From: Rhodococcus zopfii NBRC 100606 = JCM 9919
GTDB taxonomy: Bacteria > Actinomycetota > Actinomycetes > Mycobacteriales > Mycobacteriaceae
Assembly: GCF_001895025.1 (NCBI RefSeq)
Contig: NZ_BCXI01000042.1
Coordinates: 1 to 64,000 of the forward strand
Length of the DNA stretch: 64,000 nt
Direction of reading: 5' to 3'
Positions 1 to 64,000 of this stretch are shown here, piece by piece. Made by a program: the position numbers and the translations under genes. The notes beneath the pieces are model-generated. The model ran no database searches, was not told the origin of the DNA, and saw nothing but the letters and a program-made list of their open reading frames with translations. The first letter of the stretch is position 1. The number at the start of each line of letters is the position of its first letter.

Positions 1-1757
1 ACCGTTAGGTCGGTGCCGTTGGAAATGCCGAGTGAACGCAGCTTGCGATAGAGCGTGGCACGGCCGATACCGAGCACCCGTGCGGCCTCCGCCCGGTTGT
101 TGTCGACACTGAGCAGGGCGTCAATGATCAGGTCACGTTCGGACTGCTCCATCGGCGTCAGCTTGCGCCGGTGAGCCCTCTTCATCAGCCACCCCGGGAG
201 ATCCGAGACCTGGAGCTGGCTGCCCTTCGCCTCCGCCAGCGACACGGCGAGCACGTCACGTAGCTCGGCGACGTTGCCCGGCCAGGAATAGCGCATCAGC
301 ACCTGCCGTGCCGGCATCGCGCAGGTGACCACCCGATCAGGCGCGATCTCGGCGAGCAGCTCCGGCACGATATCGACGATGTCGTCCGGCCGCTGGGCCA
401 GCGGTGGCAGCCACAGTTGATGGGCGAAGCCGGCGATCGTACGCACCACGGTGTCGCGCGGATCATCGGTGCACGTCACGATCAGCCGCATCGGGCCCTC
501 TGCGTTCCGCACCAGCTCCCCGAGTTCGGCACGTACCGGGACGGTCAGCTTGTCTATCCGCCGGACGATCACGGATTCACCCGCGGCGAGCGCACTGCGG
601 CAGCGATCCGGCAGCGAGCTGTGCGAGGTACCACGCTCCTGTTCCGCATCGAAGATCCGCAGCCCGCCGCCGCGCATGGACGCCAGCCGCTTCGCGGCCC
701 ATAGTTTTCCGGTGCCGTCCTCGCCGGTGAACGCGACGGGTTCGTCGTTGTCCGCCAGCTTGGTCATCCGCTCGATCAGTTTGTTCCACTGAACGCTGCG
801 TCCCGCCTTCGCGGGCTCGGAGCTCCGGGTCCGGGGGGTGGTGAGCGGCGATGGCCTCGACCGCGGCGTCAGGTCTCGTACCGCCCTCTGGGTGAACTCG
901 GGATTCAGGCGCAGGACCACTCCGGCATCGATGCCGGAGTGCTCCGCGATGAGCGTCATCCGAAACGAGTAGCGGCCAGCCGAGAGTTCGGCTACCCCCG
1001 TGTCGCGGCGATGCCGTGCCGCGATACCCGCCAATTCCCACAGCATCGCCTGATCGGACGCGTTGACGTGCTCCGCCGCCGAAGTGTTGGTCAGGAACAT
1101 GTTGGGTCGCATCCCCACCACGGGGCCGCGGTGCACCCGGGATGTCTTGACGAAGCACTCCAGCAGCGCCGATTCCGACGCGGACGCCTGCTGCGCGAAG
1201 CGGGTCTCGATGTGCTCAGCGACCTCGACGAGCAGGGAGGTCATGAGCGGATTGAAGTCCGTGGCCAGGCAGCTGAAGTCGAGGACTCCCTCGATCGTGC
1301 CCCGGACCGGATTGCGAATCGGCACCCCAACGCACGCGAACGGGAACAGCCGCTCCGCGAAGTGCTGCTCCCCGCTGATTGTCACCACGCGCGCTTCCTC
1401 CAGGGCAGTTCCGACGCCGTTCGTGCCCGCGAACTCCTCGGTGAAACCGAAGCCCAGCGCGATGCGCGCGTCATCGAGCGGGCCGTACAGGGACTTCGCC
1501 CCGACCCAGCGGTGGATGATCCGGGCGTCGGGGTCGGCGAGCACCAGTGCGTGGCGCATGTTGGACATCGTGCCGACCAGTCGATCGAGCACTGGCTCGG
1601 CCGCCCGGAGGAGCCTGCTGTCGTCGTCGATGTGGTCGTCATAAGGGAGGCTGAGCTCAGCCTCCCGCGCCACACCGCAGGCAGAGGAGCGTTGCCAGGA
1701 CCTTTCGATGACCGGGTCCATCCCGGTTTCCGGATCCTCGGCGACCAACGTACTCAT
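1..1757 (-). CDS. AcoR/Fis-family transcriptional regulator, 3' end cut by window edge
   Basis: Open frame on the minus strand running off the left edge. Read in order it has a GAF-type sensor region (about residues 50-210, with GTNGVGTAL and GVLDFS), a degenerate AAA+ region with a P-loop GEDGTGK near residue 348, and a C-terminal Fis-type HTH with NNRAEAARVLGIGRATLYRK. The GAFTGA sigma-54 contact loop is not visible, which is common for actinobacterial members. The likely role is control of a catabolic operon in response to a small ligand. ATG at 1757 is used; an in-frame GTG two codons earlier sits closer to a GGAGAGGG ribosome site and may be the true start. The target operon is not identifiable; the cupin gene beyond it is in the same direction. 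Confidence 0.85.
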   Translation of the reverse strand, partial: MSTLVAEDPETGMDPVIERSWQRSSACGVAREAELSLPYDDHIDDDSRLLRAAEPVLDRLVGTMSNMRHALVLADPDARIIHRWVGAKSLYGPLDDARIALGFGFTEEFAGTNGVGTALEEARVVTISGEQHFAERLFPFACVGVPIRNPVRGTIEGVLDFSCLATDFNPLMTSLLVEVAEHIETRFAQQASASESALLECFVKTSRVHRGPVVGMRPNMFLTNTSAAEHVNASDQAMLWELAGIAARHRRDTGVAELSAGRYSFRMTLIAEHSGIDAGVVLRLNPEFTQRAVRDLTPRSRPSPLTTPRTRSSEPAKAGRSVQWNKLIERMTKLADNDEPVAFTGEDGTGKLWAAKRLASMRGGGLRIFDAEQERGTSHSSLPDRCRSALAAGESVIVRRIDKLTVPVRAELGELVRNAEGPMRLIVTCTDDPRDTVVRTIAGFAHQLWLPPLAQRPDDIVDIVPELLAEIAPDRVVTCAMPARQVLMRYSWPGNVAELRDVLAVSLAEAKGSQLQVSDLPGWLMKRAHRRKLTPMEQSERDLIIDALLSVDNNRAEAARVLGIGRATLYRKLRSLGISNGTDLT

Positions 1758-1884
1758 CGACACCACACCCTCTCCAGCCTGCGGCATGCATCTCTAGCTC
1801 ATCAATTGTCCAGGTCGGTGACCCGGGCGCCAGCTCGTCGTCAAACAGCCACTACTCGGCAACCCCCCCTGGGCACTTCCGGGC

Positions 1885-2424
1885 TCAGGAATCGGCCCAC
1901 TTCGCACCACAGAGCGCGTAGACCATGGTGCAGACCTCGTTGCTGCGGTTGCGCCACGCATGCCGGGTGCCGCGCTGCACGACAATCGTTCCCGGGGTGA
2001 TCAGCTGCTCCTGGCCGTCATCGAGTTCGAGGTAGATCTCGCCGGACAGGCAGATGCCGTAATCGATGGTCTCGGTCGTGTGCATTCCGGGATTGGCCTC
2101 CTCGAACGCCCCGATGAGACCCGGCTGCGCCGCCTCCGGATCAGGCGCGTCTCCGTCGCTGTCCGCATCGTCAGCGGCGCCGGCCGGCGGCCAGTGCACG
2201 ACGCACAGCCGGGTGCCGGTGCCCTCGGGGAAGAAGGGAGCGAACACCGGCTCGTCGCTGCCGCCCTTACCAACGGTCACCGAACCGTCGTCAGGGGTTC
2301 CCCAGACGTTGCCGATGTCCATGCCGCCCGCCGCGGCGAAACGCGGCGTTCCCACCGAGGTGAAGACCGCTTTGCCTTCGTTGTTCACTCCGGTGACAAC
2401 GCGGGTGATGCTCATCTCTGCCAT
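1885..2424 (-). CDS. cupin-domain protein
   Basis: A 179-residue protein with a C-terminal single cupin barrel: HTTETIDYGICLSGEIYLEL gives the first metal-binding motif and GTRHAWRN the second. The N-terminal half, with an acidic linker DDADSDGDAPDPEA, fits cupins of small-molecule metabolism, but the substrate is unknown. An upstream in-frame start exists at 2460, but ATG 2424 has a good AAGAGGAG ribosome site nine bases away. It lies upstream of the AcoR-like regulator in the same direction, so the two may belong to one metabolic locus distinct from the plasmid genes to the right. Confidence 0.75.
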   Translation of the reverse strand: MAEMSITRVVTGVNNEGKAVFTSVGTPRFAAAGGMDIGNVWGTPDDGSVTVGKGGSDEPVFAPFFPEGTGTRLCVVHWPPAGAADDADSDGDAPDPEAAQPGLIGAFEEANPGMHTTETIDYGICLSGEIYLELDDGQEQLITPGTIVVQRGTRHAWRNRSNEVCTMVYALCGAKWADS

Positions 2425-2589
2425 CTGCTGATCGCTCCTCTTGCCAGTCCCTGACGCCACCCCGGCGCCCGATGTGACCCAAATTACAAACGATCGGAAC
2501 TACCGCGGTGTATCACTCTGAGACACTGCCGCGAACTGAGGTTGACCCCAGTTGCGTGGACATCCCGATGACCAGCTTTGCGCCGACAG

Positions 2590-2715
2590 AAGCAGGGCCA
2601 CCTGCGCGCGAAAGGGCCTTGCCTGCACCCCCTCCAGGAAGTCCGCGCCGGGCTCGGAGACCAGGCGGCGGCCGGTCCGCTCCGAGAAGCCGAGCCGCCG
2701 CGCCAGTTCCTCCGG
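2590..2715 (-). pseudogene. repB remnant (pAL5000-type replication protein fragment)
   Basis: About 42 codons in one minus-strand frame read PEELARRLGFSERTGRRLV and then SEPGADFLEGVQAR. This is a close match to the intact RepB near the right end of the window (KELAQRLGSSERTARRLV, then AEPREDFLERAQAR). No start codon with a ribosome site and no intact flanks are seen, so it is a decayed copy. It shows that a second pAL5000-like replication module, or a duplicated end of the element, once lay here. Confidence 0.6.
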
Positions 2716-2786
2716 TGAGTTTGCGGGCCGTGCGCAGGAACACGAAGGGCCCCAACGGGTTTCCGGTGGCGCCCTTCGCGGCCGGT

Positions 2787-2936
2787 CTAGAAGTAGGCGA
2801 TCTCGTCGGCGGTGAGAGTGCGGCCGGTCGTGGCCTCGACCAGCGCCGTCTTGGCGGTCGCGAACTCCTCGTCGGAGCCGTTGGCGACGGCGGCGGCGTA
2901 GTCCGCGCGCAGAACCTCGATGCTCTTGCCTGCCAT
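2787..2936 (-). CDS. small conserved-looking protein, 49 aa, unknown function
   Basis: An acidic 49-residue protein (starts MAGKSIEVLRADY, ends TADEIAYF) with high third-position GC. An AAGGGGAA ribosome site lies just ahead of the ATG, and a clear promoter with a palindromic spacer lies at 2965-2994. It resembles small accessory proteins of actinobacterial plasmids and phages in composition only, and no domain is recognised. It is placed with the shared ACAAAA/TTTTGT promoter group. Confidence 0.55.
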   Translation of the reverse strand: MAGKSIEVLRADYAAAVANGSDEEFATAKTALVEATTGRTLTADEIAYF

Positions 2937-2964
2937 GTCTTTCCCCTTTCGTTGGCGTGCCCCA

Positions 2965-2994
2965 ACTATACAAAAGTATTTTGTAATGTGTCAA
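2965..2994 (-). promoter_or_regulatory. promoter with palindromic operator (site A)
   Basis: Read leftward: TTGACA, an 18-base spacer, then TATAGT. The spacer contains the perfect palindrome ACAAAATACTTTTGT. It sits about 29 bases before the small gene starting at 2936. Confidence 0.7.
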
Positions 2995-3059
2995 CCCCTG
3001 GGCAGCTGAACCCGAAACCGGGGCTGCGCGAGGGGACGCATCCGAACCACACCCCACTC

Positions 3060-3083
3060 GGGACGTGCCATCACCGCAGGTCA
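3060..3083 (+). repeat. dispersed GGGACRTGTCAT element, copy 1
   Basis: Core GGGACGTGCCAT followed by GCAGGTCA. It lies upstream of promoter A, in plus orientation. Confidence 0.65.
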
Positions 3084-3233
3084 ACCCGAGTTCGTTGATT
3101 CAGCGACGCCAGTCCGACAAGGTCCGCCGACACCGAACACCCCGCAGGCTGCGATGCCGCGACCCGGCTCGCCGACACCGATCTGCCGCAACCGTCGGCA
3201 CAGCATCCGCCATGTTCGTGACCACCGGGCACC

Positions 3234-3257
3234 GGGACGTGCCATCACCGCAGGTCA
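3234..3257 (+). repeat. dispersed GGGACRTGTCAT element, copy 2
   Basis: Core GGGACGTGCCAT followed by GCAGGTCA, identical over 24 bases to copy 1. It lies between the leftward operon end and promoter A. Confidence 0.65.
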
Positions 3258-3273
3258 CAGCGCCGAAAGACCT

Positions 3274-3305
3274 CCGTCCCCGCACCCGAACAGGTGCGGG
3301 GACGG
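3274..3305 (-). terminator. hairpin ending the leftward operon
   Basis: A perfect 13-bp stem (CCGTCCCCGCACC / GGTGCGGGGACGG) with a six-base loop, just beyond the stop of the gene ending at 3334. There is no long T tract. Confidence 0.55.
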
Positions 3306-3333
3306 ATTCGAGCCACAGCGCACGGCTACCTCG

Positions 3334-4458
3334 TCACTGCGGCCGGTACTGCTGGGTGCGGGCAATGCCGTCGTCGTAGTCGTCGACGTACTCCCCGCCC
3401 CCGCGCGTGTACATGCCACCGACGCGATCGGGGTCGTAGGCCATGAACACCACATCGGGGCGGCCGTCGTTGAAGGTCCGGAAGGTGTCGTAGTCCCAGC
3501 CATCGGGGGCGTAGTCGTCGTTCCACTTCAGCCGCGCGACCGGCACGAACCCGGCTTGGGCGTAGAGCTTCGGCAGGACGGTGTCGAAGCAGTCCAGGCG
3601 GCGGCCGCCGAGCGCGGTGGCCTGCGAGAGCATCGATTGCACGGCCTTCGGGTGCGCACAGTCCTTGTGCGCGAATGCGGAGACGATCTCGTCGTCTTTG
3701 AGGGCGACTCCGGCCTTTCCGTCGTCGGTGACCAGCAGCCGCATTTTCCGGTATTCGTCCTCGTCGTAGACGTACACCGACGCCGCATAGGGGTTCTTCT
3801 CGGTCAGCTCGAGCATCCGGGCGCGATAGACACCGGAGTCCGCCGCGGCCAGTTCGTAGAGCGTCGGTGCCGACATCCCGGCCGAGGTGAAACGCTCGCG
3901 CTCGGCGTCGGACAGGGTGTGCTCGGCGACCGGGGTGATCTGCTGGCCGTCAATCAGAAGCCGAGCGCTTCGGCCTCCTCGATCTCCGGATCGCTCCAGT
4001 AGTCCTCGATCTTCTTGCGCTGGTCCTCCGGCAGTTCCGGGCTCCACCCGTACTGCCTCCAGAACTTCTCGCGGCGCTCCTGCGTCATCGGTTCCTCGTT
4101 GTGCATCGTCGGTTCCTTCCTCGTCGGTCTGTCCTGCGCGGGCGCGGCGCAGCGCGTCGGTTTGCTCGGCTCGTAGCCTCTCAGCGTCTCGCAGACGCGC
4201 GGTCAACGCGTCCCGGTCGGTCGGGTCGGTCGCGACCGTGATCGCCTCGCGGAGTTCGTCCTGGCCGCCGGGAGTGGAGTCGAACAACGCCAGGGTCTCG
4301 GCGAAGTCGGCCTCGGCGGCGGCGAGGCGACGTTGCAGCCGCGCGTGAGCCGGGTACTCGGCCAGCCGCGCGCGGGCGGTGGCGACGCGCGCGGCGACCT
4401 GGTCGAGGCGCTGGCGCATGTGCGGGGTGCAGCGCGGTCCAGGCTTGGGCTTACACAT
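3334..4458 (-). CDS. MCKPKPGPRC-type protein with C-terminal acyltransferase-like domain; possibly two genes read as one frame
   Basis: A 374-codon open frame. The N-terminal 125 residues (MCKPKPGPRC, then a charged coiled region) resemble a family often found in actinobacterial plasmids and phages. The C-terminal 190 residues contain YAASVYVYDEDEYRKMRLLV and KLYAQAGFVPVARLKWNDDY, a GNAT-like pattern seen at the ends of some mobile-element proteins. The middle (about 3954-4106) has poor codon third positions in this frame and good ones in another, where a 50-codon gene with its own ribosome site lies. The locus may therefore be three genes: an N-terminal gene, the small gene, and the C-terminal gene. 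The start overlaps the upstream amidohydrolase stop by eight bases, implying coupled translation. Confidence 0.55.
   Translation of the reverse strand: MCKPKPGPRCTPHMRQRLDQVAARVATARARLAEYPAHARLQRRLAAAEADFAETLALFDSTPGGQDELREAITVATDPTDRDALTARLRDAERLRAEQTDALRRARAGQTDEEGTDDAQRGTDDAGAPREVLEAVRVEPGTAGGPAQEDRGLLERSGDRGGRSARLLIDGQQITPVAEHTLSDAERERFTSAGMSAPTLYELAAADSGVYRARMLELTEKNPYAASVYVYDEDEYRKMRLLVTDDGKAGVALKDDEIVSAFAHKDCAHPKAVQSMLSQATALGGRRLDCFDTVLPKLYAQAGFVPVARLKWNDDYAPDGWDYDTFRTFNDGRPDVVFMAYDPDRVGGMYTRGGGEYVDDYDDGIARTQQYRPQ
3954..4106 (-). CDS. small embedded ORF, 50 aa
   Basis: Reads MHNEEPMTQERREKFWRQYG and ends EIEEAEALGF. A ribosome site (AAGGAACC) lies just before the ATG, third positions are GC-rich, and aromatic and acidic residues make it look like a genuine small soluble protein. 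It lies wholly inside the middle of the 374-codon frame in a different reading frame, where that longer frame has atypical codon use. No family is recognised. A second in-frame ATG lies at 4088. Confidence 0.5.
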   Translation of the reverse strand: MHNEEPMTQERREKFWRQYGWSPELPEDQRKKIEDYWSDPEIEEAEALGF

Positions 4459-5266
4459 CGGCGGCCGCCTGGGCGGTGACCGTGTCGATCAGGGCGGCCA
4501 GCGCCCGGCCGAGCCGGTCGACGCGCGCGGGGTCGGGGGTGCGCGGGTCGGTGAGGTAGACATCGCGGCGCAGCTCGATCATCACCGAGGTGACGCGCTC
4601 GTCGTGGCCGTAGTGGCGCAGCGGCACATAGGTGCCCGCGTAGGGGGTGTTCTCGGCGATCTCGGTGATCTCGGGCAGGGACGCGAATGCGCCACGGGTG
4701 GCCTCGATCAACCAGGCCGGGGTGTGGACCGGGTCGGTGCCGATGCACAGCGCGGGGCGTGCGGCGGTGGGGTCCTCGAACCCGGACGGGGTGGCGGGGT
4801 ACGAGTGCAGGTCGATGATCACCGCGCGCCCGCACACGCGCAGGCGCTCGGCGACCGCTGCGGTGACTGCGTCGGCGTAGGGACGGAAATGAGCGTCGAG
4901 CAGCTGCTCGGCGCGCGGGTAGGGCTCGGGGCGCAGCGGCGTGCCGGTGCAGGTGCGGGTGTAGACCGCACCCCGGCCGAACGCGGTGGCCGGCTCTCCG
5001 GCGTCAGGGAAGCGTTCGGGGTCGATCACCAGGCGCGATGCCGTGTTGACCACAGTGGTTGGCCGCTGCCGGGTGCGGCGCACCGCTGCCGCTGCGATCT
5101 CGTCGGTGGCAGTGTCGGTCGCTTCGTCGAGTTCGGCGGCCAGCTCGACATCGGTGACGAGCAGTTCCGCGCGCAGTTCGGGTGGGATGACGCGTGAAGC
5201 GTGCGGGACGTGGATGAGCACCGGAGACCGATCGTCTCCCGGTGTGACGAGCGCAGAACTGGGCAC
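4451..5266 (-). CDS. N-formylglutamate amidohydrolase family protein
   Basis: A 271-residue protein with the family landmarks: LIHVPHASRVIP near the N-terminus, DLHSYP in the middle, and TPYAGTYVPLRHYGHDERV followed by IELRRDVYL near the C-terminus. These hydrolases release formate from N-formyl-glutamate or similar amides using a bound metal. On mobile elements the substrate is unknown; cell-wall or tagged peptides are possible. The start is GTG with a GAGAAGGGGGAGAA leader. It heads a coupled pair with the following gene (eight-base overlap). Confidence 0.8.
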   Translation of the reverse strand: MPSSALVTPGDDRSPVLIHVPHASRVIPPELRAELLVTDVELAAELDEATDTATDEIAAAAVRRTRQRPTTVVNTASRLVIDPERFPDAGEPATAFGRGAVYTRTCTGTPLRPEPYPRAEQLLDAHFRPYADAVTAAVAERLRVCGRAVIIDLHSYPATPSGFEDPTAARPALCIGTDPVHTPAWLIEATRGAFASLPEITEIAENTPYAGTYVPLRHYGHDERVTSVMIELRRDVYLTDPRTPDPARVDRLGRALAALIDTVTAQAAADV

Positions 5267-5462
5267 TTCTCCCCCTTCTCGGTGGTGGACTCTCAGCGGA
5301 CCGGGCGCAACAGCAGGGCCCGGGGACGCGAATTGTCCTCGAGGTGAAGCGATTCACCAACCGGGTACCGGTGAGGCGCGGCGCTGTGTGCGGACGCGCG
5401 CAGACGGGTTCCCGCACGATCCAGGTACTGCCGATCGAATCGCCGAAAGCGAACCGGTGGTG
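5267..5462 (-). repeat. 195-bp duplicated segment, left copy (relic of an HTH gene 3' end)
   Basis: Closely matches 5863-6058, including a GAATTGTCCTCGAGGTGAAG block. In the right copy it encodes the C-terminus of the HTH protein (VGSTWIVRESAV). Here it still reads IGSTWIVREPV, but the rest of the gene is missing. It also carries the ribosome-site region for the amidohydrolase. Together the copies flank the membrane gene at 5467-5856. Confidence 0.75.
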
Positions 5463-5466
5463 ACTC

Positions 5467-5856
5467 CTAGTCGTCGGCGCCGGCCCGGTCACCGGCTGCG
5501 CGATTTCGGACCGCACCGGCAGCGATACCCCGCAGCGCGGCGCGCCCGCTCGGCCTCCGCCACGCGATCGATACCCCGACCAGGGTCACGCAGCCGAAAG
5601 CGAGTTCAGCCAGGTAGTAGTAGCCGCGGATCTGCGACCACACCGCAGCTACGGCCTCGAAATGGCCGACCGCCAGAGCCGTCACCAGCGCGATGGGCCA
5701 CGCGAGAAGAACTACCCGGCGCAACCCGGCTCCGAGTCTGCGGTAACGCGCAGCCACGGACTCGGCAATCACGGACTCGGCAATCACGGGCTCGGCGATC
5801 GCGGGCTCGGCGATCGTCATGCACTGAGCGTTCTCCACGGCTCTCTCCGTTCGCAT
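5467..5856 (-). CDS. small two-helix membrane protein
   Basis: A 129-residue protein with two predicted membrane segments (VVLLAWPIALVTALAV, and a stretch around GCVTLVGVSIAW). The N-terminus is built from a repeated five-residue unit (EPAIAEPVIAESVIAES), matching a 15-base tandem repeat in the DNA at about 5756-5815. ATG 5856 has an AAGGGGAA ribosome site. No family is recognised. It lies between two copies of a 195-bp duplicated segment, so it may have arrived, or been isolated, by duplication. Confidence 0.6.
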   Translation of the reverse strand: MRTERAVENAQCMTIAEPAIAEPVIAESVIAESVAARYRRLGAGLRRVVLLAWPIALVTALAVGHFEAVAAVWSQIRGYYYLAELAFGCVTLVGVSIAWRRPSGRAALRGIAAGAVRNRAAGDRAGADD

Positions 5857-5862
5857 GTGGTT

Positions 5863-6058
5863 CCCCTTCTCGGTAGTGGACTAGCGGCGGGCCGGGCACG
5901 ACAGCAGGGCCCGGGGACGCGAATTGTCCTCGAGGTGAAGTGATTCACCAACCGGGTACCGGTCAGGCGCTGCGCTGCTTGCGGGCGCGCACAGCGGATT
6001 CCCGCACGATCCAGGTACTGCCGACGCGGATCGCCGGAAGCGTGCCGGTGGTGATCGC
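5863..6058 (-). repeat. 195-bp duplicated segment, right copy
   Basis: Partner of 5267-5462; covers the 3' end of the HTH gene plus the following intergenic DNA and ribosome-site region. The offset between copies is about 596 bases. Confidence 0.75.
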
Positions 6059-6406
6059 CTTGAGGACGGCCTGGCGGCTGATGCCGAGTGCGTCGGCGGC
6101 CTCCTGGACCGACACCAGCGGCGGGACCTCGATTGCGTCGATGAGGCGGTCGAAATCGTCGGTGGGCAGCACGCGCAGCGAGCGCAGCGGCCACGGGTAG
6201 GTCTCAAGGATGGCCAGGGCGGTGCTGGTGGCCTGGCGGACGGTGTCGGCGGGGATGGTGAACACCACCTCGGCGTGGCCGAGTTCGGAGCGGGAGGCGG
6301 CACCGCTGTAGTCGGCGATGGGGTCGAGCAGCGCCTCGGCGGTGTCCTCGTCGAAACTCGCGTCGAGTTCGGCAACGACGTTGAACTGCTGGGGCTGGGT
6401 GGTCAC
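5963..6406 (-). CDS. HTH (excisionase/MerR-like) DNA-binding protein
   Basis: A 147-residue protein. The N-terminal 90 residues form an unassigned domain (FNVVAELDASFDEDTAEALL; SELGHAEVVFTIPADTV). The C-terminal 50 residues are a helix-turn-helix of the excisionase class: VSVQEAADALGISRQAVLKA, followed by an RVGSTWIV wing. GTG 6406 is chosen because AAAGGAC lies just upstream; an upstream start at 6472 lacks this. It follows the HicA-like gene in the same direction and could be its partner or regulator. Its 3' end is partly duplicated at 5267-5462. Confidence 0.7.
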   Translation of the reverse strand: MTTQPQQFNVVAELDASFDEDTAEALLDPIADYSGAASRSELGHAEVVFTIPADTVRQATSTALAILETYPWPLRSLRVLPTDDFDRLIDAIEVPPLVSVQEAADALGISRQAVLKAITTGTLPAIRVGSTWIVRESAVRARKQRSA

Positions 6407-6452
6407 GACGGGTCCTTTCGTGTGGTCGGGTGTGGTGGTGGACAATGAGGCC

Positions 6453-6483
6453 GGGCCGGGGGTGGTTCCCACACCCCCGGCCC
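6453..6483 (-). terminator. hairpin between HicA-like and HTH genes
   Basis: A perfect 12-bp stem (GGGCCGGGGGTG / CACCCCCGGCCC) directly after the HicA-like stop. It could terminate or attenuate transcription into the HTH gene. Confidence 0.45.
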
Positions 6484-6491
6484 TTCCCTGT

Positions 6492-6713
6492 TCAGCGGCG
6501 CGGTGGCCACTCGAATCCGAGCCGCCTCAGCGGCGCGAGCGAGTTGCGGAACGAGTGACGGTCACTCGCGGTGCCCGCGAAGATCGTCACCAGCGCGCCG
6601 TCCAGATAGACCATCGGGTGACCGTTCTTCGCGCGTCGAATCACGAATCCCGCCTCCTTCAGGGCCTTGAGAACGACTCGGGTGTCCTTGTCGATCCCCT
6701 TGAACTTGTCCAA
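6492..6713 (-). CDS. HicA-like toxin-fold protein
   Basis: A short basic protein containing VLKALKEAGFVIRRAKNGHP, then MVYLDGALVTI, and ending RRLGFEWPPRR. This matches the small double-stranded-RNA-binding-like fold of HicA mRNA interferases, with the characteristic lysine/glycine/histidine turn (KNGHP). TTG 6713 is preferred because GGAGGT lies seven bases upstream; a GTG at 6722 overlaps that ribosome site. No HicB is adjacent; the downstream HTH gene is the only candidate partner. The promoter (6746-6774) is wrapped in a 10-bp inverted repeat, as in autoregulated toxin-antitoxin modules. Confidence 0.55.
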   Translation of the reverse strand: MDKFKGIDKDTRVVLKALKEAGFVIRRAKNGHPMVYLDGALVTIFAGTASDRHSFRNSLAPLRRLGFEWPPRR

Positions 6714-6736
6714 TACTTCCACCTCCGTTGTTGTTT

Positions 6737-6774
6737 GACAACTTGAATATACATATCAAGTTGTCGTTTGACAA
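6737..6774 (-). promoter_or_regulatory. promoter and operator of the HicA-like operon (site G)
   Basis: Read leftward: TTGTCA, 17 bases, TATATT. The arms GACAACTTGA and TCAAGTTGTC form a perfect inverted repeat over 6737-6765, and a further GTTTGACAAC copy follows, giving three half-sites. Confidence 0.65.
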
Positions 6775-6817
6775 CCTGATATGTGCCGGAGGCGGTGACC
6801 AGCACGTTCGCCTCGCG

Positions 6818-7297
6818 CTACAGCGCGAAGTTGTGCACCGCCGCGCGAGCCGGTACACCGCCGGCTCCCCCGAATCCCCAGGACCGGACCGTTTCGCGGA
6901 CGCGGGCGGGCACCTGCGCGTCGCGGCCGCTCGTGGCGTACCGCGCATCGGTATCGAGCGCGTAGACGCCCAGGTCCGCGTGATGGGCGACCGGGTGCAG
7001 GTACCAGGTAGTGCCCTGCGGGGTGCCCAGCCAGCCCTTGGCGAACACCGTCCGCGCGCGGCCGCCGCGCTCGACGGTGGTCACCTCGGTGGCCCACTCG
7101 ACCGAGACCAGCGCGTACAGCGCCGCGCCGAGCACTCCGATGGCCGTAACCGAGGTCTGCGCGCCGCCGAACGGCTGCACCAGCGCGCCCCGCTGCGGGT
7201 GACGCGGGAAACCGTGGACGAATCCGACGACGAGCGCGGCGACCCCGTCGATCTCGGTGGCGAAACCGGTGGGCAGTGCGGTGGCGGGTGCAGTCAT
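6818..7297 (-). CDS. hypothetical protein, 159 aa
   Basis: ATG 7297 has a strong AGGAGGTCACCC ribosome site, and codon third positions are GC-rich. The sequence is compact and mostly non-polar, without a clear signal peptide: ALVVGFVHGFPRHPQRG near the start, then TSVTAIGVLGAALYALVSVE in the middle, which may be one amphipathic or membrane segment. No family is recognised. It follows the small gene at 7346-7555 in the same direction and is likely co-transcribed from promoter B. Confidence 0.55.
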   Translation of the reverse strand: MTAPATALPTGFATEIDGVAALVVGFVHGFPRHPQRGALVQPFGGAQTSVTAIGVLGAALYALVSVEWATEVTTVERGGRARTVFAKGWLGTPQGTTWYLHPVAHHADLGVYALDTDARYATSGRDAQVPARVRETVRSWGFGGAGGVPARAAVHNFAL

Positions 7298-7345
7298 GGG
7301 TGACCTCCTGTGTGGGGGTGTGGATTTCAGGGTTCGGTCCGCGCG

Positions 7346-7555
7346 TCAGGCCGCGGCGAGCGCACCGCGCGCGGCGGCGGTCAGCTCGATGTCGAGGGCG
7401 TTCGCGCGCGGCACGAGCGTGCCGTCGGCCAGGCGGACGTCGGCGTACCGGCCGCTTTCGTCGGTGTGGTACTTGCCGATTTCGGCGATCTCGGCGCGCA
7501 CCGGGTCTCCGGCGATGGTGACGGTAACGAGTTCGGCGACAGTGGTTTTCGACAT
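7346..7555 (-). CDS. small hypothetical protein, 69 aa
   Basis: Starts MSKTTVAELVTVTIAGDPVR and contains HTDESGRYADVRLADGTLVP, suggesting a small beta-rich soluble protein. ATG 7555 is chosen over an upstream in-frame start because AAGGAG lies seven bases before it. It is the first gene after promoter B, 30-40 bases downstream of the predicted start of transcription. No function is assigned. Confidence 0.6.
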   Translation of the reverse strand: MSKTTVAELVTVTIAGDPVRAEIAEIGKYHTDESGRYADVRLADGTLVPRANALDIELTAAARGALAAA

Positions 7556-7592
7556 TTTCGTTCTCCTTCGTTCGGCGTTTCCGACAGGCATA

Positions 7593-7622
7593 ACTATACA
7601 AATATCTTTTGTATTGTTGCAA
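7593..7622 (-). promoter_or_regulatory. promoter with palindromic operator (site B)
   Basis: Read leftward: TTGCAA, 18 bases, TATAGT. The spacer holds ATACAAAAGATATTTGTAT, a 7-5-7 perfect inverted repeat. Confidence 0.7.
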
Positions 7623-7658
7623 CCCCGGAAACACGAACGCTGCCTGCCGCCCCTGTCC

Positions 7659-7682
7659 GGGACGTGTCATCGACGCAGGTCA
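7659..7682 (+). repeat. dispersed GGGACRTGTCAT element, copy 3
   Basis: Core GGGACGTGTCAT followed by GCAGGTCA, just upstream of promoter B. Confidence 0.7.
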
Positions 7683-7711
7683 CAGCGACTTTTCGAGCCC
7701 CTGTGATCGAC

Positions 7712-7752
7712 AAAAAAATGCCGGGTACCGAGTACGTAACTCGATACCCGGC
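7712..7752 (-). terminator. Rho-independent terminator
   Basis: A 14-bp stem with one mismatch (GCCGGGTATCGAGT / ACTCGGTACCCGGC, read leftward) followed by seven T residues. It ends the transcript of the gene whose stop is at 7791. Confidence 0.8.
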
Positions 7753-7782
7753 ACGGGGTCGATCAGAGGCCGGCCACCCGCC

Positions 7783-7806
7783 GGGACATGTCATCCATGC
7801 AGTTCA
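7783..7806 (+). repeat. dispersed GGGACRTGTCAT element, copy 4
   Basis: Core GGGACATGTCAT followed by GCAGTTCA. It overlaps the stop codon of the leftward gene ending at 7791. Confidence 0.7.
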
Positions 7807-8720
7807 GGGCACATTTTCGGCAACTCGTCGTACGCATCGAGCGCACCGGCAGCCCGGTCGGCGACCTCACCGAGTGCCGGGGCGATGGCCAGGGCGTCGG
7901 CGACGGCAGCAGCCAGCCGCCCCATCTGCTCGGCGTCACTGCGCGCCCGCAGCTCACGCGCCTCCTCGAACTCGGCCCGGCGCGCGGGTTCACTCAGCAT
8001 CCGGTCGAACACCTCGACCCGATGCGCCAGCGCCGCGAGGGTGTTCGCTCCCTTCCGCACATTCATCAGACACGCACCGAGCGCCGTGCGGGCCTGCTCG
8101 ACCTGCTCGCGGTATTCGGGCCCGGCCGAAGCGGTCTTCAGCTCGTCGCGGAGCCGGATACCGGCCAGAAGATGCTGGGCCAGCTCCCACAGCGCGGCGT
8201 CGAGGTCGATCTCGGGCAGCCAGTGTTCGCGGTAGGCGACCGACGCGCGGATCGTGTCGACAGCGGTCAGGGCGCGGCGGAACGGGTCGGCAAGATTCTT
8301 CGGCGCAGCGGCAAGATCCACGGTGGTCAGAGCCCCGTACTTCTCCGCCCTCAGTCGGGCGAGGCCGATGGCCCCGCAGCCGAGCAGGAAGGCCGCCATG
8401 CCCCCGCCGAAGGCCGACAGCGCGACGATCTGCGTGAGATCGATGCCCTGACCGGCCTCGACGCTGCCGTCGATCGCCGCAAGCGGCCGCTCCGGTGCGG
8501 AGACAACGCACGCGACGGTGGCCACCAGACCGAGCGCACTCGCTACTGCCCCGGACGCGGCCACCACGGCCCCGGCCGTGCGCGCGGCGGCCAGGGACTT
8601 ACGGCGCGCGGCCGGAGCGAGCGCCACCACGTCCTGGAACTCGAGTACACGTTCGTCGACGCTCTTGCGGCGTGACCTGCGCTGCGCCGCAGCCGATCGC
8701 GCAGAGCCGGAAGCCGTCAT
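7791..8720 (-). CDS. two-helix membrane protein of unknown function
   Basis: A 309-residue protein. A basic N-terminus precedes two membrane segments (AGAVVAASGAVASALGLVA near residue 50, and IVALSAFGGGMAAFLLGCGA near residue 105). A long, mostly helical cytoplasmic region of about 180 residues follows, rich in arginine and glutamate. ATG 8720 has GAGGGGGAAC directly upstream; ATG 8738 overlaps the exonuclease stop as ATGA but lacks a ribosome site. The layout resembles membrane-anchored proteins of actinobacterial conjugative plasmids, but no family is recognised. A strong terminator follows. Confidence 0.6.
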   Translation of the reverse strand: MTASGSARSAAAQRRSRRKSVDERVLEFQDVVALAPAARRKSLAAARTAGAVVAASGAVASALGLVATVACVVSAPERPLAAIDGSVEAGQGIDLTQIVALSAFGGGMAAFLLGCGAIGLARLRAEKYGALTTVDLAAAPKNLADPFRRALTAVDTIRASVAYREHWLPEIDLDAALWELAQHLLAGIRLRDELKTASAGPEYREQVEQARTALGACLMNVRKGANTLAALAHRVEVFDRMLSEPARRAEFEEARELRARSDAEQMGRLAAAVADALAIAPALGEVADRAAGALDAYDELPKMCPELHG

Positions 8721-8734
8721 GTTCCCCCTCGTGG

Positions 8735-9367
8735 TCATTGCACGGCCCCCTCGTCTGCACGTACAGCGGTTCCCTGCACTTCGCCGCGGCGGTCCTCATC
8801 GACAGCGCGAGCCGCCAGTGCGGCCAGCCCGGCGACATCGGGACGTCCCTCGGCCAGCAGCATCACCAGCGCGCGGGTCGCCTGGACATCGGCGAGGGCG
8901 CGGTGGCCACCGCCGAGCCGGAGCCGGCCACCGATGCCGAGGCCGAGCGCGGTGCAGCGCCGGACCATCACGCACTGCCAGCGGACAGCCTCGGCGAGAT
9001 GGCCGGGATCGAGGCCCGCACGGTGGCAGTCGTGCAGGACCCGGCCCCGGTCGAACGGCGCGTTGTAGGCCAGGACCAGCCGTCCGGCCGTGACAGCGGT
9101 CAGCTGCGCGAACGCCTCCGGCCAGCGCGGCGCACCGGCCAGATCGGCGGCGGTGATCCCGTGCACCGCGTGCGCGCCGGGTTCGATCTCCACCGGGCCG
9201 CAGTCGACGAGGGTGTCGAGCAGGACCGCACCGGTCGCGGCATCGATGGCCGCGATCTCGACGATCGAGCCGTCGAATCCGGTGGTCTCCACATCGACGA
9301 TGCAGGCCACACCGTCGGCGAGCACGGCCTCCGCCCACGCGCGCGGGGACTGGATCTTCTGGGGCAC
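8735..9367 (-). CDS. DEDDh 3'-5' exonuclease (DnaQ-like)
   Basis: A 210-residue protein with the three exonuclease motifs: VDVETTGFDGSIVEIAAID (ExoI Asp and Glu), YNAPFDRGRVLHD (ExoII), and GHRALADVQATRAL (ExoIII His and Asp). Such proteins trim 3' ends as proofreading or repair nucleases, and free-standing versions are frequent on plasmids. GTG 9367 is used because AAGGAG lies six bases upstream. It overlaps the next gene region by four bases, so it is coupled to the membrane-protein gene. Confidence 0.8.
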   Translation of the reverse strand: MPQKIQSPRAWAEAVLADGVACIVDVETTGFDGSIVEIAAIDAATGAVLLDTLVDCGPVEIEPGAHAVHGITAADLAGAPRWPEAFAQLTAVTAGRLVLAYNAPFDRGRVLHDCHRAGLDPGHLAEAVRWQCVMVRRCTALGLGIGGRLRLGGGHRALADVQATRALVMLLAEGRPDVAGLAALAARAVDEDRRGEVQGTAVRADEGAVQ

Positions 9368-9411
9368 GGGTTTCTCCTTCGCTGCGGTCATGGTGGTCGA
9401 GAACCCCGACA

Positions 9412-9702
9412 TCACCGCGAGGGACGCGGATCGTCCACGGCAGCGAGGCGGTAGCCCCGACCGGCGGCGGTGGTGTGCAGACTGTCGGCCTTGATGCTCA
9501 CGACGCGGCCAGGTTCGGTGACCTGCCCGGTGTCGGTGTCGTGGGACCGGATGACGGTGCACACCACGCGCGCACCGAGCTGGCCGGCGTCGTCGAATCC
9601 GTCGACGCGCAGCGTGCGGCGCGAGGTCCGGCGGGGATCGTCGGTCCACAGCTGTCCGATGCGGATCTCGTCGCCGTGGCGGTTGGTGATGGTCTCGGTC
9701 AT
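9412..9702 (-). CDS. small hypothetical protein, 96 aa
   Basis: Starts MTETITNRHGDEIRIGQLWT, continues RTLRVDGFDDAGQL, and ends AAVDDPRPSR. It is beta-rich and basic-acidic mixed, resembling small accessory proteins encoded in actinobacterial mobile elements. ATG 9702 has an AGAGAGG ribosome site. It lies 45 bases upstream of the exonuclease gene in the same direction. No function is assigned. Confidence 0.6.
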   Translation of the reverse strand: MTETITNRHGDEIRIGQLWTDDPRRTSRRTLRVDGFDDAGQLGARVVCTVIRSHDTDTGQVTEPGRVVSIKADSLHTTAAGRGYRLAAVDDPRPSR

Positions 9703-9985
9703 GAAAACCTCTCTTCGCAGGTAGGAGCGTCGTACAGGGCCCGGTGTTCCGGCGCGACAATCTCGAATCCGCCGCTGCCGGTACCTCGGGGTCCTGGTGC
9801 GGGCAGACCGTACGCACCGGCTTCTCCAGGCACCGTGTGCCCGCGGCCGGCTCCCTGCCGCGGCCACTGGATCTTGAGCAAATCCGGGCATCTTGAGATC
9901 TTGAAACAAAGAATCGGACATCTGACCGATTGCTGAGAACGGGCTACGCCCGGCCTCGCCGAGCTGATCAGTGTCGGGAGGGAAT

Positions 9986-10330
9986 GTGAAGCTGAGAGCC
10001 GCATATCTGGTAGGCGCTGCACTCGTCGTCGCGGCGATTGCAGGGGGTGCGGGCGTGATGAATCGCGGCGCCACCGGAACCAACGACTCGACCAGTCACG
10101 AAGGGACGATCATGACCAGTTCGGAAGGACCGGATCCGAGCGAGGAGGCGTTGACCGAGGATGACTACGATCCGTCAGCTGAGGATCCGTTCATCGAAGA
10201 CGGCGAACCCGAAACGTACGAGGAGTTTGCACGGGATGCTGCTGCCGGACAAAACCCGAACGACATGCCGCCGGTAGCTGGCGGCGGGTCTATTACAGTC
10301 ACCGAGCGCGAAAGTGAACCTCCCCGGTAG
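9986..10330 (+). CDS. small exported or membrane-anchored acidic protein
   Basis: A 114-residue protein starting MKLRAAYLVGAALVVAAIAG, a typical signal peptide or anchor. A very acidic, proline-rich tail with no cysteine follows (DPSEEALTEDDYDPSAEDPF). GTG 9986 has GGGAGG just upstream; an earlier in-frame GTG overlaps that site. It is one of only two rightward genes inside the leftward arm. No family is recognised; the tail suggests an intrinsically disordered surface protein. Confidence 0.55.
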   Translation: MKLRAAYLVGAALVVAAIAGGAGVMNRGATGTNDSTSHEGTIMTSSEGPDPSEEALTEDDYDPSAEDPFIEDGEPETYEEFARDAAAGQNPNDMPPVAGGGSITVTERESEPPR

Positions 10331-10343
10331 ACAGACATGCAGG

Positions 10344-11036
10344 TCAGGCCGGGGTGGGCCTCTTGTGCTTGCGGAGGTTGCCGATCGACGTCACGGCCGC
10401 GAGACCGCCGCATTCCTTGCACCAGGCGGAGCGGCCGCGCACCTTCCACTCCCGCATGCGCTTGTGGCTGCACATGCTCGGGTCCTCGACCTTGACCTGC
10501 CCGACAGTCCACTCGACCGGCGCGCTGGGGAAGCAGTGCGTGCACAGCAGCGGGCCGTGTGCGGTGACGGCGTCGGCTTCGGTGTCGCCGGACAGCTCCG
10601 GCAGCCAGCCGAGCCGCGTCGAGGGCCGCAGGGTGTGGCAGTGGGGGTTGGCGTGGATGTGGCCACGGTCGACGACGTAGAACCTCGGCCACGGCTTCGC
10701 CCGGTAGGGAGCCTCGGCGGTGTCGATCTCGGCGGTGACCGCGGCCCGCTCGGCGCGGTACCGGGCGACGCGGTCGATCAGGTACGCGTAGTCCCGCAGG
10801 CGCGGAGCCGGATTCGGGGCGTCGAGCAGCTCGACCAGGCGGTCGTAGGCGGCCTGATCGGTCATCGCCCACCTGGTGCGGCCGACCTGGCGGTCGTCGA
10901 CCGCGTTGTGGATCGAGCGGTAGGTGGCGTCGAGCCGGTCGACGATCTCCCAGCGACGCGCGTGCAGGTCGGCGAGCGCCCGGTCGAGGGCCTTCGGGTC
11001 GATCGCGGTGGCCGGGTCGATCGCGGTGGAGGTCAT
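10344..11036 (-). CDS. hypothetical protein with two zinc-ribbon-like clusters
   Basis: A 230-residue protein: an N-terminal coiled part, a central HIHANPHCHTL segment, GPLLCTHCFPSAPVEW, and a C-terminal ribbon beginning CSHKRMREW and ending CKECGG. The Cys/His pairs suggest one or two structural zinc sites. A similar layout is common in proteins of actinobacterial phages and plasmids, but its biochemical role is unknown. ATG 11036 has GAGAGGACC upstream. It is separated from the DUF3560 locus by a strong hairpin. Confidence 0.6.
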   Translation of the reverse strand: MTSTAIDPATAIDPKALDRALADLHARRWEIVDRLDATYRSIHNAVDDRQVGRTRWAMTDQAAYDRLVELLDAPNPAPRLRDYAYLIDRVARYRAERAAVTAEIDTAEAPYRAKPWPRFYVVDRGHIHANPHCHTLRPSTRLGWLPELSGDTEADAVTAHGPLLCTHCFPSAPVEWTVGQVKVEDPSMCSHKRMREWKVRGRSAWCKECGGLAAVTSIGNLRKHKRPTPA

Positions 11037-11077
11037 GGTGTGTCGGTCCTCTCGGGGGTGTCGGTCTCGCGGTGGGG

Positions 11078-11114
11078 CACCTCCCGGGCGCCCTCGGTGG
11101 GCGCCCGGGAGGTG
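11078..11114 (-). terminator. strong hairpin after the DUF3560 locus
   Basis: A perfect 16-bp GC-rich stem (CACCTCCCGGGCGCCC and its complement) with a five-base loop. No T tract is seen. Confidence 0.55.
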
Positions 11115-11120
11115 CGGCGG

Positions 11121-12150
11121 TCAGGCCGCGTCGGTCTCGGTGCTGGTCTCGGGCTCGATCACCCGCGCGCCGTCGACGATGCGCACCACCTTCCCGTCGG
11201 CGTCGCGCAGTCCGCGGATCTCGCTGTAGGGGACGCGATCGGTCCACGAGCCGCCGACGATCGAGCCGATAGTCACCGACTTCGCATTGACCTTCAGCAC
11301 CTGGTGGAAGTGCCCGACGTAGCGGACCAGATCGCCCTTGGTGATCACCTCGCGGCTGTAGGCGGTGGCGGTGCCCGCGGCGATCTGCGCGGCGCGCACG
11401 CCCTGCCAGTAGGCGATCTCGTCGGCGGTGTGCTCGATCTCGGCGAGTACCCGCTCGCGGTAGTCGCCGGTCGCGGCCTCGTGCGTCTCGACGTACTTCT
11501 GCCCGGTCTGGGTGTTCGTGTACAGGGTGCGGGTGTGGCCGTCACGGTCACGTTCGAAGCGGCGCAGCTCGGCGGTCAGCTTCTCGATCCGGCGCGCCAC
11601 GGTCACCGGCGCATAGCGGCGATCGGTGGTCTCGGCGGCAGCGTCAGCGCGGCCACGCGCGGCCGCGGCCTCCCGCTCGGCTCCCACGGCCTTGCCAAGT
11701 GCGTTCCAGGACTTCTCGACCGCGCGGCGGTGCCGCTTTTCGCTGTGGTGGCCGACCTTGATCGGTTCCCCACCCTCGGGCAGCGCCGCATGTGCGGCGG
11801 CGTCCGCAGCCCACGCGGCCTCCGCCGTCCCGGCCTTGCGGTCCGCCTTGGCACCCAGAGCATCGACGCGCTCGGCCTGGCGGGCAATCTTGTCCGCCTC
11901 GACGCGGGCGGTGGGCCGGTAGTCGTCGTCGATGTCGAGGCCGACGGTGAACCCGGCGGCCCGCAGCGCGGCGGCGGTGGCGGTGATCTGCGGATGCTTG
12001 GCGCGCCGGTCCCGGGACTGCGGGATATACCAGGCCCCGAGACCAGCGCCAACGCTGGGCCTTGAGGATCTCGGCGGAGCCGTCGCCGCGCGCGGTGCCG
12101 TCGATGAGGGTTCCCTCGGCGTGGGTGTGGGTGATGGTCAGTGCGGACAT
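11121..12150 (-). pseudogene. DUF3560-family protein, frameshifted
   Basis: The N-terminal 35-40 codons from ATG 12150 read MSALTITHTHAEGTLIDGTA and RWRWSR. The family continuation (LGAWYIPQSRDR, GEPIKVGHHSEKRHRRA, YAPVTVARRIEKL) lies in a different frame from about 12040 to the stop at 11121. The break at roughly 12040-12050 is a small deletion (net minus two or plus one). Codon use is good on both sides, so this was one protein. The start has an AAGGA ribosome site. It is either a recent pseudogene or a sequence error. DUF3560 proteins are frequent on actinobacterial mobile elements; their function is unknown. Confidence 0.7.
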
Positions 12151-12203
12151 GGGCGGTCCGTCCTTTCTGATCGGATGTGCGGATCGGGGCCGAGCGCGGC
12201 CGG

Positions 12204-12752
12204 TCAGCGCAGCAGCCGCCATGCCGAACGCGCGGCGCGGGCCCCTGGGACCTTGCGGACGGCGAGAGTGGTGGCGACCTTGGCGGCGCGTTTGCCGTAG
12301 ACCGAGCCCGCGGAGGGACGCATCGGAGCCACCGGCGCGGCCGGGCGCGCGTCGCCGGTCAGTTCGCGTTCCCACGCGGCGAAGTCGTCGACCGGGGCCG
12401 CGGGCCAGGTCGGGGCCTGCGCGCGGCCCGGGCGGGACGTGCGGCGCGCGCCGCGGGGGCTGCGGCCGTGCACCGGGTCGATGTACCGCAGCGGCGTGCG
12501 CGCGGCGATCGCCTCGGCCAGGCGCGAGCGCCAGGTCCGGGTCTTGTAGGCGGTGAGCAGGTGCCCGGCCATCCAGACGATGGCCCCGATGGCGAGCAAC
12601 CGGGCGGCGCCCAGGCTCGGGCCGCTGTGAACAGTGGAGACCAGAGCGGTCACGACCAGCAGTGCGCCGCCGAGGCGACCGACGACGGGGCCGACGGTCC
12701 AGATGACCAAGGCGGCCAGAGCGACGAGTGCGGCGGTGATGATCAGCGACAT
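12204..12752 (-). CDS. membrane protein, 182 aa
   Basis: Starts MSLIITAALVALAALVIWTV and shows three short hydrophobic stretches within the first 70 residues (also GGALLVVTALVSTV and LLAIGAIVWMAGHLL). A basic cytoplasmic tail rich in arginine, proline and alanine follows. ATG 12752 has AAAGGGGAACC upstream and lies about 37 bases downstream of promoter C; longer in-frame starts would lie upstream of the promoter. No family is recognised. Confidence 0.65.
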   Translation of the reverse strand: MSLIITAALVALAALVIWTVGPVVGRLGGALLVVTALVSTVHSGPSLGAARLLAIGAIVWMAGHLLTAYKTRTWRSRLAEAIAARTPLRYIDPVHGRSPRGARRTSRPGRAQAPTWPAAPVDDFAAWERELTGDARPAAPVAPMRPSAGSVYGKRAAKVATTLAVRKVPGARAARSAWRLLR

Positions 12753-12788
12753 CCGGTTCCCCTTTTCCTGGTGTACCTTTCGGAACGA

Positions 12789-12818
12789 ACTATACAATGA
12801 TGTTTTGTAATGTTGCAA
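12789..12818 (-). promoter_or_regulatory. promoter with palindromic operator (site C)
   Basis: Read leftward: TTGCAA, 18 bases, TATAGT. The spacer contains ACAAAACATCATTGT, a weaker version of the shared palindrome. Confidence 0.65.
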
Positions 12819-12945
12819 CCCGGGGACCGGGGAGGACGCCGTGACCGCCGCTGTCACCAAACAATCAATCTATGTAATGTCTCCGGTATCGCGCGCCGGG
12901 TTCACCACAGTGCCGGCGCCCCGACCGAGAAGGACCGACACCCGC

Positions 12946-13203
12946 ATGGCCAACCCGAACCGACTCACCGCCCAACAGGTCGTCGACCTGGTCAAAGAGC
13001 TGACCGGCCGGGAGATCAAACCGGTGACGTTCCACTCCTACGCACACCGCGGCCAGGCCCCGAAGGCCGTCGAGAAGATCGGCAACACCCCCCTGTGGAA
13101 GCGCAGCGAAATCGTCGAATGGGCCGAGAACCGCCCCGGCCGCGGCGCACGCACCGACCTACGCCCGACGCGCCGGCGCACCACACCCGCCGACACCGAC
13201 TGA
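12946..13203 (+). CDS. small HTH protein (excisionase/AlpA-like)
   Basis: An 85-residue basic protein starting MANPNRLTAQQVVDLVKELT, then VTFHSYAHRGQAPKAV and LWKRSEIVEWAENRPGRG. The pattern fits a winged HTH that reads a short DNA site, as in excisionases and phage regulators. ATG 12946 has an AAGGA ribosome site 11 bases away. It is transcribed divergently from the membrane gene at 12752. It may regulate or direct recombination of the element, but no integrase is visible in the window. Confidence 0.6.
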   Translation: MANPNRLTAQQVVDLVKELTGREIKPVTFHSYAHRGQAPKAVEKIGNTPLWKRSEIVEWAENRPGRGARTDLRPTRRRTTPADTD

Positions 13204-13220
13204 GCACCACACCCCACGCC

Positions 13221-13244
13221 GGGACGTGTCATAGCCCCAGCTCA
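13221..13244 (+). repeat. dispersed GGGACRTGTCAT element, copy 5
   Basis: Core GGGACGTGTCAT, then CCCCAGCTCA. It is the left edge of an 86-bp block repeated at 15316. Confidence 0.65.
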
Positions 13245-13268
13245 CAACACCTTTACGCCGGACAACAC

Positions 13269-13303
13269 AGTGCCCCCGCTCCATCGATCAGAGCGGGGGC
13301 ACT
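13269..13303 (-). terminator. bidirectional hairpin terminator
   Basis: A 13-bp perfect stem AGTGCCCCCGCTC / GAGCGGGGGCACT with a nine-base loop, between convergent genes. Confidence 0.6.
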
Positions 13304-13322
13304 TCCCCGTTGCGGTAGCTGT

Positions 13323-13556
13323 TCAGCGGCAATTCTCGACTGGTTGCACCTGAGTAGCCACGAATGCGAAGCCCTCCACCGGACAGCTCGAACTCCACCA
13401 TTCGAAAGTGACCTCTTGGCCAGGGATGAGCTTTCGGAATCCTTCGATGCCGACTTCACTGAAATGCACCCAACAGCCACCCGGGGTCTGCGCGCAATCG
13501 ATGACGCCCCAGCCATCTTCACATCTCCAGAATCGGACAGTGCCCCGGGAAGTCAC
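13323..13556 (-). CDS. divergent cold-shock-domain protein
   Basis: A 77-residue protein. GTVRFWRCEDGWGVIDCAQT matches the first strands and RNP1-like motif of the cold-shock fold. GGCWVHFSEVGIEGFRKLIP matches RNP2 and the loop that follows, and GQEVTFEWW completes the barrel. Cold-shock domains bind single-stranded RNA or DNA. It differs from canonical CspA by extra cysteines and a longer loop. GTG 13556 has only a weak ribosome site. With the PIN gene it lies between the two 86-bp repeats. Confidence 0.7.
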   Translation of the reverse strand: MTSRGTVRFWRCEDGWGVIDCAQTPGGCWVHFSEVGIEGFRKLIPGQEVTFEWWSSSCPVEGFAFVATQVQPVENCR

Positions 13557-13719
13557 CTACCGATGATGCGGCAATTCCGCGGCGGGCAGCGACCGAGGTT
13601 GCCGTGTCGGCGGACGAGTCCCGACACCCGGGGTGCCAAACGCTCACACAAGACGAGTGCCCACTCGCGACAAGCGCGAGGTGGAGGGTGATCCGGAGTG
13701 AGGTGACACAGAACTCCGC

Positions 13720-15123
13720 CTAGTTTTCGGGTTCCGCGTCGGGTGAATCGTCCGGCTCCTCCGGCTCGTCAGATGTGCTTCCGGAGGTGGCATGGTCGAC
13801 GGGAGGCGAGTCGATGTCGCCCATCAGCTTCTGGAGGTAACCGGGCGGCACGTCGACGCCCCCCATCACCTTCTGGAGGTAACCGGGCGGCACGTCGACG
13901 CCCCCCATCACCTTCTGGAGATAACCGGGCGGCACGTCGACGCCCCCCATCACCTTCTGGAGATAACCGGGCGGCACGTCGACGCCCCCCATCACCTTCT
14001 CGTATCGGGTCATGGCGCTATCAGCTCGCTCCCACGCGCGGCGCTGTGGATCGTCAGCAGCGGCGTCGATTGCATCGATTGCCAACGCCGTCACTTCGTT
14101 CTGACCGTTGACATCGATGCGGCCGACAATGACAAGCGGCTTCGATTCCTCAGCTACATCCCCTGACGTGCTCGTGACCTCGATGGTGGCCTCGACGACG
14201 CAGTCGAATCGTGCGGTCCAGGCGTTGGCAGCTCGCCGCGCGGCCTCCGTGAATCGAACTGAGTCAGCCGCCCGAACGCAGGAAGTGATCCACGCAGACA
14301 ACGTGTCCAATGGAAGGGCGCCCGCGCGCGGATCGACCGGAGCGCCGAACAGCGCCAGCATCAGTTGTCGGTCCAGTTCGCTCCGCTCAACAGCCGCCCA
14401 CAACTCATCACGCTCTGCATCGGGGAGCGGCGCGTACTTCGCAAGCAGATGCTCCTCAAGCCGGCGCAGCCCACGCGCGTAGAACACTCGATCCGTCAGG
14501 CCCTTACTAGCCAGATCCGGGGTCAACTGCGAGTGCCAGGCAAGCGGATAATCCGATACGTCCCGGGAATCCCTATTCTCGCTTTTACCGCCGAAATCGG
14601 AGTAATTGTCGCTGACGAACCACACGTCACAAGCAGGGTGGTTTTCGGCAACTGCCAGCACGGTAAGCCAGATCAGGGTGTCGCGATACCCATCTTTCAG
14701 GTGTTCCTCTTTGCCGTTGCCGGCAGTGCCATACGGTGCCCGTCGTTCGGATGCCCTACGTGCAATATCCAGGTGGTCGATGGTCGCCGGCAGGGGAGCG
14801 ATCTCGATCCCCAGCTCTTCCATCCTGCATCGGAGCGAACTGTCGTAGCGGTCAGAACGTTCGGCGGCTGCATCAAGTACTGCCTGAAACTCCGCACTCT
14901 TGCCGAGGCGGCTGATCCACCGGGAGTGCTGCTCCAGCCGTGTGATGTCGGGCTTCCAGTTTCGTCGCACAACGTTCACCGTTTCCATGACCGCGACTTC
15001 GGGCACCATGAAGCGGAGCCCCCAGTCGGTGGTGTGGACGTGAAGTTGATTCCATTCGTCAGAATCCAGGAACGGACTGTGCGCCAGGATGTTCGTGTCG
15101 AGGATGACGATCGATGTGCTCAC
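13720..15123 (-). CDS. PIN-domain (DUF4935-like) ribonuclease with C-terminal tandem repeats
   Basis: A 467-residue protein. The N-terminal PIN fold reads IVILDTNILAHSPFLDS (first acidic residue), then MVPEVAVMETVNVVRRN and VWFVSDNYSDFGG (later acidic residues). The middle is alpha-helical. The C-terminus carries four copies of a 14-residue unit, KVMGGVDVPPGYLQ, from a 42-bp DNA repeat, then an acidic tail. PIN proteins of this length are single-stranded RNA endonucleases, and several act in defence or stress. No antitoxin gene is adjacent. ATG 15123 follows from a clear N-terminal match; the ribosome site is weak. Confidence 0.75.
   Translation of the reverse strand: MSTSIVILDTNILAHSPFLDSDEWNQLHVHTTDWGLRFMVPEVAVMETVNVVRRNWKPDITRLEQHSRWISRLGKSAEFQAVLDAAAERSDRYDSSLRCRMEELGIEIAPLPATIDHLDIARRASERRAPYGTAGNGKEEHLKDGYRDTLIWLTVLAVAENHPACDVWFVSDNYSDFGGKSENRDSRDVSDYPLAWHSQLTPDLASKGLTDRVFYARGLRRLEEHLLAKYAPLPDAERDELWAAVERSELDRQLMLALFGAPVDPRAGALPLDTLSAWITSCVRAADSVRFTEAARRAANAWTARFDCVVEATIEVTSTSGDVAEESKPLVIVGRIDVNGQNEVTALAIDAIDAAADDPQRRAWERADSAMTRYEKVMGGVDVPPGYLQKVMGGVDVPPGYLQKVMGGVDVPPGYLQKVMGGVDVPPGYLQKLMGDIDSPPVDHATSGSTSDEPEEPDDSPDAEPEN
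13828..13995 (-). repeat. 42-bp tandem repeat, four units, within the PIN gene
   Basis: Four near-identical 42-base units encode KVMGGVDVPPGYLQ. The number of copies is likely to vary between strains. Confidence 0.9.
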
Positions 15124-15243
15124 ATCGGATGATCCTGCCTGACGTGCGCTGAGTTACCTCGCGCTCCGGGCCGAATCTCGAGACGGTCCGCAAACCAGCG
15201 CCGTGCAGGATGGGAAAGGCTCGCTCGACCGAACCGATCAACG

Positions 15244-15280
15244 AACGAGGTCACGACCTCTTCGAGTTCGTGACCTCGTT
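15244..15280 (-). terminator. hairpin upstream of the PIN gene
   Basis: A perfect 13-bp stem AACGAGGTCACGA / TCGTGACCTCGTT with an 11-base loop. It may end transcription from the lipoprotein operon. Confidence 0.45.
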
Positions 15281-15315
15281 CCTTGCAGTTCGTGGAACTG
15301 CTCCCACCGGACACC

Positions 15316-15339
15316 GGGACATGTCATCGTCCCAGATCA
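15316..15339 (+). repeat. dispersed GGGACRTGTCAT element, copy 6
   Basis: Core GGGACATGTCAT, then CCCAGATCA. Confidence 0.65.
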
Positions 15340-15363
15340 CAGCACCTTTCCACCGGACAACAC

Positions 15364-15398
15364 AGTGCCCCCGCCCCATCGATCGGAGCGGGGGCACT
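15364..15398 (-). terminator. hairpin terminator, second copy
   Basis: AGTGCCCCCGC paired with GCGGGGGCACT, part of the 86-bp repeat; lies after the lipoprotein gene ending at 15439. Confidence 0.55.
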
Positions 15399-15417
15399 TC
15401 CATGCCAGCGCTACAGC

Positions 15418-15441
15418 GGGACATGTCGTTTATGCAGGTCA
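15418..15441 (+). repeat. dispersed GGGACRTGTCAT element, copy 7
   Basis: Core GGGACATGTCGT then GCAGGTCA; its last three bases are the stop codon of the leftward lipoprotein gene. Confidence 0.7.
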
Positions 15442-15960
15442 TCGGCAGTCAACATGGATCGACAGATACACCCGGCCCTCGTCGTCGGCCGAGTTCCATT
15501 CGGCCGGGGCAGCGGCCGCGGCCGCGATGTCGAGCTGATCGGCCTCGGACCAGTCCACGGGCCGCGCCACGTCGGCGAACTGATCGGTGGTGTCGATCTC
15601 GACGCCGGCCAGGTTCTGCTCGGTGTTCTCCACGGTCACGATCGGTGAACCGTGGCGGGCCCGGATCGTCCAGCCGTGCGGGGCCGTGATGTCGACGGCC
15701 AGATCCTCGCCGCGGCCGGTGCAGCGCGCGGCGACGTCCTCGGGCCTGGGGGTGGTGATCGCGGTGGCCGAATGCCCCTGCCCCCAACCGATGACGATGC
15801 TGCCCAGGTCGGTGCTGTCGGGAGTGACGATCGCGCCGCTGAACGAGGTGGACACGGCCGCCGCGTCGCGTGGCCCGCCGCCGCACGCGGTCACGGCAAG
15901 TCCGCATGCGGCCGCGACGGTGGCGAGCACCGCGCGGTGGTGCAGGTGGATGAAGGGCAT
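15439..15960 (-). CDS. lipoprotein, 173 aa
   Basis: ATG 15960 begins MPFIHLHHRAVLATVAAACG with a lipobox LAVTAC, so the mature protein would be lipid-anchored outside the membrane. The remainder is beta-rich and acidic, with no recognised domain. An upstream in-frame start (16011) would add a non-signal leader and is less likely. It lies 47 bases downstream of the VirB8-like gene, as the last member of the leftward transfer operon, so it may be part of the secretion channel's outer face. Confidence 0.7.
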   Translation of the reverse strand: MPFIHLHHRAVLATVAAACGLAVTACGGGPRDAAAVSTSFSGAIVTPDSTDLGSIVIGWGQGHSATAITTPRPEDVAARCTGRGEDLAVDITAPHGWTIRARHGSPIVTVENTEQNLAGVEIDTTDQFADVARPVDWSEADQLDIAAAAAAPAEWNSADDEGRVYLSIHVDCR

Positions 15961-16007
15961 GTGCGGGTGGTCCTTTCGCTGGTGGGGCGGCGCGGCGGCG
16001 CGGGCGG

Positions 16008-16763
16008 TCACTTGAATACGTCGACGTACCAGCGGCCGTCGATCTTCGCGGTGGTGACGGTCTGGGTGCCGCGCTCGACCGGGACACCTGGCCGCATCAC
16101 CGACAGGTCCACGAGGAACACCCCGTCGGACAGCTCGACGGTGCGCACGCAGTAGTTCGTGCCCTGCGGGAGCTTGTCGATGAAGGTCTGCAACTCCGGG
16201 GCCGCCTTGACCGACGAGGTCGGGGTGGCCAGGGCGCGCGCGGCCACCGCATCACGTCGGTTGTAGTACGCGTAGTTGAACGCCGCGATCACACCCGGGC
16301 CGCTGCGCTGATCACCGCGCTCGGCGCGGCACTCGACCGATTCCTCCGGTTCGGCGGCCTCGGTCTCGGCGGTGGTCGGCTCCGGCAGGTTCAGGGTGGG
16401 CAGGCCGTTCTCGTCGGTCGGCCCGAACGCGACGTCGGCCGCTTCCGCCGGTGAGGCCGGGGCGGGGTCGGTGTCGTCTCCGGTGATCTGCGCGACGGCG
16501 AGCACCCCGACCAGCACGGCGGCCGCAGCCGCAGCCACGACGGCGGTGGTGCGTGAAGGCCGCCACCGGCCACCACCGTCGCCGCGCGGCGACGCCGCCG
16601 GCCCCGGCGCCGGGGCGGTCAGGGTCAACGACGTCGCCGAGGACGCCGTCTCGCGGGGAACCGGGATTCCGGCTCCCCACGAGACGGTGGTGGGTGCGCT
16701 GTCGAGAAGGTCGATCACCGCGGGGTGGCGGGTGCTGGCCCGCCGAATGTTCGGCTTCCTCAT
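16008..16763 (-). CDS. single-pass membrane protein, VirB8/NTF2-like (conjugal transfer)
   Basis: A 251-residue protein: cytoplasmic N-terminus, one membrane segment (TAVVAAAAAAVLVGVLAVAQ, near residues 72-92), an acidic linker, and a C-terminal domain of about 100 residues (VIAAFNYAYYNRRDAVAARA and TAKIDGRWYVDVF). The topology and fold fit VirB8/TcpC-type assembly factors of type IV secretion. ATG 16763 has a GGAAAG ribosome site and follows the stop at 16784. Two further proteins of similar topology are encoded in the right operon (29537 and 32202). Confidence 0.6.
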   Translation of the reverse strand: MRKPNIRRASTRHPAVIDLLDSAPTTVSWGAGIPVPRETASSATSLTLTAPAPGPAASPRGDGGGRWRPSRTTAVVAAAAAAVLVGVLAVAQITGDDTDPAPASPAEAADVAFGPTDENGLPTLNLPEPTTAETEAAEPEESVECRAERGDQRSGPGVIAAFNYAYYNRRDAVAARALATPTSSVKAAPELQTFIDKLPQGTNYCVRTVELSDGVFLVDLSVMRPGVPVERGTQTVTTAKIDGRWYVDVFK

Positions 16764-16783
16764 GACGCTGCCCACTTTCCGAA

Positions 16784-18109
16784 TCAGGCGCCGAACTGGG
16801 CGACTGCGTCGCCGACGGCGGTGGTGATGAGGTTGCCCGACAGGCCCGGGGTGGCGGTGGTGAAGAACGCCTCGAGCCCCTGGTCGATCTGCTCGACGAT
16901 CTGCTCGCCTCCCGGCTGCGCCGCGACGAAGTCGCGGACACCGGTGTCGATCGCCGGGGCGGTCTCGGTGGCGAACGCCTGGACCGAGTCGACGACGACC
17001 TGCCCGACCGGGTCCTGCGACCACTGCTCGAACGTCGTCTCGACCTGCTCGCCGACCGCATCGTGCTCGACGTCGGGCACCTCGGCTTCGATCGGCGTGG
17101 CGTCCTCACCGGCGCCGTAGGCGGTGCCGACCGCGAAACCGGCGACTCCACCTAGACCGGCACCGAGAACGCCACCGACCGCGCAGCCGGCCGCCGCACC
17201 ACCGGCCGCACCGGCCGCGGTCGCCGCGACACCGCTGGTGACCGGGGCGACACCCGGAATCGGCACCGGGACCATCGTTCCGGCCAGCGCGCCACCGATA
17301 CCGGTGACCGTGCCGACGACCAGGCTGGTCGGGACGGCGAGCGCGGCGCAGCCTGCGGCCGCTCCCGCACCGGCACCGAGCGCGGTGCCGGCGACCTGAG
17401 CCGAGGCGATGCGTTCGGCCTCGGTGGTCTCCAGGCCCACCGACCGCCATGCGTCGGTGACCTGCGCCTCGATCACCGCGGTGCTGTTGTTGGTGCGCTC
17501 GGCGTCCTGGTCGCTGACCCAGTTCGGCTGATCGAACACCACACGGCCCATGCGCATCTTGTCCTTCGGGGCCTCGATCGGCCGCGTCGGGTCGAGCACC
17601 TGCGTCGGGGCGTGGAGCCGGCTCCAGTCCACCGGCATGACCTCGACCGTGGTGGTGTCGATCGAGTTGTCGTAGCCGCTGTACCCGCCACCGCTGTATC
17701 CGCTGTATCCGCCGCCGGAGTAGTCGGTGGAGTAGTCGACGGTCGTGACACCGCCGCCGGTGTTCGGGTCGTAGGCCCGGGTTCCCTGGTTGTACGCCAC
17801 CGGCGGCGCAACCCAGAAACTGTCGTCGGACTTCGGGCCCGACGTCGACGGAGCCGGTTCGGGAGCCGGGGTCTGCGTGGCCGTGGTGCCGCCGGTCTGC
17901 GCCTCGCTGGTCACACCCTCCTGGGTAGTGCCGCCGGTCACGCCGCCCTGGATCGGATCGGCGAGCGCGGGACCGGCCACGATCGTGGAGACCCCGAACG
18001 CTGCGGTCGCCACGGCCAGGGCGGTCGCGGTGGCCTTCGGGCTGCGGCGGCGGTGCCGGCCCGCGGCGCGGCGGGCTGCACGGTTTCCGGTGTGGATGTC
18101 GATGCTCAT
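16784..18109 (-). CDS. secreted glycine/tyrosine- and alanine-rich protein
   Basis: A 441-residue protein. A twin-arginine-like basic N-terminus and hydrophobic segment end in GPALADP, a plausible signal cleavage site. A repeat region follows with YSGGGYSGYSGGGYSGYDN (near residue 135). The middle is a long glycine/alanine stretch (for example GAAGGAAAGCAVGGVLGAGL) that could insert into a membrane, and the C-terminus is acidic. No enzyme motif is seen. Placed between the MinD-like and VirB8-like genes, it is a candidate cell-surface or channel component of the transfer system. ATG 18109 has GAGAGG upstream. Confidence 0.6.
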   Translation of the reverse strand: MSIDIHTGNRAARRAAGRHRRRSPKATATALAVATAAFGVSTIVAGPALADPIQGGVTGGTTQEGVTSEAQTGGTTATQTPAPEPAPSTSGPKSDDSFWVAPPVAYNQGTRAYDPNTGGGVTTVDYSTDYSGGGYSGYSGGGYSGYDNSIDTTTVEVMPVDWSRLHAPTQVLDPTRPIEAPKDKMRMGRVVFDQPNWVSDQDAERTNNSTAVIEAQVTDAWRSVGLETTEAERIASAQVAGTALGAGAGAAAGCAALAVPTSLVVGTVTGIGGALAGTMVPVPIPGVAPVTSGVAATAAGAAGGAAAGCAVGGVLGAGLGGVAGFAVGTAYGAGEDATPIEAEVPDVEHDAVGEQVETTFEQWSQDPVGQVVVDSVQAFATETAPAIDTGVRDFVAAQPGGEQIVEQIDQGLEAFFTTATPGLSGNLITTAVGDAVAQFGA

Positions 18110-18213
18110 CGTGTGCCTCTCGGTGTCTGCGGTTCGACCTGCACGAGGTCGGAACGTGAAGAAGGGGTGTTCGTAGGGGGAAGGCAGGCCCACCGCGCTG
18201 GTGGGGCAACGGA

Positions 18214-19695
18214 TCAGCCAGCAGCACCACTGCCGATCCGGGCGACGACGGTCGCGGCCAGCATCGTCAACGCGTCGCGGGTCTCGCCGCGCAACTGGCT
18301 CAGCACGATCCGCTCCCCCGAGGCGAACAGCGGCTCGAACGGCATCCGGCACACCGGCACCCCCAACGCCGCGAACGCCTCGACCGCCTCGGTCTCGACC
18401 ATCGGCGCATCCCCCGGACCGTCGGTGATCACCACAACCGTCCGGGGCAGCACATCGGGGCGGACCGCCGAGATCGCGGCGAGAGTGCGCTGCGCGGCCA
18501 CCGCGGCGTCCCGGCGCAGCGGCACCGGGACGACGACCGCGTGCGCGGCGGTGATCGCCCACCGCCAGCCCCCGCAGTGGCTGGAGTTGCCGGTATCGGC
18601 GAGCAGCAGATCGTAATGACGTTCGAGGATCGAGCCCAACACCGCGGCGTCCTCGAAGCTCAACGGCGCAGCCGCGCCGGACGCTCCGGCAACAACGTAC
18701 GAACCGGACGGCTGGCGGGTCAGGTAGCGGGCCAGAGTCGAGGCCCGCACCTGGTGAGCGGACGCGCCGAGATCGGCGAGCAGCGACGCCACGTCCTGCC
18801 CGGCTGCCGGCGGGATCGCGACGCGATCGGCGAAGCTACCGCCGATCTCCCCGAGATCCATGCACGTGGCCGTGGCCGGTCCGCGGTACTCGCCCAGCGT
18901 CTCGGCCAGGCTGATCGCCATCGGGGTTTTCCCGACCCCGCCCTTGACGTTGGCGAAGGCGACAACCGCGCCCTCGGGCACCGGTTGAGCGATCGTCGTC
19001 TGCGCCTCGCGCAGACGCATCTCGCGCGAATCCGTCTTCGGTGCGAGCTTGAGTCCGAGCATCGCGTTGATCCGACCCCGCACCCCACCGCGCGCGGGCT
19101 CGCTCGCGGCGGGGTTCGCGCGCGGCGCGGACAGTGCCGGCGGCGCGCCGAGCGAGGCGGTGATCGGCTCTACCGGCCGGGTGGGCATCGGGATGGGTGC
19201 GGGCATCCGAACGGGCTCACCGGGCGTCCGGAGCGATCCGGCGATCGGCCCGGTGGCCGGCTCTACCGGCCGGGCCATCGGGATGGGTGCGGGCGTTCGG
19301 ATGGGCTCAGGAGACGACGGGACGGGCGCCGTGGGCTGCTCGTAGGCGATCGGCTCCGCAGCGACCACCACCGGCCCGACCGGCGCCGGGGAGACAGGCT
19401 CCGCGGCAACCGATACGGGCTCGGGGGCAACGACCGGGATGGGCACGCTGGGAGCGCTCTCGGTGAGCTTCCCATCGGGGCCGACCGTCAGGAACCGAGT
19501 GTCTTTCCCCGTCCGGTAGATCACCTCGACGGCAGCCTGCTGCTCGACCGCGATGGTGCGCACGAACTCGTGCACGACAGCGGCCAGAGCCTTGTGCTCG
19601 GTCGCTGCCAACTCCATCGGCGGCACATCGGCGCCGGGCAGCATCGCGCGCGCGGTGGTCGCGGACGTCGCCTCGATTTCGACGGTCGGCGTCAT
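18214..19695 (-). CDS. MinD/ParA-like ATPase with proline-rich N-terminus
   Basis: A 493-residue protein. Residues 75-195 form a proline/valine/alanine-rich linker (PVVAPEPVSVAAEPVSPAPV). The C-terminal half is a P-loop ATPase with FANVKGGVGKTPMAISLAET (deviant Walker A, near residue 250), DLGEIGG, and LLLADTGNSSHCGG. The layout recalls EspI- and TadZ-type ATPases that position secretion machines. In this operon it probably works with the FtsK-type translocase, not in plasmid partition; the partition ParA is at 38495. ATG 19695 lies three bases from the previous stop. Confidence 0.7.
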   Translation of the reverse strand: MTPTVEIEATSATTARAMLPGADVPPMELAATEHKALAAVVHEFVRTIAVEQQAAVEVIYRTGKDTRFLTVGPDGKLTESAPSVPIPVVAPEPVSVAAEPVSPAPVGPVVVAAEPIAYEQPTAPVPSSPEPIRTPAPIPMARPVEPATGPIAGSLRTPGEPVRMPAPIPMPTRPVEPITASLGAPPALSAPRANPAASEPARGGVRGRINAMLGLKLAPKTDSREMRLREAQTTIAQPVPEGAVVAFANVKGGVGKTPMAISLAETLGEYRGPATATCMDLGEIGGSFADRVAIPPAAGQDVASLLADLGASAHQVRASTLARYLTRQPSGSYVVAGASGAAAPLSFEDAAVLGSILERHYDLLLADTGNSSHCGGWRWAITAAHAVVVPVPLRRDAAVAAQRTLAAISAVRPDVLPRTVVVITDGPGDAPMVETEAVEAFAALGVPVCRMPFEPLFASGERIVLSQLRGETRDALTMLAATVVARIGSGAAG

Positions 19696-19697
19696 CG

Positions 19698-20048
19698 TTA
19701 GTTGATCCCGCCGAAGGCACCGGCGCCGGCCAGTGCGGTGTCCATGTCCTCGACCACGGCCTCGGTCTGCTCCAGATCGGCCAGTGCCTTCTCGCGGGCC
19801 TTGCCTTCGGGCAGCGCTTCGATGACCGCGCGGCGCTTGGCCGAGGCATCGCGGATCTCGGCGAGCCGTTCGCGGGTCAGTTCCTGCTTCTCGTCGAGCT
19901 TCGGCAGCCACGCCGGGACCGAGGACTTGAAGTATTCGCGCAGCGCGGCGATCACCGGATCGTTGGCTCCCTTGGCGACGAACGGGCCGCGCAGCGCGAC
20001 GACGTCCTCGGCGGTGGGGGTGATCGACTGGGAAATACGACGGGACAT
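19698..20048 (-). CDS. small helical protein of the transfer operon
   Basis: A 116-residue, highly charged, mostly helical protein: MSRRISQSITPTAEDVVALR, then KLDEKQELTRERLAEIRDAS and LADLEQTEAVVEDMDTAL, a likely coiled coil. The ribosome site GAAAGGAAAACC precedes ATG 20048. It lies between the translocase and the MinD-like ATPase, so it may link them. No family is recognised. Confidence 0.6.
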   Translation of the reverse strand: MSRRISQSITPTAEDVVALRGPFVAKGANDPVIAALREYFKSSVPAWLPKLDEKQELTRERLAEIRDASAKRRAVIEALPEGKAREKALADLEQTEAVVEDMDTALAGAGAFGGIN

Positions 20049-20149
20049 GGTTTTCCTTTCGGTGGTGACTACTTGTGTGGATCAGGGGTGGTGAAACATC
20101 GGATCGGTGGCTCCCGGAGCGGGCTCGCTGCCGCGGTGGTTCGAGGTGG

Positions 20150-22324
20150 TCATGCAGGCGCTCCTACGAGGTCGGGTTCGGGCAGGACGACGACGCCGGT
20201 CGCGTCGAAGGTGATGCGGGTTTTCACGCGGCCGGTGCCGACTGTCAGGACGGTCTCGATAACCTCGCCCTTCTTGCCGCGCCGGACGTCGACCGAGTCG
20301 ACGGCGACCGGCACGAGTTCGCCGTCCTCGTTGTCGATCAGCACGGTCTGCCCGGCCACCACACTCGATGCCGGGACGACGTCGGCGAAGTCGTCGTCGA
20401 CCGCAGGTTCCGGGTCGGGTTCGGGGGCGCTCTTGGTCATCGACACCGCGCCCTCGTCGGTGCGGGTCGCGCCGACGACGATCGGTTCGGGGGCGCTGCC
20501 GTGGCGGCGGGCCCGCTTGGCCAGGGCGCGTTCGGATTCGATGAACTCGGCCAGCTCGGGCGAGTAGCAGACGAACTGCGGTGCCTCGGCCGGCACGAGC
20601 CCGTCGATGATCGACTTCTCACCGGCCGAAAGCTGGTTCCACTTGTTCGGATGACGGTCGACGTTCGGGGTCCACCACATCTGCGCATCGACCGGGTTTC
20701 CGTCATCGCCGAGCGCGATACCGCGGCCTTTGACCGAGGTGTCGACCTCACGGCTGACGGTGGAGTCGCCCCACATCATCAGCGCGCCGTCCTGGGACAG
20801 GTTGCCGAGGCTGATGCGGGTGCCGAAGTTGTCGCGCGCGTTGCCGGAGGCTCCACCGAACAGGGACGCGTCCGGGCGCTGCACGCCGAGCAACAACCGG
20901 ATCCCGGCCGAGCGGGCGAGCACCGCGAGATCGGCCCACGCGCCGAGCGGGTCGAGTTCCTTGAGTAGCGCGCGGGTCTCGTCGTCGCCGGTCTTGGCCA
21001 GACGCTGCCACTTGCCGGAGAGGATGAAGAATTCGTCGAGCACCGCGATCATCAGCGGCAGCTGCGAGCCTTCGATCTTCATCTGATGGATGTAGGCGTT
21101 GCGGGCCATCATCTCGGTGTGCAGGGCGCGCACGAACATCGCTGCGCGCAGTGCGTCGTAGATGATCGCCCCGCACCCCGGGTAGCCCTCGAGTCCGTCG
21201 AGTTCGATCATCTTCGGATCGACGCCGACGAACGGGATGCCGCGGCGCGCGGCTTCGGTGAGCAGCGTGCGGATCACCGAGGTCTTACCGCCACCGGTGG
21301 GGCCGACGATCAGGCAGTGCGGTTTGTTGGAGCTGGTCGAGACATCCCAGTACATGATCCGGTCGGCCGCACCGGTCGCATAGGGAAGGTGACGCAGGTT
21401 CTCGTCGACCAGCGCGAGCGGATGATCGACACGCTCGGGCATCGCGGTCACCAGACGCATCACGAGGTAGCCCTTGTCCGGATACCAGTCGGTGGTCCAG
21501 TTGCGGCCCGATTCGTGCGGACCGGCAAGTGAGGCGAGAGCTTCGTCGACCTTCATCTGGAAGCCGGGCGATCCGGCGTTCATCGACTTGTCGAAGCCGA
21601 CGCGGTAGCCGGTTTCGATGCCGTCCTCGTCGATGGTCTCCACACTCACGTTCGGGTTCTTGAAGATCGAGGCATCATCGAGCGCGTCCTGGAGGACCTT
21701 GTGGCGCTCGCTGCGGGTGTCCGGGGCGATCGGTTCGCGGGTGACGACGATGCGGTCGCGGCGCGCATCGTGGCGAACCTTGATCTCCGACGCTGCACTG
21801 CCGCCGAAAGCGGATTCGATCGCGCGGGACAGTTCCTCGAACTGCTTGGGCCGGATGACCGTGCCGCGGGGCAGCTTGATGGTTGCGCGGCGGATGGCGC
21901 GCCACCCGGAGGGGAACGTGACGGTGACTTTCGTGGGCAGGTGCCCGGTGGATTGGCGGACCATCGATTCGAGCATGCGCGACCACTTGCGGGTGCGGTG
22001 GCGAGAGACATCGACGGCGACCAGCGGGACCGCTGCGACGGCCAGGGGCCAGCTGTAGTCGTGCAGCTGTGTCAGCGCATCGACGACCGTTTCGTTGCCC
22101 GCAGCCGCCGACGCGATTCGGGGGGCGTAGAAGCCGACGGCCGCAGCCCCGCAGACGATCGGCGAGAACGGGAAGAAACGCGTGACGCGCGTCGGCTGGC
22201 CGTCTGCGCCGACCTGCATGCCGCGCGCGGCTCCTTGTGTGCCACGCGTGGGGCCTTGATCGCCGAACGTGTCGCGCCACGTAGCGACCAACCAGTCCTT
22301 GAGTGGGTCTGGACTTCCGCTCAC
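20150..22324 (-). CDS. FtsK/SpoIIIE-type DNA translocase (TraB/coupling-protein-like)
   Basis: A 724-residue protein. The N-terminus has one or two membrane segments (near residues 45-95). The motor has Walker A VGPTGGGKTSVIRTLL (near residue 340) and Walker B LMIAVLDEFFIL (near 428), with VDPKMIELDGLEGYPGCGA between them, as in FtsK proteins. The C-terminal 120 residues, beyond the motor, may read DNA. It should pump plasmid DNA, either as the coupling protein of the nearby type IV system or as a TraB-like double-strand pump. GTG 22324 is used (AAAGG eight bases upstream); the frame extends to 22543 without a ribosome site. Confidence 0.8.
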   Translation of the reverse strand: MSGSPDPLKDWLVATWRDTFGDQGPTRGTQGAARGMQVGADGQPTRVTRFFPFSPIVCGAAAVGFYAPRIASAAAGNETVVDALTQLHDYSWPLAVAAVPLVAVDVSRHRTRKWSRMLESMVRQSTGHLPTKVTVTFPSGWRAIRRATIKLPRGTVIRPKQFEELSRAIESAFGGSAASEIKVRHDARRDRIVVTREPIAPDTRSERHKVLQDALDDASIFKNPNVSVETIDEDGIETGYRVGFDKSMNAGSPGFQMKVDEALASLAGPHESGRNWTTDWYPDKGYLVMRLVTAMPERVDHPLALVDENLRHLPYATGAADRIMYWDVSTSSNKPHCLIVGPTGGGKTSVIRTLLTEAARRGIPFVGVDPKMIELDGLEGYPGCGAIIYDALRAAMFVRALHTEMMARNAYIHQMKIEGSQLPLMIAVLDEFFILSGKWQRLAKTGDDETRALLKELDPLGAWADLAVLARSAGIRLLLGVQRPDASLFGGASGNARDNFGTRISLGNLSQDGALMMWGDSTVSREVDTSVKGRGIALGDDGNPVDAQMWWTPNVDRHPNKWNQLSAGEKSIIDGLVPAEAPQFVCYSPELAEFIESERALAKRARRHGSAPEPIVVGATRTDEGAVSMTKSAPEPDPEPAVDDDFADVVPASSVVAGQTVLIDNEDGELVPVAVDSVDVRRGKKGEVIETVLTVGTGRVKTRITFDATGVVVLPEPDLVGAPA

Positions 22325-22630
22325 TGCCTGTGCCTTTCGCTCGTGTCGACGTCCCTGACAACGCCGTCCGGGAGGCGTCTGCGAGCACAGTTGCAGAAAG
22401 TGGCGTTTTCCCCCAACGGGGTACCCCCCTCCTCGGCGCACCCATCGGCATGTCATCGGGCGAGGTTGTCCACCGATAGGCAGTGTCGGGTTGGCGTGTC
22501 TATCAACGTGTTCGGTGAGCGCTCGCACGAGTGTCGGTTTCATGGCTCGCGCGGACGGTCGATCTTGCGGTTTTTCCGTGGTCGTTGCAGCGCTCGCTGC
22601 ACCGCTCCGTCGACCGCTTGTACCGCGCGT

Positions 22631-22712
22631 TTCGACTCGCTGTTTCGAGCGCTCTTCCGGGCGGTGCGGTCAGCTGGTGTGCTGCGCTCATTCGACTCGC
22701 TGTTTCGAGCGC
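22631..22712. repeat. 22-bp direct repeat, two copies 60 bp apart
   Basis: TTCGACTCGCTGTTTCGAGC (plus GC) occurs at 22631-22652 and again at 22691-22712. Confidence 0.8.
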
Positions 22713-22717
22713 GTGGA

Positions 22718-22779
22718 CGTGGCGGCGCGACCGCTCTGTCGAGCGCATGGGCGTGGCGGCGCGACCGCTCTGTCGAGCG
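22718..22779. repeat. 28-bp direct repeat, two copies 34 bp apart
   Basis: CGTGGCGGCGCGACCGCTCT, then GTCGAGCG, at 22718-22745 and 22752-22779. Confidence 0.8.
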
Positions 22780-22914
22780 GTGGTCGGAGCGCTCCAGGAC
22801 GCGATCGGATGATCGGTCGGCGAGCGCTCGCGTCAGCGGTGGGCCGAGCGCTACGGATAGCGTCCGACATGGGCGGTTGCGAATAGCGTTGGCGCCCTGC
22901 GGAATTCTGGATTA

Positions 22915-22943
22915 CACTCCCCCCGAGGAACGAGGGGGGAGTG
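22915..22943. repeat. GC-rich inverted repeat
   Basis: CACTCCCCCC and GGGGGGAGTG form a perfect 10-bp stem with a nine-base loop, inside the gene-free divide. Confidence 0.55.
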
Positions 22944-23561
22944 ACCCCGGAGGGGTGGGCGTGTGAGGCGCTTTTTCGAGCGCTCGAATCCACCGCCGAA
23001 ATCCAGCGCCTGTTTCAGCGCTCAACTCCCGCGCTCGTTTCACCGCTCATTCGAGCGTGTTCCCCGCGCACCATCTCGCCGACACTCACCGCGCGCTCCG
23101 CGGGCCTGCCACAGCTCCGCCACCGGAAGCCTCTTCGGTACCGCCGCCGATACCGTGCGCATCGGCCGCTCGACACCCGCCTCCGTCGGTCTCTATGCGA
23201 GCACATAGCCGCTATGGGATGTAGGGGGCATATGAGCACCCATAACTGATACGCCCCATAGGGTCTGATCGACACTGCCCACAGGTCCTTTCACAGGTTC
23301 TTCGTCGCTGCTCGGGTTGCGGTTGCGAATCACGTGCGCGCGCATATCCCTTCCGGACCGCGTAGCGGGTTCTTCACACGGGAGACCACACCACGGTCAG
23401 ACATCGCTGAAAAAAGTCTCTCGGCACCCGCATGCCCCGCCGACCTCGACCGATGGCTGTTCTCGGGTGCAGGGACCCCGTTGGGGCGAAACGCGGATTC
23501 GTCTTACGGTCACGCGCATCCACTTTCGGGTGCACCGACCGAACTCAGCGATGGAGTGCTC

Positions 23562-23870
23562 ATGTCCCTTACGCCCACACTCGCCGACCTGGCAATCGCC
23601 GCGGCTTCGAACGTCGATGTCCTCGCTCAGACGACGGAGGTCTCCACCGGCGGCCTGCGCGCGTGGATTCAAGACAACGTCATCCTCGTGATCCTCCTCG
23701 GGATCGCGTGTGTCGTTCTGGTGGGCGGTTTCCGCGGAAACCTCTCGCGGGTGTTCACCGTCGGCGGTCTGTCCCTCATCGGGATGGCGTACCTGGGCAT
23801 CGCGAGTAGCGAGAACGCCGCAGCCGGTATCGGCAACTGGATTCTGAGCCTGTTCGGCGTCTACGTCTGA
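23562..23870 (+). CDS. small two-helix protein, pilin/VirB2-like candidate
   Basis: A 102-residue protein with two membrane segments (VILVILLGIACVVLVGG, and VGGLSLIGMAYLGIA) separated by a short basic loop, the layout of VirB2/TrbC pilins. ATG 23562 has GGAG six bases upstream; a much longer upstream frame is not supported. It is the first gene of the rightward type IV operon, the usual place for a pilin. The sequence alone does not prove the assignment. Confidence 0.5.
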   Translation: MSLTPTLADLAIAAASNVDVLAQTTEVSTGGLRAWIQDNVILVILLGIACVVLVGGFRGNLSRVFTVGGLSLIGMAYLGIASSENAAAGIGNWILSLFGVYV

Positions 23871-23911
23871 CCCGTCCCGCGGACCGACCGACGATCGAAA
23901 GGCAGCGAACT

Positions 23912-24307
23912 GTGATCGACAACGACGATCTGCTGTACCGGGTCGACCGGCACTATCTCGGACCGACCGGGCTCACCTTTCCGGTCCGAATCAGATACGC
24001 CGCACTCGGCTTGGGTTTCGCACTATTCCTGACCTTGTTCATCATCGGCCGCGCCATCGTGCACGTGCCCCTGAGCTTCATGTCCTTCGCCATCATGATC
24101 GCGATCACCTACGTGATCACCGCGAAGGTCACCAAGTACGTCAACGCCGACCGCCCCCTTCGATCGGTCTTCCAAGCCGCGTGGAACGACCTCACTGCTC
24201 CGCGCCCGCCCCGCCGCGGTCAGACCGTCGCGGTGCGCATTCCTGCCGCTCTGCGCGCCCCTCGTAGCGCACAGGGCGGATCGCCGAACGAAGGGAAGTC
24301 CTTCTGA
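23912..24307 (+). CDS. VirB3/PrgI-like inner-membrane protein
   Basis: A 131-residue protein. A short N-terminus with YLGPTGLTFPVRIRYAALG precedes two membrane helices (FALFLTLFIIGRAIVHV and MSFAIMIAITYVITAKV), then a basic cytoplasmic tail. This hairpin topology directly before a VirB4 gene is typical of VirB3/PrgI. GTG 23912 has AAAGGCAG upstream. The stop overlaps the VirB4 start as TGATG. Confidence 0.6.
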   Translation: MIDNDDLLYRVDRHYLGPTGLTFPVRIRYAALGLGFALFLTLFIIGRAIVHVPLSFMSFAIMIAITYVITAKVTKYVNADRPLRSVFQAAWNDLTAPRPPRRGQTVAVRIPAALRAPRSAQGGSPNEGKSF

Positions 24308-27300
24308 TGACTTTGCAGCCCGACAACGACATTGCTGCGCTGTTCGATCCGAACTTCGACGAGCCCGAGCCCGCCGTCGTTCCCCCCGGCGCGCTTCCGC
24401 CGTCGTGGGCGGCCGCGATGGCGGCCAGTCGAGCGACCACCGCGCCGACGGCACCGCCGACCGCTCCGCCGCGAGAGTTGGCGTGGTCGCGAGTTCCGGA
24501 CAGCGCAATGGCAGCGGTGCCGGTCGCGCCGCCGGCGGCCGCCCCGATCGCGCAGCCGGAGCGTGCAGGCAAGGACAAGCGCGGCCGGACGAAGCGTGGG
24601 AAGGACAACGCCGACACGGAGTTCACCCGCCAGGAGAAGGCCGCGAAGCAGCGCGTCGATCGTGAGCGCAAGGCGGTGCGCCTGAAGCTGGTCGGGGTCG
24701 AAGGCAATGTCACCCGCACCCGCACCCAGTCCACCGCGTGGTTCGTTCAGCCGCCGGGGCCGTGGAACATGCGCCCGGTCGGCAGGCAGCGCCGCTACAT
24801 CCAGAACGAGGGCCTGGTCGTGGCGAACCTCGCCGAATCCGGCGTCACCGGGCTGCACCGCCGGCTGGTGCGCACCCCGTGGCCGGTGCGCCAGTGGGCC
24901 CAAGCTCACGACGCGTGGGCCGAGCCGATCCCCGACGTCCCGGGCGCGTTGTCGTGGGCGGACTATCTGCGCGGTCAGCAGCACGCGATGCTGTGGGGCA
25001 ACCCCACGCAGAAGGGCCGCTACTGGGGCGTCGAGCTGCCGCCGCGCTCGGCGCTTGCGCGCAGCCTCGATACGGTCGGTGACTGGTTGCTTCCGGTCGT
25101 GCAGACCCCCGGGCTCGGTGCGGTTGCCCGGCTGGTGCGCCGGTGGGCGCGTGAGGCGTTCTTGAACGAGCAGAAGGCGATCGCCGATCACCTGGCCACG
25201 ATCGAGCGGCACCTGTCCGGTCAGGGCGTGCGCGCCAGGCCCGCCACCGCGGCGCAGATGGACTACCTGTTGCTGCGGTCGGCATCGCTGGGGCTGCCGC
25301 TCGACGCCGAGGGCGTGATCTCCGGCGGCGGCGATTGGGAGCAGTCCGATGTCGCGGCGCTCGAAGACCTCGCCAACTTGGAGCTGACGCCCGGCGACGG
25401 CTACACCACGGTGCGCGGTCAGGTCGGCGGCCGGGACTACACCGGCTACGCGATCGTGCTCACGGTTGGGCGCATGGCGCCGCTGCCGATCCCGGAGCGG
25501 ATGCTGCCGTGGCAGGTCATCGGTGATCCGTCCGGGGAGCCGTTGGAATGGTCCGAGCGCATCGTGCTCAAGACCAAGAGCCAGACCGTCTACAGCCTGC
25601 GCCGGTTGACCTCGAAGATCGAGGCGCAGTTCGACCACTACACCGTCGAGCACGACCAGGTCCCGCCGCAGGAACTCGCCGAGCAGCACGCGCTCGCCCA
25701 GCGCGTGATCTCCGACATCGAGGAAGACCACTCAGGCCTGTCGGTGCGCACCGAAGGCTGGTACCGGGTGGTCGTCGTCGGTTCCTCGCCCGAGGAGGCG
25801 AAGGAAAAGGTCTCGATGCTCCAGGAGATGTACGCCCCGCGCATCCGCCTGGAACAGGAGCACGGCCAGTACCAGCTGCTACGCGAATTCATCCCCGGTG
25901 AGCCGCTCGCCAACATCGCGCACCGCCGCCGGATGAACGTCGAGGCCCTCTCCGCCGGCATGGCCGCGGTCGGCGACCGGATCGGCGACCGCACCGGCGT
26001 CGTGATCGGGCAGACCGCCTCGATCGCACCACGCCCGGCAGTGTGGGACCTGTTCGCCGCGCACGAGAAGAAGCACAAGTCCGGTCTGACCCCGATCGTG
26101 GCGGTGCCCGGATCGGGCAAGACGTTCCTGGCCGGCATGCTCGTCTACCAGGCCGTCCGCGCCGGCGCCTACGGCGTGGTGCTCGACCCGTCCGGACCGC
26201 TCAAGAAGCTCGCCCAGCTCCCCGAGTTCCGGGGCGTCGCCGAAGTGCAAGCACTGACCGGACGCACCTCGCGGCCCGGTTCGCTCAACCCGTACCGGGT
26301 GATCGTCGATCCGCGCCGCGACGATCCGGAGTACGACCCGACCCACATCGACTACGCCGAGGATGCCGATCCGGTCACTGCGGCGCAGGCACAGTACGAG
26401 GCGGATGTGCGCGCCGCCGAAGCCGAGCGGATCTCGGTGGCGGTCTCGGTCCTGAAGATGATGCTCACGCCCTCGCGACTCGACCACGAGTGGACCGAAA
26501 CGGTGCTTCAGACCGCAGCGAACATGGTCGGCGGCGGTCGGCACCACAACCTACGCGAAGTCCTCGACGCCATCGCCGCGATCGGCGATACCGACGCGAA
26601 CATGGATCTGCGCTCGTGCGCCAAGAGTGTGCACCAGGACCTGGCGATGATGGCCAACCTCGCCGAGGCCCGCGTCCTGTTCCCCGAGTCGGGTGCCGGC
26701 CCGGAGACCGAGGACATCGACCGCACGGTGCGCCTGACTGTGCTGACCATGCCCGGTCTGCAACTGCCCCCGGAGGGCACCGACCCGTCGCAGTGGACCC
26801 CGCAGCAGCGGATGGCCGGCCCGTTGATGCACATGGCCGCGTGGATGGCGAACCGTCTCGTCTACGAGCTGCCGCGCTACGAGCGCAAGGTGCTGTTCCT
26901 CGACGAGAACAAGTACCTCGAGCAAACCGGCGCCGGCCGCACCCTGAACCTGCGCATCGCCCGCGACAGCCGCAAGTACAAGGTGCGCGCGCTGGTGTGC
27001 TCGCAGCTGCCCGACGACTACCTCGGCGTCGACGGCACCGACGACAAGTCGGCGCTGACCTACGAGGTGATCATCGGTGACCTCGGCGGCAACGCCCACG
27101 CGATCGAAGGCGCCCTGAAGTTGCTGAACCTGCCGACCGGCGAGGGCTACGAATCGCTGCTGGCCGATCTCGGCGGCGGCGGCGAGGACACCCTCGACGA
27201 GGACACCGACACCGAGCACCTGGACCAGGCCCGCCGGTTCATCGTGAAGATGGCCGACGACATCGAGCTGATCCGCTCGGACTGGACGCACTTCGTGCAC

Positions 27301-27366
27301 CTGGCGCACGTGTTCGAGGCACTGGACTCGCGGGCGACCCGCGCCGCAGTGGACGGTGCCGCATGA
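24307..27366 (+). CDS. VirB4/TraC-type conjugative ATPase
   Basis: A 1,019-residue ATPase. The first 130 residues are a charged, proline-rich extension. The C-terminal half has Walker A IVAVPGSGKTFLAGMLVYQA near residue 600 and Walker B VLFLDENKYL near 861, followed by the VirB4-type LVCSQLPDDYL motif. VirB4 energises pilus and channel assembly. Translation is coupled on both sides: TGATG with the VirB3-like gene and ATGA with the VirB6-like gene. Length and motif spacing are typical for Gram-positive members. Confidence 0.85.
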   Translation: MTLQPDNDIAALFDPNFDEPEPAVVPPGALPPSWAAAMAASRATTAPTAPPTAPPRELAWSRVPDSAMAAVPVAPPAAAPIAQPERAGKDKRGRTKRGKDNADTEFTRQEKAAKQRVDRERKAVRLKLVGVEGNVTRTRTQSTAWFVQPPGPWNMRPVGRQRRYIQNEGLVVANLAESGVTGLHRRLVRTPWPVRQWAQAHDAWAEPIPDVPGALSWADYLRGQQHAMLWGNPTQKGRYWGVELPPRSALARSLDTVGDWLLPVVQTPGLGAVARLVRRWAREAFLNEQKAIADHLATIERHLSGQGVRARPATAAQMDYLLLRSASLGLPLDAEGVISGGGDWEQSDVAALEDLANLELTPGDGYTTVRGQVGGRDYTGYAIVLTVGRMAPLPIPERMLPWQVIGDPSGEPLEWSERIVLKTKSQTVYSLRRLTSKIEAQFDHYTVEHDQVPPQELAEQHALAQRVISDIEEDHSGLSVRTEGWYRVVVVGSSPEEAKEKVSMLQEMYAPRIRLEQEHGQYQLLREFIPGEPLANIAHRRRMNVEALSAGMAAVGDRIGDRTGVVIGQTASIAPRPAVWDLFAAHEKKHKSGLTPIVAVPGSGKTFLAGMLVYQAVRAGAYGVVLDPSGPLKKLAQLPEFRGVAEVQALTGRTSRPGSLNPYRVIVDPRRDDPEYDPTHIDYAEDADPVTAAQAQYEADVRAAEAERISVAVSVLKMMLTPSRLDHEWTETVLQTAANMVGGGRHHNLREVLDAIAAIGDTDANMDLRSCAKSVHQDLAMMANLAEARVLFPESGAGPETEDIDRTVRLTVLTMPGLQLPPEGTDPSQWTPQQRMAGPLMHMAAWMANRLVYELPRYERKVLFLDENKYLEQTGAGRTLNLRIARDSRKYKVRALVCSQLPDDYLGVDGTDDKSALTYEVIIGDLGGNAHAIEGALKLLNLPTGEGYESLLADLGGGGEDTLDEDTDTEHLDQARRFIVKMADDIELIRSDWTHFVHLAHVFEALDSRATRAAVDGAA

Positions 27367-29537
27367 GCCCGCAGCGGCCCCTGGCCGCGCGCGAGTGCCG
27401 TTCCCTCGTCCCGCGCCGTTTCGGGTGGCGTACGGGCCGTGTGGGGCGTGTTCTGGCCGTGCTGATGCTGACCGCGGTCTCGTGGATCGTTCTCGGTGGC
27501 GGTGTCGCCGCGGCCGGCGGGTTCGACTGCAAGGAAGTCCCGACCCCGGAGTTCCCGAACGAGGTCCTCGAGACCACCTTCGACTCGTCCAGCGCCGACC
27601 GGCCCGCACGCGAAGGCGGCGGCGGTACCGGCTACGAGACCTACGGCTGGGCGGGCCTGAAGTGGCACACCTACGACCTCGGCTGCGGTGACGACCTGGT
27701 CCGCGCGCCGGACGCCGTCGGTGACACCACGATGGGCAATGCCTTCCTCACGATCGGGAAGTCGATGGCGGCCGCGGCGTTCTGGCTCGACGACCAGACC
27801 AAAACCGGGCAGCAAGCCCAGGACGCGGGCGTCACGCCCGCACTGGAACAGTTCGACCGGATCGTCTACTCGATCACCGAGGGCATGCGCGCGGTCTACT
27901 GGCAGTGGCTGGGGATCAGCCTGACCGTCGTGGCCGCGATCGTTCTGTGGAAGGCGATGAAGGCCGATACCGCCGGGGTCACGAGAACCTCGGCGGTCGC
28001 CGCGGCCGGCCTCGCCCTCGGGGCGTTGATGGTCGGTGCGCCGCAGAAGGCGGTCCAGGTCGCCGACGAGACGTTCGGCTCGGTGATCACCGAAACCCAG
28101 GACCAGATCCTCTCCGTACGATTCGGAGACGGACCGGGAGAGGGGGGCTCCCTGGCGGGCGGCGGGCCCACCGATCCCCGAAACGTGCTGATCGACAAGA
28201 TCTTCCTTCCGGACTGGCGTAAAGGCTGGTTCGGCACCAACTACGACGCGACTGACCAAGCCGGGCTCGGACCGAAACTGCGCGATTCCCTGGCCTTCAC
28301 CTACGCCGAGCAGCACGAGGTCAAGGACGACCCGAAGGCGCAGCAGCAGCTCGCCGAAGCGAAGGCCGACAAGTTCCGCGAGATCGTCTCGGACCTCGAA
28401 GACGACTACCAGCTCTCCTACTACCAGTTCCAGGGCAAAGACTCCGGCCGCACGTCCACCGGCTTCATGGGCATGCTCAAACTGGCCCTGCCCTCGACCC
28501 TGTGGATCGGCGCATCCCTGCTGAAGCTGGTGGCACTGCTCGCCATCCGGGTCGCGATCCTCTTCTCGCCGCTCTGGGTTCCGATCGCCATCGCTGCCGC
28601 CGGATGGCTGGCCCGCATCCTGCGCATGCTCGGCACCGCCTACATGTGGGGCGTGATCGGAGCGGTCATCGTCGCCCTCTACCTGATGGTGCTGGTCCAG
28701 CTGTACGTCGACTCCAACGGCGAGGTCGACGGGACCTGGCGGCTGTGGTTCATGGTGCTGCTGACCGTCGCGTGCTGGGCGATCCTGCGGCCGTTCAAGC
28801 GGATCACCCAAACGTTCTCGCAGAACAGCGCGAGCATGGTCAACCGCAAGGCCCGCGGCGCGAAGCAGGCCATCAAGCGCACGGCGTTCGCCGCCGCAAG
28901 CGCGGCAGCCGGTGTACCGGGTGGCCACCGGATCGCGGAAATGGCGGCGGACCGCTGGGAACGGCGCACCAAGGGCGACGACGGCGACGCAGACCGATCC
29001 GGAGGCGGCGATCGGCTCACCACCAGGCCCGAGGGACGCACACTCAGCAACCGTCGGCAGCAGGAAATCACCAAGTCGAGGGTGGAGGCCCGCAAGGCAC
29101 GCCTGGGCCTCGACGGCCATCTCGGTGGCCGGCCCGACGCCGCGGCCGAGCGGGAGGCACGGATCGCGGGGATCGCCGCGGTGGCCGGCCAGGATCTGGC
29201 CCGCGGCAAGGGCACGGTGGACGACAAGGACGCCGACCGCGCCGCGAAATCCGGTGCCGCGGCCTGGAGGCGGCTCGACAAGGACGAGGCCGAGAGCATC
29301 GTCCAGGACCGCCGCGCCCGCAAGGAACTGCTGACCGCCAGCGTCTCCCAGCGGTGGGACGGCGGTGACCGCTCGGCGATCGCGCCGATGAAGGTCTACA
29401 CACCTTCGCGAGGTCAGCAGCCGACCGGCCGTGCCACGGCCCTGTCCGACCGCTCGTCGGTGAAGCCGATGCGCGGCGCCGCGGTCTGGACCGCCGCAGC
29501 CGCGGACGGCCCGACAGCCAGGGACCGGTACCTCTGA
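27363..29537 (+). CDS. VirB6/TrbL-like polytopic membrane protein
   Basis: A 724-residue protein. A signal-like segment (VLAVLMLTAVSWIVLGG) is followed by an exported domain, then at least five membrane helices between residues 175 and 480 (for example LVALLAIRVAILFSPLWVPI and YMWGVIGAVIVALYLMVLV). The tail is a 240-residue hydrophilic, basic region (RKARGAKQAIKRTAF, then many charged repeats). The arrangement matches the channel protein of Gram-positive type IV systems. ATG 27363 overlaps VirB4 by four bases, and its stop overlaps the next start. Confidence 0.75.
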   Translation: MSPQRPLAARECRSLVPRRFGWRTGRVGRVLAVLMLTAVSWIVLGGGVAAAGGFDCKEVPTPEFPNEVLETTFDSSSADRPAREGGGGTGYETYGWAGLKWHTYDLGCGDDLVRAPDAVGDTTMGNAFLTIGKSMAAAAFWLDDQTKTGQQAQDAGVTPALEQFDRIVYSITEGMRAVYWQWLGISLTVVAAIVLWKAMKADTAGVTRTSAVAAAGLALGALMVGAPQKAVQVADETFGSVITETQDQILSVRFGDGPGEGGSLAGGGPTDPRNVLIDKIFLPDWRKGWFGTNYDATDQAGLGPKLRDSLAFTYAEQHEVKDDPKAQQQLAEAKADKFREIVSDLEDDYQLSYYQFQGKDSGRTSTGFMGMLKLALPSTLWIGASLLKLVALLAIRVAILFSPLWVPIAIAAAGWLARILRMLGTAYMWGVIGAVIVALYLMVLVQLYVDSNGEVDGTWRLWFMVLLTVACWAILRPFKRITQTFSQNSASMVNRKARGAKQAIKRTAFAAASAAAGVPGGHRIAEMAADRWERRTKGDDGDADRSGGGDRLTTRPEGRTLSNRRQQEITKSRVEARKARLGLDGHLGGRPDAAAEREARIAGIAAVAGQDLARGKGTVDDKDADRAAKSGAAAWRRLDKDEAESIVQDRRARKELLTASVSQRWDGGDRSAIAPMKVYTPSRGQQPTGRATALSDRSSVKPMRGAAVWTAAAADGPTARDRYL

Positions 29538-30394
29538 TGTCTCAGTCCGGACCCAACCCTGTTCTCGCACCGATTCGGCGGTGGGTGCTCTATTCCCGCA
29601 CCAACCTGGTGATCGCGGTGGTCGGTGCCGCGGCGGTGCTGTTCGCGATCGGTGCGGTGGTCGGCCAAGACCCGCAGCCGCGGGCTGCGGCCGGCAGCGC
29701 CGACGCGGTCGGTACCTCGGTCGAACCGGCCGCCGCGGCCGAGACGATCAGCTACGAGCTCGACGAAGTGAGCGAGTCCCTCGTGGTCGCCAAGACGGCG
29801 ACCTGGGCTGCGTCCAGTGCGCCGGCCACCGCGATGGCCTACGCGCACGCATTCGTCGACACGACGCTGCCGGATGCGAAGTGGATCCGTGCGATCGGCC
29901 GCTACACCACGGCCAAGCCGGGGAACATCACCGTGGCGGCGCGGCCGCGGACTCCGGTGATCATCCTCGGGCCGACGATCAGCACGCTCGTCGATGGGGC
30001 CGGCGGGACGCAGCACGCACGAGTGACGGTGCCGACACAGGCCGGGAACATGCATATTCCGGTCGTGGTCGAGGAGTTGTCAGGCGGAAAGAAGCGGTGG
30101 GTAGTTGACACTCCCCTGCCGACCCTCGATCTCTCCGAGGTGAGCAGGATCGCGCCGACGGCCACCCCGGGCACGACCACGTCCGCGCCCCGCCCGTCGG
30201 CAGAGTCGCCCACCACCGAGACCGAGACGGCCGCCCCGCGGCCGTCGTCGCCCTCGACCCAGGCGGCTGCTCCTGAGCCGACGTATGACCTTGACGAGCC
30301 GTCGAGTGAGTCCGGCGGCGGTGACGATCCGACGCCCGTTCCCGGTCCGATTCCGATCCCGGACCTCGACACCCCGATCCCGGGGCAACGGTGA
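29537..30394 (+). CDS. single-pass transfer protein with proline/threonine-rich tail
   Basis: A 285-residue protein: a short cytoplasmic N-terminus, one membrane helix (LVIAVVGAAAVLFAIGAV, residues 25-45), then an external domain (AMAYAHAFVDTTLPDAKWIR, VIILGPTISTLV). From about residue 200 it is rich in Pro, Ser, Thr and Ala. The fold is probably VirB8/TcpC-like, and the tail is a likely cell-wall spacer. It overlaps the VirB6-like gene by one base and the hydrolase gene by four. Confidence 0.6.
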   Translation: MSQSGPNPVLAPIRRWVLYSRTNLVIAVVGAAAVLFAIGAVVGQDPQPRAAAGSADAVGTSVEPAAAAETISYELDEVSESLVVAKTATWAASSAPATAMAYAHAFVDTTLPDAKWIRAIGRYTTAKPGNITVAARPRTPVIILGPTISTLVDGAGGTQHARVTVPTQAGNMHIPVVVEELSGGKKRWVVDTPLPTLDLSEVSRIAPTATPGTTTSAPRPSAESPTTETETAAPRPSSPSTQAAAPEPTYDLDEPSSESGGGDDPTPVPGPIPIPDLDTPIPGQR

Positions 30395-31971
30395 GCATCG
30401 GTGGCGCCCGGAAGGCGCTGTTGCTCGCAGGTGCCGCGGCGATCGTCCTCGGCACGGCCGCCTGCGCGACGCGCGCACCGGTGATTCCCCGGGACCCGTG
30501 CCGCAACATTCCGACCGACACCGGCTCGTCGTCGATCCCGCGGGATCTGGGGCTGACCGTGTCCGGCCCGATCCGTCTGCCGGTCCGCCCCGGCACCACG
30601 ACCTACACGTCGGGCTTCGGCGAACGGTGGGGTGCACAGCATCAGGGTGACGATCTGGCCGGTCCGGTCGGTATACCGATCCTCGCCGCACTCGACGGAA
30701 TCGTCGTCGCCGCAGGGTCTTCGGGTGAACCGCCCGGGGTCGGGTTCGAGAACTGGGTGATCATCGACTCGAACGTCGACGGCACACCGGTCAGCACCGT
30801 CTACGGGCACATGTTCTCCGACGGTATCCACGTCAAGCCTGGTCAACGCGTCGCAGCAGGCGATCACATCGCCGACATCGGGAACGCCGGCAGCAGCACC
30901 GGTCCGCACTTGCACTTCGAGTATTGGCAGGGCGGCAGGTTGCAGGGCGGCACCGCGATCGACCCGGTGAGCGTGCTCCCCGAAATCGAGCAGCAGGGCA
31001 GTGCGGGGACACCGGTGTTCATCGACGTGAACCAGGGCAGCGGTGTGCAGCTGGTCTCCGCGTCTCGGTCGACGGCCGACTGCTCGGGGTTCGGTATGGC
31101 CGGTGGTGGGGAGCTGGCGTTCGGCATCGTGCCGGCCGAGTTCGAGCCGTGGCTTCGCCGCGCAGGCGGTGTGTGCCCGGAGATCGATTCCCCGCTGCTG
31201 GCCGCGCAGCTCCAGCAGGAGAACAACTTCCGGCACGGTCCGAACGCTCCGGTGTCACCGTCCGGTGCGCTGGGGCCGGCGCAGTTCATGCCCGGCACGT
31301 GGGGCACCTGGGGCAAGGACTACGACGGCGACGGGAAGGCCGACCCGAACTCGATCGGCGATGCGGTGATGTCGCAGGCACATTTCATGTGCGCGCTCTA
31401 CCAGGATGTTTCGGGGATACCCGGCGATCGGGTCGCCCTGACCTTGGCTGCATACAACGCCGGTCCCGGCGCGGTGCAGCTGCATCGCGGCGTCCCGCCG
31501 TACGCGGAGACGCAGAACTACGTCGCGAAGATCACCGCAGCGCGGGCGACGTTCATCAATCCCAATTCTCGTGGCCGGTTCGTGCCGAACGCATCGGGTG
31601 ACAGCAGCCAAGTCGTCATGGCCGCACGCGAATATCTCGGCACTCCGTATGTCTGGGGTGGCGGGGGCACCAGTGGCCCCTCCGGCGGCGGGTTCGACTG
31701 CTCCGGACTGACCTCGTTCGCCGTGCATGCGGCCAGCGCCGGCAAGGTCTCGCTGCCCCGCACATCGGAGCAGCAGTGGGGTGTCGGTGTCGAGATCCCG
31801 ATCGATCAGGCCCGGCCCGGCGATCTCGTCTTCGGCAGTTGGGGGCCGAACGGGCCCGGCCATGTCGGGATCTACGCCGGAAACGGCCAGATGGTCCACG
31901 CTCCGACAACGGGCGACGTCGTCAAGGAAGCCCCGATTCAGAGCGGGATGAAGGCCCGCCGGGTGATGTAG
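30391..31971 (+). CDS. three-domain peptidoglycan hydrolase lipoprotein (M23 + SLT + NlpC/P60), VirB1-like
   Basis: A 526-residue protein. Its N-terminus ends in a lipobox-like TAAC. The M23 endopeptidase domain has HQGDDLA (near residue 86) and GPHLHFEYW. The lytic transglycosylase domain has AAQLQQENNFRHG (Glu near 273), GALGPAQFMPGTWGTW and LTLAAYNAGPGAV. The NlpC/P60 domain has GFDCSGLTSF (Cys near 435) and GHVGIYAGNGQMVHA (His near 490). Together these can cut peptide cross-links, glycan strands and stem peptides, opening the wall for the conjugation channel. GTG 30391 overlaps the preceding stop as GTGA. Confidence 0.9.
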   Translation: MSIGGARKALLLAGAAAIVLGTAACATRAPVIPRDPCRNIPTDTGSSSIPRDLGLTVSGPIRLPVRPGTTTYTSGFGERWGAQHQGDDLAGPVGIPILAALDGIVVAAGSSGEPPGVGFENWVIIDSNVDGTPVSTVYGHMFSDGIHVKPGQRVAAGDHIADIGNAGSSTGPHLHFEYWQGGRLQGGTAIDPVSVLPEIEQQGSAGTPVFIDVNQGSGVQLVSASRSTADCSGFGMAGGGELAFGIVPAEFEPWLRRAGGVCPEIDSPLLAAQLQQENNFRHGPNAPVSPSGALGPAQFMPGTWGTWGKDYDGDGKADPNSIGDAVMSQAHFMCALYQDVSGIPGDRVALTLAAYNAGPGAVQLHRGVPPYAETQNYVAKITAARATFINPNSRGRFVPNASGDSSQVVMAAREYLGTPYVWGGGGTSGPSGGGFDCSGLTSFAVHAASAGKVSLPRTSEQQWGVGVEIPIDQARPGDLVFGSWGPNGPGHVGIYAGNGQMVHAPTTGDVVKEAPIQSGMKARRVM

Positions 31972-31995
31972 GGGACATGTCATCGTCCCAGTTGA
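31972..31995 (+). repeat. dispersed GGGACRTGTCAT element, copy 8
   Basis: Core GGGACATGTCAT, then CCCAGTTGA. It begins on the base right after the stop of the hydrolase gene. Confidence 0.7.
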
Positions 31996-32144
31996 AAGGC
32001 CAGTTGCGCGGGTCGCATCGGGGGATCTCTCACCGCTGACTCCCGCGCGCCGTGGCGCAGAGACCGATCTCGGCACAACACCACGACAGGAGGAAGGCGA
32101 TGTCGGAACAGCGGCGATCGGCGAGGTACCCATTCGGCCGAGAG

Positions 32145-32168
32145 GGGACGTGTCATTTACCGTGCTAG
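32145..32168 (+). repeat. dispersed GGGACRTGTCAT element, copy 9
   Basis: Core GGGACGTGTCAT; the downstream half is degenerate. Upstream of the gene at 32202. Confidence 0.6.
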
Positions 32169-32201
32169 AAGCCTATTTCTGCTTGCAAGATGGAGAGTAA
32201 T

Positions 32202-32783
32202 GTGAGGGCGCGAAAGCTCGTCGTCGTGGGACTGGTCGTCGCTGCTGTGGGGTTCCTGACCTACTCGTGTGTCTCGCGAACCGACGACACCGAGGACGTG
32301 GCGAGCCCGGCTGCCTCTACGACTGTCGCGGTGCCCACCACCACGGTGGCGCCGACCGACGTAGTCACCATCGAGCCGTCGGCGGTCTCCAGCGCCGCCG
32401 AGGAGGCAGCTCGACAGGGCCTGACGGTGGCCTTCACCTGGTACCCGGCGACCGACGCGACTCAGAACGACGCGTACGGGCGGGCACGCACCTGGCTGAC
32501 CTCCACTCTGGCCGCTCGCATGATCGTCGATGCCAGCACCGAGCGGGGCCCGGGCGTGCAGTGGGGCCAGTGGGCACAGCAGGGAGCGAAGGTCATCGCC
32601 GATGTCAGCATCGAATGCTCCGGCTGCCCCGAGGACACCGACACCGTCGTCCACCGCGTGGCGACGATCAAGCAGACCGCAGTGGCCGGCAACACGACCG
32701 ATACCGTCAAGCCTGACACCACGGTGTGGGTCACCATCGTCCGCGAGGGCGACCGGTGGCTCATCGACGACATTCGCTACTGA
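32202..32783 (+). CDS. membrane-anchored NTF2/VirB8-like protein
   Basis: A 193-residue protein starting MRARKLVVVGLVVAAVGFLT, with a single membrane segment and an adjacent cysteine (TYSC). A threonine/valine/proline linker and a C-terminal domain of about 115 residues follow (GLTVAFTWYPATDA, VWVTIVREGDRWLIDDI), an NTF2-like end like other VirB8-type proteins. GTG 32202 has GGAG six bases upstream. It is followed by a lipoprotein gene 13 bases on. Confidence 0.6.
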   Translation: MRARKLVVVGLVVAAVGFLTYSCVSRTDDTEDVASPAASTTVAVPTTTVAPTDVVTIEPSAVSSAAEEAARQGLTVAFTWYPATDATQNDAYGRARTWLTSTLAARMIVDASTERGPGVQWGQWAQQGAKVIADVSIECSGCPEDTDTVVHRVATIKQTAVAGNTTDTVKPDTTVWVTIVREGDRWLIDDIRY

Positions 32784-32796
32784 TCCCGGAGGACCT

Positions 32797-33381
32797 TTGA
32801 ACCGCAAGAGCCTTGCAGCCCTGATCACCGCGGCTCTCGCTGTCGGCCTGGCCGCGTGCAGCAGCGACGACTCCCCCGCTGCTGCCCCGCCCAGCACGCA
32901 AACCACCACCGCGGCCGTCTCGCCGTTCGGTGACGACAGCACCGATCTGCTGTTCGAGATCCACCAGAACAACGCGGCGGCGATCATCGAGACCGTGGAG
33001 CAGCGCGGAGGAACACCGGATCAGGCAATCGCGGCTCTTCTTGCTGGGGAAGCCGAGACCGGGTGGCGGTCGGGGCTGCCGATGGCCCCGCCGGCATCTG
33101 ATATTCGGGACATCTACGGCTGGCGCTTCGCGTACAACATCGGCGCCGAGTCCACGGATGCGGTCAGGGCAGCGACAGAGACGTTCATGGACAACGCCAC
33201 GAAGGTCGCGGTCGCCGCCGCCGACCCGGTGGCGTACGCCCTGGCAGTGCAGCAAGCGGATTCGCGCGGGTACGTCGAGTCGGAGCACTTCTACAAGAAG
33301 AGCGAGACCGCAGCTTCGGAGTATGCCGCGGCCCTTCCCGCCGCTCGGGCGGCCTATGTGGAGCTGCGGGGCGCACAGTAG
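32797..33381 (+). CDS. lipoprotein, 194 aa, possible lysozyme-like helical domain
   Basis: TTG 32797 has GGAGGA directly upstream and gives MNRKSLAALITAALAVGLAA with lipobox GLAAC. A short Ser/Thr/Pro spacer is followed by about 150 mostly helical residues (AAIIETVEQRGGTPDQAIAA, LLAGEAETGWRSGLPMA, FMDNATKVAVAAADPVAYAL). The glutamate in GEAETGW recalls the active site of small transglycosylases, but the match is loose. It is the last gene of the right transfer operon, and copy 10 of the dispersed element follows. Confidence 0.6.
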   Translation: MNRKSLAALITAALAVGLAACSSDDSPAAAPPSTQTTTAAVSPFGDDSTDLLFEIHQNNAAAIIETVEQRGGTPDQAIAALLAGEAETGWRSGLPMAPPASDIRDIYGWRFAYNIGAESTDAVRAATETFMDNATKVAVAAADPVAYALAVQQADSRGYVESEHFYKKSETAASEYAAALPAARAAYVELRGAQ

Positions 33382-33394
33382 GTGCGATCGACCT

Positions 33395-33418
33395 GGGACG
33401 TGTCATTTATGCAGGTGA
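33395..33418 (+). repeat. dispersed GGGACRTGTCAT element, copy 10
   Basis: Core GGGACGTGTCAT, then TTATGCAGGTGA. A good match to the consensus. Confidence 0.7.
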
Positions 33419-33580
33419 AATGGGCGCGATCCCCCTCCAGCCCGACACGGTGGCGCCCATCACACCGAGCGAAACACTGGACGAATGAGGTTGCATGACC
33501 TGTTTTGCCTGAAGTATGTTTCAACTCATTCGGGGGAGATGTCTCTTCCGCGTGCGCGCCGGTCGGTGAGTGATTCCCGG

Positions 33581-33626
33581 CTGGAAGCAGAAGGCCCCAC
33601 GAAAATCGTGCGGTCTGCTTCCAGCT
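33581..33626. terminator. long-loop hairpin, terminator candidate
   Basis: GCTGGAAGCAGA pairs perfectly with TCTGCTTCCAGC across a 22-base loop, between convergent transcripts. Confidence 0.45.
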
Positions 33627-33700
33627 ACCCGGAATCGGAGGACGACATGCGAGACGCGAACGCCCAAAGCAGCCGGGGTCAGACTCGTCCGGTACGAGGA

Positions 33701-34186
33701 CTACGCAGGTTCGCCGGCCGGGCGGTTACGAGCCCGCTCGTAGCTGGATCGCAGCTCGCTCTCAGGGATCTCAAGCGCCTCAGACAGCTTTGCTGCGGCA
33801 TTGTCGGACAGCGAGATCACGCCGCGCTCGACGCTGCTGACGATCTGGGTGGCGACGCCCGCCTTCGCGCCGAGCTGAGGCTGCGTAAGCCCCAGAAGCA
33901 CGCGCCAGTCGCCCGGATAGCGCTCCCCCTCCGGGACGTGCACAACATCGGCGATCTCGACGCCCAGCGCTTCGACGACCTTTGCGAGCAGATCGACCTG
34001 CGGCGAGGACTCACCCTGTTCCCAGCGACGAATCGTGTCCGCACCAACGCGTGCGACACGCGCGGTTTCCGTCTGGGAAAAGCCGGCATCGCGGCGGGCT
34101 TTACGCAGCGCTTCGGCGCTAAACCCACGCATTACTCGTCGGCTCACAGACCGGGTCCTCCTGGTGAAGTCGTCATCGCTAGACAC
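33701..34186 (-). CDS. XRE-family regulator with two helix-turn-helix domains
   Basis: A 161-residue protein. The first HTH reads RKARRDAGFSQTETARVARV, GADTIRRWEQGESSPQ; the second WRVLLGLTQPQLGAKAGVAT, QIVSSVERGVISLSDNAA. The two Cro/CI-like domains suggest an asymmetric operator or a pair of sites. GTG 34186 is used (GAGGA seven bases before). The promoter region carries an ATACAA/TTGTAT inverted repeat (34215-34242) resembling half-sites of the shared operator, so it is the best candidate for the repressor of promoters A-F and of itself. Confidence 0.75.
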   Translation of the reverse strand: MSSDDDFTRRTRSVSRRVMRGFSAEALRKARRDAGFSQTETARVARVGADTIRRWEQGESSPQVDLLAKVVEALGVEIADVVHVPEGERYPGDWRVLLGLTQPQLGAKAGVATQIVSSVERGVISLSDNAAAKLSEALEIPESELRSSYERARNRPAGEPA

Positions 34187-34214
34187 TGTGCAGTCCTCTC
34201 GATACGATGCGCAC

Positions 34215-34242
34215 ATACAAGTGCGATTAAATAAGGTTGTAT
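34215..34242. promoter_or_regulatory. inverted repeat at the XRE gene promoter
   Basis: ATACAA and TTGTAT separated by 16 bases, upstream of the XRE start. Related in sequence to the operator arms at sites A-F. Confidence 0.5.
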
Positions 34243-34285
34243 AGATGAGGGGTAATGGGTGGTGAGAATGAGTGTCGAAAACTGA

Positions 34286-34418
34286 ACGGTCCCCCAGCTG
34301 TTAGCCGCAGCTGAGGGACCGTCGAGACAGCAAGTCGACTGTTAGCCGCAGTCGAACAAGCCAGAGACCAGCGGGTTAGCGGCCCGCGGTCTCGATTGCA
34401 GAAATGGAGACTGCAATG
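34286..34418 (+). ncRNA. structured leader: three hairpins with identical TTAGCSG loops plus a ribosome-site hairpin
   Basis: Hairpin 1 (34286-34322) ends in CAGCTG-TTAGCCG-CAGCTG. Hairpin 2 (34335-34355) is TCGACTG-TTAGCCG-CAGTCGA. Hairpin 3 (34364-34393) is GAGACC-A-GCGGG-TTAGCGG-CCCGC-GGTCTC. A fourth stem (TTGCAG / CTGCAA, 34395-34415) holds GGAG in its loop directly before ATG 34416. The stems differ but the seven-base loops are nearly the same, which suggests RNA selection. It is probably a cis-regulatory leader of the WhiB-like gene. Confidence 0.6.
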
Positions 34419-35207
34419 AACACGTTAGTTGGCGCTGGGCCCTTGCACCTAGCGACCGCCGGATCGAACCCAGTCCGGGTGGAGATCGACGACACTCGGC
34501 TTGCCGACGGACCTCATCGCGAGATCCTGCTCCGGCACCGCCCGAATCAGGACGGCACCGCCTGCTCAGGCTGCGGATTCGCATATACCGAGGTCTCCCC
34601 CCTGTGCCCTCACGTTGCCGACGCGCTGCGTGAGATGGCCGCGATCGATACCCGGCCCCAGAAGCAGAAGTCGTCGCTCGGCGGCTACTCGACCAGCAGA
34701 CTCCGCGCAATGGCGCGCGAGCATTCCGGCCAGGGCCGGTGCCGGCGCTGCGGGTTCGTCTACTCCGGGCGAGTGCGTCTCTGCCCCACCGCGCGCCGAA
34801 TCGCCGCTGAACTCGAATCCCGATCCAAAGCACCTATGACCCAGCCGTGCGCTGGCCAGGGGCTGTGTGCGGGCAAGGGGTCGGCATGGAACGTCACCGG
34901 ACATGAGGCGGCACCGTGGAAGCGCGCTATGGCCGCGTGCTCGATCTGCCCGCTGCTCACGCAGTGTGAGAAAGAGCTGGAGAGCCGACTCACAGCTGGA
35001 GCGAAGATCAGCGAGCAGATCATCGCCGGCAGGCTGTTCACGGTCAGAGGCGCCGAGGTCACGGCCCAGAAGGTCGATGAGTTCGCAGATCATCGTGGTC
35101 GGCCGAAGAAGAAGCGGACTCGCCCGACCCGGCGCACCGCCGATCAGGCTCCGGCAGTTCCCGCAGTGGGACGCCAGCTCGCACTCTTCGAGGGGGCAGC
35201 CGCATGA
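34416..35207 (+). CDS. WhiB-like protein with N-terminal zinc-knuckle pair
   Basis: A 263-residue protein. Two related Cys clusters come first (CSGCGFAYTEVSPLCP; CRRCGFVYSGRVRLCP). After residue 145 a WhiB-like core follows with spaced cysteines: CAGQGLCAGKG, then CSICPLLTQCEKEL. The CxxC-x5-C end is the usual Fe-S ligand pattern. A basic C-terminus (RGRPKKKRTRPTRR) could bind DNA. ATG 34416 (GGAG six bases upstream) lies in the stem of a hairpin, and ATG 34404 is an alternative. WhiB proteins sense redox state and regulate transcription through sigma factors. Confidence 0.65.
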   Translation: MNTLVGAGPLHLATAGSNPVRVEIDDTRLADGPHREILLRHRPNQDGTACSGCGFAYTEVSPLCPHVADALREMAAIDTRPQKQKSSLGGYSTSRLRAMAREHSGQGRCRRCGFVYSGRVRLCPTARRIAAELESRSKAPMTQPCAGQGLCAGKGSAWNVTGHEAAPWKRAMAACSICPLLTQCEKELESRLTAGAKISEQIIAGRLFTVRGAEVTAQKVDEFADHRGRPKKKRTRPTRRTADQAPAVPAVGRQLALFEGAAA

Positions 35208-35530
35208 CGCTGAACTCGACACCTGGATCGATTGCAGTGGACCGTGAGGGCAGAGAGTGGGCAGTTCTCGCTATCGACAGCGCCCTGAAGGGCCGCCTCG
35301 TCAGTGGAACCGCAACGCCGGCCGTCATGGATCTGGTCGAGCTGGTCGACACATACGGCCCGCTGATCATGTCGCCCATCCGTCCCGCCGCCGATGGCGG
35401 GTTCACGACGATCGTCGACACCGTCGGCCTCGTCGCATCCGATCCGGAAACGGCCTCGATCGAGCAGATCGAACAGGTCGCCGCCTTCGCTAAGTCGATC
35501 GTCCTGCCACAAGGTCGACTGCGCGCATGA
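35204..35530 (+). CDS. hypothetical protein, 108 aa, coupled to the WhiB-like gene
   Basis: Overlaps the WhiB-like stop by four bases (ATGA). A soluble, acidic protein: MTLNSTPGSIAVDREGREWA, then LVDTYGPLIMSPIRPAADGG and ASIEQIEQVAAFAKSIVLP. Good codon third positions. No domain is recognised; the coupling suggests joint function with the WhiB-like protein. Confidence 0.6.
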   Translation: MTLNSTPGSIAVDREGREWAVLAIDSALKGRLVSGTATPAVMDLVELVDTYGPLIMSPIRPAADGGFTTIVDTVGLVASDPETASIEQIEQVAAFAKSIVLPQGRLRA

Positions 35531-35705
35531 CCAACTCCACACCTCGCATTTCTTGCATGCGTGCCTCCGCAATCGAAGGGGTTCCGCATGGTGTGATGTG
35601 GGGTGCTGAAGTGGGTCAAACACACAGGAGGTGCATCTATGCACGAGTGATCTGAGACGAGCTAACCATCAACTACACAGTGCAGTGATATAGCCCAAAA
35701 AAAGA

Positions 35706-35734
35706 GAAAACCCCCCAGGTGGGGGTGGGTTTTC
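35706..35734 (+). terminator. hairpin terminator
   Basis: GAAAACCC, CCC, then GGGTTTTC form a stem ending in T residues rightward; a run of seven A residues on the left gives T residues leftward. Confidence 0.6.
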
Positions 35735-35748
35735 ATCAGAAGATCCAC

Positions 35749-35801
35749 GGAAGGATGAGAAGTCCTTCCCCGCTGAGGGAGATCGTCTTGGCAGGACGAT
35801 C
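35749..35801 (+). promoter_or_regulatory. two-hairpin leader before the rep gene
   Basis: GGAAGGA/TCCTTCC (35749-35769) and GATCGTC/GACGATC (35781-35801), each a perfect 7-bp stem with a seven-base loop, just before the putative rep start. A candidate copy-number control leader. Confidence 0.45.
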
Positions 35802-35870
35802 GCACTCTGGGTGAGTTTCCGAAGTTGGCGCTTCCGAGACTCTGTTACTGCTTCCCCGAAGGGACTTACC

Positions 35871-37325
35871 TTGACCGGTACGTCTCAGGGTAGCGCACAC
35901 CCTGAAATCGACTCAACCGTTCAGAGTTCGCTGACCTCCGGCGTGTCGTCCGAGGTCAGCGAGATCCCTACCTCCCGCCCGCAGCCCTTCGCTGACGGGG
36001 AGTGGGAGGCAATCGTCGCTGCCGCGGTGGCTGCGGTCGCCGAGATCGAAGCCGCTGAAGCACGGGACGACACCGCTGAAGCAGCGATCTCCGCGCTGCT
36101 GGAAGCCCAGCCCACCGGCTCGCGCGGCGCTCTGATGTTGCCCGTCGCCCCTGGCGAGTCCGCGCAGATCCCGACCTGGCACAGCCGGGGGTATTGGCTG
36201 GCTCTGTGCGAGTGGATCGTCACCCACACCGACCGCGGACGCGCGGCCCTCCAGCGCCACGGCATCGCCGCGGCGACGTTCGTCCGGGGCTGTGCCGCAC
36301 ATGCCCAGGTCGCCGAGTCGGCAACCGGTCGACGGGTGTCCGCATGCCTGGATACCCTCGTCAGCCGATCCGGCCTCTCGGTCGATCAGCTCAAGCGGTG
36401 CCGACGAGTGCTCAAGCTGCTCGAGCTCGGTGTCGAGCAGGCCCGGGGCAAGAAGCTCAACAACGTCGAGCGTGAGGCTGCCGCTCGCCTCTACGGGCTG
36501 ATCCACGGCCATGCCCCTGTGCGGCTCCAGCGCGGCGCGGCGAGCGTGTGGTCGTTGTCCGCACCTCGTTGGGCCGTCGAGGCCATGCCGGCGCCCGAGA
36601 AGAAGCCTCGGCCGCAGCGTCGGTCGCGCCGCCGACGGGCCCGCGCGCCCCGCGACTACGCAGCAACAGCAACTCGTCCAGTGTCGTCGACAACGCGCAG
36701 GTCAGCTGGCACCGCACCCCAATCCCCTAGTGGTTCTTTTCCCCTGGATCTTTCCGCTAGGAAAGATCACCAAGCGCGCGAGCGCGCAGGCGTAGAGAAC
36801 TCGATCTCCATGACTGTCCGGCCGCTCGCACTTCAGCGAGCAGCCGCTGAGCTGGTCGAACGCATCCCCGCACTGCGTGGCAGCGTCGGCGTCGACAATC
36901 TGACCGGACATCGGCGGGGGCATATCGGGTCGGTCTGCGATCTGCTGGTCGACGCCGGAATCGATACCGATCGATGGACGGGGATCGACATTGCTCAGGC
37001 CCTGACGCTCGATGGTGCTACCCGAGGTTGGACATGGCCGACAGCGGAGTCGATGACCTCGCCGTTGCGGCTGGTGGCCTTCAGGCTGACCCAGCTGGCG
37101 TGGTCCGATCCTTCCCCCACCGAGCGCAAGATTCGTGGTCGTGGGCTTCTCGGAGAGACCCCTACGGCCACCGCGCACCGGCTGGTCCGGGCCCGCCGCA
37201 GCGCTCTGGACGAAGCTGCAACGACCCAGGCTCCCCCGGCGTCTGTCGAGCATCGGAAGGCGCTGCGGGCACAGTTCGCGGCGGAGTTGGCAGCTCGGAA
37301 AGCAGGCGCGGCTCAGACTGCATGA
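35871..37325 (+). CDS. putative replication initiator (Rep)
   Basis: A 484-residue protein from TTG 35871 (AAGGGA upstream; the frame extends to GTG 35811). The N-terminal half has YWLALCEWIVTHTDRGRAAL and RRVSACLDTLVSRSGLSVDQ, LKRCRRVLKLLELGVE, a winged-helix initiator pattern. A basic linker with RRSRRRRARAPR and a SARKDHQARERAG segment follow. The C-terminal half starts MTVRPLALQRAAAELVERIP. The look and position (between a structured leader and parA) fit Rep proteins of Rhodococcus plasmids, but catalytic or origin-binding residues cannot be confirmed by eye. A second, unrelated replication module lies at 62.0 kb. Confidence 0.55.
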   Translation: MTGTSQGSAHPEIDSTVQSSLTSGVSSEVSEIPTSRPQPFADGEWEAIVAAAVAAVAEIEAAEARDDTAEAAISALLEAQPTGSRGALMLPVAPGESAQIPTWHSRGYWLALCEWIVTHTDRGRAALQRHGIAAATFVRGCAAHAQVAESATGRRVSACLDTLVSRSGLSVDQLKRCRRVLKLLELGVEQARGKKLNNVEREAAARLYGLIHGHAPVRLQRGAASVWSLSAPRWAVEAMPAPEKKPRPQRRSRRRRARAPRDYAATATRPVSSTTRRSAGTAPQSPSGSFPLDLSARKDHQARERAGVENSISMTVRPLALQRAAAELVERIPALRGSVGVDNLTGHRRGHIGSVCDLLVDAGIDTDRWTGIDIAQALTLDGATRGWTWPTAESMTSPLRLVAFRLTQLAWSDPSPTERKIRGRGLLGETPTATAHRLVRARRSALDEAATTQAPPASVEHRKALRAQFAAELAARKAGAAQTA

Positions 37326-37339
37326 TTCCCGAGACCAAG

Positions 37340-37363
37340 GGGACGTGTCGTCAGTACAGGTAA
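37340..37363 (+). repeat. dispersed GGGACRTGTCAT element, copy 11
   Basis: Core GGGACGTGTCGT, then TACAGGTAA. It starts 15 bases after the rep stop. Confidence 0.6.
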
Positions 37364-37492
37364 ACGCCATTTTTAGGATCAAAGGGCCTGATGTTGGACG
37401 GTGTGACGTCCCACAGTCACCATCAGAGAGTGAATAGGCTGCGGAACAAGACCCGCTGAGCCCGAAAACGAGCAAGAGGACGGAGCAGTGCC

Positions 37493-38104
37493 ATGAGCGC
37501 CAGAAGGACCACCCGCTCACACCCCCGCGTCCTCGTCAGCCGAACCCTCGACGAGCCCAGAAGGGTCTCACGCACCGCGGACTCGATCAGGGACCGACTC
37601 AGGACCGGGGCGCAACTGGTCCTCGTCGCGACCGGTGATCAGATCATCGAGCTTTCCGACAAGGAGCTGGCGGGAGCAGGACAGCAATGGACGCTGCGCA
37701 TCGTCGGTATGTCGAGGGTTCGCATCCACCTGAACACTCCCCTGCCGGCTACAGCGCAGATCGTGGCGACGGACCGCGCATTCGTCGAAGTTACCGGTCA
37801 CGTGACGGTTCACGCCTATACCCACGCCACGGTGCACGCGTTCGACGAATGCACCGTTCACGCCAGGAACGTCGCCGCCGTCAGCGCCTGCGATTCCTCG
37901 GCAGTGGTAGCCGTGGACGACACGGTGATCACCGCCTACGACAGCGCCCGTGTGTACGCGAGCGATCGCGCGTGGGTCATCGCAGCCGACTCCACCTCGG
38001 TGCACCTCTCCGGGGACGCGCACGCCTCGGTGGTGCGTGGGGTCCGCGTGACCGGGCCGGCGCGATCGAACCTGCACGTGGCCCCGTCCGCGATGCACGG
38101 ATAG
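37493..38104 (+). CDS. beta-solenoid (bactofilin-like) repeat protein
   Basis: A 203-residue protein. After a basic N-terminus, residues 85-185 are a run of short beta strands with alternating Val/Ala and polar residues, repeating about every seven or eight residues: VEVTGHVTVHAYTHATVHAF, DECTVHARNVAAVSACDSSA, VVAVDDTVITAYDSARVYAS. This is the pattern of a right-handed beta solenoid. Such folds polymerise or mimic DNA in some families; which applies here is unknown. The ATG follows a GGAGCAGTGCC leader. It lies between rep and parA. Confidence 0.55.
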   Translation: MSARRTTRSHPRVLVSRTLDEPRRVSRTADSIRDRLRTGAQLVLVATGDQIIELSDKELAGAGQQWTLRIVGMSRVRIHLNTPLPATAQIVATDRAFVEVTGHVTVHAYTHATVHAFDECTVHARNVAAVSACDSSAVVAVDDTVITAYDSARVYASDRAWVIAADSTSVHLSGDAHASVVRGVRVTGPARSNLHVAPSAMHG

Positions 38105-38128
38105 GCACCGATACCCGCGCCCATAGAG

Positions 38129-38138
38129 CCCATATGGG
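38129..38138. promoter_or_regulatory. CCCATATGGG operator-like palindrome 1
   Basis: A perfect 10-bp palindrome between the beta-solenoid gene and the centromere repeats. Confidence 0.55.
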
Positions 38139-38335
38139 AACTATGGGCACTCGGCGTGTCTCCACTCCCCCGCTCGTAGAAGCCGCGATCGCTGCTGCGC
38201 CTACCCGTCCGGATACTCGGATACCCCGCCCAAGGGGAGCGAACAAAAGAGCAGGTAAGGGCATATTTCCCATGCTTTGATCAGTGGGGCTGACGCTATA
38301 TGCCAAGCCGGTAGCTGAGCTATTGGTAGCTACCG

Positions 38336-38410
38336 GTAGATCAGCTACCTGTAGATCAGCTACCTGTAGATCAGCTACCGGTAGATCAGCTACCCGTAGA
38401 TCAGCTACCC
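38336..38410. repeat. five 15-bp direct repeats (candidate centromere)
   Basis: Units GTAGATCAGCTACCT, CCT, CCG, CCC and CCC at the variable end; each contains the inverted arms GTAG and CTAC. Partial units flank the array (GTAGCTGAGCTATTG, 38311, and GTAGATAG, 38411). It lies 85 bases upstream of parA. An origin iteron role cannot be excluded. Confidence 0.8.
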
Positions 38411-38466
38411 GTAGATAGAATCACCTAACATCAAGTAATCAGAGAGAATATAAGCTAATATTAGTG

Positions 38467-38476
38467 CCCATATGGG
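38467..38476. promoter_or_regulatory. CCCATATGGG operator-like palindrome 2
   Basis: A perfect palindrome 18 bases upstream of the parA start codon, well placed for autoregulation. Confidence 0.6.
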
Positions 38477-38494
38477 AATGGGAGAGGAGAGACT

Positions 38495-39283
38495 ATGACG
38501 ATCACCGCGATTGCCAACCTCAAAGGCGGCGTCGGCAAGACGACCATCGCCAACGGTCTGGCACACGCTGCGGCCGCCAGCGGCAAGTCCTGCCTGCTGG
38601 TCGATGCCGACATGCAGGGCAACTCGACGAAGCATCTGACCGGATACTCGGCGGCGGAGCCTGCGCCGCATTCGCTCGCCGACGTGCTCGACCGCAGCAT
38701 CGACCTGCCTGCCCGCGAGGCGATCGTCCCTGCGCGACGCGAGGAGATCGACGTTCTGCCCAGCGGCTTCGGTGAGTTGCAGGCCGTCAGCGACCAACTC
38801 GGTACCAAGGCCGGGGGAGAGATGGCGTTCGCGCGGGCCCTCAAGCAGGTCTCCGGCGACTACGACCACATCCTGATCGACTGCCGCCCGGCCATCGACC
38901 TCGTTTCGCGTAGCGCTCTGTACGCAGCGGACAACGTCCTGATCGTGGTGCAGCCCGAGCAGGACGCGCTCGACGGACTCGACGCAATCCGCGACGCCAT
39001 CGAGGACATAGCCAAGTACATGGACAAGGTGCTCCCCATCGCCGGTGTCGTCGTCAACCGGGTCGACGGCCGCCGCGGCGACCATGCCAAGACTCTCGAC
39101 TACCTCAAGCAGTACGCGGCCGAGGACGGGATCGACCTGCTCGGCGACCCAATTCCTCAGCTCGCCGACATTTCCAAGCTCACGACCGTCGGAATGGGAT
39201 TCGACCAGCACCCCAAGTCGCCGGCCTGGGCCCGCAACCTCCACACGACATTCACCGAGATCCTGGAGAAGGTGGCTCACTGA
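38495..39283 (+). CDS. parA: ParA-type plasmid partition ATPase
   Basis: A 262-residue protein: MTITAIANLKGGVGKTTIAN (Walker A with signature lysine), LLVDADMQGNSTKHL, and HILIDCRPAIDLVSRSALYA (Walker B region). No N-terminal HTH is present, so it is the short type Ib ParA, which pairs with a small ribbon-helix-helix protein. ATG 38495 follows GGAGAGGAGAGACT. The stop overlaps the next start as TGATG. ParA uses ATP-dependent nucleoid binding to separate plasmid copies. Confidence 0.9.
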   Translation: MTITAIANLKGGVGKTTIANGLAHAAAASGKSCLLVDADMQGNSTKHLTGYSAAEPAPHSLADVLDRSIDLPAREAIVPARREEIDVLPSGFGELQAVSDQLGTKAGGEMAFARALKQVSGDYDHILIDCRPAIDLVSRSALYAADNVLIVVQPEQDALDGLDAIRDAIEDIAKYMDKVLPIAGVVVNRVDGRRGDHAKTLDYLKQYAAEDGIDLLGDPIPQLADISKLTTVGMGFDQHPKSPAWARNLHTTFTEILEKVAH

Positions 39284-39702
39284 TGAGTGGCATTCCTGAA
39301 CCCACACGTCCGGCTCCGCGCCGGTCCCGCAACACGTTCGAGCAAGCAGCGCAATCGATGAAGGCGGGCGATGCAACGTCCGCAACGCCTGCAACGCAGC
39401 GTGTCGCCGCGGTGTCTGCACCTGTTGCACAAGTGCGTCCCGCAACGACGGAGCCTGTTGTGCAACAGGACGCAACGTCTCAGAAGAGGCGCAAAGCCGC
39501 AACGACGGACATCCTGTTGTCACTCTCGGAGGATCTGAAGAAGCGGATGGTTGCGACGCTTGAGCACACCCGTCCGCGCACGGGCATCACCAGCCAGCAG
39601 CAGTTCATTCGCACCGCGATCGACCTGCTGTGCGAGCGCCTGGAAGGCGAGTTCAACAATGGCGAGGCGTTCCCTCCGCCCGTCGAGAGCGTCAATCTAT
39701 AA
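39283..39702 (+). CDS. small centromere-binding protein (ParB-like, ribbon-helix-helix)
   Basis: A 139-residue protein. The first 75 residues are a flexible Ala/Thr/Pro/Val-rich arm. The C-terminus reads TTDILLSLSEDLKKRMVATL, then HTRPRTGITSQQQFIRTAID, LLCERLEGE, a ribbon-helix-helix pattern with a basic, Ser-Gln turn. It is coupled to parA by a one-base overlap and followed directly by a CCCATATGGG palindrome, so it is likely the repressor and centromere binder of the par operon. Confidence 0.75.
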   Translation: MSGIPEPTRPAPRRSRNTFEQAAQSMKAGDATSATPATQRVAAVSAPVAQVRPATTEPVVQQDATSQKRRKAATTDILLSLSEDLKKRMVATLEHTRPRTGITSQQQFIRTAIDLLCERLEGEFNNGEAFPPPVESVNL

Positions 39703-39712
39703 CCCATATGGG
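39703..39712. promoter_or_regulatory. CCCATATGGG operator-like palindrome 3
   Basis: A perfect copy immediately after the stop of the small centromere-binding gene. Confidence 0.6.
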
Positions 39713-39890
39713 TCATAGGGGATATGAGTGTGAATATGGGCAGTAGGACGGTCTGCAACGCCTCTACCAGCACTGTTGCGCGATTGCGCAACGTCGAATC
39801 CTCAGACAGCCAAGATGCAACGAGACCCCACCGGCTGGCACCCGGCAGGGCCTCTGCGACCGGGACCACCGTGGAAGGAAACCCCGATCA

Positions 39891-41021
39891 ATGACTGACC
39901 TTAATCTCCGCGCAGCACGCATTCAGCTGTACGGGCTGATCGCGGCTCTGGTGTTCGCGATCGCCGTCGCTATCGGCCTCACGGCGGGCGCATTCACGCT
40001 CAGCTTCTCCGTGTTGCGTGACCTCGCAACGCAGGGCCTCATGCCGGCGCAATGGGCCTGGATCTTTCCCGCGATCGTTGACGGCGCGATCCTCGGTGCA
40101 ACAATCGCCGTGGTCGTCCTGAGCAAGATCAACGGCAGTGACGAGGGCAAGAAGTTCTTCCTCTGGCTGCTCGTTGCGGTGGTGTGCATCAGTGTGGTCG
40201 GCAACGCGTTCCATGCCTACCAGGCCGCCCAGGAAGCCGCCCGCAAGATCGCCCGAGGGATCGACATCGGGTTCACGCCCCTCTCCCCGGCGGCGGCCGC
40301 GGCCATCGCCGTCATCCCGCCGCTGCTGGTCCTCGCTTTCAGCCACGGCATCGGCATCCTCATCAAGGCGATCGGCAACGCCTACGCCGAGTACAACGAG
40401 CTGGTCAACGCCGTTGTTGCATCCGCGGACGCAACAACCGAGACCGTTGCGTGGCAAGACGAGCCGATTGCATCCGTTGGCGAACCGATCCTCGATTCCT
40501 CCGCGGTGGGTGCAGTGCGGAAGCCGGATGTGGTGAACGATCCTTCCGAGAGTGCCGCCGGCGCGTACATCGAGACGCCCGTGACGCTGTTCCAAGTCCA
40601 TAACGTTGCGCCTGTTGCACCGGCAATTGCACCTGTTGCGCCCTCTGTTGCGCGCGTTGCACCTGACGTGCACGACGTTGCACAGCCCGCGGCCGTTGCG
40701 GCCGACTACGCAACGAGCGCACTGGACGCAGACAGCGCACCGGAGGAACCGGAGCAGACCACCGAAGCGCTCCTCGAATTCATCGAGCAGGCTCCCGGAC
40801 TCTCCACGCAGGTCCGGGCGACCGCGCGTCTGAAGATCCTCGACCCGGACATGACGTTTGCGGCCATCGCTGAGCTGACCGGCGGGGTGGCGGCCAGCAC
40901 CGCAATGCGCCGCTACAACAAAGCGGAGGAAGCAGCCTTCGCCGCGGGATTCACGATGCCTCCGCTGCCCGACCTCGGGCAGCAGGTTTTCGACGAGGAC
41001 CGAGAGCTGGTGACCTCCTGA
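39891..41021 (+). CDS. DUF2637-type membrane protein with C-terminal HTH-like segment
   Basis: A 376-residue protein. The first 150 residues contain four membrane helices (IQLYGLIAALVFAIAVAIGL, AWIFPAIVDGAILGATIAVV, FFLWLLVAVVCISVVGNAFH, AIAVIPPLLVLAFSHGIGIL), the DUF2637 (SpdB-like) pattern found on actinobacterial plasmids. A long Val/Ala/Pro linker follows. The last 80 residues (RATARLKILDPDMTFAAIAE, LTGGVAASTAMRRYNKAE) look like a DNA-binding helix-turn-helix. SpdB proteins act in intramycelial spread of Streptomyces plasmids. Its stop overlaps the next start by one base. Confidence 0.7.
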   Translation: MTDLNLRAARIQLYGLIAALVFAIAVAIGLTAGAFTLSFSVLRDLATQGLMPAQWAWIFPAIVDGAILGATIAVVVLSKINGSDEGKKFFLWLLVAVVCISVVGNAFHAYQAAQEAARKIARGIDIGFTPLSPAAAAAIAVIPPLLVLAFSHGIGILIKAIGNAYAEYNELVNAVVASADATTETVAWQDEPIASVGEPILDSSAVGAVRKPDVVNDPSESAAGAYIETPVTLFQVHNVAPVAPAIAPVAPSVARVAPDVHDVAQPAAVAADYATSALDADSAPEEPEQTTEALLEFIEQAPGLSTQVRATARLKILDPDMTFAAIAELTGGVAASTAMRRYNKAEEAAFAAGFTMPPLPDLGQQVFDEDRELVTS

Positions 41022-42832
41022 TGACAGGACAGGACAGCGACGCGGATCAGTTCACCCTCTTCGGCATCGAGGAAGACCACGATCTCGAAGCGGCAGCAGC
41101 ACCCCAGCCGGAGCCCGTGACCTTCCCTGCTGAGGAGGCCGCACCCGCCGCAACCGAAGCGAGCGAACCGGAAGTCGCCGAGGACACCGGCGTCGAGGAA
41201 GTGGGGGAGGAGACGGCGCAGGAGCCGCGCCCGTGGGAGTCGCTGCCGGTCACCAACGACGCTGACGGCCACGCCCTCATCGTCACCGCCGAAGCCACCT
41301 ACAGCCCGTCCGGTGCTCGACTGACCGGCCCGGTCGACACCATCGACAAGCTGGACAAGCTGATCCACTGGGCGGCCCTGACCCCGCACGGCCTCACCGC
41401 CCAGGTGTGGTTCGTCGGCATCGACTCCTGCGCCCAGCTCGGCTGGACGATCGATCCCGGCAGCGAAGACGACGTCGACGACCTCGAACAGCTCCGCCGC
41501 CGTGCGGCCCAGGACCTGACCCAGGCCATCGCCGCGACCCTGCCGCCGCTCACTGCCGCCGGCTGGGAGCTGCGCGGCGATCCCGGCTTCGTCGTGCACC
41601 TCAAACGGCAGATTGGCAAGGCCACCCAGATGGTCGACCTGATCCTCGAACCGTACGTGTGGACGTACTGGAACAAGGACTTCGGCTGGGGCAACCGCGT
41701 CGGCGACATGGGCATCCTCGGCAACCCCACCGCCGGCACCTACCTGCCCGACGACGACCTACCCGCAGCCCGCGAACTCGGCCGCCGCCTCGCCTGGTCC
41801 GCCCAGCACCTCGGCACCCTGCCCGGCCCCACCCCGGCCCGCACCGGCGCCGCGATCCTCGACAAGATCCGCCGCGAACGCACCCAGCGCGGGAAGGGCA
41901 TCGTCGTCACCGCCGCCGGTCCGGTCCCACCGATCGACGGGGCCCCCCGCGGCGACCTGGAACCGGCCGCCGGCTGGTCCCGGGTCCCCGACAGCGACGA
42001 CGTCGACGACGCCACCCGGCTGGTCACCATCGACCAACGCGCCGCCTACCTGGCCTCGGCCGGGATGCTCTCGTTCGGATACGGCCGGGTGCGGAACCTT
42101 GTCGGCGCCGACGCCGCCGACGCAGCTGCAACCGACAAGCCGGCCTTCGGGATCTGGCGCGTCACGTTGCCTGCGGCCGGTCAGTACGCCCTGCCGGCCA
42201 AGCTGCCGCTGCCGCACCCGGCGATGCTCGACGACCAGCCGGTCCAGACGTGGATCACCACCATCAGCCTGGAGGGGCTGTGCGCGCCGATCGCCGACGG
42301 CGGGATGGGCCTGGACATCGACGACCTCGATGTCACCGAGGCGTGGGTCTACGAGGAACAGGGCCGGGCCCTGGACAAGTGGGCGAAGATCCTGCGCGAG
42401 GCCCGGACCGTCGCGGTCGAGACCGGGGACGTGGCGATGAAGCGATTCCTCGGGGCCTGCTACAAGGGCTACGTGGGCCGGATGGTCAACCCCGACATGT
42501 GGACCGCCACCCGGATGCAGCACCACCACCAGCCGCTGTGGCGGGCCGCGATCATGGCGCACTGCCGCTGGCGCGGCCGCCGGGTTGCGATGCGCATCGC
42601 CCGCGAGACCGGCCGCTGGCCGATCCGCACCATGACCGACTCCTGGGTGTACCTACTGGGGGAGGACCAGAACATCGCCGACGACAGTGCCGCCCTCGGG
42701 AAGATGACCCTGGAAAAGCAGGTGGAGCTGACCGACGAGATGCTCCTGTCCTTCGCGGCCGCCGAGACCACCCACGAGATCCGGCTCGCGATCGCCGCGG
42801 CCTACGGCACCGACACCGACGAGGGGGAGTAG
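41021..42832 (+). CDS. Tap-like telomere-associated protein
   Basis: A 603-residue protein. After an acidic N-terminus come IDKLDKLIHWAALTPHGLTA and TAAGWELRGDPGFVVHLKRQ. The second half begins LVTIDQRAAYLASAGMLSFG, has WVYEEQGRALDKWAKILREA, and ends IRTMTDSWVYLLGEDQN. The order (an N-terminal recognition part, then an inactive-polymerase-like part with an Asp start and a late Asp-Ser-Trp-Val-Tyr) resembles Streptomyces Tap, which binds the 3' overhang of linear ends. The next gene, three bases on, is Tpg-like, the known Tap partner order. The match is by eye and remote. Confidence 0.55.
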   Translation: MTGQDSDADQFTLFGIEEDHDLEAAAAPQPEPVTFPAEEAAPAATEASEPEVAEDTGVEEVGEETAQEPRPWESLPVTNDADGHALIVTAEATYSPSGARLTGPVDTIDKLDKLIHWAALTPHGLTAQVWFVGIDSCAQLGWTIDPGSEDDVDDLEQLRRRAAQDLTQAIAATLPPLTAAGWELRGDPGFVVHLKRQIGKATQMVDLILEPYVWTYWNKDFGWGNRVGDMGILGNPTAGTYLPDDDLPAARELGRRLAWSAQHLGTLPGPTPARTGAAILDKIRRERTQRGKGIVVTAAGPVPPIDGAPRGDLEPAAGWSRVPDSDDVDDATRLVTIDQRAAYLASAGMLSFGYGRVRNLVGADAADAAATDKPAFGIWRVTLPAAGQYALPAKLPLPHPAMLDDQPVQTWITTISLEGLCAPIADGGMGLDIDDLDVTEAWVYEEQGRALDKWAKILREARTVAVETGDVAMKRFLGACYKGYVGRMVNPDMWTATRMQHHHQPLWRAAIMAHCRWRGRRVAMRIARETGRWPIRTMTDSWVYLLGEDQNIADDSAALGKMTLEKQVELTDEMLLSFAAAETTHEIRLAIAAAYGTDTDEGE

Positions 42833-43627
42833 ATGGCACTGCACCTACCGACGCCACGATCGAAATCCGTGCCGCAGAAGACGACAGGCCTCGACGGCAT
42901 GAACGTCACGGTTGCCGCTGCGGCGGCCGAGGGTATCGCCAGGGCGCAGGAAACCAGCCGGGGTCTGGCGGGCCTGACCGCGCGAGTCTCGGTCCGGCAG
43001 TTGCGCCGGGAGATCGGCAACGACGGGCTGCGGCAGGCCGCGATCGATGCCGGCCGCACCCCGCCCTCGGACCGGACGCTGCGCCGCTGGGTGCAGCAGG
43101 ACCGCATCCCACACGCCGAGACGGCCGAGTTGGCGCAGCGCCGCGCCGCGATCTCACGTCTCGGTGGTGTCGATGCCGTGGCGCAGCGGATCGGTCGCAG
43201 CTCGTCGTCGGTGCGTAAGTACATGTCGGGCAAGACCAACGAGTTGCGCAACGATGCGAACTCCAAACTCAAAGAAGCCAAAGCGACGGACACCATGCGC
43301 AAGGCAGGAGTTCTCCGACCGGACGGGACACCGAAGGTCGCCACCATCCGGGTCACCGGCCGTGTCCACGTCCGCAACGGCGACGAGGCTGGCTACGACT
43401 ACCGCACCCGCACACTGGACTTCGGGAACTCGGACGTCCCATTCAGCGCCGAGGAGTCACGGCAGATCGCAGCAGCCCTGGCCAACGACGACCAGGCTCG
43501 GGTGGTGGCGATCCTCGAACGCCATGCCACCCTCGACTACCCGGAGAACAAGGGCTTCGATATCTACGGCGACCAGTTCGGATTCCACTTCGACGCCATC
43601 GACAAGCTCGACGTCACCTGGCACTGA
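42833..43627 (+). CDS. Tpg-like terminal protein
   Basis: A 264-residue protein. The middle has an HTH (AQRIGRSSSSVRKYMSGKTN). The C-terminus reads TIRVTGRVHVRNGDEAGYDY, SAEESRQIAAALANDDQARV, then FDIYGDQFGFHFDAIDKLDV, close in spacing to the ends of Streptomyces terminal proteins (reading ...VEFTDIDYLDV...). Terminal proteins prime synthesis at linear ends through a covalent link to the first nucleotide. ATG 42833 abuts the Tap-like stop with GAGGGGGAG upstream. A strong terminator follows, so the pair forms an operon end. Confidence 0.55.
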   Translation: MALHLPTPRSKSVPQKTTGLDGMNVTVAAAAAEGIARAQETSRGLAGLTARVSVRQLRREIGNDGLRQAAIDAGRTPPSDRTLRRWVQQDRIPHAETAELAQRRAAISRLGGVDAVAQRIGRSSSSVRKYMSGKTNELRNDANSKLKEAKATDTMRKAGVLRPDGTPKVATIRVTGRVHVRNGDEAGYDYRTRTLDFGNSDVPFSAEESRQIAAALANDDQARVVAILERHATLDYPENKGFDIYGDQFGFHFDAIDKLDVTWH

Positions 43628-43639
43628 GTCGACCGACCG

Positions 43640-43671
43640 GGGACCGCCGAGCCATGTGGCTCGGCGGTCCC
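43640..43671 (+). terminator. hairpin terminator after the Tpg-like gene
   Basis: A perfect 14-bp stem GGGACCGCCGAGCC / GGCTCGGCGGTCCC with a four-base loop. Confidence 0.7.
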
Positions 43672-43818
43672 GTCGTATCTCACGAAAAATCTAAATTGCG
43701 CGTAATTGTGCTGGTCAAGGCTCATTAGAGGGCCTGTGGACGGGGGACCCCCCTTGGGGGAAAACGTCGAAGTAGGTGAACGTAGGCCCACGTGTTCCTT
43801 CCGGTAATCGAGGTGCTC

Positions 43819-45807
43819 ATGCCCGCCAGACGTTCGAGATCCCGCCGCACGGTCGCCCTGATCGCCACCGCGACCGTCGCCGGCAGTGGCGTCGCGCTCA
43901 CCGCTCCCGCGATCGCCAACGCCGCCCCGGCCGGCTGTGCAGCGACGTTCAATCTGTTCATCCCGGGCACGTGGGAGACGAACGAGAACGTGGACCCCAA
44001 CCAGCCGGTGGGAATGCTCAAACCCATTGCCGAGGCGTTGAAGAGTGAACACGGCAGCCAGGTCGAGGTGTACACGCTGCCCTACATGGCGCGCGCGTTC
44101 GACAACGGACACACCTACGCCGACAGCAAAGCCGACGCCGTCTCCAGAGCCAAGCAAGTGCTGGCGAAGGTCGCGAATTCCTGTCCGAGCACGAAGTTCA
44201 CGATGATTGGTTATTCGCAGGGCGCCGATGCTGCGGGTGACGTGGCGTCCGACATCGGTAACGGCAAGGGCCCCGTCGACCCCGGCCGGGTGCTCGCTGT
44301 CGGGCTCCTCGCTGATCCCGGTGCCGGAACGAAGGGGTCGGCGACTGTCGGCCCGCGTACGTCGGGGCAGGGCATCGCGGACCCGCGCCCGCACGGGATG
44401 GGCGCACTGTCCGGCCGGGTCGCGTCGATCTGCGACCCGGGTGACCTGTACTGCTCGATAGAGAAGGGGTCGAGCCCGCTACTCGGTTCGCTCGGTTCGA
44501 TCCTGAGCAATAGCCCGGGCGCCGGTGGCACCACAGCATCGTCCGGCGGTAACAGTCAGCTCGCCACCGCGCTGACCTCGGACTTCTCCGGCGCGGATCT
44601 GCCAGCCCTCGGGTCGAATATGGCGACTCTCGGCCAACAGTTGGCCGAGCCGACTGTCGACATCAAGCAGGTCGCCTCGACTGCCTCGTCTATCGCGAAG
44701 ACCGTTGCGCCGCTGGCGGACCTGATCAATTCGGGTGCTGCAAACCCGGCCGCGAACAGCCAGCTCGCGGCCGCACCCGTCGGCTCCGCCGAGCGCAACG
44801 CCTCCGACGTCCTCACCAGGGCAAGGCAATCCGACCTCGAGGGCGCTCTCATCACCGCCACCGACCTCGTCGACGTTGCGAACAAGCTGACCGGCGGTGA
44901 CCGGCTGACTCTGCCGGGGTCCGCACCGGAGGTGCAGACCCTCGCGGCGACTGCGAACTCGCTCAGCGGCCAGATCGCGCCGCTGGCCTCGTCCCCCATC
45001 GATGCGCTCACCTCGGCCACCAGCGTGCTGTCGGTCCTCAAGCCGACGGTGGTGGTCAACCAGGTCCTCAACGTCGCCACTGGTGTGACCTCGCTGGATA
45101 TGCCGGGCATCCTCAACAATCTGACCCTGTTGCCGCAGAAGGTCGCAGCGCTCGACGCGCAAGGCGCGCATCAGATCGCGGGCGAGTTGAACAACCAGTT
45201 CTCCCCGCTGGTGAAGATGGCTGCCGCTGTCGACCTGAGGTGGGTCTCGCAGGTGCTGGCGATCATCCCCGATCCCTCCGGCGCGACCCAGATCGCGGCG
45301 CTCGTCGCCTCGATCCTGGCGAACGTCGACGTCATCCGTCTGGCCAACATCGTCGGCCAGATCCAGGAGATTGCCTGGTCGGCTGTCGAGAAACTGCTAC
45401 CCCCACCCGGACAGATTCCAGATCCGCTCGGTGCGGGCGCGGCCATGACCGGACTCGTCCCGGTCGGCCTGGACCTCGCCTCCGTCGCGATGAACATGCT
45501 CTCGGGCAAGGCCACCAAGACCTCGCCCGAACTGCTGGGTAAGCAGGCAAACTCGGTCTCCACCAGCATCACTGCCCAGGCGCAGACCCTGGACCTGCCG
45601 CAGCTCTCGAACTCGCTGGTCACGCTGTCCCAGTCGCAGGGTGCCGAGGACCTTGTCTCGTTGGTGGGCGAAGGGCTCAATGCCGCGAGCTTCTTCGCCT
45701 CCGGTGCCCACACGAACTACAACGCCCTCGTCGTCGACAACGCCGGCCGCAACGCCATTCAGTGGCTCTCGGACTGGCTCAACCTCCAGATCGGACGTGC
45801 CGTATGA
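43819..45807 (+). CDS. secreted cutinase-family hydrolase with a large internal insertion
   Basis: A 662-residue protein. The signal peptide ends AIANAAP. The cutinase core shows FNLFIPGTWETNEN, the nucleophile elbow MIGYSQGADAAGD (Ser near residue 133), and ICDPGDLYC (Asp loop near 206). The expected C-terminal His appears only at residue 630 (ASGAHTNYNALVVDNAGRNA). Between them is an Ala/Leu-rich insertion of about 400 residues predicted to be helical. The enzyme likely cleaves esters, cutin or lipids outside the cell. ATG 43819 has GAGG six bases upstream. Confidence 0.8.
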   Translation: MPARRSRSRRTVALIATATVAGSGVALTAPAIANAAPAGCAATFNLFIPGTWETNENVDPNQPVGMLKPIAEALKSEHGSQVEVYTLPYMARAFDNGHTYADSKADAVSRAKQVLAKVANSCPSTKFTMIGYSQGADAAGDVASDIGNGKGPVDPGRVLAVGLLADPGAGTKGSATVGPRTSGQGIADPRPHGMGALSGRVASICDPGDLYCSIEKGSSPLLGSLGSILSNSPGAGGTTASSGGNSQLATALTSDFSGADLPALGSNMATLGQQLAEPTVDIKQVASTASSIAKTVAPLADLINSGAANPAANSQLAAAPVGSAERNASDVLTRARQSDLEGALITATDLVDVANKLTGGDRLTLPGSAPEVQTLAATANSLSGQIAPLASSPIDALTSATSVLSVLKPTVVVNQVLNVATGVTSLDMPGILNNLTLLPQKVAALDAQGAHQIAGELNNQFSPLVKMAAAVDLRWVSQVLAIIPDPSGATQIAALVASILANVDVIRLANIVGQIQEIAWSAVEKLLPPPGQIPDPLGAGAAMTGLVPVGLDLASVAMNMLSGKATKTSPELLGKQANSVSTSITAQAQTLDLPQLSNSLVTLSQSQGAEDLVSLVGEGLNAASFFASGAHTNYNALVVDNAGRNAIQWLSDWLNLQIGRAV

Positions 45808-46070
45808 GTCCCCGTGCCCACAACCCCGCCGCTCGCTGGACCTGGTGCACCACCTGTCGGCACCGCGGCTATCACGCCCGTGGTGACGCCAAAACGGTCC
45901 GCAAACGCCACCGTGGGGAGAAAGGGATGGCCGTGTTTCCGTGCCCGCACACTCCGGGCCTGTTCCACGTCGGTCACCGTCCCGAAGCGCTGAGCAGTGG
46001 GGAGATCGACCGGGAACTCCTGAGGTCACAAGCCGTACAGGCTGTCGCGGCAGGGGAGTGGTCACGCTGA
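45804..46070 (+). CDS. small Cys/His-rich protein, 88 aa
   Basis: Overlaps the cutinase stop by four bases (ATGA). It reads MSPRAHNPAARWTWCTTCRH, RGYHARGDAKTVRKRH, then VFPCPHTPGLFHVGH. The CTTC and later CPH-H residues suggest a zinc site. Similar small proteins are found in actinobacterial phages. No function is assigned. Confidence 0.6.
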   Translation: MSPRAHNPAARWTWCTTCRHRGYHARGDAKTVRKRHRGEKGMAVFPCPHTPGLFHVGHRPEALSSGEIDRELLRSQAVQAVAAGEWSR

Positions 46071-46100
46071 ACAGACGGGCAGATCGAGGACGGATTCAAG

Positions 46101-46130
46101 TTGAAACAAAACAAAAGAGCATTGTAAAGT
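46101..46130 (+). promoter_or_regulatory. promoter with palindromic operator (site F)
   Basis: TTGAAA, 18 bases, TAAAGT. The spacer holds ACAAAAGAGCATTGT, a weaker form of the shared palindrome. It drives the ADP-ribosyltransferase operon. Confidence 0.55.
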
Positions 46131-46312
46131 TGTGGCCTGACGAATAGGCCGGCGGATTCGCCGGCGAGCAACGACGAACCAGGCCGGCGCACCGCCGGGG
46201 GAAACGGAGGTGGCCGGCATGAACGACGTGCTCCCTGCCGGTGTATTCCCCCGTTTCGGGGCTCGATCCCGGTCCACCCTCGGCAGTCGGATGTGTCTTA
46301 GGGGCGGTCGGG

Positions 46313-46336
46313 GGGACGTGTCGTCTCCGCAGTACA
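46313..46336 (+). repeat. dispersed GGGACRTGTCAT element, copy 12
   Basis: Core GGGACGTGTCGT then GCAGTACA, just before ATG 46345. Confidence 0.55.
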
Positions 46337-46344
46337 GTGCGGGT

Positions 46345-48492
46345 ATGTGCCGCTCGAAAGCTCACGGAACTGGTCGTCGTTGCCCGGGCTGCGGGAGTTA
46401 CAAGGCCGCCGCGAAGGCCAACGGAAACCGCCGGCTCGGCCGCGAGGCTCGGAAGAAGGTCGTCGACCACCTGAAGGAACAGGGATTGGTCGAGACCGCG
46501 GCCGCCATCCAGGCGGCCCCGCCGAGCGTCCTGAAGGAGTTCATGGAAGGTCTCGGTATCGATCCCGAGATCCTCGGCAAGACACCAATGCCGAGCACCC
46601 ACGCGAACCCGCCCAGCGCGAAACTGCTGATCGCGCAGGCGAAAGCCGAGCGGGACAAGCTGGCCGCCCCGAAGATCACCCCGGCACAAGCCACTCTCGC
46701 CGCCGCCGAGGCGAACGTCGCCGCAGTTGACGACGAGGCCAACGAGGCACGAAAGGCCGTCAACCGGTATCGGTCTCGGCTTCGCAAGGCCAGCAAGGAA
46801 CTGGAGGAGGGGACCGGATCTGCCGCGGCGGTCGTCGAACAGCAGAAGCTGCTCGACGACGCCAAGGCCGCGTACCTCGACGCGCAGCGCCGCCAGGGCG
46901 AGGCGCGCGATGACCTTGCCGCAGCACAGTTCGGGTTGCGCGAGGACATGGCCAGCGACGAAGAACGCGACGCCTACTACGCCAGCCTCACAGGCGACGA
47001 GGTGGCGGCGATCGGCCGGTCCTACAACCGCAAGTACGCCGCCGAGGCGAACGCGGCGATCGCTGAGGGCCCCGTCCTCGCGCCGGCCGGAGTCGAGCGA
47101 GACACCACCGTCTACAAGTCGGGCACGATCCCGATGGAAACCGGATCCGGTGTCGAACAGGTCGAAGGCCGGTACCTCGACGGCGGCACAGCGATCGTCC
47201 GCCGCGGATACAGCGACTTTGTCGTGCTCCAGCGCAAGGGCGACGCGTACTACCCGGTGGCCACCGCCAACGGCAAGCAAGACGCCCTGACCAAGGCCAA
47301 CCGCATTCCGATCCTCGTCGACCCCGGCGCGCTGCCTGAGGGCGCAACCGACATGCAGCGCCAGGTCCACGCAATCCAGGGCGACGTGCTGCTCGACGTG
47401 GCACGGCAGTCGGCCGCGGGGAAGGCCCTCACCGCCGAAAGCCAGCAGAAGATCATCAACGACGGCTACAGCGGCGCCGTCGAGAAGCTGACCGACTCGG
47501 TCGGCGCCGGCCCGGTCCGCGCGGACATCTACGACGGCGTCAAGCGGCACAACAAGCGCCTCCGGGAGCAGGCCGCAGTCGCCGCGGGCGAGAAGGCGCG
47601 CAGTGAGGCGTTGGCCGCCGGCAAGACCACGGCGCAGGCCGAGGAGGCGTACACCCGCGCCCACCGCCGAGCGCTCGGCACCGAGACCCGCGGCGGCGGG
47701 GTGATCCCGCACTTCGAGCACAAGATCCCACCGGAAAGCCTGGGGGCCGAGAAGCACAAGAGCTTGTACCGCAGTGGGATCCGTGCCTTCGGCAAGGAAA
47801 CTGCCGACGACTACGCGGTGATTCACCAGCGGGCCGGCAATCTGACGGCATGGGGATTCTCGGTCAGCGGGGAGAAGGTGCACACCGCAGACCTGTCCAA
47901 ACTGACGGCGCACAATTCCGCGTTCGTGAACAAGGTGCTCGACAAGTCCGAACGCAACGCGCTGACGACCTACACCGGCGGCAGCTACCAAACAATCAAT
48001 GCTGCTGTGACAGGACGTGATCCGAACCCGGCCGCGTCGACGAAGACTACCGTCGCAGGTCTCGAGTCGGCGTTCGACAAGTTCAACGAGCACAACCCGA
48101 ACAGCGAGCCGATGACCGTCATGCGCGGGACCCGGATCCCGAGCGGGTGGAAGGGAACGCCGGCCGAGTACATCGACGCCACCTTCACGGTCGGCTCGAA
48201 AATGCAGATCGGCAAGGTCACGAGCACCACGACCAAGCAGAGCACCGCGAAGGCATTCTCCGGCCAACCGCCGTACATGATGGTCATTCGCACCCGCTCC
48301 GGTCTGCCGGTCAAGTCGATCTCGCTGCACAGCGGCGAAGACGAGGTCATCGTTCCGACTGGAACCGATCTCCGGTGCGTTCGCGTCGACCACCACGGCC
48401 TCCACGGGATGCCGACGGTGTGGCTCGTCGCCGAAGACCTGGTCGCAGAAGCCGACGGTGGCACCCACACGCCACTCAAGGCGGCCGCGTAG
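46345..48492 (+). CDS. ADP-ribosyltransferase (R-S-E class), intracellular
   Basis: A 715-residue protein starting MCRSKAHGTGRRCPGCGS, a start shared by related actinobacterial proteins. Long helical, coiled-coil regions (residues 80-200) come before the catalytic part. Its three ART landmarks are MTVMRGTRIPSGW (Arg near 593), GKVTSTTTKQSTAKAF (Ser/Thr near 626) and SGEDEVIVPTG (ExE near 665). Such enzymes transfer ADP-ribose from NAD to a protein or nucleic acid. No signal peptide is seen. A longer start at 46219 has GGAGG eight bases upstream and adds 42 residues. A 62-residue gene and an ADP-ribosylglycohydrolase gene follow. Confidence 0.75.
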   Translation: MCRSKAHGTGRRCPGCGSYKAAAKANGNRRLGREARKKVVDHLKEQGLVETAAAIQAAPPSVLKEFMEGLGIDPEILGKTPMPSTHANPPSAKLLIAQAKAERDKLAAPKITPAQATLAAAEANVAAVDDEANEARKAVNRYRSRLRKASKELEEGTGSAAAVVEQQKLLDDAKAAYLDAQRRQGEARDDLAAAQFGLREDMASDEERDAYYASLTGDEVAAIGRSYNRKYAAEANAAIAEGPVLAPAGVERDTTVYKSGTIPMETGSGVEQVEGRYLDGGTAIVRRGYSDFVVLQRKGDAYYPVATANGKQDALTKANRIPILVDPGALPEGATDMQRQVHAIQGDVLLDVARQSAAGKALTAESQQKIINDGYSGAVEKLTDSVGAGPVRADIYDGVKRHNKRLREQAAVAAGEKARSEALAAGKTTAQAEEAYTRAHRRALGTETRGGGVIPHFEHKIPPESLGAEKHKSLYRSGIRAFGKETADDYAVIHQRAGNLTAWGFSVSGEKVHTADLSKLTAHNSAFVNKVLDKSERNALTTYTGGSYQTINAAVTGRDPNPAASTKTTVAGLESAFDKFNEHNPNSEPMTVMRGTRIPSGWKGTPAEYIDATFTVGSKMQIGKVTSTTTKQSTAKAFSGQPPYMMVIRTRSGLPVKSISLHSGEDEVIVPTGTDLRCVRVDHHGLHGMPTVWLVAEDLVAEADGGTHTPLKAAA

Positions 48493-48506
48493 AACAAAAT
48501 GCCTAT

Positions 48507-48530
48507 CTACATGGGAAAATGACACGTCCC
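48507..48530 (-). repeat. dispersed GGGACRTGTCAT element, copy 13
   Basis: Reads ATGACACGTCCC on the plus strand, just after the ADP-ribosyltransferase stop and 22 bases before the next start. First copy in minus orientation. Confidence 0.65.
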
Positions 48531-48551
48531 CCTTTAGCGAAAGAGAACACC

Positions 48552-48740
48552 ATGAGCGCGAAACTGACCGACGAACAACTCGACGACATCCGCGGATACC
48601 TCGAGCAGGGCATGAGCCCTGACGACATCGCCAACTACCTCGGCCGCGTCGCCGACCTCGACCTCATCGAGATCGAGCAAGTCCGGACCGCCGCCAACGA
48701 GCTCGAGCAACAGCATCAGCAGCAGGGGAAGAATCCATGA
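48552..48740 (+). CDS. small helical protein, 62 aa, in the ADP-ribosylation cassette
   Basis: Reads MSAKLTDEQLDDIRGYLEQG, MSPDDIANYLGRVADLDLIE, then IEQVRTAANELEQQHQQQGK. Two or three helices with an HTH-like turn (SPDDIANYLG). ATG 48552 has AAAGAG upstream and the stop overlaps the next start by four bases. It may be a regulator or an adaptor for the ADP-ribosyltransferase. Confidence 0.65.
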   Translation: MSAKLTDEQLDDIRGYLEQGMSPDDIANYLGRVADLDLIEIEQVRTAANELEQQHQQQGKNP

Positions 48741-49834
48741 CCGCACCGACCACCAACGATCACGCCGCCCAGCTCGCGCGCTATGGCAACGCTCTGACCG
48801 GTCTCGCGGCCGGCGACGCCTGGGGTTACCAGGTCGAATTCCGCAAGTACGACGCGATGCCGGCCTACCCGGTGCCGGCGCCCGCAGCCGAGTGGATCGT
48901 CAGCGACGACACACAGATGACGCTCGCCCTGCACGACGCGCTCGTCGAGGTCACCGACTTCGACGACATCCCTGCGGTCACGGACTCGATCGTCCGGCAC
49001 TTCGTTCTGTGGCAGCTCGACCCCGACAACACCCGCGCACCCGGACGGGCCTGCATGGGATCTCTGTCGAACCTGCGCGCCGGCGCCCGCTGGTACGACG
49101 CCGACGGAGCCCACGAATCCGCCGGCTGCGGTGCCGTGATGCGCCTGGTACCAGCTGCATTCGCACCCGAACCCTACTGGCGGGGACTGACCGCCCTTCA
49201 GGCCGTGATCACCCACAAGCACCCGCGCGCGATCGTGCCGGCGCTGCTGCTCGCCGATGCGATCCGTCACGCACCCGAACGGCACGGTCGGTTCCTCGAG
49301 CATGCCCTGGCCGAGGCCGAGCGGATCTTCGACGGTGTCAGCGAATGGCTGGCCGATCCCTACCTCGCTGAGGTCCTCGCCCCGTATCGAGGAGACGTGT
49401 CATCTGTGCTGGTAGATGGCCTGAACGATGATGTCGTCGACATTCTGGTGGCGGCCGCGGAGGCCCTGGATCGGCTGAAGCAGATCGCCCCCGCCGAGTA
49501 CGGCGATCCGTGCGCCGGCATCGGCGAGGGGTGGGAGTCCGCCAGTGCGATCGCTCTCGGACTGCTCGCCGCCGACCTGACCACCACACCGGAGGACCAG
49601 AAGGTCATGCCGCCGACCGGCGCGTGGGGTGGCCCGCAGGCGCTCGGCTGGGCGGCCACCAGCAACGGCGACTCGGACTCGATCGCCTGCATCGCTGGTG
49701 CGCTCGTCGGGGCGGCTCAGACCAGCCCGGACTACTGGCCCGTGGCCGGTCTCACGCCGCGGTTCGAGCGGCGGTACACCACCGAGATCGAGGCGGCCTC
49801 CGCCCAGCTCCCCGGAGCCGCAGCGCCGCGCTGA
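48737..49834 (+). CDS. ADP-ribosylglycohydrolase (ARH/DraG family)
   Basis: A 365-residue all-helical protein with the metal-binding ends of the family: SDDTQMTLALHDAL near residue 56 and TSNGDSDSIACIAGALVGAA near 310. Between them are SAGCGAVMRLVP and ITHKHPRAIVPALLLADAI. The enzymes remove ADP-ribose from modified proteins or nucleic acids using two magnesium ions. Placed just behind an ADP-ribosyltransferase and coupled through a small gene, it can reverse that modification. Dispersed element copy 14 lies inside the coding sequence. Confidence 0.85.
   Translation: MTAPTTNDHAAQLARYGNALTGLAAGDAWGYQVEFRKYDAMPAYPVPAPAAEWIVSDDTQMTLALHDALVEVTDFDDIPAVTDSIVRHFVLWQLDPDNTRAPGRACMGSLSNLRAGARWYDADGAHESAGCGAVMRLVPAAFAPEPYWRGLTALQAVITHKHPRAIVPALLLADAIRHAPERHGRFLEHALAEAERIFDGVSEWLADPYLAEVLAPYRGDVSSVLVDGLNDDVVDILVAAAEALDRLKQIAPAEYGDPCAGIGEGWESASAIALGLLAADLTTTPEDQKVMPPTGAWGGPQALGWAATSNGDSDSIACIAGALVGAAQTSPDYWPVAGLTPRFERRYTTEIEAASAQLPGAAAPR
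49392..49415 (+). repeat. dispersed GGGACRTGTCAT element, copy 14 (inside a gene)
   Basis: Core GAGACGTGTCAT inside the ADP-ribosylglycohydrolase gene; the second half is weak. May be coincidence. Confidence 0.3.
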
Positions 49835-49864
49835 GCCAGGGTACCCCGTAGGTGAAATGGGCTG

Positions 49865-49888
49865 TGACCTGCGAAAGTGACATGTCCC
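49865..49888 (-). repeat. dispersed GGGACRTGTCAT element, copy 15
   Basis: TGACCTGCGAAAGTGACATG then TCCC, between the ADP-ribosylglycohydrolase gene and the next membrane-protein gene. Confidence 0.7.
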
Positions 49889-49955
49889 CTTCCTTCTCGA
49901 AGAGGTGAGCGGGACAGATCCTGAGCGAGGAAACGGCCACATTCAAGGGGAGAAC

Positions 49956-50552
49956 ATGCAGCCCGTAGTCATGGCAATCGGCGGCGTGATGATCATCGGC
50001 GGTGTCCTCTGGATCATCTGGTCCCGGCGCACGGAATACCGGCGTGGCCGTGCCACATCGTCCTACACATGCGCATGGTCGACGGCTGCCGTGTGGTTCG
50101 GGACCTTGCCGATCATCGAGGCAGCGCACTTGTCCGCGAAGCTGCAAGATATCGCCCACGTCGTCGTGATGTGTGGTGGTCTCGCAGTCACCCTGTGGTT
50201 TCTTGCCGCGGGAGTGCGGGCCCGGCGCGCCGAGTTCCATGACCTTCGGCGTGAGTGCCTCGATGAGGGTGCGCTGGCGCCGCGGTACTTCTGGTCGCCC
50301 TGGGCGATCTTCGGTTGGACCCTCATGCTCGGGGGTGTCCTCGTCTTCGGAGGGGGATTCGCCGTCGCATCGGTAGTGGGTGCCGTGGTCGACCATTCGA
50401 CCGTCGACGAGGTCGAGAAGACTGCTCAGGCCCTCGCGAACGTCATCGCGGCCTGCGCCTTTGCACTGCTGCCGATCGCGGCCGCGGCCGGCCTCTGGCG
50501 ATGGTGGTGCCTGCGCAACGAAGGACGCGAGCTGCTGGGCGGTACCGCATAG
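49956..50552 (+). CDS. membrane protein, about five helices, unknown function
   Basis: A 198-residue protein: VVMAIGGVMIIGGVLWIIWS, AAVWFGTLPIIEAAHL, IAHVVVMCGGLAVTLWFLA, AIFGWTLMLGGVLVFGGGFA, and ANVIAACAFALLPIAAAAGL are hydrophobic stretches. ATG 49956 has AAGGGGAGAAC upstream; GTG 49905 is farther and weaker. No family is recognised. It lies at the end of the ADP-ribosylation cassette. Confidence 0.6.
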   Translation: MQPVVMAIGGVMIIGGVLWIIWSRRTEYRRGRATSSYTCAWSTAAVWFGTLPIIEAAHLSAKLQDIAHVVVMCGGLAVTLWFLAAGVRARRAEFHDLRRECLDEGALAPRYFWSPWAIFGWTLMLGGVLVFGGGFAVASVVGAVVDHSTVDEVEKTAQALANVIAACAFALLPIAAAAGLWRWWCLRNEGRELLGGTA

Positions 50553-50571
50553 CCGGGTATGAAATGCCTTT

Positions 50572-50595
50572 TGGACTAGGGAAATGACACGTCCC
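50572..50595 (-). repeat. dispersed GGGACRTGTCAT element, copy 16
   Basis: Core ATGACACGTCCC, about 30 bases after a stop codon; shares AAATGCCT farther left with copy 13. Confidence 0.6.
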
Positions 50596-50864
50596 TCTTG
50601 GTCTTCTTCGCCCGCCTGGCGGGCGTTCACACCGACATTCGCAGCCAGGACATCCCACGAGGGTGCACCGAGGAAATCCGATGCCGTCTCGGACTGTGCA
50701 TGTCAGCTGGGTCGTACAGTCCGGCCGCATGACGGTGGCCATTCTGTACGCGCACGTCAGCGAGAACACGGTTATCCACCGGATGTTCATGGGCCCCGGC
50801 GCCCGCAGAGTCGAACACTGGGCGAGGCTCGATCCGCCTAGACGAGGTCTGTTTAAACGGTTCC

Positions 50865-50888
50865 TGAGCTGCGGAGATGGCATGTCCC
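50865..50888 (-). repeat. dispersed GGGACRTGTCAT element, copy 17
   Basis: TGAGCTGCGGAGATGGCATG then TCCC. Confidence 0.6.
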
Positions 50889-51096
50889 GAGGTGGAGGCG
50901 GAGGGGTGTGGTGCATCTATGGGGCATTAGTTCCCATAGGGGAGCGGGGGCGAGTGAACTCACAGGTGGGAACTTTTTACGGTCGCCGCCGCATCCAACG
51001 TATCGACACCGGCGTGTCGATCGAGAAAGGCATCCGGGCCCACCGCGGCCGACATCTCGGCCAGGTGCACACCTCACTGATTGCAAGGAGACACAT

Positions 51097-51282
51097 ATGA
51101 AGCGTTCGATCATCGCGCGGGCCTTGTTCGCGACGGCGGCAGCGTGTGCCCTCGGCATCACCGGCGCCGGGCTGGCCCAGGCCAGCACCGGAGCAAGCTA
51201 CTTCGACGACGACGGCTGGCAGGAGTCCACCATCGATCTCGGCGTCGAGGGTCAGGTCCTCATGATCCAGACCGGCCGGTAG
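51097..51282 (+). CDS. small exported protein, 61 aa
   Basis: MKRSIIARALFATAAACALG starts a signal peptide ending near AQAST, leaving a mature peptide of about 33 residues (GASYFDDDGWQESTIDLG). ATG 51097 has AAGGAG with an ACACAT spacer, a near-ideal site. A strong terminator follows, so it is a single-gene transcript. Function unknown. Confidence 0.65.
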   Translation: MKRSIIARALFATAAACALGITGAGLAQASTGASYFDDDGWQESTIDLGVEGQVLMIQTGR

Positions 51283-51292
51283 CAGCGAATTG

Positions 51293-51323
51293 AGTGGCCT
51301 TGCCCCCTGGGGGCAAGGCCACT
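51293..51323 (+). terminator. hairpin terminator
   Basis: AGTGGCCTTGCC and GGCAAGGCCACT pair perfectly across CCCTGGG, followed by TTTCGTGTT. Confidence 0.7.
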
Positions 51324-51396
51324 TTCGTGTTGTCGACCTGGCACGCGTGGGCTCACGCAATTGCGCTGATTGCGTAGCCGGCCCCATCCGCACGCT

Positions 51397-51412
51397 TCGA
51401 ACGTGTGTTCTA
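51397..51412 (+). promoter_or_regulatory. LexA (SOS) box
   Basis: TCGAACGTGTGTTCTA matches the actinobacterial LexA consensus (TCGAAC, four bases, GTTCGA) with one mismatch. It lies 28 bases upstream of the ImuA'-like start. Confidence 0.75.
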
Positions 51413-51439
51413 ATCTGGGGTGTAGTCAGGAGTTGAAAG

Positions 51440-52201
51440 ATGACCGGTCCAGGGGAAACGAGAGCCGACACGATCGTGCGTCTGCGGCGCCGAATGGCCG
51501 AGATCCCAGCTCGGTCCGACAACTCACCCCGCCTGTTGGCCGTCCTCGCCCCTGACCGGACCGCCACTGACCGGCCATCGCACAGTGCCGCTTCGACTCT
51601 GCGAACCCTTCCCACACCCGCCCCGATCTCCCAGCTGATCCCACACCATGGCCTGGTTCGCGGATCGATCGTGCAGGTCTCCGGCGCGAGCGCCCTTCGT
51701 GCCGGACTCGTCGCCTCTGTGACCGGATCGGGGGGATGGGCCGCGCTGATCGGCGTTCCCCGGTTCGGCTTGCTCGCCGCTACAGAAATGGGCGCAGACC
51801 TCAAACGGTGCGCTGTCGTGCCTGATCCCGGTCCGGACCCCATCGCCGTCGCCGCGGTCCTCGTCGACGGCATCGACCTCGTCGTCCTATCCCTCGCCGG
51901 CACAGATGTCCCGCCCAGCCGGGCTCGAGCAGTCACCGCCCGGGCCCGCCGCACCGGCGCGGTCCTCGTAGTCACCGACGGCCACTGGCCGACCGTTGAT
52001 CTTCACCTCGATGCGCGCGTGGCAGGCTACCGTGGCCTCGGCGCCGCCGGAGGACGCATCACCGGAATCGATCTGACCGTCGAGGTCCGGGCGCGCGGCC
52101 AGCAGCCGCGTCGGGCCGACGTGGCGGTCACCGGCCAGTCCGGCGGAGTCGCCTGGGATGCAATGCATGGGGACCCATCGGTGCTGAGGGCTGCCCTATG
52201 A
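51440..52201 (+). CDS. ImuA'-like RecA-fold mutasome protein
   Basis: A 253-residue protein. IVQVSGASALRAGLVASVTG replaces a Walker A, then GWAALIGVPRFGLLAATEMG, AVVPDPGPDPIAVAAVLVDG and DLVVLSLAGTDVPPSRARAV follow. These match the degenerate RecA-like ImuA' of mycobacteria, which bridges ImuB, DnaE2 and DNA in SOS mutagenesis. An SOS box lies just upstream. ATG 51440 has an AGGAG site. No ImuB or DnaE2 gene is present in the window; the next gene is only 115 residues. Confidence 0.75.
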   Translation: MTGPGETRADTIVRLRRRMAEIPARSDNSPRLLAVLAPDRTATDRPSHSAASTLRTLPTPAPISQLIPHHGLVRGSIVQVSGASALRAGLVASVTGSGGWAALIGVPRFGLLAATEMGADLKRCAVVPDPGPDPIAVAAVLVDGIDLVVLSLAGTDVPPSRARAVTARARRTGAVLVVTDGHWPTVDLHLDARVAGYRGLGAAGGRITGIDLTVEVRARGQQPRRADVAVTGQSGGVAWDAMHGDPSVLRAAL

Positions 52202-52545
52202 GCGAATCTGGCCTCGATACGTGGGTCGAACCGTTCCCCGAAGTGCCGATCTTGCGTCGACTCCAGACCCCTGTCGCCGTCCTCGTCGACATCTCACGTG
52301 TCCTGCCGGGAGCTGCCGGATTCACCCGCGTCGACGGCCTACCGCTGCGGGTGCGCGCCGGCGGAATCCGGCTCGAATCCCTCATGCCTGCTGCTCTGCA
52401 TGCCTGGCTGCGCGCGGCCGACGGACGCTGGCTTGCGCAGATTTGTGTACCGGTGCGCTCGGCGAATGGTTACAGCGGGCTGGATCTGTGGCTGTGGGTC
52501 GATTCGTTGTTCGTTTCCCGGAATGTGGAGGCGGCAGAACGGTAG
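52198..52545 (+). CDS. hypothetical protein coupled to the ImuA'-like gene
   Basis: A 115-residue protein overlapping the ImuA'-like stop by four bases (ATGA). RLQTPVAVLVDISRVLPGAA, FTRVDGLPLRVRAGGIRLES and LWLWVDSLFVSRNVEAAER suggest a small beta-rich fold. It is too short for ImuB and lacks polymerase residues. It should be co-induced by DNA damage through the SOS box. Confidence 0.6.
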   Translation: MSESGLDTWVEPFPEVPILRRLQTPVAVLVDISRVLPGAAGFTRVDGLPLRVRAGGIRLESLMPAALHAWLRAADGRWLAQICVPVRSANGYSGLDLWLWVDSLFVSRNVEAAER

Positions 52546-52720
52546 TCGCGACCAAATTCGGATGTGGTCTCTGATGTTCTGCCCGACTGGCCTCTGGCTG
52601 GTTGCGTTTGTGACTCGGGGCGTCTGTCCGGATCGAACTAAGTCGATTTCACCTGAGTAAGGCACGTGAGTTGTCTCTTGTAACCCGTTGCAGCCCTGAG
52701 CTGCACTTCTCGCTTCCGGG

Positions 52721-52750
52721 TTGCAACCTTACAAAGAAATTTTGTAAGGT
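52721..52750 (+). promoter_or_regulatory. promoter with palindromic operator (site D)
   Basis: TTGCAA, 18 bases, TAAGGT. The longest palindrome of the set lies in the spacer: CCTTACAAA, five bases, TTTGTAAGG, a 9-bp perfect inverted repeat. Confidence 0.75.
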
Positions 52751-52760
52751 GTGGATGTTG

Positions 52761-53594
52761 ATGGCGCCCGCACGCCAACATCCACCGACGAAAGCAGCGC
52801 ACAACGCAATGCCCCCGATTCACACCCCGACCTACCACTACGACGACCCCACGCTGACCGCGCCGACCCCCGGCCGCGCCCTGATCGAAGAAATCGGCCT
52901 CGTGGAATCCGTCCCCGGAGTCGGGCCGACAACCGGAGGCGGTTACATCGGCGTTCCGATTTCGATCGGCCCGCTGCACACCCGTTTTCGTCGCCCTCAC
53001 AACGGAATCGAGATGACCCTTCCCAACGCCGACGTCACGCCGTGGACCGCCCCGTTCATCGTCGCGGGCCACGCCCGTGGATGCTTCGATCTCGCATCCC
53101 GGCCCGGCTGGTACTGGCTGCGGTGGACCGTCGCCGACCACGTCGCGCACGACGCCGGCACCACCAGCGACGAAGACCCGCTGGTGATCGTTCCGTGCGG
53201 CGCCAAGAAGGCTTCCGCCCGGTCACCGGCCGGGCAGCTCTACGTCGGCACCTACCACCGACTCGGACTCCGCGCGGCCGCCGCGCTGACCGGCCCGAAC
53301 TCCACCCGCATCCTGTCCGCCCGCTACGGGCTGCTGCCGCTGCACCAGCTGGTCGACCCCTACAACCTGCGCCTCGGCCAGCCCGGATCGGTCACCGCCG
53401 CGCAGCTCCGCGCCCAGGCCGAGGACCAGGCGCTGCTCGATCACCCCAACGTTGTCCTCTTCGGCGGCCGCGAATACGTCGAACTCGCGCAGCAGGTCTG
53501 GCCCCACGCACACACTCCGCTGGCCGGAGCCAGCGGCATCGGCGAACAGCAGCAGCGCCTCGCCATGATCGCTGGAACCCGACGCCTGAACTGA
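52761..53594 (+). CDS. DUF6884-like protein
   Basis: A 277-residue protein. The C-terminal half has VIVPCGAKKASARSPAGQLY, STRILSARYGLLPLHQLVDP, and VVLFGGREYVELAQQVWPHA, the signature of the DUF6884/YaaA-like group often found near phage and plasmid genes. The N-terminal half has RPGWYWLRWTVADHVAH. ATG 52761 lies about 11 bases after the -10 box, so the message may be leaderless; ATG 52809 is an alternative. Function unknown. Confidence 0.65.
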   Translation: MAPARQHPPTKAAHNAMPPIHTPTYHYDDPTLTAPTPGRALIEEIGLVESVPGVGPTTGGGYIGVPISIGPLHTRFRRPHNGIEMTLPNADVTPWTAPFIVAGHARGCFDLASRPGWYWLRWTVADHVAHDAGTTSDEDPLVIVPCGAKKASARSPAGQLYVGTYHRLGLRAAAALTGPNSTRILSARYGLLPLHQLVDPYNLRLGQPGSVTAAQLRAQAEDQALLDHPNVVLFGGREYVELAQQVWPHAHTPLAGASGIGEQQQRLAMIAGTRRLN

Positions 53595-53621
53595 TCCACT
53601 CACTCACCGCTGGAAGGCCCT

Positions 53622-53990
53622 ATGACCGACTTCCTGACGAACACTTCCGAACCCGTGACCGCGCCCCCTGCAGCCGCGCTGCGGCCATCGCCGCCAGCGT
53701 GCTGCACGAACGTCACCACCGATGCGCGCGGCGTCGGCATCCTGCTGCCCACCGCGATCGCCGAACACGCCTGGACCGCGGCCGTTGCCTGGCCGCACTC
53801 CGAGAGCGCGCTTCGCTGTGAGACCGGCCGAACGTGGACCGTTCTCGCCCACGCTGCGCAGGCGCTGGAGCGCGCCGATCGCCGCGGCCGTGAAGGATTC
53901 CAGCCGTTCAACGTCACCCCGGCGCCCGCCCTCGACGGCGAGAACCCGGTGACTCTCTGCGCCGAAGTCGGTACCGGCGACACCGATTAG
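53622..53990 (+). CDS. hypothetical protein, 122 aa
   Basis: MTDFLTNTSEPVTAPPAAAL, GVGILLPTAIAEHAWTAAVA and TGRTWTVLAHAAQALERADR suggest a small soluble, helical protein. ATG 53622 has GGAAGG upstream and lies 27 bases after the previous stop, so it is in the operon driven by promoter D. Confidence 0.6.
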   Translation: MTDFLTNTSEPVTAPPAAALRPSPPACCTNVTTDARGVGILLPTAIAEHAWTAAVAWPHSESALRCETGRTWTVLAHAAQALERADRRGREGFQPFNVTPAPALDGENPVTLCAEVGTGDTD

Positions 53991-54073
53991 CTGGTCCTGA
54001 CCATCACCGCAGCGGCCGACCGCTGACCAGCAGCCGCCACGGATCCCAGAACGACCCTGCGAGAGGACTCACC

Positions 54074-54424
54074 ATGCCCACACCCGACCTGACGACGAGC
54101 GCCTTCCCGCCGAACGGGGACGACCGGCCCCGGTTCAAGCAGTGGAACGGCCACATCGACCGCGAGGACTGGCTCACCCGGGACAAGGACGACCTGGTCG
54201 GCATCATCGGCCTGCTCAACCATCAGGTCACCAACGCGAAACAAGATGCGCTCGACGCGACCTACCTCGCTGAATGGCGCATCCACAAGATGCTCACCGA
54301 GGTCCGTATCGGAGCCCGGATCTACCTGCATCTCACCCGCGCCCGCCACCGAGGCCGCAAGACCGCCCGAATCGACGATCTGCTTGCGCTCGCCGCCGAC
54401 GTCCCACAGAAGTACCGAGAATGA
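54074..54424 (+). CDS. hypothetical protein, 116 aa
   Basis: A basic, charged protein: FKQWNGHIDREDWLTRDKDD, LVGIIGLLNHQVTNAKQDAL, and LHLTRARHRGRKTARIDDLL. ATG 54074 has GAGAGGACTC upstream. The next gene overlaps its stop by four bases. No family is recognised. Confidence 0.6.
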   Translation: MPTPDLTTSAFPPNGDDRPRFKQWNGHIDREDWLTRDKDDLVGIIGLLNHQVTNAKQDALDATYLAEWRIHKMLTEVRIGARIYLHLTRARHRGRKTARIDDLLALAADVPQKYRE

Positions 54425-54744
54425 GGGCATCTATCAGGAAAAACGACACGTCCCCTTCTTTCGACGTCCCGGCTGACTCCCAGCCGACAGCTGCCGCGCA
54501 GAAGTTCGCCCACCCGTGCGGGCACGAATCCTCGTGGGGGCGATGCGAACTGCGCGACCCGGTCGATAAACTGGCCGCGCTCTGGGGTGTGGCTGAGATC
54601 GTCCCGGCCGCCGACGGGATCGCCGAACACCTGCACCCGTTCCAATACTGCGGGGCCGAGCAGACCGCCGTGGACATCTGGGCCCACCACAGCTTGAGCG
54701 CGACCGCCCACCCTCGCGCGGCTTGTCCTCCTCATCCGCCGTGA
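54421..54744 (+). CDS. small Cys/His-rich protein, 107 aa
   Basis: Overlaps the previous stop as ATGA. It reads FAHPCGHESSWGRCELRDPV, DKLAALWGVAEIVPAADGIA and HPFQYCGAEQTAVDIWAHHS. The Cys/His spacing suggests one zinc site, and the layout is like small phage proteins. Dispersed element copy 18 lies in its first 12 codons. Confidence 0.55.
   Translation: MRASIRKNDTSPSFDVPADSQPTAAAQKFAHPCGHESSWGRCELRDPVDKLAALWGVAEIVPAADGIAEHLHPFQYCGAEQTAVDIWAHHSLSATAHPRAACPPHPP
54431..54454 (-). repeat. dispersed GGGACRTGTCAT element, copy 18
   Basis: Core ACGACACGTCCC, within the start of a small gene. Confidence 0.5.
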
Positions 54745-54861
54745 TCGGCCCGCCAGCGGTGGGAGGCGACGCTGTGATCGGAGCGGAACGCTGTGTCGCA
54801 CCGGATCGATAGCGTTCTTTCAGCGCGCGTCACTGTCCCTCTCCCAGAAGGAAATGCACAG

Positions 54862-55415
54862 ATGTTCCCTAGTTCTTCTGCCGACGTGGCCGTGAGCCAC
54901 TTCTCGAATTGGTTGGCCGCCAACTGGATTCTCGGGTACGCCCTGCTCGGTATCGCGGTGCTCCTGGCCGGATTTGCCGTGTCGCTGTGGACCAGCGCTA
55001 AGTACACCGCGGGTGTCGGCGTCTATGGGTGGAGCGTCGCGGCCGGTGTACTCGCGTGGTTGTCGAGGCGGTCACCTTGTGGCAGGTCGCGCGGCATATC
55101 GAGCAGTTCAGGTGGGTTGTTGCGCTGGCGGTTCTCGTTGTCGGAGCTGTTGCCCTGGTCGCTCACCGGGCCGCCCGCACGGCCTTGGTCGATGTGTACC
55201 GCGACTCGTACTACTCCCCGAGCGTTGAGGTGCCGATGGTGGCGATTCCAGCGGGTGTTTCCGGTGTCGTCGCGCTCGGAGTCATCATCGGAGACGGCAT
55301 CGGAGACGGCACCACTCGCGCTGCGGCCTCGATTCCGACGACTGTCGGCGGGTTCGTCGCGCTCGTGATCATCGGCGGGTTGGCGCTCGTTGTCTACGCG
55401 AACTCGTCGAATTGA
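54862..55415 (+). pseudogene. membrane protein split by a frameshift
   Basis: From ATG 54862 (AAGGA upstream) the frame reads MFPSSSADVAVSHFSNWLAA, WILGYALLGIAVLLAGFAVS, then VYGWSVAAGVLA, and loses sense near 55055. A second frame from about 55050 continues VTLWQVARHIEQFRWVVALA, VLVVGAVALVAHRAARTALV and ends IIGGLALVVYANSSN. Both frames have good codon use and complementary membrane helices (four in total), so one protein was interrupted. A sequencing error is possible; otherwise two overlapping genes. Confidence 0.55.
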
Positions 55416-55873
55416 GCACTACCCACCCGTTTGGTCGAATTTCGTGGTTCGTGGTGTCCTGAGCATGTAGCCCTCATCCCGGCGCTACGCGCGATAAGCC
55501 GCCCCTGTCGACAGACCCCCCGCCTGATCGACAGGGGCGTCGTCGGTGGATGCCGCCTGCGGCGGAGATGGAATGCTCCAGGGATTGTGGGGGAGGCGCG
55601 GGCCCGCGGTGATGCTGGAATCGGATATCGGAAAGGGCCGTGCCCACGCCCCTGCGAGGAGACGCGGCGTCGAGTTCACGCTCGGGACGGTCAACCCAAC
55701 AGCGCGCAGGCGTGCGAAGGGCGCTGCGCGGTTCGGCTTCACGCTCGTCTGCGCGCCGGCTGACCCGCGACCCGTGGCCCCCGGGAGAACTTCGTGAGAG
55801 GGTCGGTAAAATTGCCTGTTGAACTGCGAAAATGACATGTCCCCTTTCTCGTGTCGAACTGAGAGGAACTACC
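55416..55873. other. 458-bp intergenic region
   Basis: Only dispersed element copy 19 (55820-55843) and low-quality short frames are seen. No gene is supported. Confidence 0.5.
55820..55843 (-). repeat. dispersed GGGACRTGTCAT element, copy 19
   Basis: TGAACTGCGAAAATGACATG then TCCC, the closest match to the consensus. It lies 31 bases before the next start. Confidence 0.75.
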
Positions 55874-56038
55874 GTGAAGCCCGGCGATCTGGTGAAAGTC
55901 CATCCCCATGGAACGTCTGTTTTCGCCATCGTCAGCATCGAAGAAGACGGCCGCGCAATCATCGAATCTGCGGTCGACAGCCCGGGAAAATACCCGTGGT
56001 CTGTTCAGCTTTCCGAGCTTGTGCCTGCGGACGCATAA
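55874..56038 (+). CDS. small beta-rich protein, 54 aa
   Basis: MKPGDLVKVHPHGTSVFAIV, SIEEDGRAIIESAVDSPGKY, PWSVQLSELVPADA: an SH3-like small barrel pattern. GTG 55874 has AGAGGA seven bases upstream. No partner is recognised. Confidence 0.6.
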   Translation: MKPGDLVKVHPHGTSVFAIVSIEEDGRAIIESAVDSPGKYPWSVQLSELVPADA

Positions 56039-56200
56039 CCGGCTACCGTCGGCATCCTCGTGCGGGACCGCGGATGAACGCGAAATAACGTCCGATCGGT
56101 TGCTCTGGTCTGCGGACAGGGTCGGGTTCGCCCGGGCTCTGCTTCCGGCTCTGGCAGATGGATGGCGTCAGCGCGGCCAACCGATGAATGAAATGGGCTG

Positions 56201-56224
56201 TGAACTGATGAAATAGCACGTCCC
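56201..56224 (-). repeat. dispersed GGGACRTGTCAT element, copy 20
   Basis: TGAACTGATGAAATAGCACG then TCCC; shares GAAATGGGCTGTGA to its left with copy 15. Confidence 0.65.
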
Positions 56225-56366
56225 CTATCGTCGCGTGGTGTAGACGGCGGGACGGATCGGGCAGGGACCGATGGAAGTTCAGAGGCGCCGGGGCGGTGAG
56301 ATTCCGGCATGGCTGATTCCGGGTAGGGGTTCTGCGATCGAAAGAGGGGTGCGGCAGACTCGCGGC

Positions 56367-57809
56367 ATGACTTCTGTGGGGAGTGCCCGTTCCGGTGAGA
56401 CCATGCCAACCGCCGGACCGGGGGGAAGCGCTGGGGCGGGACGACAGATGCCGCATCCGGCATGGCGGCTGCCGCTGCTCGGCGATGTCGTACGACTTGA
56501 TCCGCAGCGTCCGGTACAGCGTGAAATGCAGTTTGTGCGCGAGCTTGGAGACGTCTTCGAGATCAGCATCATCGGCCGCAAAGTAGTAGTGGTGGGCGGC
56601 GGAGATGCAGCCGCAGAGGTATTCGACGAAACCCGCTTCGCCAAAGCCGTGGTGCCTCCGGTGAGCAATCTCCGCGATCTGGCCGGCGATGGACTGTTCA
56701 CTGCTTTCAACAGTGAACCCGCTTGGGCACAGGCTCACAACGTGCTGATGCCGGCCTTCAGTCAGTCGGCGATGCGCACCTACCACGATGTGATGGTCGA
56801 GTGCGTCGATCAATTGTGCGGGTACTGGGCGGATCTCGCCGACCACGGGCCGATCGGCGTGTCGTCCGATATGAATCGGCTAACCCTGGAAGTCATCGGC
56901 CGCACCGGGTTCGGATACAGCTTCGACTCGTTCTCCCCGGGCCGGCATCCGTTCGTCGAGTCGATGACCAGAGCGATGTCGTACGTCTCCCAAACGGCGA
57001 ACGACATCCCGGTGATCCGGGAGATTCTGGGCTGGAAGGCCATGCGCCAGAACCCCAAAGACATCGCGCTGATGAAGAGCACCGTCGACCAGGTCATCGC
57101 TGCCCGCCGCAGCGGAGCATCGCCGCGGCAAGACGACCTGTTGCAACGCATGCTCGAGAACCCGGACCCGGAGACCGGCGAACTGATGTCCGATCAGAGC
57201 ATCCGCAACCAGGTTCTGACCTTCTTGATCGCAGGCCACGAGACCACCGCCGGGCTGTTGTCGTTCGCCCTGCACTATCTCTCGATGAACCCGGAGCTGG
57301 TCGAGCGGGCCCGGGAAGAAATCGACCAGGTCCTCGGCACCGAGGGTGCACCGGTGGACTTCGGACAGGTCGCCAAGCTGCGCTACGTCCGCCGAATCAT
57401 CGACGAAACGCTGCGTCTGTGGCCGTCCGGTCCGGCCTTCTTCCGCAAGGCCCGGCAGGAAACCACCCTGGCCGGCTACCCCATCGGCAAGGGCGAAACG
57501 ATCCTGGTGGTGCTTCTGGCCCTGCACCGCGACCCGAAACTGTGGGGCGACGACGCAGAGCGATTCGATCCGGATCGGTTCCTCCCGGCCGCGGTCCGCG
57601 CACGCCCGGCCCACGCATACAAACCGTTCGGCGTAGGTGCCCGATCGTGCATCGGCCGCCAGTTCGCACTGCATGAAGCGGTACTGGCGTTGTCGCAGAT
57701 CTTGACCCGTTTCGACATCGTGCCTACCCCGGGATACGAGCTGACGGTCGAAGAGCTATTGACGATCCGGCCTGAGAATCTTCGGCTGGAGATACGACCC
57801 CGCCGATAG
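56367..57809 (+). CDS. cytochrome P450, CYP102-like haem domain without reductase
   Basis: About 480 residues. Landmarks: LIAGHETTAGLLSFALHYLS (I-helix, near residue 288), ETLRLWPSGPAFFRKA (ExxR, near 347), FDPDRFLP, and the haem-ligand loop KPFGVGARSCIGRQFALHEA (Cys near 428). The haem domain resembles fatty-acid-hydroxylating CYP102 enzymes, but no reductase is fused, so it needs separate electron donors, none encoded nearby. ATG 56367 is a tentative start; ATG 56271 has AGGGA four bases upstream and is also possible. It may act on lipids together with the cutinase, which is only an inference. Confidence 0.85.
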   Translation: MTSVGSARSGETMPTAGPGGSAGAGRQMPHPAWRLPLLGDVVRLDPQRPVQREMQFVRELGDVFEISIIGRKVVVVGGGDAAAEVFDETRFAKAVVPPVSNLRDLAGDGLFTAFNSEPAWAQAHNVLMPAFSQSAMRTYHDVMVECVDQLCGYWADLADHGPIGVSSDMNRLTLEVIGRTGFGYSFDSFSPGRHPFVESMTRAMSYVSQTANDIPVIREILGWKAMRQNPKDIALMKSTVDQVIAARRSGASPRQDDLLQRMLENPDPETGELMSDQSIRNQVLTFLIAGHETTAGLLSFALHYLSMNPELVERAREEIDQVLGTEGAPVDFGQVAKLRYVRRIIDETLRLWPSGPAFFRKARQETTLAGYPIGKGETILVVLLALHRDPKLWGDDAERFDPDRFLPAAVRARPAHAYKPFGVGARSCIGRQFALHEAVLALSQILTRFDIVPTPGYELTVEELLTIRPENLRLEIRPRR

Positions 57810-57896
57810 CACAGGATCAGCAAAATCGCCTAAAGTGCACCGCTCGTTACAATCTCTACCTGATCGTGACCGAATCGAAATGGCGGGGGCCATGAA

Positions 57897-58895
57897 ATGG
57901 GTACGTGGTACTTGATTGAAACGCTGGTCGAAGGCGAAGCGACGCTGGTCGCTTCAGGGGATGAGGTCAAAGACCTGCTGTCGATCCGGAGGAACGTCTC
58001 TCCGGCTGCGGACATCCTGGTGGAACCGATCGTCGAGCACGTCAGACAGACGCGCGAACCGTTCGATCGGGTTCTTCGCTCGAAGCGAGCGGATCGGTCG
58101 TGGCGCTTCTATGCCTGGCCGATCATCGGTCCGTTCGGCGACGTGTACGGGATTCAGATGTGGATCGGAAACCCCAAGGAAGAGATGACCGAACGGCGTC
58201 TGACCTCGGGCGTGTTCTGGTCGACGACCGACTGGCTGATTCATCAGACGTGGGAGTCGGGGGCGATGTCCGGGACGCTCCTGGAGGAATGGAACCCGAC
58301 CGCGTTGTCCTCGGACTACATCAACCGGGCGATCCACTTCGAGAAGGAACAGGAGTTCCTGGAGATCACCCTGAACCCGAAACCTGGGATGGCGCTCAGT
58401 ACGTGGTTCTCGGTCAGGCATGACCACGGCCATGCCATGCAGTGGCAAGCTGTGCTCCGCCCGGCTCCGGATGGCTCAGGTGTGCGAGTGCTCTACCACG
58501 ACTTTTCCGACGTGTACGCCCCGGCGATGCCGACGCTCGCCGAACTCGGCCTCACCGATGGAATGGTCGGCGCGGACGTACACGTGGCATTGTTCGAGGC
58601 CCGTCGTGGCTTGATCATGTTGTGGATAGGCCGGGCACCACAGTGGCTCGAATGGCAGTACGCGCATCTGACAGGGCCTTTGGTTCACCCGGAGGATCTG
58701 CCGCTACTGCAAGCGGGTGCACAACGAGTCAATGCCGGCGAGGTGACCCACACAGTCGATCTGGTGCGGTTGCAGGGCGTTGACGATCAGTGGGTGAAAG
58801 CATCGGTCACGGTGCGGCCGTTCCAGCTGAAGGATCGCCCGCCGCATGCTGATCTGACCCTCATGCAGATTGTCCGGGAAAACGACTCCTACTGA
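57897..58895 (+). CDS. DUF5593/PAS-like protein
   Basis: A 332-residue protein. GDVYGIQMWIGNPKEEMTER is followed by SGVFWSTTDWLIHQTWE, then FEKEQEFLEITLNPKPG, SVRHDHGHAMQWQAVLRPAP and EWQYAHLTGPLVHPEDLPLL. The last part has the look of a PAS fold. Similar two-domain proteins occur in Rhodococcus and Nocardia, with no proven function. ATG 57897 has GGGGG upstream. It lies 87 bases downstream of the P450 gene in the same direction. Confidence 0.6.
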   Translation: MGTWYLIETLVEGEATLVASGDEVKDLLSIRRNVSPAADILVEPIVEHVRQTREPFDRVLRSKRADRSWRFYAWPIIGPFGDVYGIQMWIGNPKEEMTERRLTSGVFWSTTDWLIHQTWESGAMSGTLLEEWNPTALSSDYINRAIHFEKEQEFLEITLNPKPGMALSTWFSVRHDHGHAMQWQAVLRPAPDGSGVRVLYHDFSDVYAPAMPTLAELGLTDGMVGADVHVALFEARRGLIMLWIGRAPQWLEWQYAHLTGPLVHPEDLPLLQAGAQRVNAGEVTHTVDLVRLQGVDDQWVKASVTVRPFQLKDRPPHADLTLMQIVRENDSY

Positions 58896-58985
58896 CCTTC
58901 GAGTTGTCGACCTCGCCGTGCCTCACTGTCCGCGATCGGAACAGTGGGGCACGGCGCACACCGATCCCGGCCCACGACAGCGCCA

Positions 58986-59009
58986 GGGACATGTCATCAG
59001 TGCTGCTCA
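58986..59009 (+). repeat. dispersed GGGACRTGTCAT element, copy 21
   Basis: Core GGGACATGTCAT, overlapping the stop codon of the leftward gene ending at 58997, as in copy 4. Confidence 0.65.
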
Positions 59010-59218
59010 GCGCCGATGTTTATCAGAACCCTGACCTCGGCGAGCAGGGCTTCGGACCGGGTCATCCATTCGAGCGCATCGGCCCGTGAGGTGGGGTCGA
59101 ACGATGACTCGGTAGCGGCCTCGTAGGCGGTGCGGGCGTACTGCTCGGCGCGGTGGAAGTCGCCGGAAGCGAGCATCTGGGTTGCGGTGCACACGTCAGC
59201 GGCGATCGTTTCGAGCAA
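58997..59218 (-). CDS. small helical protein, 73 aa
   Basis: TTG 59218 has AGGAGG eight bases upstream; the longer frame starting at 59413 would read through the neighbouring promoter. It reads LETIAADVCTATQMLASGDF, HRAEQYARTAYEAATESSFD and LEWMTRSEALLAEVRVLINI, a helix pair resembling TPR units. It is transcribed divergently from the gene at 59376. Confidence 0.5.
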   Translation of the reverse strand: MLETIAADVCTATQMLASGDFHRAEQYARTAYEAATESSFDPTSRADALEWMTRSEALLAEVRVLINIGAEQH

Positions 59219-59318
59219 GGTTGAGTCCTCCTGGGGTGGCGAGCGAGCTGGGGGCTCCGTCGGCAGGGAAAGTAACTCCCGGATTCCGGGGTGCGCGAAC
59301 GATTCTCCATCACCAGGG

Positions 59319-59347
59319 TTGCACTTTGCAAACTTGTTTTGTAAAGT
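59319..59347 (+). promoter_or_regulatory. promoter with palindromic operator (site E)
   Basis: TTGCAC, 17 bases, TAAAGT. CTTTGCAAA and TTTGTAAAG form a 9-bp inverted repeat with one mismatch. Confidence 0.65.
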
Positions 59348-59375
59348 AACATCATCAAAATGAGAGGGGGAAGCC

Positions 59376-60655
59376 ATGTCGGAGAAGATGATCGATACTG
59401 ACTCGCACACCATCGGAGACGCCGGTGAGGAAAATCTTCACCGTATCCACTCGTCGAATATGCAGGCCCTCGGCACACTCGTCGCCGACACCAACCGTCG
59501 CCTGAGCCGTGCCGGAATCGATGAGCGATTCGAGTACGAAATCCGCGCGCGGCACGACGTCGTGATCGACGGCCTGGTGGACACCAGCTTCGACATTGCC
59601 CTGCGTCGCCCCCGAATCGGGTACGCCGAATGGGCGCTCGCCGCGACCGTCGTCGTCGAGGAGGCAGGCACGATCCTGCGCACTGTCCCCGGTGAAGACC
59701 TCTCGCACTGGAACCGACCCGATGCGCACCACTGCGACCACTGCAATCGCACGCAGTACCGCACGCGCTCGTACGCGCTCGTACGTCCTGTGCCATGCCG
59801 AGACCGGCGAGATCCGCCAGGTCGGTTCGAGCTGCCTGTCACTGTTCCTCGGCGTCACGCTGCGCGGGCTGTGGATCCTCGAGATGTTCACCGCCGCTGA
59901 ACTCGACGAATGGCGCCTCCCCTCCGATACCGACGAGCACGGCCCCGCCGGCCCGCGGGAGGCGATCACCGCCCACGTACCGACCGTGCTGCGCCTGGCC
60001 CTGGTCGTCTCCGACCACGGTCGCCGCTTCGTGAGCCGCCGCGCCGTGGCCGAGGGCAGCTCGCTGCGTGCCACCGCCGATGACATCGTCGATGTCCTGC
60101 TCCCGCGTCCGCACGCCCCCGCAGATCACCGCCGATGGATCGCCGAGGTCAAGGCCGAGGCGAGCCAGGTTCTGCAGGACCAGATCGATGCGCTGCGCGC
60201 CCACGCCGACACCCTCGACGGCGACTACGGCCTGAACATGCGCACGCTGCTCGCGGGCGATGCGGTGACTCTGTGCTCGCTGCCGCTGCTGGTCTCGCTC
60301 GTCGGTTCCCGCTACCGCGCACAGGAGAAGGCCGCCGCACGCGCGGCGATCGCGCCTGGGTACATCGGCAAGGTCGGAGAGAAGGTCACTGTCGACGCGA
60401 CGGTCACCGCAGTGCGCTCGGTACCGAACCCGTGGGGTGTGTCGGAACTCGTGTTGTTCCGCACCTCGTGCGGCCATGTCCTGAAGTGGTTTACTCAGTC
60501 GTCGCCGGACATCGCGGTCGGGGATTCTGGTCACCATTGCTGCGAAGGTCAAGGCGCACGAACAGTATCGGGGCGTCGACCAGACGAGCGTTGTTCGCCC
60601 GAAAATCGTCTCGCGGTCGGTCGAGGAAACGGCGAAGTTCCCGGTCGGTGCATGA
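59376..60655 (+). pseudogene. zinc-ribbon plasmid/phage protein broken by two frameshifts
   Basis: The first 130 codons from ATG 59376 (GAGGGGGAAGCC upstream) are good: HHCDHCNRTQYRTRSYA. A tandem duplication of GCGCTCGTAC (59765-59784) then shifts the frame. The true continuation YVLCHAETGEIRQVGSSCLS lies one frame over and holds the family's paired-cysteine region. A second break near 60525 (one extra base in GATTCTGGTC) shifts the end, VTIAAKVKAHEQYRGVDQTS, into a third frame, stopping at 60655. The family is common in actinobacterial phages and plasmids; function unknown. Confidence 0.75.
59765..59784 (+). repeat. 10-bp tandem duplication causing a frameshift
   Basis: GCGCTCGTAC twice in direct succession inside the zinc-ribbon gene. 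Removing one copy restores the reading frame. Confidence 0.85.
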
Positions 60656-61014
60656 GCGTCGCGTCGGCGTTGTCCGGCCCCCGGAGAGGCGGGCGCCGGA
60701 ACAACGGCCGTGACGCTACCTGCCTCGCAGGGGCGCGCTGCTGAGGAGGGGACGTGTCGTTCAATCCCGGCACTCTCGGGCCGGGTCCACCCTCCAGGGG
60801 CGGTGGTGGCGCAGAAGCCGACGGCGAAGCTGGCGGGTTCGTGTTCGAGTCCTACCCAGTCGACGAGAATGTGCTGCACCGCCGGATCGGTGATCCGGCC
60901 CGGATGGCCGTGAAACAGCAACGGCGGCTGCGGATCCGGGGTGAGGATGTCGCGGTCGGTGTCGTGTCCGCGAAAGGCCACCGGCGCTCCGGGGCGCACC
61001 CGGTTCGTCGCCAT
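59839..61014 (-). CDS. protein of unknown function; only the first 90 codons look coding
   Basis: From ATG 61014 the frame reads MATNRVRPGAPVAFRGHDTD, RDILTPDPQPPLLFHGHPGR, ILVDWVGLEHEPASFAVGFC with strong third-position GC. From about 60745 leftward it runs antisense to the zinc-ribbon pseudogene and loses coding character, yet stays open to 59839. The natural stop near 60745 seems lost, and dispersed element copy 22 lies there. Treat the real gene as about 60745-61014. Confidence 0.35.
   Translation of the reverse strand: MATNRVRPGAPVAFRGHDTDRDILTPDPQPPLLFHGHPGRITDPAVQHILVDWVGLEHEPASFAVGFCATTAPGGWTRPESAGIERHVPSSAARPCEAGSVTAVVPAPASPGAGQRRRDAHAPTGNFAVSSTDRETIFGRTTLVWSTPRYCSCALTFAAMVTRIPDRDVRRRLSKPLQDMAARGAEQHEFRHTPRVRYRAHCGDRRVDSDLLSDLADVPRRDRRACGGLLLCAVAGTDERDQQRQRAQSHRIAREQRAHVQAVVAVEGVGVGAQRIDLVLQNLARLGLDLGDPSAVICGGVRTREQDIDDVIGGGTQRAALGHGAAAHEAATVVGDDQGQAQHGRYVGGDRLPRAGGAVLVGIGGEAPFVEFSGGEHLEDPQPAQRDAEEQ
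60749..60772 (+). repeat. dispersed GGGACRTGTCAT element, copy 22
   Basis: Core GGGACGTGTCGT; the downstream half is degenerate. Confidence 0.45.
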
Positions 61015-61196
61015 CGCCTCGTTCCATTCCACTCGTTCAGGATTGCGTGATCGCTGTGTTCGGCGAGGGCCGGGACGGTCGGGATCGAACGGTGCGACGG
61101 AGCAGTTCAGAGGAGAACGGTTAGGCAGTGAAACGTTCGTGTCGTGGCCGGCGATAGGGCAGTGGAGGTCGGCGGCACGCCGGCGCACCGAACATC

Positions 61197-61232
61197 CGTT
61201 CCCGGATCACTCCCCCCTGCGATCCGGGAACG
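61197..61232. terminator. hairpin terminator candidate
   Basis: CGTTCCCGGATC and GATCCGGGAACG, a perfect 12-bp stem with a 12-base loop. Confidence 0.5.
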
Positions 61233-61260
61233 GGTGGGCCACCCGCGGTGGCCCGAACTG

Positions 61261-61303
61261 CTGGAAGGCTCGACCAGAACCCCCCGCCGGTCGAGCCTTC
61301 CAG
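61261..61303. terminator. hairpin terminator candidate
   Basis: CTGGAAGGCTCGACC and GGTCGAGCCTTCCAG, a perfect 15-bp stem with a 13-base loop. Confidence 0.5.
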
Positions 61304-61390
61304 CGCAGTACAGAAGACGAGCGTGCGCGGCCCAGCTTGTTCCCGCGGGATCTGCCGGCTCCCGCGGTGGGCGGTGCGCGCGTTCAATCA

Positions 61391-61414
61391 GGGGCGTGTC
61401 ATCGACCTGATCGG
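61391..61414 (+). repeat. dispersed GGGACRTGTCAT element, copy 23 (weak)
   Basis: Core GGGGCGTGTCAT, then CGACCTGA; one core mismatch. Confidence 0.35.
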
Positions 61415-61493
61415 ACCGCGGAGCCGGTGCAACCACCGAGACCCTCGGCTGATCTCGACCTCACGCCTCGCCGCGCGGCGTGAGGGATGCGTC

Positions 61494-61868
61494 ATGGACA
61501 CAGATGATCTGTTCCCGATTCCAATGTCCTCCCCGCCAGGTCGGCACGGCTCTCGGCTGCCGCGCGGCACCGGCGTCTTCGTGGGGATCACCTCCGGCGC
61601 GGCACTCCTGCTTGGGATCCTGTGTCGGCGTTCGCCGGCAACTTCGTGATCGAGCCGTACCCGCTGATCTTCGCCGTCTATCTCGTCAGCGGTGTCCTGG
61701 CGTACCTGCTGGCCCTCCTCGGCATGGGGTGCGCTGCTGCCCTCGGCGACTCGCGCCGGAACTGGACCGTCTGTCTTCAGCCTTGCTGCGGTGTCCCCGG
61801 GCGCAATCGGTGCGGTGGCCACCGAGATCGTCATCGTGGCTGGGTTCTCGACTGCGACGTCCACCTGA
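61494..61868 (+). pseudogene. membrane protein broken by two frameshifts
   Basis: ATG 61494 (GAGGGATGCGTC leader) starts MDTDDLFPIPMSSPPGRHGS, GVFVGITSGAALLLGIL. A lost base near 61620 moves the sequence to a second frame: VSAFAGNFVIEPYPLIFAVY, LVSGVLAYLLALLGMGCAAA. An extra base near 61762 moves it to a third: VFSLAAVSPGAIGAVATEIV, then stop at 61868. Together these make a four-helix membrane protein. It is adjacent to the repA iterons and the decayed zone. Confidence 0.6.
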
Positions 61869-61938
61869 GCGTGGCACGGTCCGCCATTTCCTGCGCACGC
61901 ATCACCCATCGGAGGGGGCGTGTTCCAGCGGGATACCT

Positions 61939-62005
61939 GATATGGCTTCGGCATGACCTACCCGAACAATTGTCGATATGGCTTCGGCGTGTCCTACCCG
62001 AACAA
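61939..62005 (+). repeat. two direct repeats upstream of repA (iteron candidates)
   Basis: GATATGGCTTCGGCRTGWCC, then TACCCGAACAA, at 61939-61969 and 61975-62005, period 36. Placed directly before repA, as expected for an origin. Confidence 0.7.
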
Positions 62006-62017
62006 CCGATCTTGGTG

Positions 62018-62932
62018 ATGCATGATCTTCCGATGGATATCTCGAGGGGACCGCTGCTGACCGACGAGCAGTGGGGCAGCGAGGTGTTGCTCCCGCATCG
62101 GCCGTTCGCGACGGACCACTTCGACCGCGGTCAGTACCGGATGAGCCGTGACGATGCGTTGACGATGCGCTATATCCAGCATTCCCCGCATGCGCTGCTC
62201 GGATCGATTGTCATCGACTGTGACCATCCCGATGCTGCGCTGCGTGCCTTCGAGAAGCCCTCGGATCATCCGGCGCCGAGCTGGGTGTCCCAGTCTCCGT
62301 CCGGGCGTGCGCACCTGGGTTGGTGGCTCGGTGACAACCGGGTCTGCCGCACCGATTCGGCACGGTTGACGCCGTTGCGGTATGCCCACCGCATCGAGAG
62401 GGGCCTGTGCATCTCCGTCGGTGGGGACTTCGCCTACGGCGGGCAGCTGACCAAGAATCCGATCCATCCAGAGTGGGAGACCCTCTACGGACGGGCGGAC
62501 CCGTACGCCCTGCGGGATCTGGCCACCATCCACACGCCTCGTCAGGCGCCGCGCCGACCGGATCGTTCGGCGGGTCTGGGCCGCAATGTCACGATGTTCG
62601 ACACCGCCCGCAAGTGGGCCTATCCGCAGTGGTGGAGCCACCGTCACGACACCCTGGATCAGTGGCTCCAGCTCGTGCTTCAACGGTGTCACGCGGTCAA
62701 CACGGAGTTCGCCGACCCGTTGCCGTTCGTCGAGGTTCGGGCCACCGCGTACTCCATCGGCAAATGGATCTGGCGTAACTTCGACGAGACCACTTTCCGT
62801 GCCCGCCAGGCCGCACGCGGCCGTAAGGGTGGCAAGGCAAGCGCCAAGGTCATGACCCCCGCCAAACGAGAAGCCAACCGCACGCGCGCCACCAAATTCG
62901 ATCTCGCCACTGCATTGGAGTACGCACTGTGA
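62018..62932 (+). CDS. repA: RepA, pAL5000-type theta replication protein
   Basis: A 304-residue protein matching the replicase family: MRYIQHSPHALLGSIVIDCD, WVSQSPSGRAHLGWWLGDNR, TPLRYAHRIERGLCISVGGD, GGQLTKNPIHPEWETLYGRA. The order (Asp-Cys-Asp, Ser-Gly-Arg-Ala-His, Gly-Gly-Asp, Thr-Lys-Asn-Pro) is as in pAL5000 RepA from mycobacteria and rhodococci. ATG 62018 or 62033 could start it; neither has a strong ribosome site. Its stop overlaps repB by four bases (GTGA). Confidence 0.85.
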   Translation: MHDLPMDISRGPLLTDEQWGSEVLLPHRPFATDHFDRGQYRMSRDDALTMRYIQHSPHALLGSIVIDCDHPDAALRAFEKPSDHPAPSWVSQSPSGRAHLGWWLGDNRVCRTDSARLTPLRYAHRIERGLCISVGGDFAYGGQLTKNPIHPEWETLYGRADPYALRDLATIHTPRQAPRRPDRSAGLGRNVTMFDTARKWAYPQWWSHRHDTLDQWLQLVLQRCHAVNTEFADPLPFVEVRATAYSIGKWIWRNFDETTFRARQAARGRKGGKASAKVMTPAKREANRTRATKFDLATALEYAL

Positions 62933-63198
62933 GCGGCGCAGCCCGGGCACAACAACGCCGATCCATCACCGCCAAAGAACTGGCGCAGCGGCTCGGCTCC
63001 TCGGAGCGGACAGCGCGTCGCTTGGTCGCCGAGCCACGCGAGGACTTCCTCGAGCGGGCACAGGCCCGCCGCACACAGGTGGTGGGCCTGCGGGAGCAGG
63101 GGATGAAGTACCGTGAGATCGCCGAGGAGCTCGATATCACGACCGGTGCGGTAGGACGAATTCTCCACGATGCACGCAAGATTAATATGTTGCAGTAG
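62929..63198 (+). CDS. repB: RepB, pAL5000-type replication accessory DNA-binding protein
   Basis: An 89-residue protein: SITAKELAQRLGSSERTARR, LVAEPREDFLERAQARRTQV, then GMKYREIAEELDITTGAVGR, two helix-turn-helix motifs typical of pAL5000-family RepB, which binds the origin. GTG 62929 overlaps the RepA stop. A decayed copy of its first half lies at 2590-2715. Confidence 0.85.
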   Translation: MSGAARAQQRRSITAKELAQRLGSSERTARRLVAEPREDFLERAQARRTQVVGLREQGMKYREIAEELDITTGAVGRILHDARKINMLQ

Positions 63199-63356
63199 TG
63201 ATCGCCGATCACCGGCCGATGAGCCTGCACATTCGATCGATGAATGCTGTATTTGACATCACCACAACAGTATTCGACGCGGGTTCTCGCTCCATGATCA
63301 TCTGAATATCGGCGCGTTCGCACATTCCGCCGCCGTCGTCCGTCAATGTTGGACAT

Positions 63357-63506
63357 ATGCGCACCGAGCTGGTCACCGATGTGCTGCGGGCGGCCGCGTC
63401 GGTGCGCGGTCTCGGTGGCTTGGACGGCGACTTCGCCGACGTGGGTCGTGAATTGGGGGTGACCCGCTCGCGAGGTGCGGTCGGAACGTGCCTGTTAACC
63501 GGCTAA
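63357..63506 (+). pseudogene. IS3-family transposase remnant
   Basis: Codons from 63357 read MRTELVTDVLRAAASVRGLG, then LGVTRSRGAVGTCLLTG and a stop. This matches the C-terminal catalytic part of IS3-type OrfB (…MRTELV…, HSDHG and LGVTxSMGxVG), but the HSDHG segment is deleted and the tail is missing. No terminal inverted repeats are visible. Confidence 0.6.
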
Positions 63507-64000
63507 TCGAGGCATATGCGCAGGTCAAGAGGTTACGGTCGCAGGTGTCGCGCTTGTTCTGGAAGGTGAGCAGGGCTACAACTGTCATATGACGAACCAA
63601 CGCAAATGCGGCCGCGGACCCGGTGCAGGCGACGTCCGATGGTAGGTAAGCGTGCCAAACGCGCCGACCGTGTAGGGCGGGCGGCGGCACTGTCGACCGG
63701 CCGCTGGTGGACCAATGTTTCTGTTGAGCAGTCCAATTCGTGTAGGTGTGACGGGTCGTCCCTCAACGACACGGGGTCATCGTCGCTTCGAGCGCCAGGT
63801 GCCCAGCGTTCGTTCGGGTTCAACCGCAGCGATCCGAACGTGCCTCGCGCGGCGAGACGCTGTGTCAGCAGCCTTTCGGTTCGCACACCCCGTGAGACCG
63901 AAGAACCTCGTCAAGTGCCGCGAGGCCGCCAAGCGCGCTTCGCCAGCTCGGACAGGGTCTCTTCTGGAGCAATTCTGTTGTCGGGCTTATTCTCTTGGCC
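63507..64000. other. right-hand end, no supported gene
   Basis: About 500 bases with stop codons in most frames and no gene-like stretch. A leftward frame near 63910-64000 (NKPDNRIAPEETLSELAKRA) could be the end of a gene outside the window. Confidence 0.4.

Follow-up and report, generated by a model that had tools for sequence, protein, structure and literature searches.

A stop-codon-associated asymmetric element repeated on a pVAPN-type Rhodococcus plasmid and its relatives looks like a site where a DNA-binding protein lands

The polarity motifs read by FtsK are directional, and the uptake sequences of Haemophilus and Neisseria consist of a core plus A/T tracts or are located near gene ends. 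Stoperators are described, in the relevant part of PMC6550527, as asymmetric sites without dyad symmetry that occur in 20-30 copies genome-wide, some at promoters and most not. KorB of RK2 is presented in a portion of PMC11790492 as a plasmid operator protein that is also a partition protein, with some of its operators (OB) acting far from promoters; OB is given there as a 16-bp silencer, and its distance upstream of a promoter as 4-10 bp or 45 to >1,000 bp. Streptomyces plasmids carry TRS, the repeats recognised by TraB, as 8-bp units at the clt locus, according to the excerpted text of PMC4170104. The element compared with these systems here recurs in the window, a stretch of 64,000 nucleotides of contig NZ_BCXI01000042.1 (C42) of Rhodococcus zopfii. 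At the level of titles and abstract openings it was not found in the literature, a search with sequence strings returned no title on such plasmids among the matches listed, and the available part of PMC5434932, from the pNSL1/pVAPN literature, does not mention it.

The repeat in the window is real. A 35-position matrix, trained on 84 sites from three other replicons (pNSL1, pRaL13d and a P. subtropica contig), recovered 21 window sites at 25-44 bits, while 100 simulated windows of preserved dinucleotide make-up gave 0.04 matches at ≥12 bits and a top score of 14.7; the 84 training sites had been chosen via a matrix of 20 window copies, so that this test is independent only in part. The strict pattern GGGACRTGTCAT-N0..8-GCAGKTCA had 3 matches in the window versus 0 in 100 shuffles, and when ≤2 mismatches were allowed the 12-bp core had 27, versus a mean of 11.8 and a maximum of 22 in shuffles. 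Of the 22 copies listed in the preliminary description, 20 were confirmed by the relatives' matrix, whereas 60749 (score -7) and 61391 (score -12), both left out of the matrix built from 20 window copies, were dropped; one copy absent from that list, 49392 on the plus strand, was gained, and the total is now 21 (Table 1).

Table 1. Copies of the element in the window and the translocase gene, with scores from the relatives' matrix or the domain match
Feature	Position	Strand	Score or match
Element copy	3060..3094	+	35.0 bits
Element copy, direct pair with 3060	3234..3268	+	36.5 bits
Element copy	7659..7693	+	44.3 bits
Element copy	7783..7817	+	41.7 bits
Element copy, convergent gap	13221..13255	+	34.8 bits
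Element copy	15316..15350	+	37.9 bits
Element copy	15418..15452	+	32.4 bits
FtsK/SpoIIIE-type translocase, TraB of pVAPN	20150..22324	-	Pfam PF01580 (on 20150-22219)
Element copy	31972..32006	+	32.4 bits
Element copy	32145..32179	+	35.5 bits
Element copy, convergent gap	33395..33429	+	29.0 bits
Element copy	37340..37374	+	35.6 bits
Element copy	46313..46347	+	35.2 bits
Element copy	48496..48530	-	32.4 bits
Element copy within ADP-ribosylglycohydrolase gene	49392..49426	+	25.2 bits
Element copy	49854..49888	-	38.9 bits
Element copy	50561..50595	-	30.9 bits
Element copy, direct pair with 50561	50854..50888	-	36.9 bits
Element copy, overlaps end of gene 54074-54424	54420..54454	-	28.7 bits
Element copy	55809..55843	-	41.3 bits
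Element copy	56190..56224	-	33.4 bits
Element copy	58986..59020	+	35.9 bits

The length of 24 bp given before applies to the core, whose left edges are the minus-strand coordinates of the earlier list, but the element extends on to a T tract. Its consensus of about 35 bp, GGGACRTGYCRT-N5-CAGNTCA-N7-TTT, describes a long, asymmetric site in which two strong blocks are accompanied by a weaker A/T tract, and in the matrix the information extends over 24-34 bp. Near-palindromy is limited to GACRTGYC; both CAGNTCA and the T tract lie on one side. The tract occupies positions 32-34, with TTT in just 11 of the 21 C42 copies; it is a T tract in the pVAPN-like group and an A tract on G222, and is rare on Mycolicibacterium. 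The element has the appearance of a site at which a DNA-binding protein would land.

By its gene order and a DNA identity of about 80% (megablast, tblastn), the window is assigned to a Rhodococcus plasmid of the pNSL1/pVAPN type, and a backbone in the same order is common to the window, pNSL1 and pRaL13d (tblastn of annotated pNSL1 and pRaL13d proteins; megablast). Contig C42 is 82,486 bp long and may be incomplete; the pNSL1 and pRaL13d records are linear. The proposed plasmid location was substantiated, as 20 of 26 matches (≤2 mismatches) in the 6.3-Mb genome fall on contigs C42 and C78. When density on chromosomes was compared with that on plasmids, as had been suggested, the element was rare on chromosomes and dense on related plasmids of Rhodococcus, Prescottella, Nocardia and Mycolicibacterium. 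The four pVAPN-like replicons bear 21-33 copies each (pNSL1 32 in 100 of 117 kb scanned, pRaL13d 26, the P. subtropica contig 33). Sites of ≥14 bits number 15 on an N. pseudovaccinii contig, 33 on an M. novocastrense contig and 30 on an M. frederiksbergense plasmid, counts that may be low because the pVAPN-like group served to build the matrix. Scans covered 260 of 775 kb of the Rhodococcus replicon G222:C2, and pRHL2 outside 200-260 kb. C42 and pNSL1 have site-free stretches of 23-34 kb, and cargo carries no sites. One conserved element is maintained in 21-33 copies on soil actinobacterial plasmids, among them the type of the bovine R. equi virulence plasmid.

Orthologous copies are conserved one by one, with a core identity of 81-85% versus 30-42% in the flanks (15 hand-picked ortholog quartets, minus the coding copy 49392; 13-14 per comparison), which indicates that the copies are held in place by selection. 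Self-BLAST of segments from C42, pNSL1 and pRaL13d gave no long shared flanks between copies, with the sole exception of 13221 and 15316, whose common flank is a local duplication; elsewhere, flanks are shared by several G222 copies, a few P. subtropica pairs and one pRHL3 pair besides its terminal repeats. Since most copies lack shared flanks, the element is not a mobile repeat, in agreement with the original view of a recognition site. Transposon ends, a MITE-like repeat or cassette junctions might explain why some gaps are bounded by direct pairs, why genes end inside copies, why a two-copy gap of pNSL1 is a copy-free 32-bp gap in pRaL13d, and the common flanks on G222. Such a mobile or recombination element is mostly refuted and highly improbable, given loci on C42, pNSL1 and pRaL13d that share neither flanks nor spacer except 13221/15316, cores under selection, and diverse neighbours: tested with plasmid proteins, a neighbour family reached at most 8 of 133 loci, a set with many chance matches, and none was common to more than 4 of 20 further loci on chromosomes and other contigs. 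IS21-like transposon ends, considered for a possible resemblance, were rejected on the latter count.

What is chiefly new is that the copies prefer stop codons to starts. This preference was found with 217 sites (score ≥18) on ten replicons, 155 of them wholly intergenic, both sets containing orthologues, so that the sites are not independent; genes came from our own caller, which recovered 67 of 72 annotated pNSL1 stops with 3 extra. Among the wholly intergenic copies, 45/155 lie ≤40 bp from a stop codon, versus 7.3% in random placements, and 7/155 lie ≤40 bp from a start, versus 7.4%. With gene overlap allowed, 85 of the 217 copies are near stops and 11 near starts; random placements were confined to gaps whereas real copies are free to overlap genes, and the intergenic comparison is therefore the fair one. 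Copies per kb amount to 0.64 in convergent gaps, 0.48 in tandem gaps, 0.135 in divergent gaps and 0.018 in coding DNA, and 20/217 copies supply, at positions 22-24, the TGA of the abutting gene. The G222 replicon, with a stop near just 1 of its 19 intergenic copies, speaks against the boundary reading given below.

In the window, where 75.5% of positions 1-61000 are coding by the same caller, the 24-bp cores of 16 of the 21 copies avoid called genes altogether, 4 overlap the end of a gene and 1 is inside a gene, so that the element is mostly intergenic, as first noticed. Contact with stop codons, likewise noticed, is seen here too: 7783 supplies the TGA of gene 7791-8630 (positions 9-11, antisense), 15418 that of gene 15439-16011 (positions 22-24, antisense), and 31972 directly follows the stop of gene 30391-31971 on its 3' side. 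Copy 37340 begins 15 bases past the end of gene 35943-37325, and 58986 overlaps the end of 58997-59218, a weak gene call. Two 20-kb stretches were scanned for other partners; none of their 7 consensus promoters is on a copy, and intrinsic terminators gave 17 matches versus 15.5 expected, arguing against a general partnership.

The explanation favoured is a boundary or roadblock formed by a bound protein, similar to phage stoperators in its working but not one of them. Tentatively, and as the foremost of several readings, the element may be the binding site of a candidate sequence-specific protein that serves a plasmid family of Mycobacteriales and marks where transcription units of the conserved backbone end. 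One protein would read both blocks and, once bound, would act as a roadblock or insulator that keeps RNA polymerase from running on into the following unit, in the way that the repressors of cluster A phages act at stoperators. A few copies could be ordinary operators, for example in the ADP-ribosyltransferase promoter region at 46345, where copy 46313 has its last bases on the start codon and contains a -10-like hexamer (TANNNT) 6 bp before the ATG. The stop-codon rule offers a testable handle, a putative binding site kept at gene ends rather than promoters, and the identity of the binder would reveal how transcription, segregation or transfer is organised on large plasmids. Somewhat less probable is a wider version, a boundary system shared by conjugative plasmids of Mycobacteriales, in which a protein on the 35-bp element behind the stops of backbone operons would insulate irrespective of orientation; if true, it would be a bacterial counterpart of insulators, present on linear Rhodococcus plasmids, the relatives of pVAPN among them, as well as on Mycolicibacterium megaplasmids.

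Cluster A stoperators (L5, Bxb1, Trixie; PDB 7r6r) are likewise asymmetric and dispersed, with 21 sites here and 26-33 on three relatives, and by eye the commonest ...TCAAG 13-mer in a 12-kb stretch of Trixie (6 copies) matches the element's first 13 positions at 8/13. Unlike them, the element is longer (24-35 bp versus 13-14), resides on plasmids and is tied to stop codons. Membership among stoperators, as had been raised, was not upheld, for the orientation is not set by transcription and no repressor homologue was found: the best phrog_357 match across 23 element-bearing genomes had E 0.13, and a phmmer search of six-frame ORFs (≥80 aa) from the replicons analysed gave none. With orientation independent of transcription, a block would need to be effective from either side. 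Some copies stand upstream of genes at conserved distances, beyond the needs of a pure roadblock, which counts against it; copy 7659 lies 36 bp upstream of the -35 box (TTGCAA-18-TATAGT) of gene 7346-7555, a spacing of 36 in 4 plasmids, and copy 32145 is followed after 23 bp by the start of gene 32202-32783, 23-24 bp being found in P. subtropica and pRHL3 too. Relative to the nearest gene, 84/217 copies are on the same strand and 133/217 on the opposite one; in tandem gaps the sense/antisense copies are 23/55 in the pVAPN-like group, 8/9 in other Rhodococcus and 22/23 in Nocardia plus Mycolicibacterium. A two-way roadblock explains neither this lean nor the orientation blocks of pVAPN-like replicons described below, a further point against it.

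Unlikely, yet next in order, is a dispersed silencer or partition site in the manner of KorB operators, whereby a ParB-like or nucleoid-structuring plasmid protein would load at many sites, fold or partition the plasmid and repress genes at a distance; contact with promoters would not be needed, hence the avoidance of promoters. It fits the many backbone sites in gene-free strips, the close direct pairs (neighbours <300 bp apart have equal orientation in 35/41), and the ParA-like genes at 18214-19695 and 38495-39283, whose homologues occur on all dense replicons, weakly on Mycolicibacterium. The site, however, is asymmetric rather than a palindrome and favours gene ends, unlike KorB operators, and no KorB homologue was found: the 49 window proteins scanned had no ParB/KorB Pfam match, though a remote ParB may have escaped detection, a single ParB-like PHROG match (protein 5963-6472) had E 0.37, and the ParA-adjacent protein 16784-18109 gave no DNA-binding match. 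As other binder candidates, XRE and excisionase-like HTH proteins of the window were set aside, not being detected on all dense replicons. A phospholipase-D-like gene located among the copies on pRHL2, pRHL3, pNSL1 and pRaL13d was ruled out, since P. subtropica, with the densest replicon, has only a distant homologue on another contig.

Orientation bears on a polar translocation motif (KOPS/TRS-like) that an FtsK-type TraB would read to direct plasmid DNA transfer. The reported run of 12 plus copies from 3 to 46 kb followed by minus copies stands, except that 49392, on the plus strand and found in 3 relatives too, breaks it. In the four pVAPN-like replicons 4-9 orientation switches were counted versus 9-15 expected (permutation P 0.0004-0.013), whereas switches were near expectation on M. 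novocastrense (11 versus 11.3), M. frederiksbergense (13 versus 12.9) and the G222:C2 stretch (10 versus 8.6); blocks were not significant in these three, pRHL3, the pRHL2 part or N. pseudovaccinii. Intergenic GC skew, viewed for replication polarity, was mostly near zero and uninformative. The random orientation on two Mycolicibacterium replicons weakens the polar idea, which the significant blocks of the pVAPN-like group continue to favour. Like TRS and FtsK motifs, the element is a directional motif on plasmids with an FtsK-type translocase, named TraB for pVAPN in the accessible part of PMC5434932. TraB belongs to the few families that could be detected on every dense replicon, with a best match below E 1e-90 in 16/20 element-bearing versus 1/20 other genomes. 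The element differs from TRS in its ~35 bp and dispersed sites, its information content of 24-34 bp and the site-free stretches count against the polar motif, and the modelled TraB C-terminus has strands and no winged helix, at a confidence too low (pLDDT 56.5, 7 sequences) to decide on the domain; such a motif is judged distinctly unlikely. A recognition tag for DNA transfer or uptake, like those of Haemophilus and Neisseria, appears improbable: individual sites are at fixed places, cargo is without them, and uptake tags are spread through chromosomes while the element is not. What speaks for such a tag is the asymmetric core with an A/T tract on one side, the location at gene ends and the presence of TraB on dense replicons.

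The alignment of copies listed in the preliminary description gives the element the consensus GGGACRTGYCRT-N5-CAGNTCA-N7-TTT, with information chiefly at positions 1-12, 18-24 and 32-34. A matrix search found 21 copies in the window, compared with 0.04 per simulated window; the matrix was built from 84 training sites on other replicons, themselves first chosen with a window-derived matrix. Of the 22 copies originally listed from sequence alone, 20 were recovered; 60749 and 61391 fail the matrix, and a copy at 49392 had been overlooked. The window is the initial 64 kb of C42, an 82,486-bp contig of a 6.3-Mb draft genome, and past 59 kb the scan of C42 gave no site scoring more than 16 bits. A T tract marks the pVAPN-like group (C42, pNSL1, pRaL13d and the P. 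subtropica contig), with TTT in 11 of 21 C42 copies; these positions read AAA in 13 of 21 copies on G222, a further Rhodococcus replicon, and Mycolicibacterium copies mostly carry neither tract.

By megablast and tblastn, the window was assigned a pNSL1/pVAPN-type Rhodococcus plasmid backbone, with DNA identity of about 80% across much of its length. At up to two mismatches the genome holds 26 matches (17 on C42, 3 on C78, one on C29, one on C56, and 4 elsewhere, each with two mismatches), compared with 6 for the reversed-pattern control; the 10-kb contig C78 also has genes of this plasmid type. Of 401 genomes in the family, 39 contain exact matches, some of these matches being single copies on large contigs that are probably chromosomal, and the reversed control gave a single match in each of five. 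Among the 80 matches listed from the GTDB collection (at least 117 in total), 50 belong by title to Rhodococcus, Prescottella, Aldersonia, Nocardia or Mycolicibacterium, and the other 30 are scattered among phyla, close to chance level by our estimate. A consensus BLAST returned 51 plasmid records (40 Rhodococcus, 11 Prescottella), and 2.9 million viral contigs yielded four matching stretches. In the M. novocastrense genome all 24 matches at up to one mismatch are confined to the single contig whose matrix sites are listed below; scans found no sites in pNSL1 at 66-100 kb or in the initial 200 kb of pRHL2. Within the terminal repeats of pRHL3 (L150 550; L166, pRHL3 331780) one inward-pointing copy lies about 550 bp from each end, and several other Rhodococcus replicons have exact copies close to contig ends.

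Window backbone genes and element sites on other replicons
Feature	Location	Sites	Basis
Minus-strand genes	left arm of window
ParA gene	window backbone		Pfam
FtsK/SpoIIIE translocase	20150-22324 (-)		Pfam
Large AAA_10 ATPase	window backbone		Pfam
M23/NlpC peptidoglycan hydrolase	window backbone		Pfam
ADP-ribosyltransferase and ADP-ribosylglycohydrolase (with a 62-aa protein)	46345-49834		Pfam
Replicase-family gene with PriCT domain	62033-62932
pNSL1	100 kb	32	matrix scan
pRaL13d		26	matrix scan
P. subtropica contig	73 kb	33	matrix scan
pRHL3	332 kb	13	matrix scan
pRHL2	260 kb to end	10	scan
N. pseudovaccinii replicon		15	at least 14 bits
M. novocastrense replicon		33	at least 14 bits
M. frederiksbergense replicon		30	at least 14 bits

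Individual copies are maintained in place, as judged by alignment: in 15 orthologous copies of the four pVAPN-like replicons, matched by hand and counted without the one coding copy, identity is 81-85% over the 18 core positions, compared with 30-42% for the 30-bp flanks (ungapped). On C42, pNSL1 and pRaL13d no long flanks are common to copies at different loci except 13221/15316; shared flanks do occur in a few pairs of the P. subtropica contig and of pRHL3, and among several G222 copies. A 262-bp gap in pNSL1 (L015 9276-9537) holds two direct copies and its pRaL13d counterpart is a 32-bp gap with none, which suggests that a paired unit may have been gained or lost.

The copies favor gene ends. 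On ten replicons, the copy centre is no more than 40 bp from a stop codon in 45 of 155 wholly intergenic copies (against 7.3% of random same-gap placements) and equally close to a start in 7 (7.4% at random); with gene-overlapping copies included, these are 85 and 11 of 217. The preference was not seen on G222 (1 of 19 copies). Density per kb (seven replicons, 156 copies) is 0.64 in convergent gaps, 0.48 in tandem, 0.135 in divergent and 0.018 in genes, and in 20 of 217 copies a gene abutting in antisense ends on the TGA at element positions 22-24. Because the site is long, one-sided, individually maintained, favors gene ends and avoids promoters, it is tentatively read as a putative protein-bound boundary or roadblock, at which the bound protein would separate adjoining transcription units; the existence of this binder, and hence the mechanism, is what we infer. 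A dispersed silencer or partition site ranks second and seems unlikely.

A minority of copies keep a conserved spacing upstream of starts. Gene 32202-32783 has one 23-24 bp upstream, as do its P. subtropica and pRHL3 homologues; another, in four plasmids, precedes gene 7346-7555 by 103-104 bp, exactly 36 bp from the -35 box; and at the ADP-ribosyltransferase gene a copy overlaps a -10-like hexamer 6 bp upstream of the start. The promoter-like pair TTGCAA-18-TATAGT before gene 7346-7555 (7593-7622, minus strand), whose arms nearly form an inverted repeat (AACWATRCAAA ... TTTGTATAGTT), recurs in four plasmids, and a related TTGAAC/TAAAGT form precedes other left-arm genes; such sequences may serve as the operator of another, unrelated regulator.

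Membership of the phage stoperators was not supported: the element matches 8 of 13 positions of the 13-mer of Trixie, a cluster A mycobacteriophage, but no homologue of the Trixie repressor was detected in the replicons searched, and across 23 element-bearing genomes the best match to its family, phrog_357, had E 0.13. The case for a polar translocation motif was weakened. Across the four pVAPN-like replicons, which are related by descent, orientation switches number 4, 4, 4 and 9, compared with 9.3, 9.2, 10.7 and 15.3 after permutation (P = 0.008, 0.006, 0.0004 and 0.013), whereas neighbour agreement was not significant on the other six, including both Mycolicibacterium replicons (11 vs 11.3 and 13 vs 12.9 expected). 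Neighbours less than 300 bp apart agree in 35 of 41 cases. Of 217 copies 84 have the same strand as their nearest gene, a lean to the opposite strand that, counted by gap sides, is pronounced only within the pVAPN-like group. Because of these orientation results, the element is not clearly a polarity motif of the FtsK/SpoIIIE translocase, named TraB for pVAPN in PMC5434932, and the TraB structure model was too weak for judging a DNA-reading domain. Among window families tested, TraB, the M23 hydrolase and ParA-like proteins are detectable on all dense replicons.

The AAA_10 ATPase is VirB4-like in our reading. Immediately past the final element copy, the Replicase-family gene, a candidate replication initiator, has no tblastn match in pRaL13d or the initial 100 kb of pNSL1. 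The ADP-ribosyltransferase set may serve in modification and its reversal, or in addiction; two Mycolicibacterium replicons carry homologues with 51-63% identity. A gene whose annotation in relatives is phospholipase-D-like (L010 5410-6357 and homologues; no Pfam match) has many additional, partial matches in large Rhodococcus genomes and stands among element copies on several Rhodococcus plasmids; in four of these a copy precedes it by about 100 bp.
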